NCBI GenBank assembly: GCA_949152475.1
Contig: OX424561.1
Span: 3,720,001-3,784,000 of the forward strand
Direction: 5' to 3'
From: Terebella lapidaria
Lineage: Eukaryota > Annelida > Polychaeta > Terebellida > Terebellidae
Length of the DNA stretch: 64,000 nt
The translations under genes were made by a program, and so were the position numbers. The notes below the pieces were generated by a model. It was not told where the DNA came from. It saw nothing but the letters and a program-made list of their open reading frames with translations, and did not search any database. Within the stretch, counting starts at the first letter, position 1. Each line of letters starts with the position of its first letter. Positions 1-64,000 of the stretch are shown here, one piece after another.

Positions 1-289
1 CAAATTTCGTGGGATATTTAGTATACATGTACATGTATATGCAAGGTAATGATTTGGGGCAACAGTTACTAGTTTTGTGAGTAGTGTGCACTACTACTGT
101 AACAGTACGTCCAGAGTATTCTTATTGAAAAGATTCTGTTTGAGTTTGTCCATTAATATCTCATGCTTTTGCTACCATCACGAGATTCACATATTTCCAG
201 GTAGTGCAGAGACCGTTTTGTGACAGGTGTCTGCAGGTGCTCCAGTAGGTGCTCGCTCGTGACATACAGGAGCTATTGTGCACAGAACC
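1..289. other. 5' flank of the crotonase gene
   Basis: No gene is visible. The stretch carries a TACATGTA-rich low-complexity patch near its start and AG-rich possible splice acceptors around 200-285. A 5' untranslated exon could end here, but nothing in the sequence proves it. Confidence 0.4.
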
Positions 290-1266
290 ATGTACAACGC
301 GGACCCGGACGAGTTCCAGAGTGTCAAGTATTGGGTCCAGGACAGAGTGGCCCACATCCAGCTCAACCGGCCTCAGCGATACAACGCCATCGATATCTTC
401 ATGCCCTTTGAGATCGAAAAGTCTGTGGAACTCGCTAATCTTGATGATGGTGTCAAAGTAAGCAGCAGATCCAAAGAGTCATATTTATTCTTGACCAGTC
501 CGATGTGAAAGTAATAGAAGTCACATGCTATTATTCTCGCTGGCAGGTGATTCTTCTCTATGGGAATAAAGTATTCTGCTCGGGTTATGACTTGAAGCAG
601 TTTGCGGAGGGTTCAGGAATGAAACAGGACAAGAGCTTCAACCAGAAGATGCCATGGGACCCTTACCAGGACTTCAAGTTCATGTCGCGCTGTAACCGCG
701 CCTGGATGTCTCTCTGGCATAGCCACAAACCGACGGTCTGCAAGATCCGGAACGTGGCTATCGGGGGCGGCAGCGACATGGCGCTAGCTTGTGACGTGAC
801 CTTCGCGGACGAGAACGCCCGGATTGGCTACCCGCCGACTCGGGTGTGGGGCTGCCCCACCACGGCCATGTGGGTGTACAGGGTGGGCATGGAACGTGCC
901 AAGAGAATTCTGTTCCGCGGTCAGATCCTCAGCGGTCGATACGCCGCAGACATTGGGCTGATCGGGGAGGCCGTCCCTGAGGCAGATCTCGACAAAACTG
1001 TTGACGAATTCATCGCCAACATCGTGACTGTGCCTACTAACCAACTGTTCTTCCAGAAACAGGTCATCAACCAGGCCATGGAGCAGATGGGCGTGCTCAA
1101 TACGCAAAGATTGGCCACAGTCTTTGACGGCATGTCCCGTCACAGTCCCGAAGGCATGGCCTTCCAGAAGCGGGTCCGAGAGGTGGGCTTCAAGCAGGCT
1201 GTCCAAGAACGGGACTCGGGGGCAGAAACCGTCTGGTCAGATCTCGGCAACAAGTCCAAGATCTAA
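290..1266 (+). CDS. Enoyl-CoA hydratase/isomerase (crotonase) family protein
   Basis: Two coding exons, 290-457 and 547-1266, join in phase 0 across an 89-bp GT-AG intron and give about 295 residues, the normal single-domain crotonase length. The first ATG (290) starts a protein whose early motif LNRPQRYNAID is typical of the fold. The oxyanion-hole segments are visible as FCSGYDL and IGGGSDMALACD, so CoA-thioester binding is expected. The two catalytic glutamates of classical hydratases are not conserved: the first position is Asp (GGGSD) and the second falls in YPPTRVWG. The segments MPWDPYQDF, YPPTRVWGCPTTAMWVYR and the C-terminal EVGFKQAVQERDSG match a subgroup I know mainly from bacteria. 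The substrate cannot be inferred. No mitochondrial targeting peptide is evident from this start, though an upstream exon could add one. Confidence 0.88.
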
Positions 1267-1476
1267 CCAGTATTGATCTGGTTATAACTGAAGTTACATG
1301 GGGGGGTACTCAATTGTTAGTAGTCAATAAGTCTATAGTGGGCCTACGTTGGATAGAACCTATTCTCCTGTGGGGATGAGGAGGCAGCTACATATACCGC
1401 AGTCATAAACAAAATGTACATGTACATTTTTATCGCTTGTTGTATCACATTGCTTTACGTGTGATTCTGGTTGACA

Positions 1477-1482
1477 AATAAA
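1477..1482 (+). terminator. Poly(A) signal of the crotonase gene
   Basis: A canonical AATAAA lies 211 bp after the stop codon, at a distance expected for a short 3' UTR. The exact cleavage site is not determined. Confidence 0.5.
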
Positions 1483-2492
1483 TATATGCACCTTTTGTAT
1501 GGATGGAATTACTTGAATGAAACAATTTGTTAATCTGTACGTACATGTAGCCTACCTATTACTGTAATATACATGTACGTGTATGTTTGGGCGCAGTGAT
1601 TTTGTTAACTGGGTAGGGTCTCTACCAGGTCTACATTTGTGATCGTAACGCCAAGTACATGCCTGATCATAGATCTAGTAGTCTATCGATCCAATATTGT
1701 TAAATGGATAAATATAAATCGCGCTGTGACGTGCATGCCTATGTCCAGACACGATATAAGTATATTATCAGATTATCTGTAAGGCTAATTGACTTTCACC
1801 ATGGTGATCTACCCCCCTCATTGGTTAGATAGGACCCTAGCACCAACCCAAATATACCATAGCTCACTAATGCGCTCATACCGCACCTTAATGGGGTAGG
1901 CTCAGTTTGGAACAGAGCCAATTCAACCATGACAACAACATCAACAACGGGCCATGACCTGTATGACAAAGATATATAATATAACGCCGAGTCAGCAGTC
2001 TGAGTGTTATAAAAGGCCGTAGTGTTGAGCCACACGCCAGTACTCGCCTAGCTACTTTCCAGTGTGCAGGACGTCGGGTTCTCACGGCCACGCTTACTTC
2101 GACTGCAACCTCGAGATGCTGCAGAGATAACGCTGGCTCCGCTCGGGTCAGCTCGCCATGACGACGACGTACGGCACGTGCACCGTCCATGGCGGGCTCG
2201 GGCCTGGGCTAACAACCATCACACTCTGTCATTTTTGATGGGGTGGTGATACCTCAAGTTTTTTTCACAAGTTTTTTTTTTCGGGGCGAAGTAGCACTGG
2301 GAGGTTCCGATAAGCGGTCACGCAATCACGGTGGTCAGGAGTCGGGGTGACCCTAACTCTGGCCACACCCACGTGCTAGTGATGGAACCGACCGGGTGAA
2401 AAGCCCCCCTAGAACCACACGGCAGCAGGGCCATGGTGTCGTGATATCCGGCCTTCTGTCTGTTGTTATAGGGGGACTTTTCATAATCATCC
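1483..2492. other. Intergenic DNA with a GC-rich promoter-like patch
   Basis: No gene could be recognised. Most of the stretch is AT-rich. Between about 2030 and 2220 it turns CpG-rich, contains only short open frames and follows a TATAAAAGG word. It could be a promoter with an orphan first exon, but no continuing exon was found. Confidence 0.35.
2008..2016 (+). promoter_or_regulatory. TATA-box candidate
   Basis: TATAAAAGG stands about 30 bp upstream of a CpG-rich stretch on the plus strand. It matches the core promoter consensus, but chance occurrence in AT-rich DNA is possible. Confidence 0.25.
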
Positions 2493-2672
2493 TATAGGGC
2501 TGGAAAGTCACGTGCCGTCATGGTATGATTTTGGTGACAAACAAACACACACCTTTTGTGTTACCTGATTAAAATGAGTTCTGAATGGAGTTCTACTCGA
2601 AATAAACGAAAGGTGTATGTTTGTTTGTCACCAAAATCATACCATGACGGCACGTGACTTTCCATCCCTATA
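2493..2672. mobile_element. Long-hairpin MITE
   Basis: Two arms of about 67 bp are near-perfect inverse copies (left from TATAGGGCTGGAAAGTCACG, right ending GTGACTTTCCATCCCTATA), separated by about 45 bp. The ends TATAGGG and CCCTATA suggest a TA target site. There is no coding capacity. This foldback structure is typical of miniature inverted-repeat elements mobilised by a DNA transposase. The superfamily is not assignable. Confidence 0.7.
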
Positions 2673-2674
2673 AT

Positions 2675-3996
2675 TAGGCATCCCGATTGAAAATCGGGAG
2701 GCCTTATGTTTTTGTTTTTTTTGTTTTTTTTCTTCCGCCGTTTGGTTTCCGGATCATAACTGTTGAACGCCTTGATCTATCTTTCCGAAATTTTCACAGC
2801 TCATCCGAAATACTTTGCTCCTAACCCCTATTGTTTTTCGTCGAGATCCGAAATCCAAGATGGCCGCCAGCGGCCATTTTGGAAAAAAAAATCGGGCGAT
2901 TCCTGTCAATGTCATAATTTGATTCAGGCAATTTCCAGGGGGAAAAAATTTTTTGGGTGTATTTTTTTTGGGACTTAGAATTTTTCCCTCGCCTGCCCCC
3001 ATGCAGATGTAATACTGTGACTGAGCCATGCTACTGTATTCACTGACTGCAGCCTGCATGTCCAGCATGAGGCTGGGCTCTGTCCTCTCAGCCAGTGCAG
3101 TATATGAGGGTTATATGAGAGCTCAGTAATGCCTTACAAGATCAGCCACTCTGTCCAGCACAGCGATAGGCTCCGCCCCTCTCAGCCAGCCCTGCTCAGT
3201 CATGCCTTACAAGATCAGCCAGTCTGTCCAGCACAGCAATAGGCTCCGCCCTCTCAGCCAGCCCTGCTCAGTCATGCCTGACAAGTGATACAGCTAGCAT
3301 GTCCAACTTGACCCCAGGCTCATATCCATGCATAATCCCTCACTTCCCCCTTCAAAGCCTGTGTGTACCATGTGTGTACATGGTAAAAGAATGAAGTTCC
3401 ACCCCACAGGACACAATAGTTGGTTAATAAGCCAACACACATGACACAACATGCTTGGGGGATGATTTGCCCTGTCTGCATTTATATTGTACAAACATGT
3501 ATTGTTTGAATGTTTTGTTATTCAACTCTATTTCACATGCAATGACCAAATCATCATTGTTTTAGTTAGCTGGGAAATGTTTGGCTTTGGTTATAATGTG
3601 AATGCGAATATTCCACTGTTTGTACCAGTTTTGGAATCACAAAATTGGCCAAGATGACACAGCATTCTTTTAGTCACGTATCATTTTACATTTGACAGGA
3701 GCACCTGAAAAATATCACGAACATCCTGATTAAATATACTAGTACTCTGAATATTGGCTGGGTAGTACTCTGAATATTGGCTGGGTAATTGTCCATTCAT
3801 TTTGGGTGGCAAATGTCTGGTGGGCCAAGTTGTCAAGATGATAGAAAGCAGTTCTGGTAAGAAACTGTCTGATGAGCTCTCACTCTTACCCACATACAAT
3901 GGCCTATGTATCTTTTTTTCTCAGTCCAGTATGACCATTTGAAATGATAAGAACAAATTGGGGGATGCCACAAAGCCTATAGGCTTTTATGTCTAG
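2675..3996 (+). mobile_element. Helentron-like non-autonomous element, copy A
   Basis: The element begins TAGGCATCCC after a T and ends GTCTAG before a T, so it sits in a T|T site. The left end holds the self-complementary CCCGATTGAAAATCGGG. The left GGCATCCC pairs with a subterminal GGGATGCC at 3962-3969. A perfect palindrome AAAGCCTATAGGCTTT (3972-3987) lies nine bases before the terminal CTAG. Asymmetric subterminal inverted repeats plus a 3' hairpin and CTAG end are hallmarks of Helitron/Helentron-like elements. No Rep/helicase frame is present. The right half recurs inverted at 63351-64000. A 73-bp unit is repeated about twice at 3129-3275. Confidence 0.6.
3129..3280. repeat. 73-bp direct repeat within Helentron-like copy A
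   Basis: Units starting ATGCCTTACAAGATCAGCC at 3129 and 3202, and a partial third unit at 3274, repeat with a 72-73 bp period. They include the shared phrase CTCCGCCC...CAGCCAGCCCTGCTCAG. The same sequence reappears at the right edge of the window in inverted orientation. Confidence 0.75.
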
Positions 3997-4922
3997 TTTG
4001 GGAGGAGTTGCATATTTATGACAAAATGTATAATTTATAGGGTTTTGGTTGAATGAATAAGAAATAGAGAATCCCCAAGGAACATTGGGTAATACGACAT
4101 GGTCGAGGGCGGTAGCCCGAGCTTATGATTAATAACCGTATACTCGAGGGGTTTATCTGCTTTAAATCATACAGAAACCAGAGAGCTGTGGCGGGTTGCT
4201 GTTTAATCAACATACGGCATTGATTAAACCCCTGCGAGAGCAATGCAAGTATGATTTAAATGTATGAAATCTATTACTGCCATTTAATACCTAAATACCA
4301 TCATCCAGAGAACCCAAGATCCGAACACCGACGTTCTGTAAAACCCTGATTTCTTCCTTACGGACTAACTGGACCCAAGATAATACAGCTATTTCACATA
4401 CAGATCTATCATTTCTGAGAAGTGAGACATTGGCGAATCAGGTCATCCTGGACTGGTATACGTCCATGATGGGTTCATATAAAGTTCCTTGATGGTCTGT
4501 GATGGTATATCATGGTCCTGTCCTCCAGCCGAGCCATACACATGTATGTTCAGATCTATTGGGATTATCCGGGACTATCGTGGATTTTTTTTTCGCAATC
4601 CTGGGTGTTTAAGGTCCATGTTTCCTTCATGGCAGTCCGCTTCAGTCCGTACATGTATAGATCATCAAGGAGTATCCTATTATCGTCATGTACAGTAGGC
4701 ACGTGGGGGAAGACAGCCTATTGGCTACTACTTCCTCTCGAATTCATCTGTGTATTTGTAATTATTCCTATCTGTGTATTGTATATCTGACGAAATGGGG
4801 AATGAAATTCTTCTTCTCGAACTGTAAGGAATAAGGAGAAGAAAACTCAGTCTTCTTCTTCCTCGAAGTTCTTGTCTTGAAAACGTGTTGGGTGGGGAAG
4901 ATCGGTCTGTGGTAGGCATTCC
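3997..4922. other. Intergenic DNA
   Basis: No gene is seen. Around 4080-4260 two short blocks (GGGGTTTAT and TTTAAATCATAC) recur as reverse complements but in the same order, so they do not form one simple hairpin. They may be remnants of a repeat. Confidence 0.4.
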
Positions 4923-5286
4923 TACAGTGTCTCCATAGCGTCTCCGTTCTCATTTCTACAGTGTCTCCATAGCGTCTCCGTTCTCATTTCTACAGTGTCT
5001 CCATAGCGTCTCCGTTCTCATTCCTACAGTGTCTGCAAAGCGTCTCCGTTCTCATTCCTACAGTGTCTCCATAGCGTCTCCGTTCTCATTTCTACAGTGT
5101 CTCCATAGCGTATCCGTTCTCATTCCTACAGTGTCTGCAAAGCGTCTCCGTTCTCATTTCTACAGTGTCTCCATAGCGTCTCCGTTCTCATTCCTACAGT
5201 GTCTCCATAGCGTCTCCGTTCTCATTCCTACAGTGTCTCCATAGCGTCTCCGTTCTCATTCCTACAGTGTCTCCATAGCGTCTCCG
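4923..5286. repeat. 34-bp minisatellite
   Basis: About 10.7 tandem copies of a 34-bp unit containing TACAGTGTCTCCATAGCGTC, with a few variants (CCATAG versus GCAAAG, TTC versus TTT). Because 34 is not a multiple of three, the open frames across it are artefacts. It directly abuts the LINE fragment that follows. Confidence 0.9.
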
Positions 5287-5309
5287 TGGATATAGGTAGA
5301 TAGGTATAC

Positions 5310-6088
5310 TGTATAAATTAAAAAAACCTAGTTCCTAAAGATGTATTGGTATTACTTTATAACTCACTGATACTGGCCTCCTGGCCTGGGGTAGCTCCCC
5401 TATAAGTCACTTAAAATGTTTAATCAACTTACGAAAAAGGTCATAAGAATAATTAACAAAGTAAATTTTCGTGATCACACATCTCCTTCATTTAATTCCA
5501 CTAAAATACTTAAACTTACTGACCTGTATACATACCAAGCCTGTATTTTACTATTTGACTTTCTCCAGGGTAAATTGCCAACTTACTTCAAAAACATGTT
5601 CTCACTAAACAATTCATATCACACTCATAATACTAGACAATCTAATTTGTTACACTCATGTTATCATCGGTTATATATTTCTAGCTCCTCAATTAGATTC
5701 AAATTACCTCAGTTATGGAACTTGCTACAACCCACTATTAAAAATATTAAATTAAAACCACTGTTTAAAACTAAACTAAAACAACACCTATTGAATCAGT
5801 ACACCTTGTTATTATCCTATTTGTGTTATTTTTTATATATATATATATTTTTTTTGTATACAGGTTTAAACAATCATGTATATTAATCATTTCGTTTTTA
5901 CTATATGACATTCCACAGACGGTTATATCTCCATGTAAATTTTTTTTTGTAAACATTCTTAACGTCTTTTTGGTCATATCAAGTTTCTTTTCTAAGCAAT
6001 TTCATTTCACAGTATATATTATTCTTGTAATAACGAATGTATTGAAAGTTTTCTGAAATAAATATGTTGTATTGTATTGTATTATTGT
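5310..6088 (+). mobile_element. 5'-truncated LINE 3' end (CR1/L2-like group)
   Basis: The frame 5416-5886 encodes the tail of a non-LTR reverse transcriptase ORF. GLLAWGSSPISHLK just upstream, followed by VIRIIN, HNTRQSN and PQLWNLL, is the C-terminal region found in CR1/L2/Jockey-type LINEs. The reverse transcriptase catalytic core is absent, so this is a dead-on-arrival truncation. There is one apparent frame break near 5360, upstream of the open part. The 3' end carries AATAAA near 6057 and a short ATTGT tandem tail (about 6065-6088), as such LINEs often do. Confidence 0.75.
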
Positions 6089-7130
6089 ATATACCATGGT
6101 ATGTCTGGTAGGTATCAGTATTATAATACTACACACAAAATTTTTGAGTTCGTCCATGGAATATTAGCCAAAAACTTTTATGCCGTGGAGATTTTTGTGT
6201 CAGTAAAACTCTTCATTCAGGGATTTTAAGCAAAAAATTTTCCACATGAGGATTCTGGCAGGCATCTCAGGTCCAACATACATATGTGGGCTTACATAAT
6301 GTAAATATGAGAAATATACTAGTACTTTCTGGACTGGACTGGATTCGAACCAATCCTTAACCAGATTTATTACATGTTACCAAATTATTGCACAAATTTT
6401 ACTTAACCAGACTGACCAGAAAACGGGCTCAAAATTGTAATAATCATTCTTTTCGCTTTGGGGTCTCGCAAGGTGTTTTCATTGATGTCACCCGAACAAG
6501 AAGGTTGAGTGTAGAATGACTGCGATACTTCAACGAGAGTTTGCGTGATCATACAATTTATGGAATTCCTGCAAATGTAATTTTCTCCGACTTACGATTT
6601 TAACCGGGGTGACTGTTGCGTGCGTACTGTATTGAATGCTAAGCAAAGTCCCGGATGTGTGCGCACACAAAACATAAGGTAAGAAAGAATCGAAGGTGAG
6701 TTTTCTTGTTGTGTTTCGCCCACTGGAGTCTATTTAAAAGGAATCAAAGACACATGTACCTGGATTCGATGTCAATTGTCACAAGCTCACTAACTATAGA
6801 GCAGTTTGGGGTTCTTTAACTGCTACAACGTGTAATTTGGTACCGAGTGTACAGGTACCCCTATTATCGCCCCATTAACCAGTCTCAGCACAATTCGAAT
6901 AAATAAAAAATAAGCAATGCTTTAGGGTGTAATGAAATATTCAGACAAACTCTGAATTTGCCAGTAAATTTAAAATTTTCACCAATGTACGCAGTCAATG
7001 ATTTCATATCTCTTTCATGAGGATGGAGCCCTTCTATTCAGAAAACATCCAAGTCAGAATTAGGTCACATTCTGGAAGGCCTCGCTGACAATACATACAC
7101 AACTGTTGAAGGAAATTCGGACCACAGTGT
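6089..7130. other. Intergenic DNA
   Basis: AT-rich sequence without recognisable genes, RNA genes or terminal repeats. Confidence 0.4.
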
Positions 7131-7134
7131 GTTC

Positions 7135-8110
7135 ATCTGAGATGTGATGTCAGAACTGTATATACCTATGCAGAAAACGGTGGCACGTTCGGCAGCTTGG
7201 CACAACAGTACCTCAGTAACTTGCTGTACCATGCAAGCAAGAATGACGTAGTTGTCGACTGTCGACGTATTCGACCGATATGACGACGTTAACTCAGTGA
7301 AAATGGATGATAGAATGAGACGTATCGTTGCAGCTGGTGGATCAAAAACATATCAAGTGATTCATGGACGTCTCGTATCGCAGTGGATACAATTTATGGC
7401 ATCGTCGGCCAACAAGACCAGCTTGACCTAATTCCTCTGCAAATACGTCAGCCAGCATGCCCCAATATCATGTGTCACACAATCCAGACAAAAAATATTT
7501 ACCTCACTGGAGGTTTTGCTGATGGCACACTCACAGCGTGCATTTCGTCCAGAGGAACTGAATATGTTGAAGAGCCTTCATGATCTCACGAAGAGGCCGA
7601 CACCAGAATGTTGCTATTTTGACATATGTAGACAACACAGCCCAGCGAGTAAGTTCTTCCATGTCTGTCACCATCAAAGCAACAGACACAGATGTTCTTG
7701 TGTTGGCAGTGCATCACTTCAAGCAGTGTGCAACATCTCTGGATGGAGAAGAGAAGCTCCACAGGATGTTCAGTCATTCCAGTCCATTACATTTGCCAGA
7801 AACTGCCAGATGAAATTGCTGCAAGCCTTCCAGGTTTCCATGCTCTTGCAGGGTGCGATTCAGTGTCATCGTTCTATGGCCATGGGAAGAAGAATGCATG
7901 GAAAGCCCTAACAGCATTACAGAGATGTGAGAGTCCTCCCAACCTGACCCTACTCGTGACGGGCGGCATTGAGGTTGCTGTTGGAGTGTCAAGGCCGTTG
8001 GTCATAACGACTTGAATTTTCTTCGGGAAAAGCTGACAGCGAAATGTATCTGTCCAGCAGTTGCTACCTACTCAGGCTTCATTTAGGGAACATGTCAAGC
8101 AAGCTGCAGA
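7135..8110 (+). pseudogene. Decayed XPG/FEN (PIN-like) nuclease family gene
   Basis: Pieces in more than one frame match a large, uncharacterised family common in marine invertebrate genomes: VAAGGSKTYQVI (about 7330), HEEADTRM (about 7586), ATDTDVLVLAV (about 7678) and LPGFHALAGCDSVSSFYGHGKK (about 7825-7890). The acidic triads EEADTR, TDTDVLVLA and GCDS correspond in order to metal-binding motifs of flap-endonuclease-like PIN domains (family knowledge plus inference). The frame is interrupted several times, so it is not functional. These genes are often repetitive, and mobilisation by a transposon is possible but not shown here. Confidence 0.65.
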
Positions 8111-8910
8111 CCGCATTTGGATGTCAGCTGGTGACGTCAGACCAGATATACATCACCAGAGGGTAATGGGTGGTATCGGCAGGGAGGAATCCTTCAATCC
8201 AAATTCTTAGAAGGCCCTACATCAGCTGAAATGTTGCTGGCACTTTGTATTAATGTCATGACAGTGAACCCTGTACCATGCACTGTACATGTGCCAGCAG
8301 CAATCTGCCTTGGACTGGGGAGCGCCTTTGCCAGAAATGAATCACGAATGCGGCAATACTGGGATGCACGTATTTCATGCCTTCATGGCCTTATTTATTT
8401 GCAGAAAAGGGGTTTTTATTCACCAAAAGTGTTGATAATGTACATATTTGACTGGAGATATGCATCTTATCCATTCAATTTTGTGGTTTTCGGATTCTTA
8501 GACCCTGAAAACATAGGCATACCATTTCCACCTTCATAGACCAAATATTCACAAAAATATAGCACAAAATAGGATTTTCGATAATGGCGGATTTGCTGTT
8601 CCTATTTGACGTATATAACACAATTTCTCCTGCAATAACACACCTATTATGTATCGATATGTCCAGACTGGTACAGTACCGTTCTAAAAAAGTTAAATTC
8701 AATATGGTCTAACAGGTGATTCACTATGCGGATTACCTAAGCTAATAGCTTTACAATATATCACGAAAAGGAGCCTTGAATGGCGGCCATCTTGGATTTG
8801 TTCAGAATGGCCGCCATGTGAGGTTCCCACCTTCGCTTTCGCCAGATATTGAAAGTATATGGTCTGTTTTGTGTCTGTTCCAAAAATAATGCATATTGAT
8901 TGACATTAAT
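8111..8910. other. Intergenic DNA before the LTR element
   Basis: No gene is supported. A short stretch near 8770-8820 (GGCGGCCATCTTGGAT, ATGGCCGCCATG) resembles words found in other repeats of this window. The last four bases, TTAA, are the target duplication of the LTR element that follows. Confidence 0.4.
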
Positions 8911-9699
8911 GTAGTAATTTTAGCGACTGTAACCCCCGTCCCTCCCGCGCATACATATTCCACAACAAACATTCATTCTACATGACTTACATACAGGACA
9001 GGTACAGACTATACGATCACAAGCATAAACTCCATGTAGTCATGGTTACATACACAGGTCAATCCACATGCACTTGCGGCCCCATTCATTCGGTACATCG
9101 ACCCAGTTAGTTTCGGCCTTGACCTTCACAAGCACCAACTTCTAAACATAGAACATGACACACCCACCGCTCACATCACGTGCACAGATATAAGCATAAC
9201 AAGTCTCGGTCACGCGCCGGGGAAACCCACTTTCCCGGTGAGATCAGCACACATCAGCACATACATGACCAATCACAACACCGCATGCATTTGGCGGGAA
9301 AGTCTACACCACATGTTGCCGGCCCCGCAGTTTTTTCTGAGAGTTGAGTAGAAGCGGTCACAGAGAATGGACGTGTTGTGACAGAGTTGAGTAAATGGCC
9401 GCCACGAGCACAGACGTGTTGAGGTATTGTTAAGAAGTTTGGCCGTGCTCGTATGGAATACTTGGAATAATTGTGGACTATTTATACGTGAATTGTGATA
9501 AAGAAGGACCATAGTTTTCGGCTATCTTATTGACGGGGGATCAGCGGACGTAGGTGTATTTGCGGCCTTGATGTGACTGTCTGGATCATTGGACATTGTC
9601 GCCCAAATAAATTATTGAACTGAACTGCCGGCCTTGTGATTTGCACAGCGATCGCAGACATTTCGGCCTAATATCGGCCATAGAACGATATTTATCACA
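8911..9699 (+). repeat. 5' LTR
   Basis: Starts TGTAGTAATTTTAGCG and ends TTTATCACA. Almost identical to 14569-15358. Standard LTR function would place promoter signals here. Confidence 0.9.
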
Positions 9700-9700
9700 T

Positions 9701-9718
9701 TGGCGCCGTTCGACCAGG
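9701..9718 (+). promoter_or_regulatory. Primer-binding site of the LTR element
   Basis: TGGCGCCGTTCGACCAGG begins one base after the LTR end. The initial TGG and following T-arm-like GTTCGA complement are expected for a tRNA 3' end. The tRNA species is not assigned. Confidence 0.6.
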
Positions 9719-9759
9719 ATCTGAGCTAGTCTCGGATTACTAACCCAGAATTACCGGCA

Positions 9760-11895
9760 GTGATGGCATCGGCTCGAGGTAAGCCGCCCGACCAGACAGA
9801 TGAAGAGGTCACGTTCAACCCGAACCCGACCTTCCGACCTTCCGGCCCTCGCTCAGTTGCCATGAGCGACACAGTACCGTTGTCACAGGAGCAACAACCG
9901 ACCGGCCTTTTCGACTCCGTTGGCGACCATTCGACCCTGAGATCGGCTTCGCCGCCTGTCGACCTGATTGAGGAGTACCTCGGTGAAGACCCGCTAGCGC
10001 CCCTGCACACGGTTAGTGACATTATAAGTGCGCATGCAAGGGCGTATTCGGCCACGCCGGCTAGAGCAGCCTGGAAAAGTGACTTTATCGGCAGAGACTA
10101 TACACGCTCACGTCAAAGAGCAAATGTGTATGATGGTGTCGACCCAGAAACCCCTACGGTGAATGTTCGGCCTGTAACCATAGAAACGTCCATGGTTACG
10201 CACCCGCCAAGTGACTCTCGGATACGGCAGTGGGTTTGTGACACTGACAATGTTACAGAACTGGTACCGCCGAGCGCATATTCGGCATCCCGACCTCAGA
10301 TACAATCGATATCGGCAAGACGGTACGACCCTGCGTCAGAGATGTACTCGCGCATACCGACCGAGCCAACGGTCGTAGAGTACGTTCGACCCAGCCAGGC
10401 GAGATCGACCCCGAGGAGTGTTCCGGCGTCAGCTGCTGCCCCGACCGCGACATATCCGCGACGGCGACAACTCAGCGACGCGGTAACGGAATTCCGCGAC
10501 CACACGCGACCAGCGCGACTGCGGCAACCACCGTCGACATCAAGTCGCCGACCTCACGACTCCGACATGCCGGCCTCCGACTCGCGCCCCCTCACGCCGA
10601 CCGCTTCCCGACCATCGCCGACCGACGGAGAACAGCCGCGCTTCGCTCCGCCGCAAGACCCAGTTGTGTCTGCTCCGGCAGAAAGTGTTGTGCCCATGAT
10701 CGGACCTCCGATCTCTCAACCAGTCGGCTACACCACTGGATACGGTGTACCGCCAGTCGGGTACTATCACCCCCACGTCGGCTACGTGAATCCACCAACT
10801 GGATATGGTGGTGTTCCGACAGATATCGGCTATCATGGTGCGCAAAGTGGAGTAGCGTACCATGGTGTGGCCCCGAACGGATCGGTATACCGATGTCCAC
10901 CACCGGCCATCTTTCCACCCTCCACCGGAGTGCCGTGGGTGACGCCACCGTATGGTCAACCGGACCCAGCCATGCAAGCACCACACGTCTCTGGCTACGC
11001 TCCGGCACCACCCGCCGCTTCGCTCGCCGTCTCCGCGACGACCGCGCCGGTCGCCCCAGCGAGTGCGACTCCGCCAGTTCCGACCACCCCAACTCCAGCT
11101 GTTCCGGCCATCGTGACTTCAGCGGATCCGGCTACGACCACGCCGACTGTGGTGAGTGTTGATACGCCCACGCCTCAGAGACTCACGTCTGAGCCCCAAA
11201 CGTTGGCTACGGCTAAAACGGCTCAATGGCGTGCGATCTTCAAGGGGGGCAATCTCACCCAATACATCCGGAGTTTCGAACAATTTACTGCGGCCTTCAC
11301 CTATTCCGACCTGAATAAAACAACGACCTTCCGGAGTACGCTGCGCGGCCGCGCCGAAGCGTTAGCTCTGAACATTCCGGTCGAAACTCCTTGGGAGGAG
11401 TTCCGTTGTCAGCTCTTGGAGGGCTGGGAACCTGCACCCCGTCGGCAGTCCAAAAGGGACGATTTACCGTTTCTAAAAAGAGAACGGAAAGAGAAGGCGG
11501 AACACTACTTGGAACGGCTTCAAGCTCTGGCTGAGCAAGTGTTTGATGATGTCACGCCAGAGTCCCGGCAACGAACAGTAATATCTCAGTTCGTCAACGG
11601 CCAACCCGACCTTATTGCCGACAAACTGTGCGTGTTCACTTTCTACAGTTATAGTGAAGCGCTGACGGCCGTCCTCAAGGCTGAAAGTCGCCAGCAATGG
11701 ACAAACAGGGATCGTCATGGGGGCACACGACGTGCCGACAACTCCGTGAACGGATACACGGACGATAATCGTGTCGACCAAGAACTGTCCTGTGCCATGG
11801 GGCGGATCAATCAGGGAGAAGCACCAACCCCTGAACAAGTTGCGGCTTATTGCGACCCCCCGACGGTGACAACGGCCCAGTCGTTAAACCAGTAG
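9760..11895 (+). CDS. Gag-like polyprotein of the LTR element
   Basis: A 711-residue frame from ATG 9760. The first about 480 residues are low-complexity, rich in Pro, Ser, Thr and Tyr with repeated GY-containing phrases. Residues about 485-650 resemble the Ty3/gypsy retrotransposon gag (capsid) domain: WRAIFKGGNLTQYIRSFEQF, TFRSTLRGRAEALAL, KEKAEHYLERLQALAEQVF, and SQFVNGQPDLIADKL. No CCHC zinc knuckle is seen in this frame. The long Pro-rich N-terminal extension is unusual for gypsy gags. It is treated as part of a fossil or mobile element, not a host gene. Confidence 0.75.
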   Translation: MMASARGKPPDQTDEEVTFNPNPTFRPSGPRSVAMSDTVPLSQEQQPTGLFDSVGDHSTLRSASPPVDLIEEYLGEDPLAPLHTVSDIISAHARAYSATPARAAWKSDFIGRDYTRSRQRANVYDGVDPETPTVNVRPVTIETSMVTHPPSDSRIRQWVCDTDNVTELVPPSAYSASRPQIQSISARRYDPASEMYSRIPTEPTVVEYVRPSQARSTPRSVPASAAAPTATYPRRRQLSDAVTEFRDHTRPARLRQPPSTSSRRPHDSDMPASDSRPLTPTASRPSPTDGEQPRFAPPQDPVVSAPAESVVPMIGPPISQPVGYTTGYGVPPVGYYHPHVGYVNPPTGYGGVPTDIGYHGAQSGVAYHGVAPNGSVYRCPPPAIFPPSTGVPWVTPPYGQPDPAMQAPHVSGYAPAPPAASLAVSATTAPVAPASATPPVPTTPTPAVPAIVTSADPATTTPTVVSVDTPTPQRLTSEPQTLATAKTAQWRAIFKGGNLTQYIRSFEQFTAAFTYSDLNKTTTFRSTLRGRAEALALNIPVETPWEEFRCQLLEGWEPAPRRQSKRDDLPFLKRERKEKAEHYLERLQALAEQVFDDVTPESRQRTVISQFVNGQPDLIADKLCVFTFYSYSEALTAVLKAESRQQWTNRDRHGGTRRADNSVNGYTDDNRVDQELSCAMGRINQGEAPTPEQVAAYCDPPTVTTAQSLNQ

Positions 11896-12437
11896 TGGGA
11901 GGTGCTGCGGAGCAAGGACCTTCCGGGCAACAGAACAGTGTTACATGCTCCACACCTGCGGTTGTCGTAACTGCTAAACCGACAGTGCCAATAGTTACGA
12001 CTCCACAGTCGGCCCAGCCCGCACCTCAGCTCCTTGAAGGGGTGTGTGCTAAATGTCAAGCTCCGACCTCAAAGCCGGCTATCCCTCATGAAGGGGTGTC
12101 ACCTTCGGCCGACCCCCTGGGGCTCCTCAAGGAGTTCTATTACCCCTGGGAGGTCACAGTGCAAGATCGGCATACAGATACAGACCAAACAGCTGAGTCT
12201 GACTCGTCAGCGGCCCAAGATCGTAAATCGCGATCACCAACTTCATCCGGCTCAAGTCGTCATCGGCAACGGAAAAGATCACGCAGATCAAGTTCCGACA
12301 CACCAAAACCGGCACGCAAGACACGCAGGCAAAAGCCTGTGATATCATCCGACCCCGAGACAAGCGAGGCTACGCCCCCGCCTGCACGACCAAGTCGACC
12401 CAAACGCAACGCACGCAGACCGGCCCGCTACAGATAA
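11850..12437 (+). other. Second, basic open frame of the LTR element
   Basis: A 195-residue frame overlaps the gag end in another frame. Frame-shifted gag/pol overlaps are usual in this family. It contains CAKCQAP, a strongly basic Arg/Ser/Lys segment, and ends RRPARYR, resembling the C-terminal tails of gypsy polyproteins. It may be the leftover end of a deleted pol region. No enzymatic motif is present. Confidence 0.5.
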
Positions 12438-14568
12438 CCCCGGCCTTGTTATCTGATTGATGCTATTGATGATGAATTATGCATGTCTAATGGACTATGA
12501 TATCATGTCTTTCCCATAATAATATAATATATTACAATAACAATATATATATGCATTTAATATGTACAAGATGTCAGTGAGGCGAATTCGATATATATAC
12601 ACTTGATATGGTTTCATAATTACGATGCTGGTGAAAAATTGATTGCATTATGATATGTGTTTCGACCCCGTATAACGTATGCTATTGTTCCGCGTGTGTT
12701 ACGCACTAACTAAGATTATCATGTCAGATTCTATCCATGTGTCAGCCGAAGAGGATAATAATTCATGTCACGCCGTGAGTAAGGCCACTTAGTTGTCGAA
12801 GAGGTGGTAGTGTGATTCGTTCCGGGGTATGCGTCGACCGAGCCTCTACCCACTCCATGTAGTATTCGGAGGAACGGCCCAGTGGTACGGGAACCAGTCA
12901 CTAAATAGCTATCATACCAAGATGCGGCCTGTCATCAAATTCATCACCCAAAGATATTCAAAGCGCCACGGTGTGACCGACCCTGATCATTGCAATTTCG
13001 ACCCCGACAATATTAGCGGCCCCGTTGTCTTGTGAACTGGCTGAAAATGAATGGAACGAAGTCCGCCCCTGTGAGTGATTGACATTAATGTCTCAGCCTT
13101 TAATAACTGTGTGTCGTCTGTGAAACAGCAATTCGGCCGTTAGTTTATTGTGCGCTAACTCTGAGAGAAAAGGAACGATCAAAGAATCAGTTCACAAGGT
13201 TCGCACGAGCGCAGATAAACATTTAAGCTGTTTACAACACCCACATGAAATCTCCCCTGATAAAGACAATAGTGAGTCGTCGGGCAAAAAGAGCCCAGTA
13301 ATTTAAACAGTCGACTAGTACAAAGTGACAATGTATAGGAACGTGTAATCCAGGGGACGGCAGATGGACATTCGGAAAAATGGACAGTGTGAGGACCCCC
13401 CTACTGTCGTAATGGACTGACCCGGATAGGTCAGAGAGAGATCGTACTAGCGTTTCCCTGACGACGGCCCGCCTTGTTGCAGATACACTTGGAACAATGG
13501 GATACAGCGTAAAGACGTTTTTGTATATCGGCAGAGAGCGCCCCCCGGCCCGATTCGTGGAATTGGGATACAGATAAGTATCTCAGTGTACGGCAGTGGA
13601 AATTAATGACAAGTAGGTCATTTGCGCCTGAACTTCTGAAGCAGCAGGAGCTCGATTAATACGGAGGAAAACTTTGTACTGATTCGGAACATTTATCGGA
13701 TAATTACGTGGCATTTAATGACATTGAACTGATAAAGTTTGTGAGAAGTTGTCGGATATTTGGGATAGAAATTACAGTCGGCCCCGCTTTCGGCACCCAC
13801 AGTGACGGCCGCGACGCAGAGCGACCCAGGTATAACCATTCCGGGCGACCTGCTCGCCACTATTGTGTCAATCTTGCCCCGTCTGCCACCAGAGGAGCAA
13901 CAACAACTGATGCGGCAGGCGTCACCGGCACCACCACCACCTCCTGCCAGTAAGCGTGGCCAGAAGGAGTGAACGTTTCGGCCCAGTGGTGACAAACGGA
14001 CAATTGCCGGCCTCGGTTGTGTCGGCCCCTGGAAATCCTGGTCACGCAGGACTAGTGATGTATCGGCCTTTCATTGTGTCGGCCTGATGACAGAAAGTGA
14101 CTCGGAGAAATCCTGGTCACGATGATCATCCTGGTTATGTCGGCTTATTGTTATGTCGGCCAAAATTTGTAAATGGTTATCCTAGTCACGGTATTTTATT
14201 CATGTAATTTAGTTAAGGTTAATCCAGACAATTCTTTTTCAGTTTATAGACTCTAAATTAGTTTCCGTTTCACTTTGAAACGTCGAGGAGTTTTGTTCAT
14301 ACATTCCATTCATATCTCATCATTCGTTGTCGTGCATGTATGTGTAAATGTATCATCGTAGCGACTATTGACGGACTGACTGATGACGTTTATTTTGACG
14401 GTTAGAATTTTTATTGTATGAAGTGCTTTACCATTGTCGCGCGGCGTGTGTGTGTGAGTGTTGGGGTTTGACCTTGTAGGACTTTTTAGCTTTTTATTGT
14501 TAGTTTTTGGCGACGGTAGGGACCGGGTAGGGTAATTCCGAGGGCGTAGAATTAATGAAGGGGTGTAA
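12438..14568. other. Non-coding interior of the LTR element
   Basis: About 2.1 kb between the last open frame and the right LTR with no substantial frame. TCGGCC-rich phrases recur (for example 13980-14160). A polypurine stretch near 14557-14564 abuts the LTR. Confidence 0.6.
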
Positions 14569-15358
14569 TGTAGTAATTTTAGCGACTGTAACCCCCGTCC
14601 CTCCCGCGCATACATAGTCCACAACAAACATTCATTCTACATGACTTACATACAGGACAGGTACAGACTATACGATCACAAGCATAAACTCCATGTAGTC
14701 ATGGTTACATACACAGGTCAATCCACATGCACTTGCGGCCCCATTCATTCGGTACATCGACCCAGTTAGTTTCGGCCTTGACCTTCACAAGCACCAACTT
14801 CTAAACATAGAACATGACACACCCACCGCTCACATCACGTGCACAGATATAAGCATAACAAGTCTCGGTCACGCGCCGGGGAAACCCACTTTCCCGGTGA
14901 GATCAGCACACATCAGCACATACATGACCAATCACAACACCGCATGCATTTGGCGGGAAAGTCTACACCACATGTTGCCGGCCCCGCAGTTTTTTCTGAG
15001 AGTTGAGTAGAAGCGGTCACAGAGAATGGACGTGTTGTGACAGAGTTGAGTAAATGGCCGCCACGAGCACAGACGTGTTGAGGTATTGTTAAGAAGTTTG
15101 GCCGTGCTCGTATGGAATACTTGGAATAATTGTGGACTATTTATACGTGAATTGTGATAAAGAAGGACCATAGTTTTCGGCTATCTTATTGACGGGGGAT
15201 CAGCGGACGTAGGTGTATTTGCGGCCTTGATGTGACTGTCTGGATCATTGGACATTGTCGCCCAAATAAATTATTGAACTGAACTGCCGGCCTTGTGATT
15301 TGCACAGCGATCGCAGACATTTCGGCCTAATATCGGCCATAGAACGATATTTATCACA
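14569..15358 (+). repeat. 3' LTR
   Basis: Near-identical to the 5' LTR, ends TTTATCACA and is followed by the TTAA target duplication. Confidence 0.9.
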
Positions 15359-16934
15359 TTAACATTTGTTTCAATAAGTTTCCTGACTATATTGCATATC
15401 TGCTGTATTACTGGACTGAGAAAAAAATTCTTTAAAAATTTAATGGCAGGGTCATCAAATTGGAATATTTCACAGAACGCACAACAAAAAGTTACTACAA
15501 CAGGGCTAAATATGTTCTAGAGAATCATATCTTTCATTTACGACCTGTTTCAGCTTTGTGTACAGCTGGTTGATTAAATTAAAAAATTTGGGGACTGTGC
15601 CACTGGCCTAATAGGACAGTGACTGGGTTCTCAATTTTTGGCAAATCGAATAGCAGTGGTTGCCATAACAACCGAAAAAGTGACTTTTGATAGTTTTGAG
15701 ATTCAAGACTTTTATGAAGCCAGGTTTCATTCTTTTTAAACCGTTTTCATTCAGGAATTGTGCCTCGATCATAGGAACAATATTGTGAAATTTTACCGCT
15801 CATTATTGAACCACAAGGTCAACGTCACAGAAAAGATCAAAATCGAAAAATTGCAATAAATCTGCTCATATTCATGATTAATTTTCGCAATTAAATTTGT
15901 ATTTTTCCATGATCAATTCCCCATCATTTTCTGTGTGATCGATGGTCGTTTTGCATAAGGCTGAAAATGTAAGGGTCATCAGCTGAAATCACCGATTCGA
16001 TGATATTACAAGTGATAGTAATTCCATAACCACTGATGACAATCAATAGAATATTGAACTGAACATGAAGTAAGCAGTAGGCCTATACATCTGAGAAAGC
16101 TCTGGAAGTTTGGGAGGTCAATATCAAGAACTCAGGTCGTGGTCGAGAATGTGGTCAAAATAGGAAAATCGTGAGAACTCTATTATTTTTATTATTTTCC
16201 CAGATTAAAAAAAAAAAATTCTATGGCCAATTCCCCACCACTTGAAGTATGATAAAAGGTGGTACCAGTACGACCAATATCTCCGATTAGCGCCAGGTAT
16301 AAAATGCAAGGGTCATCATCGGCTTTCATTTTAGTAACTAAATCTGAAGGGGCGAGGGTCTGCAATCTGATTGTCTAGTTTATTATGTTTTTATAAATGA
16401 TTTCTTTGGCAATCTGGACGTTGACTCTAAAATAAACGAATAATAATACCAAAAAAAATGTTCAGAATTGTAAATATTTTTGCCTCAGGCCTAATCACCG
16501 CTTTTCGATTTGACAGCATTCCATCCAGATTTTCAGTTGTTAGAGAGGCTTTCAGTGTGTTTGTTTAAAATTGTTCTATTTGTATTGGTGTTTTAATGGA
16601 GTAAAAGTTGAAACATAATTCATACCCTTACTGTTCCTCACTTAATGCAAATACGAGCCCTCAGTTCCCCAGCCATCAGTTTGTTAATGTAATATTTATT
16701 TTGTATGGATATTACGACTTTAATATTAAGATACTATATGACTACATAATTTATTGAGACCCTAATGAGTTAAGAAACGCTCTTTCATTCGTTTGTGGGT
16801 GTCCAGATTTGGAGTTTCGAGATCACATTTGAACTGAAATTTCAAATGTCAACTTTTCATTTTGTAGCAAAATTTGTGGGAACGGATCCAGGTATATTGG
16901 AAGGAGGGGTGTAAGGAGATAAGTATAGTTACTT

Positions 16935-16991
<57 letters not shown>

Positions 16992-17194
16992 AGGGAAGAA
17001 AGAAGAAACTCAAGATCGGGCATTTTACGTTGGCCTCGATCTCTATTTTGTGGTGGTGCCAATGTGAATGTCGTAAGTCGAAGACGGCTTGGGGCGTTTG
17101 CCTTTCCATAAATGAAAATTTGGCGTGTGGAAAAAAATTACACAAAGCAGTACGAAAGAGAATTTAATTGAACGAGATGTGTTAGATTGTTGTT
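15359..17194. other. Intergenic DNA and probable YLPM1 5' region
   Basis: AT-rich with no recognised gene. A pure GA dinucleotide run occupies about 16937-16987, some 200 bp upstream of the YLPM1 start chosen here. GA runs can act as GAGA-type promoter DNA, but this is inference. Confidence 0.4.
16937..16987 (+). repeat. GA dinucleotide microsatellite
   Basis: About 25 uninterrupted GA repeats, the only long GA run in the window, lying just upstream of the first YLPM1 exon. Confidence 0.9.
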
Positions 17195-20100
17195 ATGTTT
17201 GACCCGGAGCCCCCGCCCGTACCCCCCGAAGAAGAGGCGCCGCCGCCCCCCCCGCCAGATGTGAATCCTGCTCCCCCAGTCGACCCCCCGGGCCCGGGTG
17301 ATGCCAAACCTCCTCTCCCGACAGAACCCCCGCCTCAGGAGGAAAAAGTTTGTACCCAGTCAAATTGAATTACGGCTGTAAATGTATTACTAATTGGGAG
17401 GGCTTCAACAAGTACTCGGTTACCTGGTGTGTGTGTGTGTTTTTTTTTCTCCTGACCCGGCCTAGATTTACTGCGCATAAATCATATACCCACGTTACCC
17501 ATAGGTCCGATGCGCATGTTAGTTGCGCAAACAAACTTGTGTCTCGTGCACGCAGATGTAATTAACTCGATTGCGCATGCGCAGGTCACACAAACGAGGA
17601 AACACACATTCGTTGGTGTGGTTTAAATCAGTTGCAACGCTTGTAAAACTTGACTGCGCATGTGCAACCCAGTAAAGGCGATTCAAGAGAATGTTTCATC
17701 GTTATAGATTAAAGTGGTCATTTGACATTGACTTGTGTAACATGATGAGCTCAGCTTTATTGTGTACATGCAGATTTTGGTTGTGTTATAACATGTTGAT
17801 CAAAAATGGGATACCGTACGTATGTGTTCCGTGTGTGCTCCTGAAGTTAAACTGGACAGATCAAACAACATGATGTTTCTTGTTTTATTTATTGATAAAA
17901 AAAGTCCTTGCAATTTTATTGTGACAGTAGTATTTGATAGCAAAACACAATGAAATATCATAGAGAATACTTGAGGTTTTCTACCAAATAATAGCAAAGT
18001 ACGCAGCCTGTGTTCTTAGCCAAAATGCCTCAGTTACTGGTGTTACTGCTCCTGAAGGCGAATACTTCGTAGTGAATTTCTCCTAGTTAATGGATTGGAA
18101 GGTGCTTGTCAGAGTCAGCATGGTACATTTCACTTGTGTGGTGTATAACTGTATATTCTGTTTCTGTATTTTTTGTTTGACTAGGAGCTGAGGCCGAAAG
18201 ATGAAGGGGAGCAGCAAAAACTGACAGAGCTGCAAAAACAAGCAGCAGAGTGGCAGAAACAGAAGGAATGGCAGGAATACCAAGACAGATATAATCGCTT
18301 TCAGGAGAGCGTCGGATGGGTCTCCCCACGTAAGACTGACTTAGTGATAAATGGTATCATGAGACCAGACAATCATTTCTGGGTGGGGATCTGTTTTAAA
18401 GATGATATGATTGAGAATTTGTTGGTGTACTGACTTCTATTCACGAGATTGATGTTGCTTTGATTATGCATGAATATATCTCTTATACTAGTATGTACAA
18501 ACTCATAAAATGCATTTAGTGTTTTCACACAAATTCAATCATGTAATGACAATAGTATTCAGAATATGAGAAAACATAAAGCATCCCCCCAAGAACGGAA
18601 CCAAAAATTGTAATATAAATAAGAGGCCCCACTCTCTATGTATCCCTATGTGACAAGCACAAACAATAGAAAATTCGCCGGTGGAGGACTGTCATATAAT
18701 AGGAACTTCGCCGGTGAGCGAGCTGTCCCCTAGCATTGAAGTCACCCTGAGTTTCTCGACTTAGAATTGCTCAATCATGCATTTTTGTGGGAGTGTTGCC
18801 TGTTATTGATGTTACACTCTTTGACGGAACCCTCAACAATATACCTTGTTGCCATCAAGTATAAATCAGTCCGTGTAGACTAGTGTATTTATCCGTGATG
18901 GATTTATTTTGACGATTTTGTGATAATGCTGGAACACAATTTGTGCATTGTGTTTGGGTTTTTTTTTCAGCTGAAGCTGTGGTTGTTGTCCTGAAGCAGG
19001 AGTCGGATTTTGATGCTCAGTACAAACAGTGGAAACAGCAATACAATGACTGGAAAGAACAAAATAAAAGTAAGTGTTCTAGTTTCAGTGAACAAACAAA
19101 ATTCCTAATTTGTACTGTTACTTCAGCATGTTCAGTACTGCATTCTGCTGTTACTCAGTTTTGCATTCTGCTGTTACTTCAGTATTGCATTCTTCTTCGT
19201 ATTTAATGAATATTTATTACAAGTTATATATTGAAATAATTGTGTGAAAAAGACATTTTTTGTTGGTGTTTGAATGTAATCTGATTACCTGAAGTGCTTG
19301 TAAGTAACATTTGAGGTAACAAATTTTTCTCTTGGACTTTATAGATCATCCCAATCAGGAACAATATCATGAATATGAGAAGACATGGAAGCAATATGAA
19401 GTTCAGATGGAACAAAAACTGCGAGACATAGAAGATCGCAAATTGATGGCCTTCGATCTGCAGAAAAAGCACATGGAAGAAAAAAAGATTGGAATCTATG
19501 GATCCAAGCAGGGAAATGACATGAGACCCTCTGGAATGGGAAATATGGGTATGCGAGGTCCACCACCTCATGGTCCTGGACCCTCGGGTGGTCAGCATTT
19601 CCGAGGTGGACCACCTGGACCGCGTGGACCACCTGGGGCTACAAGAATGCCTGGACCACCGGACATGAGGCCCAGATTTGATGGCCCTCCAGGTCGATTC
19701 AATAGACCTCCTTCGAACTTTGACAGACCTCCAGCTGGTTTCAATGGACCAGATGGGTTTGATGGTCCTCCTGAGGGGTTTAGTGGACACGGTAGATTTG
19801 ACGGACCTCCGGATGGATTTGATGGACCTCCTGGGAGATTTGATGGGCCATCGAATAGGTTCAATGGTCCACCTGGCAGATTTGATGGACCACCTGGTAG
19901 GATGGATGGACCGTCTGGTAGGATGGATGGACCACCTGGTAGGATGGATGGACCACCTGGCAGGATGGATGGACCACCTGGCAGGATGGATGGACCACCT
20001 GGAAGGATGGATGGACCTCCCAGGAGGATGGATGGACTGCCTGGCAGGATGGATGGACCACCTGGCAGGATGGATGGACCACCTGGCAGGATGGATGGAC

Positions 20101-23100
20101 CTCATGGCAGGATGGACGGACCACCTGGCAGGATGGATGGACCGCCTGGCAGGATGGATGGACCTCCTGGGAGAATGGATGGACCTCATGGAAGATTTGA
20201 TGGACCTCCTGAACATTTTGATGGGCCAAGAGAAGGTTTTGGTGGACTGCCTGGTGGTTTTGATGGAGGTCCCAATATGCATGATCAGATTGGTATGGAT
20301 GAGGATATGGCACTTGATGATCCAACTCCATTTGACAGGTTTGAGCGAATGGGACCAAGAGGCCCCAGTCCAGGCATGAGACCCAGGTTCCAAGGACCTC
20401 CAGGGGGTCGGGGGAGACCGCCAGGTCCGAGGGTTCAAGGGCCACCTGCTCCAAGTGGTCGAGCTAGTCCTCTTGGCCCCGGACCTAGGCCCCCCTCTGT
20501 GGAAAGGTCAAACTCAGACCCAGACAGAGCAACTCCTCCAGATAAAGAGCCTCTGAAATCATGGGAGACTCGACAGCTACTTCCAGGACATATTCCTTGT
20601 AAAGCTCCAGCTGATGGCAAGCTCATGTCCCTACTTGATATTCAGTTTGAAAGTCGCCCACCGAACCTCACTCAGTCGAAAGTCATCAAAGACAGCAATT
20701 CCTTTCCAGAGAATGAAGGAAATGAACCACCAATGGATGAAGGAGGACCACATGGCTTCAATGATGAAAGGTTTCCAGACGGGGAGTTTGGAATGGACAG
20801 GGATAATGGATTTCGGATGCCTCCAGGCCCTCCACATGGTCGAGGCATGGGACCTCGGGGTCGGTTCATGAGAGGTGGTACCAGAGGGCGAGGTGGTCGA
20901 GGCGGTGGCCACATCGATGGTCCTGGGCCTGACTTCTATGGAGGTGACGGTGGTATGCCTGGGCCAGAGGGGGAGATGTTCCATGGTGACATACCCCATG
21001 ATGTTGGACCACCAGAAGGTCCTATGATGCCTCCAGATGGGCCTGCAGGTCCAATGATGCCACCTGGTCCAGGAGGTCCCATGATGCCTCCAGGGCCTGG
21101 GGGACCACCCATGATGCCAGGTGGACCTCCAATGATGCAACCTGGACCACCTATGATGCCAGCTGGACCACCAATGATGCCAGCAGGACCAATGATGCCC
21201 ATGATGCCACCTGGGCCTATGATGTATCCCGCTGGTCCAGTGCCTATGGCAATGCCTGGGCCCATGATGATGCCAGGTGTGGATCCGTACATGCAAAATG
21301 CTGCTCTCTTCCCACCACCTGCAGTTTCCTCAGAGTCAAAGGGAGAGAAGAAATCCAAAGCACCAGAGCCACACATAGCCAGGGGTCCTCAGCTCAAGGA
21401 AGGTGTAAAAAAAGCAACAGATCAAATCAAAGCCAAAACAGAAAACAAGAAGCCGGAACCTGAAAAGAAAGAAACAGAGAAAGAAAATGACTCGAAGGAA
21501 CCTGAGAAAAAAGAACCAGACAATTCCAAGTTTGATGTGAAAGAATTCATTGCCCGAACTGAGCAAGCAATCAGGGAAAAGAAAGCCAAGGCTGCAGCAG
21601 AGGCAGGAAAAACCGAAGAGAAGAAAACAGAAGATGTCAGCAAGAAAGAGAAAAAAGATGATGACGTTGTCATAACATCTTATTCAATCGGGGATAAGTT
21701 TCCCAAGAAAACGGACACGAAGCCACCAGGGCCTCCGTCCGGGTCCACTCCTTCCAGCCGCGACTCTGACAGGGACCGCAGAACCGATAGGCGTGATGAT
21801 CGCCGTGATGACAGGAGGTTCGGAGATCGACGGGACCGTGAACGTGAGCGAGAACGTGAGCGAGAACGTGAGCGAGAACGTGATCGGGACAGGGACAGGG
21901 ATCGGGACAGACGAGACTTTGACAGGGATCGTTACCGTGACAACCGCTACAGGGCGGGGAGTCGGGAGCAGGACCGGTATCGATCTGTGCGCTCCTCCAG
22001 CCGAGAGAGAGACAGAGACAGGTCAGTGCTCCAGTAATCTTGACAACCAGAAAAGAGATAACAGTTCATATACCTTGAAAGGCATGCATCATTTTCTGTT
22101 GATTTGTATATTGTTGTTGCTCATGGCTTCTGATTGAGCAACTGTCTTAAAAAATCAGAACAACATGTAATATACAACCTTGAATGGCTTGGAATTTGAA
22201 CATTTGCAGGCTGGACAGATATGAACGAGGGAGGTCTGCAGAATCCACTGGGGTGTGTAAAGTGCTTCGTCATACACTGCAAATCTCTGTCATCTTCATC
22301 AAAATACAATGGTATGCAGTTTTATTTGTGTCTGCTGAGGAGTCAGAAGAGTGATTTTTTTTAACAGCGTGACCGCGATCGTGGTCGGGGGAGTGAAAAT
22401 GGAAGCAAGGCAGGCAGCCTTGTACCTTATGGCGAGGATGAAGGAATGGTCTGTGTCGCTGCTCTTAAGCCTGATAATGTATATTCTTTTACAATTAATG
22501 TGAGTCAGTGATTCAAACAAACTTTATAACTTCGGGAACTCCGTGTCACTTCTGTTTCATTTTCCTTCAGGACTATGATGGTCAGAGTGAAAGGCTGAGG
22601 TTGTCAGAACGGGTGAGTCCCGGATGTCATACATTATTGATGAGAATGCATATAGCGTAAAAATACTGCATATTGCCAAAAGGTATTTGAAATTGTTTTC
22701 TGAACTAACATGACTTTCCTCTCCAGGATTCACAAGAGTCTGGACGGCCATATGACGACCCATACAACCATCGCCAAGGTGATTACTACCTTGACCCCTC
22801 AGCAGATCGCCGGTTACCGCCGCCCATGGCCCCCCTCGGACTCCGAGATCCACTGCGTGATCCGCTACGAGACCCACTGCTCCGTGACCCACTGCTGAGA
22901 GACCCCCTACATCTCCGGGCCGATCCTTACCATGACCCACGGGCACTGTTTGATGACCCCTACAGACTGGAAAGGTATGGGGCTCATGTTGACTGGACAT
23001 TTCTGCTGATTTCTGAACTCTTCTGCTATTATTTTTGGAGTTATTTTTTTAACTATTGAATATCATGTAGTTTTCTTCTACATGATAATAATTTTAAGTT

Positions 23101-26100
23101 TTCTTCTACAAGACCATAATTTATCAATGTTATCTTTGTATTTCAGACTTGCAAGGCTCGATCCATATGCGTACGATCGTTTGGTTGCCCTTCCACCGTA
23201 CGAACGGGACTTGTACCTACGAGGCTTGCCTCCTGCTTACCGTGACCGTAAGATGACTTTATCATAGCTTTTGTATACTGAATATGTTCCAGTGTACTAA
23301 TAAAGATGATACTGAAAGCAAAAAAAAAATCATGAGCACAGATTTCTCGCTCTGCACAATTTGCAGTAAATGTTGTCCTCGAAAACAAACTCAGCAGAGC
23401 CATTCTCAACCCACAAATAACTCTTTGACAACCCTATCTCTGCTGTTGCAGCCCTACTACTGCCCCCTGTAGCCTATGAGCCTGCCCCTGTAGCCTCCGC
23501 TGTGCCGGCCGCACCTGCCGCACCGGCAGTCATTGACTATGGACACGGACAGGGCGACAGCGAGGAACCCCAGGCACCAAAGTCCATTGACTATGGTCAC
23601 GGATCTGATGCACCCAATCAAGGTATAAATTCTCACTTAAATTAACATTTCTGTGAGTGGAATCGGATTTATACAGGTTACTGTTAACTTTCACAATTGT
23701 CTCTTCTCGAAATGGAAAAAAAATGAAGAAATATTTAATCTTTCTTCCAGGAGATCCAAACATGGGCCAAGACTATGATGACTATGGGTATGACTCCAAG
23801 CACGACCAGGGAGGCTATGACTATGATCGGGATTACAACCAGGATCGGGAGAGGGAGCGAGACCGCTATACTCGTAGTGAAAACCGTAACCAGGACACGT
23901 ACGGCAGCATGGCTGGATTCCGAGATCGAAGCCAGGAGCGAGAGCAACGATCAGTCGACCGATTCCAGGATTCCGTGTATGGCCAGAACCGAATGGAGGC
24001 GAAAGAGTTCATTGAGAGGGAACAGAAACTTATTGCTGAAGGGGACAGGTGAGGAAATAATTTATAGTGTATAGTCTGTACAACAAACTGAGCGATTGCA
24101 TCAGTGTGTGTTTGCCTTATGTGCACATGTATGAAGAGAAGTGACAACACTCACTGAACAGGTACAAGAATGATAGTTCCCGTGGCAGCCAAGACTCAGG
24201 TTCTGGTTATAACTCTCCGTCGGCATTTGTTTCCCCGTACGGCTTCAACAAACCACCCGCTGCCAAACCAGCTCCCAAGGAGGAGCCCAAAAAACCTGAG
24301 ATTGTGCTCATAGACGAGATCCTGTGTAATCCAGGTCGCAAAAACCGACCTGAGCACATTGTCGTAATCGTCCGTGGGCCACCTGGGGCTGGGAAGTCCT
24401 TCCTCTCCAAACTCATCAAGGTATAGTCTGATCATACCTATCTAAGTACAAGAAAAATCAGATGTTTGATATCTCAGGGATTCTCATCATTTGATTCATG
24501 TGAAGTGCAACAGGTCCTAATTGAGTGTTGCTTCATTCTTGATAGTTTGAACACTGGATCGATTGGAAAAAAAATCCGAATGTCTGTACTGTACTAAACT
24601 GCGTGTTGCAGGAGAAGGAGCTGGCGTGCGGGGGAGTCCCGCCTCGAATCCTCTCCCTCGACGACTACTTCATGGTGGAAGTGGAGAAAACTGAACGGGA
24701 CAACGAGACAGGCAGATACGTCAAGCGTACTGTATGTCGGAACCTGTTGAATTTTTTGCCATCCACACTACATACAATATGAATTATGTTGATACATGTT
24801 GTTCTGCACTCTTTCTGACATTTTATTCTGTGTTTAAAAAAAAAATCTATGATCATGTTTTTATAGCACAGAAAATTTCATTGTCAGGATTTGAAACATA
24901 CTACATTCACTGCTACCCACCCCACCCCCACCCCCCACCCTTATTCTTTTTTGTATGCTTCCTAGGTGATGGAATATGAGTTTGACCCTGAACTTGAAGA
25001 ATCATACAAAGCCAACTTCCTGAAGAGTTACAAACGGCAGATCGATGACTGCTACTTCAGTTTCTTCATCGTGGACGCGACGCTGGACAAGGCCAAGACG
25101 CTGGAGGAGTTCTGGAGCTACGCAAAGTCCAAAGGCTTCCAGGTACAGGCAGTATGGGGCAGGACAGTCAGGGCGGGAATAGCGAGTATTGTGTATAGTT
25201 GTGTGGCTTTCTTGGATAATTATATAGTGATGTAGGTATGTGATTGAAATTTGAATGCACTGCTTGTGTAAAAAAATAATATGTTGCGAAAAAACATTCA
25301 AGTCTAGGCTACTTAGATTATAGTACTAAATAATAGTGCGTAGTTATGTTGACCTTCATTCAATATCTATTCATCTCAATTACTGGGTGTTCCCCCTGCT
25401 ACAGGTTTACATAGCGGAGGTGATGGCAGATGCTGCGATCTGTGCAAGACGGAACATCCACAGCCGAGCGCAGCATGAGATTCAAGAGGTCGGTCTCATG
25501 CACTGTTTGTGTGTGGTGTTGGAATGTACGTCAGCCCCTTTCGTCAGTCATATGTCATGGAAAGGAGTTATTCATTTTTGAATATCATGGATCCCTTCTA
25601 TGGAATATCACCTAACTGAAAGTAGGACTTCACTTCTCTGACATATAACTTGGGCTGATTTTTACATGCCTCTCTATATGTATGCACCAGATCATTGATG
25701 GCTGGGAGCGAACCCCAGTACACCTGACTCGACTCGACACCAGGTCCCTGCTGCAGGATGCTGCCATCACCGAGGTAACTGTGTGTCGGAGGGTGTCAGA
25801 ACAGTGGAGAAAATGTTTGTGCCAAAATGTTACATTTTGACCTGAAAGAACTATATCGTATACCTCGAATCGTATATATGTAGTACACTGTCATGCAGTT
25901 TCACCCTGTTTTGATGACTCCCTATGTATTCCTGCCCTGTCTCTATGGTTACAGGTAGAGATGGAGGATATGGACTACGACAGCCAGGAGGACGCCGACG
26001 CTGGAAGCCAGGACGCCGGAGACGATGACGACAACATGCAAGTGGTACGAAGTTTGTCCTGGGTCTCTATACTCATCCCAGCCCCCAAACACAAACAGCC

Positions 26101-29100
26101 TGCCCCTCAACTGCTCATTGGTTTTTGTCACGGCTCTGTTTTCTCAGGGGGGGGGGGGGGGGGGGGGCCTCGAAGTTCCCAGTCAGAAACTGGATGAAGT
26201 TGGTTTCCTGTCTTGAATGTCGAGGAGAAGTAGAGTTAGTTGAAGGTAGATATCATTAAGGTAAACGAGTCACATTTGCCGTCTCAATAGTGTGATTATA
26301 TGAGATCAGATATGTTTCTGGTAGGGATTGACTGTTCTTCATGGGAACTAATGAAAAACTAGATGCTGGATACTTGAGAAATTTAGTTTGAGGACAGGTC
26401 TGTGACAAAAACCATGAGCATCAAGCGAATTGTGATTCCTGCCCGTAAATATGATTGTGTGTTGTGGCCGCTATGAATCTGCCTCAATATAGAATATATG
26501 CACAATCTTGGCCCTGTCTACATCCTGTGTTATGTGTCCATCTGTATTACCTCGTGGGACCTGATGTCAATTTTGGAAGTCAGTCACCAATAGAGTTACT
26601 ATCATGAGCTGATTATCCCCTGGGAAAAAAGTTATTGCCCCGCCATGAGATCTATATACTGTGGTTATAAGGAATAGCGTAGCGACCTGTATGTAACAAT
26701 ATGACTGGACCTCTCTCGACTGATGTGTTACATATCAACGATGTATGTGCAGCATCAATGGTAAGTATAAGTGTTTCATGCTTATCAGATCAAATCGATT
26801 ATCGGATCAGTACAAACACTTGATGTAAATCTTATGTGTGGGGAGGCATAATTCTTTGATTTAGCCCTCGGTAACATCAAATGAAGAGATTACCCATGTT
26901 AGATGCCCATTAGTTACCTATTGAAATATTGGATATTGGTTAATGCCCAGTAACAATGTACCGGTACCAAAAGACTGGGGAAATATATTTCCTTGAACAG
27001 TGAATGGATAGGACTTGTGGGTTGTCGAATGGAGAGGGGAGAGGAGGGGGGGAGGGGGAGGGGGGGGGTGTTGTGGGTAGCAGCGGCATCCATGAGGATA
27101 TACCGGGTATATCATATATGGCCCAAAAAAAAAATAAATAAATAAAAAAAACAAGATATCAACTTAGTCTTTTCCCCCTGAATTGTCCCTACCGCTCGTA
27201 TTATATCTTGGGAACAGTAGTTGATGAACACACTCATAATGACCCTTGCATATATGTATTCATATGGAGATAAGATTCTTGCCCTGTTTATTTTGTTACT
27301 TTTATAATTAGGTTTATCCCTTGGATAATAATGGAATACTTGTCCCATTTACAGTCTGTTATTAGGGCATTTCGGCCCGAAATGCCCTTATGGTTTTGTC
27401 TGGTTTTTTTTTTTTTTTTTCTTCTTTTTTTTTTACTTTCCGCCGTTTTGGTTTCCGATCAATAACTCGGGAATGTCTGAACGGATCTTGTTCAAATTTA
27501 CACCACTGGTCAGAAATATTACTTGGAAGATCCCTATTGTTTTGGAGGCGGCTCCGGGGTCCGTGAGGTCCGTGAGGATGAAATCAAGGTTGATTTTGAG
27601 ACTTGGTTTCCGATCGATAACTCAAAAAGTATTCATGCAATGGCAAGTATTCTCTGCATGGGAGTTCATATACCACCAAGGAAGAACCCTATTGATTTTT
27701 GGATCACTCCCTCGAACGACCTTTGACCTAGAGCTCGGAAGAATTTTTGCTGATTCATCCTTGAGGCTTTCATGCATATCTCGGAAACGGTGCGTCGTAG
27801 AGCGAAACGGAGCTCAATTTCGGCCTCCCTGCACTAGACAAACTAGTCTAGGGGGTATCTTGGGTCGAAACGACCCCTGGTGTCGATTTTTTTTTTCGCC
27901 GACTCGGCACTTCCTGTTTGGCCGTATCTCGGAAACGGTATGTCGTAGAGCGAAACGGAGCTCAATTTCGGCCTCCTGGCACTAGACAAACTAGTCTAGT
28001 GTGTATCTTTGGTCGAGACGTCCCCTGGTGCCGATTTTTTTTTTCACCGACTCGGCACTTCCTGTTTGGCCGTATCTCGGAAATGGTGCGTCGTAGAGCG
28101 AAACGGAGCTCAATTTCGGCCTCCCGGCACTAGACAAACTAGTCTAGGGGTATCTTGGGTCGAAACGACCCCTGGTGTCGATTTTTATTTTTTGCCGACT
28201 TGGCACTTCCTGTTTGGCCGTATCTCGGAAACGGTGCGTCGTAGAGCGAAACGGAGCTCAATTTCGGCCTCCTGGCTCTAGACAAACTAGTCTAGTGTGT
28301 ATCATGGGTCGAGACGACCCCTGGTGTCGAATTTTTTTTCGCCGACTCGGCACTTCCTGTTTGGCCGTATCTCGGAAACGGTGCGTCGTAGAGCGAAACG
28401 GAGTTCAATTTCGGCCTCCTGGCACTAGACAAACTAGTCTAGTGGGTATCTTGGGTCGAGACGACCCCTGGTGTCGATTTTTTTTTCGCCGACTCGGCAC
28501 TTCCTGTTTGGCCTTATCTCGAAAACGGTGCGTCGTAGAGCGAAACGGAGCTCAATTCCGGCCTTATGGCACTAGACAAACTAGTCTAGTGGGTATTTTC
28601 GGTCGAGACGACCCCTAGTGTCGATTTTATTTTCGCCGACTCCGCACTTCCTGTTTGGCCGTATCTCGGAAATGGTGCGTCATAGAGCGAAACGGAGCTC
28701 AATTCTGGCCTCCTGGCACTAGACTAACTAGTCTAGAGGGTATCTTTCGTCGAGACGACTTCTGGTGTCGAATTTTTTTTTGCTGACTCAGCACTTCCTG
28801 TTCGCCATATCTCAGAAACGGTCCGTCGTAGAGCGAAACGCAAAGATGCCTAAGGACGGGGTATGTCACTCAAACTTTGACCACTGACAGATTCAGAGTC
28901 ATTATGGTTCTAGACGCGGTCTCTTAGGTATATGTTAGGTAGGAATAGAACTCACACGAAATGCCCCAAGGCATCTTCAGGCCTTGACGTCTAGTTACAT
29001 GTTCAGATTTATTACCACATTCAGCTGTCTGTTTAATGAGTGTAGTGTCTTCTATTTCAGCTAGTCATTCTGGAACCTCAGGCTGTAAGCACAGGAGATG

Positions 29101-32100
29101 AGGACAGTTCAAATATTGTGATTCTATTCATTGCAGAGTACCTGATCAGACCAGTCGGCCGCGGTGGTGGCACTATACTGAGATTTCTAATGTCTGCATG
29201 TGTATTTGTTATAGTCACTCGATTGTTTTCGTGTTATATCTTGGTGAATAATGATTGATTGTTTAGCTGGTAAGAGTTACTAAATCATGTAAATACTGAT
29301 TGGTACACACTCATGTACTGTGTACCATGTTCTGTTTATATCCATGTGTAAGAATTCTTTGAGCTGATTCCAGCAAAAGAAAAGCGGAGACTTTAATGAC
29401 GTTTTCCTCATCTAACTCGCAACGATTTGCTACTTATCGCCCTGTAACCAGGTGAAACGCAGCAAGTGGGAACTTGATACTTCCGAAGCCAAACTAGGTG
29501 AGTATTGTGTGTATTGTGGACAACAAATCAATAGAATCAGAGTAGAGGGGATATCCGGTGTCATTCACTCTTCGTAATTCAGACATACTAATTTTGTGCA
29601 TTAATGTCAACCAGCTGGAGTTAATAAAAATTTCAGGAAGTGGAAGGGAAGGGGTGTTCATATGGAAAGCTATTTGGCTAAAGGGATCCATACTCAATGC
29701 CAGAGAATCACGTACCATTGAAAATAAAACTTGAAATATACATGCTACTATGTTTACAATCAGATTGTGTAAAACATAAATATTCAACCAACACAAGATT
29801 AAAAGTTGACTGATTCAAGAGACGAAAAAATCTCGGAATGTTTACCGGTACATGCGCTATTGTGATCGTCGATCTTTCTGAAGGCATACGCGAGTTATCA
29901 CATCGGTAATTTTCATTCACACACAAAAAATAAGAATTAGCGGTTCTGCGGAAAATGTGATCTATTTTGATGAAGGATGATGAAGTATGTTATGAACAGG
30001 TAATTATACCCTCTGTATAAATTATAAGTTGATAATCCACCACCTTCTGAGCCCTTGAACATGGCCAACAACTTGTCGTGTGAGTGCAAACATTTACAAT
30101 TGACTTGTTATGTTCGTGCAAGTAAGGCCACGGTTTCTCGATTAATAGATTTACAGATTTTTTCCACCCATTCTCAGGATCGGAGAAGGGAATGAATAAA
30201 AAAAGTGGACCCTGTTTTCCTTTTATTCTGAAGTTGTATGACAGAAAAAAAAATGTTCCAAGCATAAGTCAGAGGGGAAAAAAATGCTTCAAACTTAAGT
30301 ATTCAACCCTATATTTGTTGTGCACATGTGGACTTCACATGGGCGTCAAATGTGGACTTCAATTTTAAAATACTGTTTGTTGCAAATTAAATTGTATAAT
30401 TTCTGGGGTTGGGGTTGGTAGGCCATTATATCAGGGAAATAAGCATTGAAGAGTTTTGCAGGAATTAACCCCAAAAAATCTAATTTTTGGGGGGTCGGAG
30501 GGGTTTTGGCAGAAATCAGGGTACCCAGGTTATTAATGAATAAAAAGGTGGCCTAACTAAACTGCTAATACCCTGTCCTATTAGAAGTACTAGTAAGGAT
30601 TGTAGTGGGTAAATGTGCCACTGATGTTCATGTTGATGGGGAGCATTTGAATTGGAGAATCTTAAATGTTGTAGAATTTGAAGTTTATCCATACATAAAA
30701 CATAAACTTGTAGAATATGTCTACATATTTGGAATATCACACACCAATGTTTCCTGAATCAGAAAGTATTAAACAAGTCAAGGAGTGATTGAGTAGATTT
30801 CCCTTTAGGAACAATTTGCCAAATGTTTAATAACTAAATAAATGTACATGTAATAGTGACAAGTTATGGTATGTACACTACACACTGGTCTCTGAGATCA
30901 TCAGGACTCATTATTGTGGTTATATGATCACCATTCATCGGTATACTTGTGAATGCAGATAAACAGAAAATTCATCGAATCTCATCAATCCGTTGATAAA
31001 TTTGTGTCCTGCTTTTGTCTGAGCTAGCAAGAGAGGAGCGTGGCTGATGTCAGACTGCGGCATACCTGGCAGGTCTACCTCGTGTTGTGGATGTTTGACT
31101 GCACAGACTCGGAGCTGTAACAGGAGGAAATTTGTCACATGTAGTAATCCTCAGAAACCCATTGACATTGAAACCCATTGACTTTTTTTGTTGAATGTAC
31201 AATCAGCTCTGCAACAAATAAATTACTGTTTACATTGCCAATTTGTGTTTTTAATGCGCAAACATTGAATACTGTTGGTTTCAGCGTGCATATCGCGTCT
31301 ATTCGTTTTTCACATGACATCCGTGCTCTATTTATTGCGGGGTGAAAGTTTCTCAACCAGAGCAGCGTTATGTTTATGACGAGCATTATTCATTTGCGAT
31401 TGAAGGCGAAAAATACATTACCGTAGTACCATACACGCATATGAACATGAAGCTAACTCACTTGTCATTGATTGGATTTTTTATAAAAAAATCAATAAGA
31501 ATTATTCTATGTCACCTAAGTGACACCTATATATGCTTAAGTCAATTTCGTAAGTTGTAACGATTCATGTAATACGTACTAGTATGTACCACTATGATAC
31601 CAATACCGGCCCTGTTTATGAAGCGCATTCCTCTGATCGTGTGGCTCCCGCCCCCCCCCTGTGTCGTTACAGACAAGCTGGACGGTCTGCGGTTCGGCGT
31701 ACACAGACACGAGACAACGTCGCAAGGGATGGACGACTACCTGCAGCTGCCAGACGACTACGACTCCAGGAAGTCCGAGCCCGGCAAGAAGAGGGTAGGT
31801 GGCAGCACTGGGCTGCTAGACAAGCTGCCAAAGCTGCAAAATATAGTGACAGTCAAGCAGAGAAAAGAGTCATTTAAAAAAAAATTTGACGAAATCCTGT
31901 ATACAATGAATTCAGTGGATGGTATTTTCTTGTTCCACGAGCTGGACCGATTTTGATGTTCATAATGCCCATTGACGAACCAGCTTGGTGAATAGGGGGT
32001 GGGGGGTGGAGGGGTATTCAGAAATAGCTGCAATCGCCAGCAGGCAGCACTGTTTTAGGTTTCATGACGTAGTCGCCTTGTTTTCCTGGCATTTTCAATA

Positions 32101-32463
32101 TGGACGTAATTTTACCGCTATTATCATCATCGGTGATTACAGACGATATCCGTTACTGCACCAAAACTGACCCAAATTACAATGCTACCTTCTGTTGAAT
32201 TATTGTTTGAACACCCCCATTGCCAATGGGTTTTTCAGAGTCTGGAATTAAAATCGAAAACAGACAGAAGTTTTGACAGACAGATTGTTGCTGATAGTTT
32301 CTGTGTGTTGCCATCTCCATAGGTGCGGTGGGCGGACATTGAAGAGAGAAAGTCGCAAGCCCGGATGAGAGATATCGGATTCGTGGTCGGAGGAACTAAC
32401 TGGGCCAAGATGACGGACGACTCGTACGCGGACCGAGCGCTCAACCAGACCAAGTACATCTGA
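17195..32463 (+). CDS. YLPM1: YLPM1 (YLP motif-containing protein 1 / ZAP3) homologue
   Basis: Twenty exons in consistent phase: 17195-17347, 18185-18329, 18971-19069, 19345-22021, 22210-22252, 22368-22448, 22571-22612, 22727-22974, 23147-23247, 23452-23622, 23751-24048, 24162-24420, 24612-24731, 24966-25142, 25405-25488, 25691-25774, 25955-26044, 29452-29497, 31673-31794, 32323-32463. They total 1726 residues (human is about 2146). YLPM1 is a nuclear, RNA- and phosphatase-1-associated protein with a kinase-like P-loop domain (family knowledge). Visible parts: Trp/Gln-rich helices ([21 protein letters not shown]), RMDGPPG repeats (about 312-411), an RE/RD tract (about 945-1005), DPLLRDPL repeats, IDYGHG, Walker A GPPGAGKS (about 1425), LSLDDYF, and the hallmark C-terminus [20 protein letters not shown]...[13 protein letters not shown], ending LNQTKYI. 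The start is uncertain: human has a longer N-terminus, and the exon-1 donor (GTTTGT) is weak. Confidence 0.9.
17560..17590. promoter_or_regulatory. NRF1-type palindrome in YLPM1 intron 1
   Basis: TGCGCATGCGCA (about 17572-17583) is a perfect match to the NRF-1 site consensus. Further GCGCA(T/A) words occur at about 17470, 17510, 17525 and 17655. NRF1 sites typify housekeeping promoters, so the true YLPM1 core promoter may extend into this intron (inference). Confidence 0.4.
19885..20180 (+). repeat. 21-bp coding minisatellite (RMDGPPG repeats) in YLPM1 exon 4
   Basis: About 14 near-identical 21-bp units (core AGGATGGATGGACCACCTGG) encode tandem RMDGPPG heptapeptides, flanked by diverged RFDGPPG and GFDGPP units. 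The 21-bp period keeps other frames open, producing long spurious frames on both strands. Human YLPM1 has a looser FDGPR-type segment at the corresponding place. Confidence 0.9.
26130..27362. other. YLPM1 intron 17, left part
   Basis: Intronic DNA with a G homopolymer of about 22 bases near 26147-26168 and a G-rich patch at about 27035-27069. Both could form G-quadruplexes on the sense strand. No exon was recognised here. Confidence 0.5.
27363..28994 (+). mobile_element. Helentron-like non-autonomous element, copy B
   Basis: The element begins TAGGGCATTTCGG after a T and ends GACGTCTAG before a T, matching the termini of copy A. The left palindrome GGGCATTTCGGCCCGAAATG (extending three more bases, to 27387) is followed by GC-poor T-runs. 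A subterminal CGAAATGCCC (28957-28966) is the inverse of the left GGGCATTTCG. A short stem AAGGC...GCCTT precedes the final GACGTCTAG. The interior is mostly a 148-bp tandem array. Internal tandem repeats are known in DINE-1/Helentron-associated elements. It lies in the sense direction inside a YLPM1 intron and has no coding capacity. Confidence 0.6.
27776..28860. repeat. 148-bp tandem array inside Helentron-like copy B
   Basis: About seven to eight units with a 147-148 bp period, each containing TATCTCGGAAACGGTGCGTC, CTAGACAAACTAGTCTAG and GGTCGAGACGACC. The last two are self-complementary, so every unit can fold. The open frames running through the array reflect the repeat, not a gene. Confidence 0.85.
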
Positions 32464-32695
32464 GCACACACAGTCTAGAGGGGGACAGGTGCGATAGTGT
32501 AGCGTATAGTGGGGGAGTGGTCAAAGTTTTTGTGACGTACTTCATTTGTTATTTCATGATTTGGGTACAACATCAGATATCAGTATCATGTTGGATTTTC
32601 ATTATTTGCAAATATTTCTCTCATTGTCATGTGAATCATGAGCTGTAGTTCAGCCATGCTATCATAATAATTTTCTTTTATAGATCAAATCAAGA

Positions 32696-32837
32696 ATGGG
32701 ACGTATATGTGGCAAACGCCTGACGAGATTCACAGTCACAATGTCAAGTACCTGACCCTCGTGTCCATGGGACGTATATGTGGCAAACGCCTGACGAGAT
32801 TCACAGTCACAATGTCAAGTACCTGACCCTCGTGTCA
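32696..32837. repeat. Exact 71-bp tandem duplication
   Basis: The segment beginning ATGGGACGTATATGTGGCAA at 32696 is repeated at 32767 without visible differences for about 70 bp, indicating a very recent duplication in the probable YLPM1 3' UTR. Confidence 0.9.
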
Positions 32838-32912
32838 AATGTTCACAGTGATATGATTTTGTCGGCTGAATGTCCTTGCGGATGGAATGTTTGTATACAT
32901 CAGTCATTCATA

Positions 32913-33004
32913 TACCGTATTCGCGCGCATACAGTCGCATGTGCGTTTATCCGAAATTTGCTTGTTTTAGGCGCACATGCGACTGTATGCGCGCGAATAC
33001 GGTA
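32913..33004. mobile_element. 92-bp hairpin MITE
   Basis: Perfect 33-bp inverted arms, starting TACCGTATTCGCGCGCATAC and its complement, flank a 26-bp spacer. The ends TA...TA suggest a TA target. The arms contain GCATGTGCG and CGCGCGCAT words. Confidence 0.75.
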
Positions 33005-35678
33005 CAATGTATGTGAGAGAAGGGATCTCATGCGAAGTTGTGCATTTAACATACATGTAGTGAAAATTTATGAAATCTTTTTAGTTCGTGAATGGAGTAT
33101 GATATTGTTTCACGTTGTTTATTTGAATGAAAATTTTGATTTTTTTTCAATGAATTTTTTCACGGCATGATTATACTTATTCCTCCCATGTAGATGGACA
33201 CGTCAGTATGGTACATCATATCATCTGAAATATTTATACTTTTCATTTAGAGAGTAAAAATTAGGTAATGTTGTATGACAGGTACAGTGTCCTGGAAATC
33301 ACGAAATTTTGAACAAAGTCCAAAGCTGGACCAGGTTAAATATTATAATTGTCCTGATTTCTCATAACTTTGCATTTCATCTTCATAAAGGCATTGCATT
33401 GACCAAAAACATTCATGAACTGTTATTTATACAAATAAATATACATGGGTGTTGTATTTCGTTGCAAGACAATTTTCATGCATGCAATATTTAGGAGGAT
33501 TTATCGAAATATTCATGGAATAAAACCATGAACATCAAATAAATCCATGTCAAACTTGCACAGGTATGTTCACATGTGTACAAGTTCATACATGTACATT
33601 ACAAACTGTTTCTTATGTCCAGTGGGTTATTATATTGACTAAACTGTGCTGATTTTATTTCGGAATGAGTGAATATGTGCATGGTTGTGTTCAACACTAA
33701 ATAAAAGTACTTGTGTGTCGTGATGACTTGTTGAAATAAATCCATTGTGAATGGCCGATGTGTTTGATATCTGCTGCGGAGATGCTTGATTTACACATGT
33801 ACGTCCTTCACTTAGTCAGTCATATACATGTATTGTGAGGAAAAGTGAAATGACCTTAGCCATTGTCAAAATGAACAATATTCCTCTATAATAAAATGAC
33901 AAACTCTAAAAAGCATGAAAGTAGGATATAGCAACGCCAAACACCATTGAGAACGTGCATGTACAAGCAAGTGCCTGTTCATGTACTTGAAATTGTATTG
34001 TTCTGTCAAGTACTAGTAACCATAAACTCCTTCACGAATGTTCGTAAATAGTTTTCCAGTTAAAAGTAATCTTGTGTAAAATATGTTCATTTGAATATAC
34101 CACCAGAGGGAGAACAACTAAAACATATTTCGGAATCCTAAGAACTCTTTATACCGCGGACACCTCACGCCAAGTCGGTATGTGGTTCCAGATGTGCGCC
34201 ATCCCACTTTCTGTAATCAGCACAGTTCAACACGCTAGACGTTCTATAGACGGCCGGGTATTGCATAATGTCAGCACTACTCCCTTCTCTCGAGTGTAAC
34301 ACTGATAATAATCCACGTAATTAACAGTGATCGATTAGTTTTTATGGACGGAAGCAAGTGGCACACCTTACAAGAAATCCAGACCTTGTGTGATCCAGAA
34401 AAGTTTGGAATTGTTAATTACTGCAAATTGGCTTCCCTATTCATTCCGCTAGTTATATTAGTGTCAGTCCAAGCCAATCACCTGTCTGGGGATATAAGTT
34501 AAGCAAGACATTCACCACTGATACACAGGTATTGTTTACATATACAGTGTAGGGTCCAATTTGAATATCTCTAATTTCCTATGTTTATTTTGTCCATATC
34601 AATGCCTTCTGCCGTGTTGCGTATGAAGTATGATTTCATGTTCACCTAAAAGTAAAACTGTTTTGAATATTTTGAAGAATTATACCGTATATCCTCGAGT
34701 ATAGGAAGGTCGGATACTAGTATTTACTATTTCCATATAAATCCTGCTACATAGTAACATAGTCGTCATTGTCACTTGTGATCTCCACAACACAAGGATC
34801 ACGTGACCAGTCTCGCGAGTTTGGTGTGTTGGAATCCGGAAACTAAGATACCGTCCAATGTGTCCGTTTCATTTTTGAAGTTTTTTTGTTACATAATCAA
34901 GCACTACAAAACTCAATATTACAGTGGCTATTTCAAACACGGGGATAATTGATTCTTTGTGAAAAAAATAGGTATAACTTTTAATTGTGTATTTAATTGT
35001 ACGCTGGCTTGAAATCGTTTCCTTTAATCTCGACAAAAATCAACATTCATTGAAACTGTACAGGATATTAGAAGTGAACCACAGAGATCTTGGAGAAATC
35101 ACGGCATAAAAACGTCACGACTTTGATCTCGTTCAAGCGGTCATAGGTTGTGGAGCATTCAGACGCTGGATGTCTGTGTCTAACAGATTTATAACTAGTA
35201 TATTAATATGCCATGGATTCGACACTTCGATGATGAAATGTCCATCCTTTTTTCATACACTATAACCTATAACAACCGGGGAACTCTAAGGTAGTATATG
35301 ATTTCCTACTTCACTGATATGACTTCCATTCAATTATACTTTTTGTGTACGTGACTTCGTTATAGATGTTTATATATAAAAAATCATTTGCAATTATTGA
35401 CATGGCTTCCTTGTATGTGATAATTTTCTCTGCTGGGACTTCATTTAGTTGTAATACTAGATGGCTTCTTCAATTGGCATTAGACGGTTTTATTGGGTCA
35501 ATTAACTGTTAGAAGTGGTTTCCCACCAACTGACAATGAAGCCATTTCTCACGCATTTGCCTAGAGATGGTATAAGATGTGCATACTCAGTGATTCTCTA
35601 CATATATCGATATACTAGTAACTGCTACTCAGACATCCATAATTCTACGACAAAAGGTGACCGGGCCCAAAACGAGTA

Positions 35679-36149
35679 ATGGAATTTTACAGTCAAATCT
35701 CCGTTTTCCACATACACCTGTTGCAGACAGAGGTTCACCAGACATATACACTGTCTCGTTCACGTTTCCATAGCACCTGGCGGCGGCTAAAGAACGTTAG
35801 CGCACGTGGCGGTCATGACGTCACGATGGTTACCGACCTCACGTGCAGACTGCTGGCGGCCGCACGCGCCCTGTACAAGGCTCACCGCTCACTACAACAG
35901 ACGGTCGGTCTCCTGCACGCGGCGAAGGTCGCGACGTTCGGCACGCGCCTGTCACGTGACACCCCTGGCAACCGCGACCCAGCCGTGGACTCGTTTCTGG
36001 AGCGACTTCGAGTGTACGACGGCGTCGGGAAAATGTATCAATCGTACGCTGCCGTACAAATTGACAAAGCCAACACCATTATATCCGAGGTCACAAACAA
36101 CTTGGACTCCAACTTCATAATAACTACGAGAATTCCATATACTCAGTAG
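35679..36149 (+). CDS. Hypothetical protein, GC-rich open frame
   Basis: A 156-codon frame. From about MVTDLTCRLL (35827) onward it has high third-position GC, unlike its AT-rich surroundings, and reads as a helix-rich segment (ARALYKAHRSLQQTVGLLHA, FLERLRVYDGVGKMYQSYAA) ending NTIISEVTNNLDSN. This looks like genuine coding sequence, possibly a single exon or a last exon entered by a splice acceptor near 35727. An AATAAA lies at about 36274. I do not recognise the family. No signal peptide or membrane segment is evident, and no neighbour suggests a function. Confidence 0.45.
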   Translation: MEFYSQISVFHIHLLQTEVHQTYTLSRSRFHSTWRRLKNVSARGGHDVTMVTDLTCRLLAAARALYKAHRSLQQTVGLLHAAKVATFGTRLSRDTPGNRDPAVDSFLERLRVYDGVGKMYQSYAAVQIDKANTIISEVTNNLDSNFIITTRIPYTQ

Positions 36150-36440
36150 TTCTTGAGAAGAATGTATGTGATATGCTAAAGTGCTGGCATGTCCAGTAGG
36201 CCTACAGCTCTTATGTTACTAGTACACGTTTAATGTTTTCTACACGTGTACCATTGTTTAGTACCCTACATCAATAAATAGTTTTACGTTATACACTGCA
36301 TGGTTCTCGTTGGAATGATACTGTCATACAATATATGTAGGCCTACCAGCAACACCCATAAATATACCGATATGTAGCTACTCTAACCAAACCTTACGTA
36401 TCTTACTACATGGCCGACTGTACTTAAGTTAGCACTTATC
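36150..36440. other. 3' flank of the hypothetical gene
   Basis: AT-rich DNA with a possible AATAAA near 36274; nothing else recognised. Confidence 0.3.
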
Positions 36441-36860
36441 TTAGGCAAAAAAAAAAAAGGATTATGGTTCTGAGGCGCGCGCGTCAGGTTTAACCCTGCG
36501 CATGACTCGTTTTTTTTAAAAAAAAACCAAAAAAATAAATAATCGCGCGCATCACTTTTTGAAGGCTGATTTTTTTTTTTACACCGATTTTTGGAGATAA
36601 TGATCAAGTAAAATGGCCCCGAGTGTCTTTGACATTGCAAACTTGGTGTATGGCTGGCCAAACAGGGCAAATTCAACCGGGTCACTTATCAACAGCCAAT
36701 TTTAGGGGAAAATGATTGGCCGAATGGGCCATATTTGACCGGATCAGTCATCGGCCGCCAATTTTGGCACCCCCCCCCCCTAAAAAAAAGAAAATAAGAA
36801 AATCGCATCACTTTTTCGGGGACCCCAATAACCAGAACCATAATACTTTTTTTGGCCTTA
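36441..36860. mobile_element. TIR element of about 420 bp
   Basis: The left end (GGC, A-run, ATTATGGTTCTG) and right end (CAGAACCATAAT, T-run, GGCC) are imperfect inverted repeats of about 30 bp. TTA borders both sides and could be a target duplication. The interior is homopolymer-rich and non-coding. It stops 26 bp short of the mini-LTR element. Confidence 0.45.
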
Positions 36861-36886
36861 GTATACCAATGTTTATATAATAGTTT

Positions 36887-36955
36887 TGTAAGGTTCGGCG
36901 ACCCCACGATAAAGAGGTATACTCCATTACTGGAGTGTCGCCGAATGTCTTATAA
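36887..36955 (-). repeat. 3' LTR of the TRIM-like element, second part
   Basis: Matches the last 69 bp of the other LTR. Together the two parts, minus the 7-bp duplicated target, account for exactly 137 bp. Confidence 0.8.
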
Positions 36956-37204
36956 GGCTGCACACCTGGGTTAGAAGGCCCTATATAAATCAATGTAAAT
37001 TTTCCCACTTCGGACCTTCTTATCTCTATCAAAGGGGAAGAAAATAAACTTATTGTTCATTTTTTCTGACAGCTACATCACTGGGCTGTAATAAAAATGT
37101 CATTTCGTCATATGGTCACACGCTCGTTTTTTCGCTAAATCTAAATAAAAAATTAGGCCAAGGGCCGAAGATAGGTTACCGGACAATGTTTAATATTTTA
37201 GATG

Positions 37205-38330
37205 TTAGCCAGGTCACTGGTTGAATTCAAGGTCATGAGAATATTCAGCATATATAACATTAATCATATATCATGTCCACAGTTGATTGCTAAGCTGTAA
37301 ATTCAATAATCAGCAAGATATTAGCAATTTTGTGCTGTGGCCTTGAAAATGAAGGGGCAAAGGTCAAATTCAAGGTCTTCAAAATATTCAGTGTATATCA
37401 TTTTCTATATCATGTCCACAATTGATTCCCAAGCCATACAGTCAATAGAGGAGCAAGATATGAGCCAGTTTGTCCTTGGACCTTGAAAATGAGGTCAGAG
37501 GTCAAATTCAAGGTCCGAGAATATTCAGCATATATCATTTCCTACATGTCCACAATTGATTCCTAAGCTGTAAAATCGATAATAAGTGAGATATTAGCCA
37601 TTTTGTCCTGTGACCTTGAAAATGAGGTCAAAGGTCAAATTCAAGGTCATGACAATAATGAGGTCAAAGGTCAAATTCAAGGTCATGACAATAATCTGCA
37701 TATATCATTTCCTATATGTTCATAACTGATTCCTAAGCTGTAAAGTCGATAACAAGCGAGATATTAGCCATTTTGTCCTATGACCTTGAAAATGAGGTCA
37801 AAGGTCAAATTCAAGGTCATCAGAATATTCAGCATATATCATTTCCTATATGTCCACAATTGATTCCTAAGCTGTAGAGTCGATAATAAGTGAGATATTA
37901 GCCATTTTGTCCTGTGACCTTGAAAATGAGGTCAAAGGTCAACTTCAAGGTCATGACAATAATCTGCATATATCATTTCCTATATGTTCATAATTGATTC
38001 CTAAGCTATAAAGTCGATAACAAGCGAAATATTAGCCATTTTGTCCTATGACCTTGAAAATGGGGTCAAAGGTCAAATTCAAGGTCATCAGAATATTCAG
38101 CATATATCATTTCCTATATGTCCACAATTGATTGCTAAGCTGTAGAGTCGATAATAAGCGAGATATCAGCCATTTTAAGCGCTCACCTTGAATTGAGGTC
38201 AGAGGTCAAATTCAAGGTCACGAGGATATTCAGCATATATCATTTCTTATATGTCCACAATTGATTCCTAGTCTCTAATCTTAATATTAAGTGAGATATT
38301 AGGCATAATGTGTCCCATTATAAAGCATAG
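37205..38330. repeat. 134-bp tandem array with nuclear-receptor half-sites
   Basis: About eight units with a 133-134 bp period. Each typically contains TGACCTTGA, a direct repeat AGGTCA-N-AGGTCA and TTCAAGGTCA. Perfect or near-perfect DR1 motifs start at 37492, 37625, 37661, 37795, 37929, 38063 and 38196. Confidence 0.85.
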
Positions 38331-38639
38331 GAGAATTTAACATGGGAAAGTCCCATTTGGGCCGAGTTTGGGCCAAAATGGCCCACTTCGAGCGATTCAA
38401 GCGCAACGAAATTTATAGACATCATAGGGGTACATATGAGGAGTGTTATGTATCAAAAACAAAAAAAGTTACTGAACAGATTTTGAGAAAATGACCACCA
38501 AAGTCCAAAATCAGGCATTTTTCGTCGAAAACGGCCGCCATTTTGAAAAAAATGCGAAAATCAAAAAACTAAAAAATACCTCCTTCCTGAATTATTTTCA
38601 AGTATTTTCGTGCAAAATTTCAGAAGAATTCGCCCGTAA

Positions 38640-38715
38640 ACAAAAAAGATAAAAATGTGGACGACGACGACGACGACGGACGACGGACGACAGACGACGG
38701 ACGCAACGCCATGCC
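38640..38715. repeat. GACGAC/GGACGAC simple repeat
   Basis: A GAC-based run typical of the right end of this element family. The counterpart in copy 2 is at 60489-60542. Confidence 0.8.
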
Positions 38716-39006
38716 AATAGGTTATCGGACCATAGGTCCGGTAACCTAAAAAATCACCAGTTTCCGCCCGTTTTGCCGACGAGCGTCTGACAGCCGAGGT
38801 CCCCTCGAAACATGTGTGTTCGGCGTAGGAATACCAGACATTTAATGTTTTGTCAAAACGACATGTAGTGCAATGTTCGAAGCTTTTTAGCTACAAAACA
38901 CCACTAGTTATATATTCAATATCCACAAAGACTGCATACATGCCTGAAATCCAAGGTTTTTTTAGGAACTATTTGATTGGGTACACGGATGTCCCAGGTG
39001 CGATAC

Positions 39007-39081
39007 CTTATAAACCTGTCCGCACGTTCACGCTATATCCGTGGTGTAACTACTAGGTAGCCACCACGTCATAACGCTACA
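39007..39081 (-). repeat. 3' LTR of the TRIM-like element, first part
   Basis: Matches the first 75 bp of the other LTR and stops at CTTATAA, the duplicated target of the nested insertion. Confidence 0.8.
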
Positions 39082-39718
39082 GTGCTTTCCCCCGTTTTGT
39101 CCACCAGACGGCACTCCGAAGCAACCGTCTTTGTAATAACCGATTCTCTGGTCCCCTGAATCAGGGGACGGTGTCAATGCGCGTTAACAAATAGTCCGTA
39201 TTAATGCGCGTTTTGTAAACACGAGCACGTGATTTCTTGTTTTGCATGGATCGACCCGCCAGTCACGACTCAGCCATGGATTTTTCAGAGGCGGTAAAGA
39301 TTGCCACGGACACCGCTACTGGAGTTATTCTATCATAATCTCTTTAAAAATTGTATAGTTTTCGACAATATGTCCTGTCTGTAACAAAATATCACAAACA
39401 TTCAAACTTATTTCGATTCATAGAGGCATCCATGTTGGAACTATTTTCGGTATCCCAGAATGCAAAGGACGAATCGTGTGAAAGACGGGTGCTGGAGCGC
39501 CGCCTTTCGTGAAAATGTGCTTTCCCCCGCGGAGAGACCTCGTACCCGAGGTCAGCTATATCCCACTGCCCAGTCACGTCACGTGCAGCACTGAAGATCG
39601 AGGGCGCCGCAGCTACCCGATTATGTACACATACTTGGCTGTGATGTGAATCTCAGTGAGGGGCTGACCCCAGGTACGACGCCGAGAGAACCCAGTGGTT
39701 CGAAAGGTACGGCACCAA

Positions 39719-39855
39719 TGTAAGGTTCAGCGACCCCACGATAAAGATGTATACCCCATTACTGGAGTGTCGCCGAATGTCTTATAAACCTGTCCGCACG
39801 TTCACGCTATAACCGTGGTGTCACTACTAGGTAGCCACCACGTCATAATGCTACA
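39719..39855 (-). repeat. 5' LTR of the TRIM-like element
   Basis: 137 bp, minus strand, starts TGTAGCATTATGACG and ends CTGAACCTTACA. Confidence 0.8.
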
Positions 39856-39939
39856 GTTTGTATAGGCCTTCCGGTTATATTCCATTTAATATGATTCCCG
39901 AGTCAAACAATTCTTCTCGATTAGCATAGCCGTAGCCTA

Positions 39940-39945
39940 TTTATT
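39940..39945 (-). terminator. Poly(A) signal candidate of HLX
   Basis: AATAAA on the minus strand, about 245 bp after the HLX stop codon. Confidence 0.4.
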
Positions 39946-40190
39946 TGAAAACTTCTGTACAAATTTTTCAAAATGCTTACAGATATGCCTCTGTCGTAAT
40001 ATCATATAGATCTTGCTATGTACAAACAAAAATGCATCATGTAAAATTACATGTGCAGGCCTATCATGAACGTCGGACATCTTATCATGATATCATGACA
40101 TCCTAATCATCATATTCCAGAATAGCTTTCTTCGCGAAATCGTGACACAAAAACAGCAGTCCATCAACCAGGCGTCAGGATGTATGACAG

Positions 40191-43100
40191 TTATGTTGCA
40201 ATAAGTTTTCCATCAATTGATGTGTTTTCTCGGTCCAGTTTAGCGGTATCGATATTCGCGATTTTCTCCTTTGCGGAAACATACTCCGCCTGCACGTCTT
40301 CATGTGCAAATGTTTTGCCCGTCGCATCGTCCATTTCGCCGTCATCGCTTTCCGCCGTGACGTCACTTCCTGCCGCCATAAGGAAACCGTCGTCCACGTC
40401 GATGTCGCTGTCGTCTGCCAAAAGTTCATCTGTGACGTCACAGCACGTGGCACCCACTTCCTGTGTGGGACTTCCGCTGGTGTCTTTGCTTTGTGCCGTG
40501 TCGTCACCGTCTTTCTTTCTCCTGGCCTCCTCCTGATGGCGCCACTTCATGCGCCGGTTTTGAAACCAAACTTTGACCTGTTTTGGACAAAAAGAAAATA
40601 CAATTCGCTAAATATGATTGATTACTAGTAGGCCTAGGCCTATATGTCAATTAATTTATATAGCCTATTCGATGACATTTGTTTTGTGTGGTATATGCAT
40701 GAGTTTGGAGTAGGCTCTGTAGATAGCCAATTTTCGCTTTTATTTGGTATTGAGTTCTACAATGGCGACGATATTGCGGGTTTCTGTTGGTTTATTGTTT
40801 CCTTAAGTCTGAACTGCTCACTTTCAATCTGTTAATAAACAATTCAACAGAAGCGATAACTTGTCAACAGTTGCAGGGAATTCTTGGCCCTGGTCTGACC
40901 CTGACGATTTTATCGCTCTGATTACTGCACTGGTCGGTTCCAATTCTAGAAACAACCCTTCGTTAGACATCAATTAAATTATTTCAGTCGATACAGTTTG
41001 TATTTCGAGCTAATCGTTCGCGGTTTGCATAATTGCTGTCGATAACAAATATTTCCCTCTATTCCTATCGTGGTATAAGACTATCTTGTAATCGTTTATT
41101 TTGGGTTATAAGCGGTGAAGGAGCAGGTTATAAGGAGCCGGCTCTCGACTTTGCTCGCTTATCGTCATCCAAGAAAACCCAACACCACTCCAATCTGACC
41201 ACCACACGTTGTGTCTCGTACCAACTGTCACGAGGCTAATTTTATTTACGTTCCCGAATCAAATAAATTTTACACGTAATTGCTCTACGGGCCACCTCCC
41301 ACAAACTCCCCTGTGTGAGCCGTGAACTTACTTCTGTATACATTTACACTGCCACTGGTGACCGCAAATAACGATAAAGTCAAGTTTTTATGAAAAAGTT
41401 CAGCAGTGCGCGGAAGTTTGAAAGTAGAAATATTTGTGCTATGTGTCATTGAGGAACAAATATTTCATTACGTCATACACCTATAACAGTACATGCATAA
41501 TTTATCCAATTATATCCTTTAAAGTTAATGGCTTTGAATTTTCTTCTTTGTGTGACTTTGGCTTATTACATTATCCTATTCATATTTATCTATGATATAC
41601 TAGTAACTCCTGTTGTTTAGATAATTTACGGAAACGAAATTCAAACTCAACGGCGGAGTTCGTAGGGTACAATAAATGAAAATTTTGTTTCCGTTATCTC
41701 CGTACCTGTGCGTCCGTGAGGCCGAGCATGGCCGCTAGCTGCCGTCTGTCGGGTTTCGTCACGTATTTCTGCACCTCGAACCGCTTCTCGAGCCCCTTGC
41801 GCTGCAGGTTTGAGAACACTGCCCGGGACCAGGACCGCTTCCTCTTGGGCTGGGGGTGGCCCGCGGGGTGGTGGCGACCGGCCATCTTCTCCGCTCCCGC
41901 AAGCAGTGAGTACGGGGGCGCTGTGGGATAAAGTATGGCCATGGTTTGTACTGTGCTTTTCTCATTATATTATATCCATCGAATCTTTACACTGTATATA
42001 TACAGTTTTCACACAATTAATAAATGTATGATTCAATTATTATTCAATTCTATTTTATACGATATTAATATAAATATTATTTATATTAATATCGTATGAA
42101 GGATATTATCATGGAACACACATGCTTCGTAAAAAAATTATTGCTTGCAATTAAATTATATATCTTTAGCCCAGGTTTAATATTTCGAATTTCCCGTATA
42201 ACTTTTCATTAGGCTCATATTAGGCCTGTTTGGTGGGATGATATAAATAATTCTTTCAACCGCTGCTGCTACTGTTGGTAACAATAATAATCCATGATGA
42301 ACGGTTTATATTCAACTAATTTGAGGGTATTACGGAAACGCGATCACGTAACTATGCTCAATTACCAACAATTCAAAGGCAAAAAAAAATCGTTTTGATG
42401 TGAAATCCGCTGACCTTCCCGCCTCGGAAGCAAATCAAACTTGACGTCACTTCCGGGTGGTTGGGAATTCTGTCAAACTTCACTCGTTTTAACTGGAATT
42501 AATTGGACCTAATTCTCTACTGTGTTATAGATTTCTCCCTTGCGGCATATCTGAATTTTTATGCGTTGATTCTCCGAGTTTCTGTTTAGTTTAAACTTTT
42601 CCAGTTCTGGTAATAATCACTGGACTTCACACGTGATTTCGAGCCCAGTCCAGGGATCTGCTCTCCGTGTATTTCCTCATTCACAGCTCGAGCGACAGTT
42701 GTTCATAACACGCCATGGTCATGAAATACGTTTTTTTGTACTCGTAGAAGGCCTTCCATGTTATTCCAAAGACGGAAGAGGGTCTGCAATGACTGATACT
42801 GCCCGGTACAAAGAGATTTACTGAACGTTATCGCTCGCCAGTGTATATCTATGTAAAATAAATTGTTTATACAAACCAAGCAAGGATTTCGAAATAAATG
42901 GTCAACATGATCCTTTGTGGGCTTTTCATCAGGAACTGGTTTTGAATGTGAACATTGGTATTTACACTATGAACCAGTTATATACAATTATTATATGATT
43001 TCCAATGTTTAGATCCATACTTTCATTGACAGAGAACAGCAGCGTTATTGAGTGATAACTTCTGAACGTTCATAGTGCCTCAAGTGTTTCTGCGAATTAA

Positions 43101-46100
43101 TATCAACCGTATTTTCATTATTGTGATAATATCAGACAATTTTTGTGCATCTGTATAATTTTTTGGGTAAGTATTCAACAAAATATGCTGCACGGAATGA
43201 ACAGATCAGCATCGGCAATTAGAATTTTCAGGATATAGGGGTAGGCTACATGTAAATTGTAGGCCTAACAACTGTTAAATTATGGCACTGACTGACAGTC
43301 CTTTAAAATAAATACGTCTATTTCCTATTATGTATAATTCAGACTGGTTGTTAATTATGTGAAGTTTATGTGTTTCTTTTTATTATTTCGGTGTTATTGT
43401 GATTTATAAGTCAATAAAAGCTATATTTATAACAGTAATCTGGACTGTGTTGTCACTTGAAGAAGTGCAGTTTCTTACATAGTGACTTCTGTTTTATCGT
43501 AATTGGCTTCGGTTGTTTACATTACAGTGGATAATACTTCGTCGAGACTGTGATATAAATGTTTATGTGAATAAGAAATGCCAGCGATATTACCCCGCGT
43601 AATGTAAACTGAGTTTGACTTTGCAAGCAATAAAGATCCACAGTCTAGTGCAAGAACGCGTGTCATGTTTTAGAATTCAGTCTCATATGTGCCGTATGGT
43701 GCGTATCACTGTCAGATCTACTGACATAATTAATTCATAATTGACTCATCTTGGACATGTTTCTTTTCCGATTTCAAGGAGATGATTCCTCATCGACCGC
43801 TTTGTAAACAAACACAAGGACTATTACTTTCAACGTAAAAAACGTTTAGTGCCACGGTTCTTCGGGGTTTTGTCGGATCGTCTGCTGTATTGTACACTAT
43901 AGGGGGCGCTGCCTGGAGCGACTTGGGGGAGCAGACGACAGACGCAGACCAAAAGCCCGGGAATTAATCAGACTATTACCTAAACAGAACTGGCGTGTAT
44001 TGACCATTAGTTTCGAAAGGTTTGTGATTTCATTCCAAACGATTTTAATTGCGCACAGCAATGCTGTTCTATGGAGATTTGTTTGACAAAAACATTTTGC
44101 GATGACGAGCCTGTAACGAGGTGATAGTGAAGGTGCAGAGAGGGTGGTAGGTCGTGTTTTAAGGCTGACAGAAAGATAATCCCCAGAACTGGACCTTGAT
44201 GTCTTCCCATTCTAATATACACGTCATCAATAACAACGTGGTCCGCCCTTCAACAATTGTTATTCTAGCAGTGATAAATACAGGACTTTCTTCGGGCAAT
44301 CAACATCGTATATAATGCCCAAGCCGTGGCATATCGTGTATACAAGGGGCTGCTCGCTCGCTTAGGAGGCAAAAAGAAATCCTGAAATATCGATGGACGT
44401 TAAGAGGCACCATTTGGGTATGCAGTTTTGGGTGGTCGTGTACATCTATATACCAGGGTATATACAAAATACTATCATGGTAAACCAGGGTAGGCCCTAT
44501 ATACGAAATTCCAAAGGACCATATTAATATCCATATTGTATACTAGTACGCTGATCATTGGGGCATATTCAAGCGTAATGTATTGGGCGAAGGCTTTGTC
44601 TTTTCAAAACGTGGGCGAATGAATTATAAATATTCATACATAAATCATACGTCCTGCTATATTTGAAATGGTGAATGTGTCCTTTAGGTTCAAACATAGT
44701 TGTTATTAGTTACTCATGATTTTTTCGTAATCTACCAACTATAGTGTGTTTGTTTCTTGTGATCATGCATATAATATGTGACCAGTCAGAAGCATACAAA
44801 TTAATGAATATATCAAACGCTGTGATCTGTGCATTTCCGTGACTGTGTGATCACTGCTGTGTGTTTGACCGATTTTTCCGATGTCAGAGGTCGGCAACCT
44901 TTCAACAGTAACATGAAAATTTTGTATGGTTAAAAAAATATGTGACTTCAAATTTCACCTTCGACTTAAAAAGATCACTGACACGGATTTTAGATTACAA
45001 TCGTCTGTGCAACTCTAAAAAATGAGATGGATACCTTTCTTATGAATGTCATACGGAAAGCATAGGGCGATCTTTACCACGAATTACCAAATCAGATCGG
45101 GCAATCACGTTTCATGTACATGGACCAACATGGCAATATTCAAACTTTATTCCACCAGATATTAGTACACAGTTAGGGAGCAAACATAATGGTAGACCTT
45201 TGTCGCTGTTTGTGACGGAACGTCTAGTCCAGATTATATCTTAGTACAATATATGCAACAATATGCGATCGTATAGGATAGGGCCAAACTGAATGCTGCG
45301 TCCCATATCTTCTACAAGACATACATGAGGGCCTCCAATTAAACTTCAATGTAACGGGAGTTTTATTGTGTGCAAATGATAATTTCGAATTTTTCGATTC
45401 CGTGTTTGTGGATATTACTCGATAATTGTTTGCCGCTTTTATATGTGATTTTTCATACTCAACATTATGATGATATCTCCTGTTATGCTTGTTCGTCAAT
45501 TATTGTGAATACCTTTACGTACATATATTCTAGTTAATAATAAAAACAACAACAATCAGTATGGATTAAAATTTAATAACTTTTCCCCTTCTGACGTGTG
45601 TATGTATATCCACAGCGTTTCTTATATTTATTAAAGAATGTATCCAAAAGAATATATCCAAGAATGTGTCGTTTTCTTTATTTTTGGTCAAATAGTATTG
45701 CTTGGAAAAACCATTCAACAAATTAGTTCCATTCGGTTGTATACTTCTCATTGTGAATTATAATTCATTGTATGTCCTTTGTTGTATTGATGTATTTCTA
45801 TAGTATAGAGCTTGACTTACCCTGGAAGTCTGCCGGTCTGTATCCGTGCAGTGCGGGTGGGTGGGGGTGGTGCTGAGCCGTGTATCCGGGGTAGGGCAGA
45901 CTGGGGAGCACGAGAGGACAGGGCAGGGTGCCGCAGTGACACGGGCTCCCCAGGGTCGGGCCGGGGGCTTCACGGGGCGGCGGGGCGCCTCCCCTGGGGC
46001 TAGATCCTCGGGTGTCGGCAGGTTCTACTGGGAGAATGGACATTGGGTACACGTACGTGTATAATCATGGAGATTATACTCATAGGGTTATAGATTACAA

Positions 46101-46787
46101 TGAATTACGGTGGATTACAGAGGTCAAATAAAAAGGAATTCGATGTGGGAATATATGAGGCTCACAATACGCACACTGATAAATCTCCCTAATGATTGGT
46201 TCATTGTCGGCCCTACCTGTATGGTCTCGGGAATTCGGGATCGCCTTTACGCTGTCGCTGTTTTCAGTCAGAATGCGGTCGATGCCGAACTTGAGTTCCT
46301 TGCTCGCGACGACAGGGCGCGGGAGTTTGACTCTGGTCCTGTCTTGCGGGGACCCGGTGTCCAGGGAGAGGGGTGAACCCTCTGGGCTGTCCCCACTCGA
46401 GGAGGCCGGCTGCGGGGACGATTGGGGCAGGGTTCCGGGCAGGCGGATCACGCTGGGGTACATACCTACGCCGCTGCTTAGCAACACGGCCCCGGCGCCT
46501 TCACCTGTCAGGTAGAGGTCGGAGCCCTGTTGTTGTTGCTGGGCTTGCAGGGATTGTAAGGCGAGAAGGGCGGAGACCCCTGCTCCAGCAGTGGGCGTGG
46601 CTCCCCCGCGCACCGCCAGCGGTTTGTTGACGGTCGCCGAGGAACGACGCGTGTCTGCTGACGTCATGACGTGCGTGGTGTGGCGAAAGGCCGAGAGGGG
46701 CGCTGTTGCCGACAGATTGAGAGGATCTCCACAAGAAAAGTGTGACCACAGCGGGGGAAGACCCGGTCCCAAACTGTTCACGAACAT
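40191..46787 (-). CDS. HLX: H2.0-like homeobox transcription factor (HLX)
   Basis: Four exons on the minus strand: 46787-46217, 46027-45821, 41920-41706, 40577-40191, in phase, about 459 residues (human HLX 488). The homeodomain (about 285-345) starts KRKRSWSRAVFSNLQRKGLE and ends VKVWFQNRRMKWRH, almost identical to vertebrate HLX, so it binds TAAT-type DNA in the nucleus. An eh1-like Groucho-binding motif KFGIDRIL lies at about 165-172, as in vertebrates. The N-terminus MFVNSLGPGLPPLWSHFSC aligns with the vertebrate MFAAGLAPFYASNFSLW, which is why ATG 46787 is preferred over in-frame ATG 46808. The last intron splits the homeodomain between DAQ and VKVWF, the common position 44/45. The tail is acidic. 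Intron 2 is 3.9 kb and could hold enhancers. Confidence 0.93.
42057..42097. repeat. Perfect AT-rich palindrome in HLX intron 2
   Basis: Arms of 19 nt (ATACGATATTAATATAAAT and its inverse) flank ATT. The 41-nt structure could extrude as a cruciform. No element around it was identified. Confidence 0.8.
42098..45820. other. HLX intron 2, remainder
   Basis: AT-rich intron without recognised exons or mobile-element ends. The long intron in a developmental regulator is a plausible place for enhancers, but none can be defined from one sequence. Confidence 0.4.
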
Positions 46788-46808
46788 CGTTTTCAAGAGT
46801 CTTCTCAA

Positions 46809-49800
46809 AAGTCCGTTTGTGTTTTACCGACTGAAAAGTAAATGCTCAGTCCTAAAAGCTAATAATGCAGATTTATCTACAATAAGGCTGCACATGTGTT
46901 TTGTTTTATCCGTTGAAGAGAAAAGCATGTACATGGAATTCCCCCCAAATGTATAAAACTTACACCCCAATCAATGCAGGTAATCCCTACTTCGATATAT
47001 ATGTTGTCTGTACCATGAATATAGACCTACTAAATGTTCGAGTAAATATCGGAGAAATAAAACAAACGATATTGTGTGTGGCAATACAAATATTGTTTTA
47101 ATCCAATTTTAAAATATGACCGCCATCAAAATTCCCTATGCATCAGTGAAAAATTATGTAGTACTATATTTATAGTATAGGATATATTTATAGGATATAT
47201 TGGAATAGTCCCCAACATCTAAATTGTTGTGACTGTCCATTTTTTTCTCAGAAGATATGGACTTACCTCCTGAAGTGGCAGAACTGTAGTTCCGTGTTAC
47301 GTGAGGTAAAATTTCAATAAATGGTATTATCAATAAAATTCAAGAATTCGGAGAGTCATTGCGTGTCATTTGTGCAAGAGTCCAATGTTCAGAAAAATAT
47401 GGAAGATGTCCTCTTTTCCCCACTTTTGACAGAATTGTACCGTGTTCGTCTATTCCAGCTCCGGGTCCGTCCACGACTTGTTCCGAGCGGTAATAAAACT
47501 CAAATCAGCCAAGTTGTGTGTGCTATCGCGCTAATCTACTAATTCCCGAGACATTCTAAGTATGTTTGACAAGTTGCAGATCGCTGTGACCGTGACGGTG
47601 GTGCTGTGACCTGATGGTGCGAGAGTCGGCGATCCTGAAGTGTCTTCCCTCGGATCTTGGAGCACGGCCTGAGAGTGTCTGGATCATCTGGAGTCTGTCC
47701 ACCAAGTGCAACTCTGCAGCCTCCCGGATCAGTTCCGTGTCCGCCGGTCGTTTTTCACAATTTCCCCGATGACAGGTTCCTATTCAATCGTTAATATATC
47801 GCTCCTTTTAGATTCCATTATCAATTTTTCGCTTTTGGTGGCAAAAAAGTCAGAAAACTAACCACAATTAAGCGCGGACCGATTAGGTCGATTGCGGAAA
47901 CTTTAATAGATTTTTTTTCACTGTTTATTCGCGGAGCGGTTTTTGAAAAGCGATATAGTCACGACAACATTATCTCTGAAGTCGGCGGCGGTCTCGTCTG
48001 GATTGGCATTTTATACGTGCTATAGTTGGCCGAGACCTCCCCCAAAGATCACAACGTAGAACAGTTTTATTAATTGCACAATTCCACTTGTGAGATCGGT
48101 AATTGCCGCGTTAATTGATAGCTGGATGACTGACCGCACCCGACTGCTCGCGAGCTGCACGCTGATTGGTTGGCACCCAACCGTCCGCGGGTTGTCCCGG
48201 GAAACGTTGTCCGGATCCTCTGGCGGGAAGCGGCTCGTGCAACTCAATCTCTTGTTATTCCATCGAATCACGGACAGTGGGAATACACACCGTGCGTGAG
48301 AATTCGAGGGTTTTTCTCATTTCCTCATCCACGGAGGCGGGGTTTAGGAAATCAGCATATAGCCTATACGGCACGCAATATTACATGTACATGTAGTTAT
48401 ATTATGGCGAGTTGATGAGCGTGAATCGTAATTGAATATCATTAGCCGATTAAGAAAGGGGAACTTGATGGATTATTTGCTTTTGAGTCAGCCTGTACAG
48501 TTACACACACGTATATTATCATAATATTTCGTGTGAACACATAGTATAATTGCCAAACTGTTGTTAACATGACTCGCAAGGGATAGAGCTATGTATGTTT
48601 TTAAACTACATGCATTATATTTGTGCTTTCCAAATTTAATTAGGCCTACTTAATTTTTTGCATTGCATAGAACCATTTATTCCCAATATGTTTTCCTAAT
48701 AATGTGTTCATACTTGCTAACATAACTGAACCACTCGTCAAGCAGTGACATCGAATCATTACATTAAAATTATGGAACTTGTTGCATCGGGAATCTATAA
48801 TGCTACATGTAAATAAGTATAACAATTAACTTGTCAAGTAATCTATCTACACACACAAATAGGAGTGAGTATTTCTGTGTATACGTGTAAATTACATGGT
48901 TGAAATGAAACAGAACAGATCCTCAACAAACACTAAAATCCGGCGAGTCTGGATTGTTGCTATGGCGCGTATTGGGCCGCGGAGTGTCCGTGACGGCTTG
49001 AATATTAAAGGGAGGGTCGGGTGGAGATAGAGCAGGCTCCAAATGCCCTGGAGGTGTCCGGTGACAGTCGGGGGGTGGGGGGTGGGTCGGGAGAGGCAGT
49101 GGCTCATATAGATCCCGGGGGTCAGCGGTTAAGCCCTGAGGCATCACTCCGTCACTGATGACGGACACACACCGCCTGTCATCAGCGTTATATATCGGAC
49201 AATCAAATCCCACAACGATTTGTAAAAGCGGCTTTAATTTCGCGAAATGTTTATCGACCGCGCGTTTGACATGTGCGGTTTTCGATGTCCGAGCGCTTTA
49301 TCTGATAATGTCACTACAGCTATATTACCGCCATTGATTAAGTCATTTACCGGATAAATTAGTTTTAGAGTGATTGATGTCAACAAATGTTTACACAAAC
49401 AAACCAGGAGACCGAACTCCCAAAGTTTCAAAGTTTCAACAACGTACATTTAATTTTGATAGTCCAAGTCCAACACTTGACGGTGATACGTGTTTGCGTT
49501 TGCCTAACGTATGCAAAAATATATGTATTATAATTGATGGTGAAATTAATCGATGAACGAAACAAATTTCATCTTATTTCGAGGTTTTTATGAGGTAGCA
49601 GTTTCACAATGTAGGCCTGCCAAAAGAAAGGAGAATTAACTTAGCTTATACGGATATGGTATTGATATGGTGGATATGGTCGGAGAATGCGTGTTGAAAA
49701 TCACATTTGTTGTTAACTGATGGATATTTGCATGCTGTTTGTCTGCGTCCGCCTCGCAGGTTTTTTGGAAACTCTCTACAGTTTGCACGTCTGAACCGAT

Positions 49801-52073
49801 TACACCAATGTTTTGGATGGACATGTCTTTTAGTTAGATCGCGACACCTATCGATATTGGTTGCCATAGCAACAAAATTGGCCGATTGGCGATACATTTT
49901 GTCTTGAAATTGACCTGTTTAGCACACATGGTTTGTTAACGCTTTATGGGTGGGAGATTTTGATGAATGATGATGGAATCGCAAAGGCTCGATGGGAAAG
50001 ACAGTCACACGATACCTATTGTTTTCTAGAATGATCAAATAAATATTAACTAGTTAACAGGTTGTTTATTACAACCATTGAATTACCCATTTTGACATCT
50101 GTGATAACAATAACATGTACTATGAGAGCAAATGGCGCTGGATTCTTGTTCAGAATAGAGAACATGCTTTTGGTGAAAACCGAACAAAATTACCGAATAA
50201 ATTAAAATTGGTTTTACTAGTTAAGTCTATTATTGACCACAATAAAAATAGTTAAGACAAAAATCTTTTATTATTGGGCTCAGCGAGGTAAAAGTTCTGT
50301 CCAGGAGAGATTTCATGGCTGTACCCATAATGTTGGGGGATTGAACAAGGTTTCATAATCCATTCCTGTGACAAGCTCCTCTGGAAATTATTTGGTAAGA
50401 ATAATTTTGACAAGTTAATAAGTTAATGAATATTTTAGTGAATAGTTAAGGTTCGGAATTTTCATTACTGATATCAGAAACCCATTATGGGTTTCTGCTG
50501 ATATCGATGAAACACACTGGCCTGGCAGTAATGATATTTTGTCTGAATTGAAATATTTTGGGCAACAGGGATAATAGCCATTTTTTTACACAGGTTTTGA
50601 TCAAATTACTGTAGTCTGTACACCTGGTTAATTGCCTGGGGCGAGAGTAGGGTTCGTTTGTTTTTGTTACAGCAACTTCGTATAAGTGGTGGTGTAATTA
50701 TGTTTTCGTTCGTTGTTGATTGGTGCCTAGGGAATTGGAGCATTACTCCTTTATTCTAGAATGGATGATCGTTTTTCTGGACATAGACTGTAACTAGTAG
50801 GGATTTAATCAATCTGATAACAGTATTTGTGTGTCCATTCAACACAATATGAACCTCATCTGTTTACATTAGAAACAGACTCCAAATCCCAAACAGTCAA
50901 AAAAGTTACGATGAAAATGTTATACGTAACGCCAGGACAGACGTATTTTAGAAATACCACTATTCTTTTTCAAATAGTTCTACTAAATAGAATCCGCATT
51001 CACAATAATTATTTAGAATATCAGATGTTATTGGGGAGAATTACAGAAATGAAATGATCTCATTCGCTCGAAAGACACGCACAGACACACGTTAAATGGA
51101 ATGGTAATTATATACTACCTCAATTTGATCCATTATTTTGCCTTGTTGTTACGTGTCAATATTAATATTATTATTGTCGATAGTTTTCGTAAATACCGCT
51201 CCATGATATTTAAATGGCGACAGATTTAGATTTCATCTTCTGCTCCAAATCATATGCCTGAAATTGAGCTATAGACGAATAATTTACTTCCTCGTGTGCG
51301 ACTGGCAGCTCCTGTAAACTCAGTTACATTAACAATTAAATTCTAAACGATTACCATAATTTGGCATTCAAGTCATTATCTCCTTTTGAAATCGATTAAA
51401 GAATAATTTCATTATGTGCTATTGCTATTTGTAAGTTTTATTGTAACAGCTTTGGGAATTCCCCCACACCTCCTTGTGGGTGGAACATTTGTATCAATCA
51501 CTCAACCCAGAATGCTACAGTCGTCCCCTGTAGTTTTCGAATCTAAGTTGGTGATAAATTTTGAACAGCATTTATATTGTAGTTTGAAATATTTCATAGT
51601 CATATTGGTTAGGTACGGAGGTTCGAATAGGACGAAATCCGAATCGAACTCGCTTGTCTAATAACATTTTATGGGAAAACTAATCCGATATATGGATTTT
51701 TTCAGTGAGTGAACTTCTCCTACATGTATAGTGCTTTCGTTACATTTCAATTCTTTAAACTAATGATCTATTCATTGGTCGTTTCATTATGTGTGAAAAA
51801 AATTTGTAAAAATTCTGAAATAAGACTGATATATTGTAGGCCTACACAATTACAAAGGATGATGTATCTGGATGAAATTATGATAAGTACCATCAAAACA
51901 GGGATGGGTCCCTTATGGGTTTCTTGTACCATCTAATGTTGTCAAATATTGTGGTAGCCAGGTTAATGAATGAGAAGCCACTATATGTCCCAATCTTTCG
52001 ATATAACAAATTGAACAGACACAAACAACCGACACATGATATCAAGTTCTCTATTATCGGATATTTATTGTGT
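46809..52073. other. HLX upstream and HLX-TTC13 intergenic region
   Basis: About 5.3 kb with no gene I can support. CpG-richer stretches at about 47450-48300 and 48950-49200 lie upstream of HLX and may be promoter or enhancer DNA. A near-perfect hairpin (GATATCAG...AAACCCAT / ATGGGTTT...CTGATATC) lies at 50470-50505. Confidence 0.4.
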
Positions 52074-52079
52074 TAACAA
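52074..52079 (-). terminator. Poly(A) signal candidate of TTC13
   Basis: AATAAA on the minus strand about 920 bp after the TTC13 stop, so 52.08-53.0 kb would be the 3' UTR. Nearer non-canonical signals cannot be excluded. Confidence 0.3.
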
Positions 52080-53001
52080 TGTGTGATAAACATGATATTT
52101 CGATCGAAAACAAACCTGCCAGCTCCATTTTGGAGCGATTCAACAATTTAAAATGTTTGACAGCTCATCCTAACAATACTGTTTAACAATGGCTTCAACA
52201 GGTAACATGCAATAAATACTGACAGTATCATATGTATATATATATTTCAACACAGCAATAACAGTTTGATCAGAAAGGCTATGGTTCATGTTCAGGGACC
52301 AACATTCACAAAATGCCTTGTCAAATCTTCACTCTACCTCACCAGGGCGTGACAATCATGAAAAGATGAATGACTACATGTGAGCTTTATGCATCTGGAC
52401 TGCAATTCACACTGGTATAGTGAAATGATGAAATGTTGCATATTTCAAAATAGAACTGTTGCCAAAAATACCCAATCAATGCCCAATCAGAATAAACTAA
52501 TCTTTTTGATTTGAGAATTCGCAGACCTTGCTGCTTCATAATTTCATCGAAGTCCTGTCAGGTTCTCCAAACTGAATATACAAATTTGTGAATGTGTCCA
52601 TAAAAAGACCCACACTTCTGTTGTTGAAGTCCATATTAGCCAATGTAAGCTTTCATATCAAAATTTCTGAATTTAAACAATTACATCAATGGCATGTAAA
52701 TGTCATTGTATACTGACCTAACTCACTTTAAACAATCATTATTCGACATCATTTTCATGCAAGGTATCAAATTAGATACTTGACCAGGACGTGGCATTAC
52801 AGATATTAAAAAAAAAATACAGCATTTTGAAGTACATGGCAGCAAAGATAAAGATTTGTCTAACTATATATGACACTTGTATTAGAACACAATTGAGATG
52901 GAAAGTTACCCTTTTTTTATCACAAACACTGGAATACTTAACACAACAAAAACCAACAGAGTCTGCATAACATGATATGGTTTGGTTCATTACGCTGACA
53001 T

Positions 53002-56000
53002 TCAGAGCAGCGTTCTGGTCATAATGTTGAGATCTGTGCAGTCGGGTATCCCCGTATTCAGGACGTCCAAAACTTCCCGCAAAGTGCTGAAGGCTTCAGA
53101 AACCTTCGGCAGGTTGGGAATCGGGTTTTTCTTCAGTCTGATATCGAAATAAACAGATGTACATCTACTGGAAGTATATAGGTCGATCAATACTGATACT
53201 ATTAGATGATTCTTTAATATAGTTACTCAATGATGCATGTCTATTAAATGATTGTTGAATATAGTCTCCAATGCAATGCTTGCCGCTAATTACCGTTTGA
53301 TATTCATCCAGTTTTTGGTGACCATGCTGAAAGTGTCTGGGCCTCCGGATATAGCTGCCTCAATCTCCAATAACTACAAAAGTATTGAGCATCATGAGCT
53401 ATGATCAAAATTTGATTCATCCAAACAAGAAAAACGATAGATCAGTCGACTGGGATCAAGTTTTTGCACGAACCCACAGATAACTCTTATGTGCTGTTCA
53501 AAGATTTTCAATATTGAATGATATGACACAAACATAGCATGCAGTGTCCTTACAATGAAGAGCATGCTACGTCTACAAAATGTGTATGTTTATGGTAAAC
53601 TTATACGACAATGGTACGTACCTTGCCTGTAGCAATGCGAGTGGTGGGTTCGCGGCCCACGGACATGACGAGACCGAGGATGACAGACCACGCGACCGCG
53701 CTCGTGCCGTGGGAGAGCGGAGACAGGTTCAGGAAGTAGTACACTAGCGACAGGATCAGGCTGATGATGTGGTCCGGGTCCTGTATCCATGGCAACAACA
53801 GCGTCACAGTGCAGGTGTGGGTGGATATAGAATAGCAGCATAGATCTCTTATACCAATATAATATAGCACAGTAGAGCTGTGTTAGTTCTTGTAAGCATT
53901 GCAGTTTTACCAAAATGACACAATTCTATATTATGTCTATAATATTTTAATGATTGGTAATATCTCCAGAACAAATAACAAAATTCACTGTATTTACCTG
54001 CGTGACATCATAACTGATTTTCCCAGTTCAGTGAGTTCAAGTAAATGAAACTATCTCACCTCGGAGGACTTGCCCTCAAGTTTGCGGATCTCGTGGTACA
54101 GCTGGTAGAAGACAAAGTCCAGCTCTCCGTGGATCGCCTTCGCTTTCTCGGTGTTGTACGGGAGGTTGATCGACAACGCTACTCGACCGTCCCTGTCATA
54201 CGGTAGTCATGGCAACAGTGAGTACCAGGGGAAATCAGATGTATGAACAGATGTATATTGCTCTATACTTCCATCTAATGCCAATGAGAATCTTATTATA
54301 CTCAGGGGTTTGTGACAACGAATCAGAAGGCTCCATGTAGTTTAAATCATTAAATTAATCAGTTTCTTATTATGATAAATTGTAGTCTGCAGTACAATGC
54401 TTATTCTAAAAATGTCTCAAAAAGATACCAACTTGTCTGAAGCTATGGACAAGTAAACTCCTTCATATTTTGGGGCCTTAGGGTCTTTCATACTTGGTAC
54501 TTGTGTAGCCATCACATAGCCTTGGTCACGAAACAGGTCCTTCTGCAAGTTGAAGAGTTAGTTGATCAACTGCAACATCCTCACTCAAGGCAATAACATT
54601 GTGGTTTGACTTTTTAATCATGTACCGGTATTTTTGATTTCACATATATTTGTGATTTGATATTATTACCTTGAATACATCTATCATTTCCTCATATGTT
54701 TCAACACTGAGCAGCTCATGCATGACAACCTCCGGATACATTTCCCCCTCACTGTAACCATGGTAACAGATCATGAATCAAATACTGCAATGACATTCCC
54801 ACAACAAAACTGAGCCCGCTGAGAGTTTTATTGAATGTGGTTAAATTCATTGTCGAAATTGAAAGATTCAAGTGCTTTGTAAATCATGATCTGAAGAGCA
54901 TTAAATAACGAAAGGATACTCATCTTTGGGATTTATTGTGAACAGTTCATATCTAGAGCGGATACATTTCTTGATTGCAAAATGTGCTAACGCCACTGTG
55001 TGGCACTTTACAGTTATATGTACCTATCCTGAGTCTAGAATCGGTATTCGGATTCTGATAATCAGAAATAAGACTGAGAAGGTATCTTACCCACAGTGGA
55101 CGGAGACCATGGTTTTGACGAGTTTATAGACTAAATCAAAGTAGTTCATCAGTCTGACATTGATGGTGTGGCCTCTGTGGAGGAAGATAAAGGTATGTTA
55201 TTCATAAGGTATGTTGTGGAGCGAATCCAATTAGCCTGACAGGTGGTGCTAACAACTTATGGTATTGATCATATCAGTGATTGTAAGTTTGCTACAAGAT
55301 GATCTCAAAATTTATTCCAATACTCTAAAACTTCTCGGGCAAATACTGGAGTCAGATGTGCCGCTAATGACACAGGTAAGTTATGAGGCTGACACCAACC
55401 TGACAGGTAAGTTATGAGGCTGACACCGACCTGACAGGTAAGTTATGAGGCTGACACCGACCTGACATGTAAGTTATGAGGCTGACACCGACCTGACAGG
55501 TAAGTTATGAGGCTGACACCGACCTGACAGGTAAGTTATGAGGCTGACACCGACCTGACAGGTAAGTTATGAGGCTGACACTGACCTGACAGGTAAGTTA
55601 TGAGGCTGACACCGACCTGACAGGTAAGTTATGAGGCTGACACCGACCTGACAGGTAAGTTATGAGGCTGACACCGACCTGACAGGTAAGTTATGAGGCT
55701 GACACCGACCTGACAGGTAAGTTATGAGGCTGACACCGACCTGACAGGTAAGTTATGAGGCTGACACCGACCTGACAGGTAAGTTATGAGGCTGACACAG
55801 ACCTGAAAGGTAAGTTATGAGGCTGACACCGACCTGACAGGTAAGTTATGAGGCTGACACCGACTTGACAGGTAAGTCATGAAGGCTGACACCGACCTGA
55901 CAATGTAGAGATCATGTGTGTATCCGAGCTCCTGCTCCGATTCCGGCATTCCGTCCAGCCAGAAAACAGGCTCCTCGGGGTTAACGAGGCGACGATAACG

Positions 56001-59000
56001 CACAGCAATGTCGAACAACTCCTTCCATGATATCCCTGGACCTGATGGGGTGACATCAAGATGTTGGAATGGGGTTATCACATGGCTTTGGCAGTCTCAC
56101 TGTCTTTCTGTTGTCTTTTAGAACTGTTTCTAATTGAATATGAGTATTTGTCAGTAACAGTTTTAGCCAGTTACCTGTTTTTGAATCTCCGACATCATTC
56201 CATACATCCTGCAGGTGGTTATAGATAACTCATGATTATTTTAAACAATAATTTTACTGGAAAAATCCAAATTTTCAGAAGGAAGAATTGCATCACACTA
56301 ATGATTTCTTTGAACTCCTTTAGATGACTGTTGGAAGTAATTTCACTATCAGTAGAGTACAAATACAGAACACCGTGCCAGACCTGCATGAGCTGAGCGA
56401 TGTGTAGTGCGCCGAGCCCGATGGCCATCTGTTCCCGTTTGTTGGTCAGATACCCGTCTGTCGAGTAGTCGGACATGTGACCCACTGCTCGGGCGTAACA
56501 CAGGATCGTCTGGACGTCCTCCGTCATGTGATAGAACTCTGGCGGGCTCACATCTCTGGAGGGAAGGGGTGGGGGGGGGGGACGGGGGTTGTATCATTCA
56601 ATATCATTGAACATTGTACTGGAAATACTTGTGACAGAATAAATATACAGAGGTCATTAGTCTATTTCAAAGCACAAATCAACATTTCACATTCAGTAGT
56701 ACACATTGAATGTTCTAATGTTATGAACTCACGAAGTAGCAGGTGATAGACCTGGTTGTTCTATGTATCCACTCTGCAATACAACAGAATTTCATGGTCA
56801 AATACCGGATACTTGGTTCATACCTTAAATAGTAATAAAGAACTTGCAAATGGATCAGCAGTGATCACTTCATGTTCCTTTCAAATGTTAACAAATTTTG
56901 AGCACATCTCATCTATGCTCATCACTGTACCTTGAATTGGAATGGTTCTGCCTTCATCCACTTTTCTTTGAATTCTTGTGACAAATCCCCATCAAAGTCA
57001 ATGTCTGTCAAAACTTCGTCCAAGTTACGATGGAGATATCTGGCATATTCTGAGTGAAGAGATGACGGAGAAGGTTATATATTTTTTGGTACCAGTGAAG
57101 CTCTAGAGACAGTATCAAATGCTGTGATATTTATAAACACACACACCTCTCAAATAATGTGCTTTTATAAACTCTGGAGACATTTTCAAAGGCTTCGGCG
57201 TCTGCACTAAAACCTGTTTTGGCAAAAAGTATTATTAATAATTCTGACAGGGAACTATATTTCGAATGCTCAAGATAGCATAATGCAAACAAGATGCCAG
57301 ATTTCATAACCTGTGAGCTTGTACCTTTGTGAATGACTTGATCCCGCTGTAGAACTGCCCTTTGGTGGTGAGAGTCAGAGCGTTCAGATACTGACATGCG
57401 TAGTTCTCAGGCTGTAGCTGCAGGCATTCCTGTAATCCACAGACATACACTGGTATATACATGCATTCCACGGACAGTGTGGTAACAGGCGACATTCACG
57501 GGTCCCATACATGTTGTACATTCATGGGGAAACGTGTGAAAACACATAACTAGGCAAGATCCACATAAATTGTTCAGCCTATATAATGCTGCATATAATG
57601 TTCCAATAGAAATGATATCATAATGTTCCAATACAAGCGATATCATAATGTTCCAATACAAGTGATATCATGATGTTGAAATTTGAAAAGAAACTAAATC
57701 ATGCACATCATAATGTTTCAATACACACATGATTCAAATCATAATGCAAGAGTCGAAACTGTACTTAAGAATTTTTGAAGTAGAAAATAAGCAAACCTGG
57801 AGATCCTGAGATGCCTCTGTGATAAGACCGTTGTTATAGAGGAAAGACCCCTTTAGCTGCAGGGTTTTCATGTGGTTGCCTTGTAAATGTAGTGTTTTGT
57901 TAAACATCTTCAAAGCATTTTTCGAGTCCCCCAGTTGTCTGTTAATGAGAATGGAGAACATATCATGACTTACCAGAAATAACTTGTTCTAGTCTCCCAT
58001 AAATTCATTACTTGCATGTAACAATGGTAAATGTTTATCAGCAAGAAACCTGTCGAAAAAGCAGAACTACCGTATATCTATTATTCTAACATGTTAGTAC
58101 AGTAACAGCAGATGAAGAGTACACATATTCCTTACCCATAAACATGGGCCAAACTAGCATGTGCATCATAGTTCTGAGGATACTTTGCTATTAAATCCTT
58201 GAAAACCTCAATCGCATTCTGAAAACATATAAAATATAAATTGTTAAAAAATCCAAAAGTTGAACAAATTTGGAAATTGATGTATTTTATGAATCCCGAG
58301 GCAGTTTTTCTGTTACCCGCAGCATGCCGCGGTAGTACAGGGTCAGCGCCAGGTTGTAGTACGTGTTCTCCGTGTGCGGTAACTCCTCGTACGATAGACT
58401 GTTCCGATAGTTCTTCTCCGCCGACTTCAGGTCCTGGCCACAACATATTGGAATTTCAAAAATTTAGAGCATCGTTGCATGACTACAAAATACTGTCAAT
58501 ACATTAAATTTATGATAGATCAGAAATTCAAGTTATGAAATTTTCTGGTTCTATTTCATGCATTATTATGCCTATGTCAACTGTACAACTGCAATGATAA
58601 AGGTTTGATTGATTACCCACGTTACCACGGTGACACTGACCTCGACCACGAACTGGAGTGTGGCTTTGAGGAAGTACGCCCGGCTGTTGTCTGTGTCCAG
58701 ATCTATCGCTCTCTCAACATTCAGCATCGCATCGTCATAGTGACCGAGTGGGATATACAGCTGCCAACAACATTGTGTGAAAAATTATGATTTATAAATT
58801 TGTTCAGAAAGGGAATTTTTTTTCAAAATAGAGGGAAAATTTACAGGTGCAAAACTAGTCATTGTACTGTCACTATGACCAACAATAAACGAAGAAACAT
58901 AGCACCAAGGGTGCTGTAGCTTACCGGCAATCATGAGAAACGCAGAGTATTGATTTTCCAACATATACATTGTTACACTGATCTTGAACTCTAATTGTCA

Positions 59001-61564
59001 AAAAATGTTCGTAAATGTTGCTGGAAACACATTTTCTGTATGGACTATAGTACGAAATCAAATTACACATCACAAAGGTACATAAAGAGAATCTTATACA
59101 TGATTTTGAGAAAAACTGTCTGAATAGATTTAGACAAAATGGCCACCAAAGACAAATTTCATCGTTTTTGACCTTCCAAGGTCATTATAATAATGAGCAT
59201 TTTATAGTCTAGGATCACCAACTCAAGTCGGTCTCTCTGACTGCACAATTATTATCCCCGGCAGACCTGTTCACTCCGACACATACTCAACCTCAAATTG
59301 CCATCTCTGTCTATTGCCAGGTGCCCAATTATACTGTTTGGGTGAACAGCATACAGCAGCGCAGGTGAATGCACAAACAGGGTCACCCATCCATGTATTA
59401 CCCACGCCTAGCGTTGCTTAACTTCGGTGATCTTACGGGTACCGGTGTGTCATGCGCTACAAGGCCGTCATTGAAGGTCAAATTCAAGGTCATCACTCAA
59501 ACCGCAATATATGGTTTCCCATTTGAATGTGCCATTACTTAGGCTCTATCTTCAAGTGTTCTATGAGTTTACTCTGCACAGCTCCCATTATGAAGGAAAA
59601 TTGGGTGAAATTTTCTAAGTCCAAAAAATTTTTCAATGGCCAAAAAAAAATTTTTTTTTTTTTTGCTGGAAATGGCTCAAAACGAATAGTGACTTGATTT
59701 GGGACAAAAAATTTTTTTTTCGCCGACCCGTCAAAAAATCAAAATGGCCGCCACACGCAGACCGGCAATTCAAGGGCAACGAAACTTATACACATCATAG
59801 AGGTACATGAGGGGAATGTTTTAAAACAAAAATCTCAAAACTGATCAGACAGTTTTTGAGAAAATGGCCATCAAGTCCAAAATTGGTCATTTTTCGACAA
59901 AAAAAGGTCGTTTTGACCTTCCAAGGTCATTGAAGGTCAAATTCAAGGTCATCACTCAAACCGCAATATATGGTTTCCCATTTGAATGTGCCATTACTTA
60001 GGCTCTATCTTCAAGTGTTCTATGAGTTTACTCTGCACAGCTCCCATTATGAAGGAAAATTGGGTGAAATTTTCTAAGTCCAAAAAATTTTTCAATGGGC
60101 AAAAAAAAATTTTTTTTTTTTTTTGCTGGAAATGGCTCAAAACGAATAGTGACTTGATTTGGGACAAAAAAATTTTTTTTCGCCGACCCGTCAAAAAATC
60201 AAAATGGCCGCCACACGCAGACCGGCGATTCAAGGGCAACGAAACTTATACACATCATAAAGGTACATAAGAGGAATGTTTTGAAACAAAAATCTCAAAA
60301 CTGATCAGACAGTTTTTGAGAAAATGGCCTCCAAAGTCCAAAATTGGCAATTTTTCGTCAAAAATGGCCGCCAAATCGGCAAAAACGATTCAATCAAAAA
60401 AATTAAAAAAACGTCTTTAGATACTGGCCCAAGGTATGTTCTGACAAATTTATGGGGAAATTCATCACGTCAAAAAAAAGTTACAGACCCGGACGGACGA
60501 CGGACGGACGACGGACGACGGACGGACGACGGACGACGGACGAAATACCACGACAATAGCTTATCGGCCCAAAGGGCCGGTAAGCTAAAAAGGTCATTTC
60601 CGAAGCAGTCACAAGATTTGAAACAAGTCCATGCAGACTGACCTCAGCTCTGCGCAGGTAGTGTTCCGGATTGTTCGGCTCGAGTTCCACCGCCTTCGAG
60701 AAATCATCTATCGCTCGTGTGGCTAGCTTTGTCTGTGTATGGGGGGTAATCGGTCTATTTTCAGAACAGTCAGGGTCACAAGGTCATTGGTACAGATAAG
60801 ATATCGAACTTCTTCATGTTCATACTGACCACAAGACCTTTTCTTGCATACGCCATCCCTCTTCCGTGATACGCCGAGGCTAAGTTTGGATACTCCTACA
60901 GTACAGATAGTAAACAGATACAGGTTACGGTATTACCGTACAGATTACATGTTTGAGATAACCAGGGTGAACAGTATCATGAATTCATGAACACTGCTCG
61001 TTTGCAAGAGCATCATGCTACTAACTCTACATATCTATCACCAATACACATGTACATTTTACCTTTACAAGGAGAGTAAAATATTCAACGGCTTCATCTA
61101 CGAGGCTCGCTCCCAGCAAGACCAGACCATAGGCTGCAAGCATACATGTGAGAATTTTTATTTTTACTTATATCCAGTGAAACATGGTAAGTATGATTTA
61201 TAAATGCGTGATACATGCAGTCACATGACGTAACATCTCAAGAACAACAATGAGTAAAATTTAGATGTTCCTTAAGTGTGTTATGGTTTCCGTTATTACA
61301 AACATACATTATGTGTACGGAAATATCCTGATGACCATACAAAGATTTCTACAACAAAAATTATTTAAACGAAACACTAAACATTTACTCCATGACAGAG
61401 AAACTCATGCGAGACTCCTATGGGTTTCTGATGTACACAGTTGTGGCTCCTGCAAGGTTTCACAATAACCTTCCATTGTTCTACTCACCAATCCGTGTGT
61501 CTGCATTGAAGTCGCCAGTGGGAACCGGTAACAGTTTGTTGTCCACAATATAGCTGGCATACCT
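53002..61564 (-). CDS. TTC13: Tetratricopeptide repeat protein 13, partial at the N-terminus
   Basis: Twenty-two phase-consistent exons, minus strand: 61564-61489, 61133-61063, 60895-60830, 60732-60643, 58760-58641, 58433-58317, 58218-58136, 57938-57797, 57429-57325, 57213-57147, 57049-56931, 56773-56733, 56555-56384, 56208-56175, 56041-55897, 55174-55091, 54751-54670, 54542-54433, 54192-54060, 53780-53622, 53373-53294, 53137-53002. They encode 743 residues plus stop; human is about 860, so roughly the first 120 lie beyond the window. The first 300 residues are TPR helices (AIDDFSKAVELEPNNPEHYL, YDDAMLNVERAIDLDTDNSR, AIEVFKDLIAKYPQNYDAHA). The C-terminal part has the TTC13-specific GISWKELFDIAVRYRRLVNP, PVFWLDGMPE and LILSLVYYFLNLSPLSHGTS. 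TPRs bind protein partners. The biochemical role of TTC13 is poorly known. Confidence 0.93.
55365..55890. repeat. 31-bp minisatellite in a TTC13 intron
   Basis: About 17 copies of a 31-bp unit (plus strand core GGTAAGTTATGAGGCTGACA) run up to seven bases from the exon 56041-55897. On the gene strand every unit contains CTGTCAGGTCGGTGTCAGCC, which matches the exon-intron junction GTCAG|GTCGGTGTCAGCC itself. On the other strand each unit carries CAGGTAAGT, a perfect donor consensus. Confidence 0.9.
59187..59466 (-). mobile_element. 5S rRNA-derived SINE (SINE3-like)
   Basis: A 280-bp insert bounded by the 6-bp duplication GTCATT (59181-59186 and 59467-59472). Comparison with the duplicated, empty site near 59920-59935 confirms the boundary. 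On the minus strand, 59448-59381 reads ACACCGGT, GATCACCGAAGTTAAGCAAC and TGGATGGGTGACC, matching 5S rRNA through its internal Pol III control region (box A, intermediate element, box C). The roughly 190-bp body is unrelated to 5S, and the 3' end is ATTATTAT, a LINE-like tail. 5S-headed SINEs (SINE3) are known from fish and a few other animals. The partner LINE is not identified. Confidence 0.75.
59471..60345. repeat. 459-bp internal tandem duplication of copy 2
   Basis: Sequence starting TTGAAGGTCAAATTCAAGG at 59471 repeats from 59930 with few differences, including poly-A/poly-T tracts and AAAATGGCCGCCACACGCAG. The first unit is complete and the second runs into the unique right part. Confidence 0.85.
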
Positions 61565-63350
61565 CTGGCAGATACAAGGGAAAATATACGGAAATATTAT
61601 TTACTCGGTGGTATCCTCATTGCAAAGACACTCCTGATTATACGATTTGTACCAAGTGATAATCCTATATACTCAATGTTGGACAGGGAAAGTCTATATT
61701 GGACGGCAAAAATGTATATTGGACGATGATTTTTAGATTTCAGATTTCTATCCTTTATTAGAGTGACCAGAGCACATCATAACGTAAACATCATAACAGT
61801 ACAAAATACAAAAAACATAGTACTCCCAGCCTCACAGGGCTTATCAGTCACTACAAAACTACATACAATGTATTGCAAATGTGACAGGTTTTTTTTACAA
61901 ATAACGTTACAATGCATTACATATTAAATCATTTCTATGTTTCATACATTCACACAGGTATATAGATAAATATTTCTGACATGATGAAGCAAGTTTTACA
62001 AATTTGTCTTGGTCGTTGTACGATGTTGTGCTTATCAGCCAATCAGAGTGTATATTGCATGTGGGTTTCCCCACTGGGTTTCTCTCAATAAAAAAGAATG
62101 AGGCTTTTGTTTGTTTTGAGTCTGTGAAAAATATAGCAAATGTTGGGTGTTGAGAGTCGTCCAATATACAGTTTACGGGATTCAATATGGCATTTCTTCA
62201 TTACGTAAACTGTTAATTGGACTCAGCATCCAACATTTGTATAATGCTGCCCTCATTCTTGATAAAGATGTTTCTGTTGGCATTACATGTGGTGTTTATT
62301 CTCAGACGATTGAGGTCTTATGGAGGAATTAATTTGTTGGAATTGTTAATTTGTCTGTATCAGTTGCACACAGGTATATGGTAACTTCTCTAGCATTGAA
62401 TACATGTTAATCTATTTTGTGAGCCCAAATAAAAATCTCTGAAATACACATTGCATTCCACAAGCATACATGTAGACATGCTACAGTCTTAGTAGGCGGA
62501 ATTTTGTCCTATTCATTTCATTTTATCTCACACACTAGACATCTGAATACATATGAATCTACCACATTGAAATAATTTTATCTTTTCCTTTTTCCCCTCC
62601 TGTTGCCTGTATTAGGAAAGTGATCAATGTTTCTTAGCCATATATAAGCAGCAGACCCACAACATATGCAGCTAATGGGAGTTTTAACTTCTCCTATATC
62701 ATGTATATCTTGCATATCCACATGTCACGTCTGTGTGACTGATTCAATATTGGTCGGCCCAGGCTCGCAATCTGGCTTTTAGTCACAACAAGGGATATGT
62801 CTGTAATTACATTTCTCCAATAATCAGATCGGTTTTCAAGATCAGTTTTCAACTTCTTGCAGATGGTTTTTCATCCACAAGAAGCTGAATTCAGCTCTGG
62901 AATTGATTTTTAAGGGAAATATATCAATGATTTGAGAGGACACATGGGGGCAGTGAGCAGGTTGCCATAGCAGCACATGTCCACTCACAGGTGGGGCCAG
63001 TCACAGGAGGATGGGTAGGGTTGTTTACTGGGGTGGGGTGGGGGGCGGGGCGGAGATGGGTGGCCATAGTTCAATGGGGGGGGGGGCTGGAGGGGGGGGG
63101 GGGGGAGGATAGCAGGATTGGGATAGTTAACATGATCTATGGAATTGAAGGTATAGTCCCCTCATCAGGGTAAAAATCACCATGACAACAAGCTCAGTTC
63201 ATCTGTCAACACATTCATGTTTCTCTGCTGTTTTCTTGTAAATTTATACCGGTAGTATATATATATTTCATCTCTTGGAAAAATGGAGATCATCAGATCT
63301 TTGAACCAATATTAACAACATTTTCTCAACTAAATATATTTGTTTTGAAA
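61565..63350. other. TTC13 upstream intron
   Basis: No exon was recognised between the first visible TTC13 exon and the window end, so the N-terminal exons probably lie beyond 64000. A G-rich block at about 62990-63110 has many G-runs and is potential quadruplex DNA on the plus strand. Confidence 0.5.
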
Positions 63351-64000
63351 CTAGACATAAAAGCCTATAGGCTTTGTGGCATCCCCCAATTTGTTCTTAT
63401 AATTTCAAAGAAAAAAGGATACATAGGCCATTGTAAGTGGGTAAGAGTGAGAGCTCATCAGACAGTTTCTTACCAGAACTGCTTTCTATCATCTTGGCAA
63501 CTTGTCCCACCAGACATTTGCCACCCAAAATGAATGGACAATTACCCAGATGTAAAATGATACGTGACTAAAAAATGCTGTGTCATCTTGGCCAATTTTG
63601 TGATTTCAAAACTTGAACAATACAGTGGAATTTTCACATTCATATTATAACCAAAGGCAAACATTTCCCAGCTAACTAAAACAAATATGATTTGGTCATT
63701 GCATGTGGAATAGAGTTGAATAACAAAACATTCAAACAATACATGTTTGTACAATATAAATGTAGACCGGGCAAATCATTCCCCAAGCAAGTTGGGTCAT
63801 TTGTGTTGGCTTATTAACCAACTATTGTATTCTGTGGGATGTAACTTCATTCATTTACCATGTACACACACTAGTGAACCAGGCTTTAGAGGGGGGGGGG
63901 GAGTGGGGATTATGCATGGATATGAGCCTAGGGTCATGTTGGACATGCTAGTTTTACTGCTGTATCACTTGTCAGGCATGACTGAGCAGGGCTGGCTGAG
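63351..64000 (-). mobile_element. Helentron-like element, copy C (runs off the window)
   Basis: Inverted relative to copy A. The 3' terminus CTAG is at 63351, the palindrome AAAGCCTATAGGCTTT at 63360-63375, and the rest matches 3996 back to about 3256 with high identity. The 5' end lies outside the window. Confidence 0.75.

Follow-up and report, generated by a model that had tools for sequence, protein, structure and literature searches.

A 64,000-nt window of the Terebella lapidaria genome (GCA_949152475.1, contig OX424561.1, positions 3,720,001 to 3,784,000) holds two stretches whose terminal hairpins differ in sequence and remain paired, which raises the question of what kind of element carries such ends and how they come to change in step. 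The preliminary description regarded the architecture as belonging to no named family. Read on the minus strand, however, the layout is that of Helitron2 (PMC3627910) and of the HINE and DINE-1 elements (PMC4067079, PMC7492417, PMC2374699) as these reports describe them. The two elements, E1 and E2, are very probably non-autonomous rolling-circle transposons of the Helitron2/Helentron type (HINE, DINE-1-like); Helentrons and other Helitron2 elements are left together in this assignment. The features of both, and of a probable third element (E3), are given in Table 1.

Table 1. Features of the three elements, with positions counted from the first letter of the window.
Feature	Position	Strand	Details
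E1, non-autonomous Helentron/HINE	37156-38748	-	1593 bp between the ends recognised here; 3' boundary approximate
E1 5'-terminal hairpin	38718-38748	-	5' ATIR/subTIR TAGGTTACCGGACC + IR; 14-nt arms, 3-nt loop, one C.A mismatch at stem position 8
E1 GTCC/GTC-rich microsatellite	38659-38703	-	7-bp unit, GGACGAC on + strand; TRF and alignment
E1 central tandem repeats	37224-38306	-	~134-bp monomer; one interval 170 bp
E1 3' ATIR/subTIR	37172-37184	-	13 nt, complementary to E1 5' ATIR
E1 3' palindrome	37156-37166	-	GGCC-CTT-GGCC, 4 bp; + strand GGCC-AAG-GGCC
E2, second HINE	58901-60587	-	1687 bp as far as defined, SINE-like insertion included; 5' ~360 bp related to E1
E2 5'-terminal hairpin	60557-60587	-	TAGCTTACCGGCCC + IR; 14-nt arms, 3-nt loop, C.A mismatch at position 8, as E1
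E2 GTCC/GTC-rich microsatellite	60490-60543	-	TRF and alignment
E2 internal tandem duplication	59467-60364	-	460-bp unit x 2
E2 3' ATIR/subTIR	58917-58928	-	12 nt
E2 3' palindrome	58901-58915	-	AGCACC-CTT-GGTGCT, 6 bp; + strand AGCACC-AAG-GGTGCT
E3, probable third HINE, other family than E1/E2	27361-28986	+
E3 5' hairpin	27361-27391	+
E3 tandem array	27777-28840	+	147 bp x 7.2
E3 3' ATIR	28957-28966	+	10 nt
E3 palindrome	28967-28986	+	6 bp

The class assignment follows from the order and the kinds of parts, which are those of the published plan in both elements: a 5' terminal inverted repeat in a hairpin, a GTCC-type microsatellite, tandem repeats, a 3' inverted repeat, and a 3' palindrome. 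Of these, the microsatellite and the central repeats are frequent in the group without being universal. Both copies are real and lie where they had been placed, while the ~20 kb between them falls outside the feature. The shared interior blocks that had been described proved to be chiefly one block of ~360 bp adjoining the right hairpin (38392-38752 vs 60225-60591, 74.5% identity over 373 alignment columns), plus short pieces, rather than the interior in general. Six-frame translation found no coding capacity in either element, with 30–38 stops per frame and a longest open stretch of 61 aa in E1, and 17–33 stops and 101 aa in E2.

In Helitron2 elements the 5' ATIR lies 0–2 bp from the 5' end and forms part of a 5' hairpin, and the 3' ATIR is placed just upstream of the 3' hairpin, about 20–30 bp from the 3' end (Bao & Jurka 2013, PMC3627910). 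The same paper reports compensatory mutations between two relatives, Helitron-1N1_CQu and Helitron-1N2_CQu, so that the terminal 5' ATIR hairpin, the 3' ATIR before a 3' hairpin, and the paired changes of E1 and E2 all have counterparts there; its autonomous members encode RepHel, whereas E1 and E2 encode nothing. Cg_HINE of Crassostrea gigas, compared here through its published description, has a 5' subTIR (11–12 nt) with a complementary IR, a GTCY/GTCC microsatellite, a variable segment, central satellite-like tandem repeats, a 3' subTIR, a palindrome and T-rich insertion, and its subTIR, IR, stems, and loops also vary from one element to another (PMC7492417). Its most abundant clusters have 140–180 bp monomers, a range that the E1 monomer just misses from below, the E3 monomer falls within, and the E2 unit exceeds. 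The DINE-1/Helentron-HINE elements of Drosophila, mite, and Culex share 12–15 bp subTIRs near both ends, either an IR beside the 5' subTIR or a palindromic subTIR, and a TT target; DINE-1 adds a GTCY microsatellite, species-specific central repeats, and a 3' stem-loop with compensatory changes (PMC2374699, PMC4067079). They differ from E1 and E2 in their subTIR sequences (e.g., ATACCCGTTACTC in D. melanogaster), and the IR is partial in DINE-1 but nearly complete in E1 and E2, a condition shared with the mite and Culex HINEs whose subTIR is palindromic. Fusarium FoHeli elements, likewise of the Helitron2 type, have terminal inverted repeats that are asymmetric, and FoHeli1/2 have hairpins at both ends; they are, however, protein-coding and about 5–11 kb long, and PCR supports joined ends (a circular form) for FoHeli1 (PMC5148889). 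E1 and E2 are thus further members of an already described type, whose end design and paired base changes have been published; an architecture that seemed unnamed turns out to be known once viewed from the opposite strand, a pitfall when reading raw sequence.

The boundaries and insertion sites bear on two other classes. The 5' hairpins of E1 and E2 stand directly after a T run where the similarity between the elements ends, which marks the probable terminus. The flanks of both are T-rich, and in E1 a T run also lies beyond the 3' palindrome. Joining the flanks of each element recovered no empty site within the window. The joined flanks have A/T runs in common and otherwise no clear target duplication; a duplication of such a run may have taken place. 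Foldback- or MITE-like cut-and-paste DNA transposons, whose terminal inverted repeats happen to fold, would likewise carry an inverted repeat at each end and encode no protein, and DINE-1 itself has been called a MITE (PMC2374699). Yet the repeats here are asymmetric, unlike the symmetric TIRs of that class, being terminal at one end and internal to the palindrome at the other; the target site duplication typical of it was not found outside the A/T runs, and the GTCC microsatellite and tandem core fit HINEs; we consider a cut-and-paste origin improbable. Non-autonomous copies of canonical Helitrons (Helitron1) would also be of rolling-circle type with a 3' hairpin, and CTAA does directly follow the E1 palindrome. 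That E1 and E2 are such copies is nonetheless the least credible reading of all: at the matching place E2 has CTAT and therefore lacks CTRR, both elements begin with TTAG and the hairpin instead of a 5' TC, and they have the 5' hairpin and ATIRs that Helitron1 lacks according to PMC3627910, not a hairpin at the 3' end only.

For the Helitron2/HINE reading, the 3' end is placed only approximately. The spacing from 3' ATIR to palindrome is 5 nt in E1 and 1 nt in E2, and the distance from the end of the ATIR to the end of the palindrome is 16 nt in both, the latter not necessarily being the end of the element. Because 16 nt falls below the 20–30 bp published for Helitron2 (PMC3627910) and the 38–60 bp between 3' subTIR and 3' end in mite HINEs (PMC4067079), the elements may run further than the palindrome, or the tail may be short. 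This distance and the small size of the E1 palindrome (4 bp) count somewhat against the assignment.

The 31-nt right-hand hairpins were confirmed by reading the sequence directly; on the plus strand they are TAGGTTATCGGACC-ATA-GGTCCGGTAACCTA in E1 and TAGCTTATCGGCCC-AAA-GGGCCGGTAAGCTA in E2. The arms differ between elements at two of the 14 pair positions (4 and 12), each changed on both sides, as the compensatory changes first described would have it. The left terminus tracks its own right end as well: the far-end repeats TAGGTTACCGGAC (13 nt, E1) and TAGCTTACCGGC (12 nt, E2) each agree with the hairpin of their own element, so that a distant third copy follows both stem changes. With two differences per arm placed at random, the chance of both landing on complementary partners is about 1.2e-3, and about 2e-6 when third-site agreement is added, under a simple model in which common descent plays no part and for a sample of two related copies. 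The CCAAGG-centred hairpins at the other end are present and paired, but with 4 bp in E1 and 6 bp in E2 they differ in length too, and the statement that they vary while staying paired holds more loosely.

The ends of E1 and E2 seem to be kept in a form that folds or matches, and the two ends of each element agree, as a mobile element would require. This part of the initial proposal of selection for, or templated copying of, a folded end stands; templated copying is unneeded. Template-directed correction at quasi-palindromes (template switching) is known in general and would make arms complementary. However, one non-Watson-Crick position, T.G on the plus strand and C.A on the minus strand, is kept in both stems where correction would be expected to erase it, and correction would leave untouched the third copy, which lies about 1.6 kb off and nonetheless matches the altered arms. 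These two observations disfavour template correction, as opposed to selection on the ends, and leave it very unlikely.

Pairing energies were in keeping with the Helitron2/HINE reading. With their own arms, the hairpins of E1 and E2 have energies of -10.2 and -11.8 kcal/mol, and exchanging arms between the elements weakened them to -6.3 or -3.1 kcal/mol. As separate duplexes, the 5' ATIR pairs more strongly with its own 3' ATIR than with its own hairpin arm (-16.3 vs -12.6 in E1, -16.1 vs -14.2 in E2), and pairing with the other element's 3' ATIR is weaker (-11.7 and -8.7); these duplex values take no account of proximity, which favours the nearby hairpin arm over the far-end ATIR. Since one 12–14 nt sequence must pair with both the hairpin arm and the far-end ATIR, all three sites would change together as a subfamily diverges.

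By extension from what is published for this group, an autonomous relative at another genomic locus would supply a Rep/helicase that nicks the 5' end, after which a single strand would be peeled off. Such a partner would share the ends and, in the case of a Helentron, would also encode an endonuclease. The 3' ATIR and palindrome would mark the end of the element, perhaps by the 3' ATIR pairing with the 5' ATIR and opening the 5' hairpin, as modelled by Bao & Jurka (PMC3627910), and the transposition product would then be inserted into T-rich DNA. As a lead, the C.A mismatch common to both 5' stems would tip the balance from the hairpin towards pairing between the two ends, a preference that holds for E1 and E2 and not for E3. 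The 5' ATIR might act as a bistable switch and also as a 'key' specific to its family: once the 3' end arrives, the mismatched hairpin would flip and strand transfer would end, and the triple covariation would stop E1-like and E2-like subfamilies from ending on each other's termini. We put this joint proposal forward as speculation, with a low probability of being right. E1 and E2 show, on a small scale but cleanly, how three sites covary in the ends of Helitron2-type elements, and the stem mismatch that they have in common makes the published model, in which ATIR pairing opens the 5' hairpin, testable.

A scan of the window for hairpins whose outer arm recurs inverted downstream, designed after the copies were seen, returned seven loci, with a palindrome just beyond in two of them (E1 and E2). 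Across 40 dinucleotide shuffles the mean was 0.3 matches, and the full architecture with palindrome occurred in none (0/40). The five other loci (near 2854, 4837, 31473, 48851, and 59641) have a hairpin and inverted repeat without the palindrome and were dropped. A relaxed scan gave 16 rows: four from E2, two from E3, nine within the E1 tandem array, which are artefacts of the repeats, and one unrelated (11382-16811). Its minimum palindrome of 5 bp meant that E1 itself was missed.

Beyond the window, the hairpin pattern with covarying positions left free matched no stretch in viral contigs and three in prokaryote genome contigs (MAGs of Bacilli and Paludibacteraceae). Being bacterial and giving no match to E1–E3 in local BLAST at E up to 0.1, these three are attributed to chance. 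A conserved internal stretch of the elements likewise had no matches in viral contigs. A 19-nt core motif was found in five viral contigs and set aside, as these show no similarity to E1–E3 beyond the motif (at most 22 aligned bases). A literature search with the terminal words of the elements brought up no transposon paper among the matches listed (titles and abstract openings).

E3 is probably a HINE with the layout of E1 and E2. The relaxed scan also matched shuffled sequence (seven matches, spread over 5 of 20 shuffles), and E3 therefore rests on the combination of hairpin, 10-nt ATIR, and palindrome around a tandem array. Its 5' arm shows no preference for the 3' ATIR (-14.5, vs -14.7 with the hairpin arm), which argues that swapping from hairpin to ATIR is not general. 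Two further observations concern insertions: the site occupied by E1 is itself part of an older insertion, and E2 contains a SINE-like insertion that resembles 5S. The 5S-like stretch inside E2 was the one Rfam match at gathering thresholds in the whole window.

E1 (37156-38748) and E2 (58901-60587), very probably two non-autonomous Helitron2/Helentron-type (HINE) transposons, both lie on the minus strand, and their parts follow the same order. The preliminary description had the element back to front because it was read on the plus strand; its positions for the 31-nt right-hand hairpins, the far-left repeats, and the CCAAGG hairpins were correct on direct sequence reading. In the table, ATIR (or subTIR) denotes an asymmetric terminal inverted repeat; the 5' ATIR and an inverted repeat (IR) arm form the 5' hairpin. 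E1 and E2 have their 5' ~360 bp in common (74.5% identity over 373 columns), along with short pieces elsewhere, some AAGGTCA-rich. No long open frame was found in E1 (30-38 stops per frame, longest open stretch 61 aa) or E2 (17-33 stops, 101 aa).

Parts of the three elements, in element order
Element	Part	Position	Strand	Detail
E1	T run	before 5' hairpin	-	
E1	5' hairpin	38748-38718	-	TAGGTTACCGGACC-TAT-GGTCCGATAACCTA
E1	Microsatellite	38703-38659	-	GTCC/GTC
E1	Variable stretch	between microsatellite and tandem repeats	-	
E1	Tandem repeats	38306-37224	-	~134-bp
E1	3' ATIR	37184-37172	-	GTCCGGTAACCTA
E1	Palindrome	37166-37156	-	GGCC-CTT-GGCC
E1	TAA + T run	beyond palindrome	-	
E2	5' hairpin		-	TAGCTTACCGGCCC-TTT-GGGCCGATAAGCTA
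E2	Microsatellite		-	slightly longer than in E1
E2	Tandem units		-	460-bp, n=2
E2	3' ATIR		-	12-nt
E2	3' palindrome		-	6-bp
E3	Hairpin	start of 27361-28986	+	31-nt, ATTAGGGCATTTCG-GCC-CGAAATGCCCTTAT
E3	Tandem array	27777-28840	+	147-bp x 7.2
E3	Inverted copy of part of hairpin's 5' arm	28957-28966	+	10-nt, CGAAATGCCC
E3	Palindrome	after CGAAATGCCC	+	6-bp

It had been claimed that the terminal stems differ between the copies with pairing kept, and that each left terminus matches its own right end. Both observations held: 2 of the 14 pair positions in the right-hand stems differ between E1 and E2, with both pairing partners changed each time; the far-end repeat has the identical two changes. Under simple random placement, with two differences per arm, compensated stem differences give p ~ 1.2e-3, or ~ 2e-6 once the far-end repeat is counted as a third site; both values are guides only, as the model ignores shared ancestry. 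A scan devised after the copies had been seen identified seven loci in the window where the outer arm of a hairpin has an inverted copy downstream. A palindrome just beyond that copy was present at E1 and E2 alone, a combination seen in 0 of 40 shuffles.

In order and kind, the parts of E1 and E2 fit the published Helitron2/HINE plan. Helitron2 is defined by its two ends: the 5' ATIR, 0-2 bp from the terminus, folds into a hairpin, and the 3' ATIR is closely followed by a 3' hairpin (Bao & Jurka 2013, PMC3627910). The HINEs of mite and Culex have subTIRs that are themselves palindromic, together with a 3' palindrome (Thomas et al. 2014, PMC4067079). DINE-1 comprises 13-bp subTIRs, an IR next to the 5' subTIR, a GTCY microsatellite, central repeats, and a 3' stem-loop (Yang & Barbash 2008, PMC2374699). 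The parts of oyster Cg_HINE (subTIR, IR, GTCY/GTCC microsatellite, satellite-like repeats, subTIR, palindrome; PMC7492417) come in the same order as those of E1 and E2. Compensatory mutations were reported between Helitron-1N1_CQu and -1N2_CQu (Bao & Jurka 2013), and DINE-1 3' stem changes between species suggest them (Yang & Barbash 2008). The 3' ATIR lies 20-30 bp from the 3' end in Helitron2 and 38-60 bp in the mite HINE, whereas in E1 and E2 the distance is 16 nt, measured to the palindrome end, which may not be the element's 3' end. The lineage may be Helentron proper or another Helitron2 lineage. Scans of viral contigs and prokaryote genomes found no relative. The content of the window suggests that it is eukaryotic DNA.

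E3 (27361-28986, plus strand), which lay outside the preliminary description, is probably a HINE of a different family. Sequence comparison at E up to 0.01 found matching pieces of only 21-23 bp with E2 and no match with E1. Its frames each have 11-32 stops, and a 170-aa open frame (27473-27985) had no Pfam match. We consider E3 probable, not certain, because the relaxed scan listing it also gave 7 matches in 20 shuffles.

By analogy with the cited work, E1 and E2, whose parts and pairing are directly observed, would be mobilised in trans by a Rep/helicase, with one strand transferred by rolling circle, termination at the 3' ATIR/palindrome, and insertion into T-rich DNA. Joined-end PCR products were obtained for Fusarium Helitron2-type elements (PMC5148889). 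Bao & Jurka (2013) proposed that, when replication ends, the ATIRs pair with each other and so abolish the 5' hairpin. In a calculation with DNA parameters that treats each pairing as a separate duplex, the element's own 3' ATIR is a stronger partner for the 5' ATIR than its hairpin arm in E1 (-16.3 vs -12.6) and E2 (-16.1 vs -14.2), helped by a C.A position present in both hairpins and absent from the ATIR duplex; pairing with the other element's 3' ATIR is weaker (-11.7, -8.7). This preference fits the hairpin-opening model and would make the ends subfamily-specific. However, E3 has no such preference (-14.5 for the 3' ATIR vs -14.7 for the hairpin arm), duplex energies leave out the advantage of a local hairpin, and E1 and E2, being related, may simply owe their common mismatch to shared descent. 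Ends are also not always family-specific, because some Helentron families less than 70% identical elsewhere have (nearly) identical subTIRs (Thomas et al., PMC4067079).

E1 sits inside an insertion of 2.06 kb (36956-39013) with CTTATAA direct repeats at its boundaries, and an uninterrupted paralogue of the target, 93-96% identical, lies 0.7 kb to the right at 39719-39857. The 8-nt inverted pieces CACCTGGG/CCCAGGTG near the insertion's ends are not significant alone (E 2.7). E2 contains a 5S-rRNA-like insertion, probably a SINE, at 59187-59472 on the minus strand (Rfam 5S match 59351-59472, E 1.4e-6); a 6-bp GTCATT repeat flanks it, and the empty site is kept in the neighbouring 460-bp unit. 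These two insertions suggest that E1 entered mobile sequence that was already in place, and that E2 afterwards served as a target itself.

Elsewhere in the window, two plus-strand open frames had no match in Pfam or PDB sequences: one of 711 aa (9760-11895), similar in appearance to a retrotransposon Gag, and one of 901 aa (19332-22037) with repeats (12 protein letters, not shown) and an RERE/RD-rich end, which resembles the cleavage factor Pcf11. An Enoyl-CoA hydratase/isomerase domain lies at 505-1266 on the plus strand (Pfam ECH_1, E 8.5e-25). A 31-bp minisatellite at 55372-55902 (17 copies, 97% matches) includes in its unit CAGGTAAGT, which reads as a 5' splice-site consensus. Strong hairpins were observed at 42054-42100, a 21-bp AT-rich palindrome, and at 50470-50505, a long stem with a small bulge around CAGAAACCC...GGGTTTCTG.
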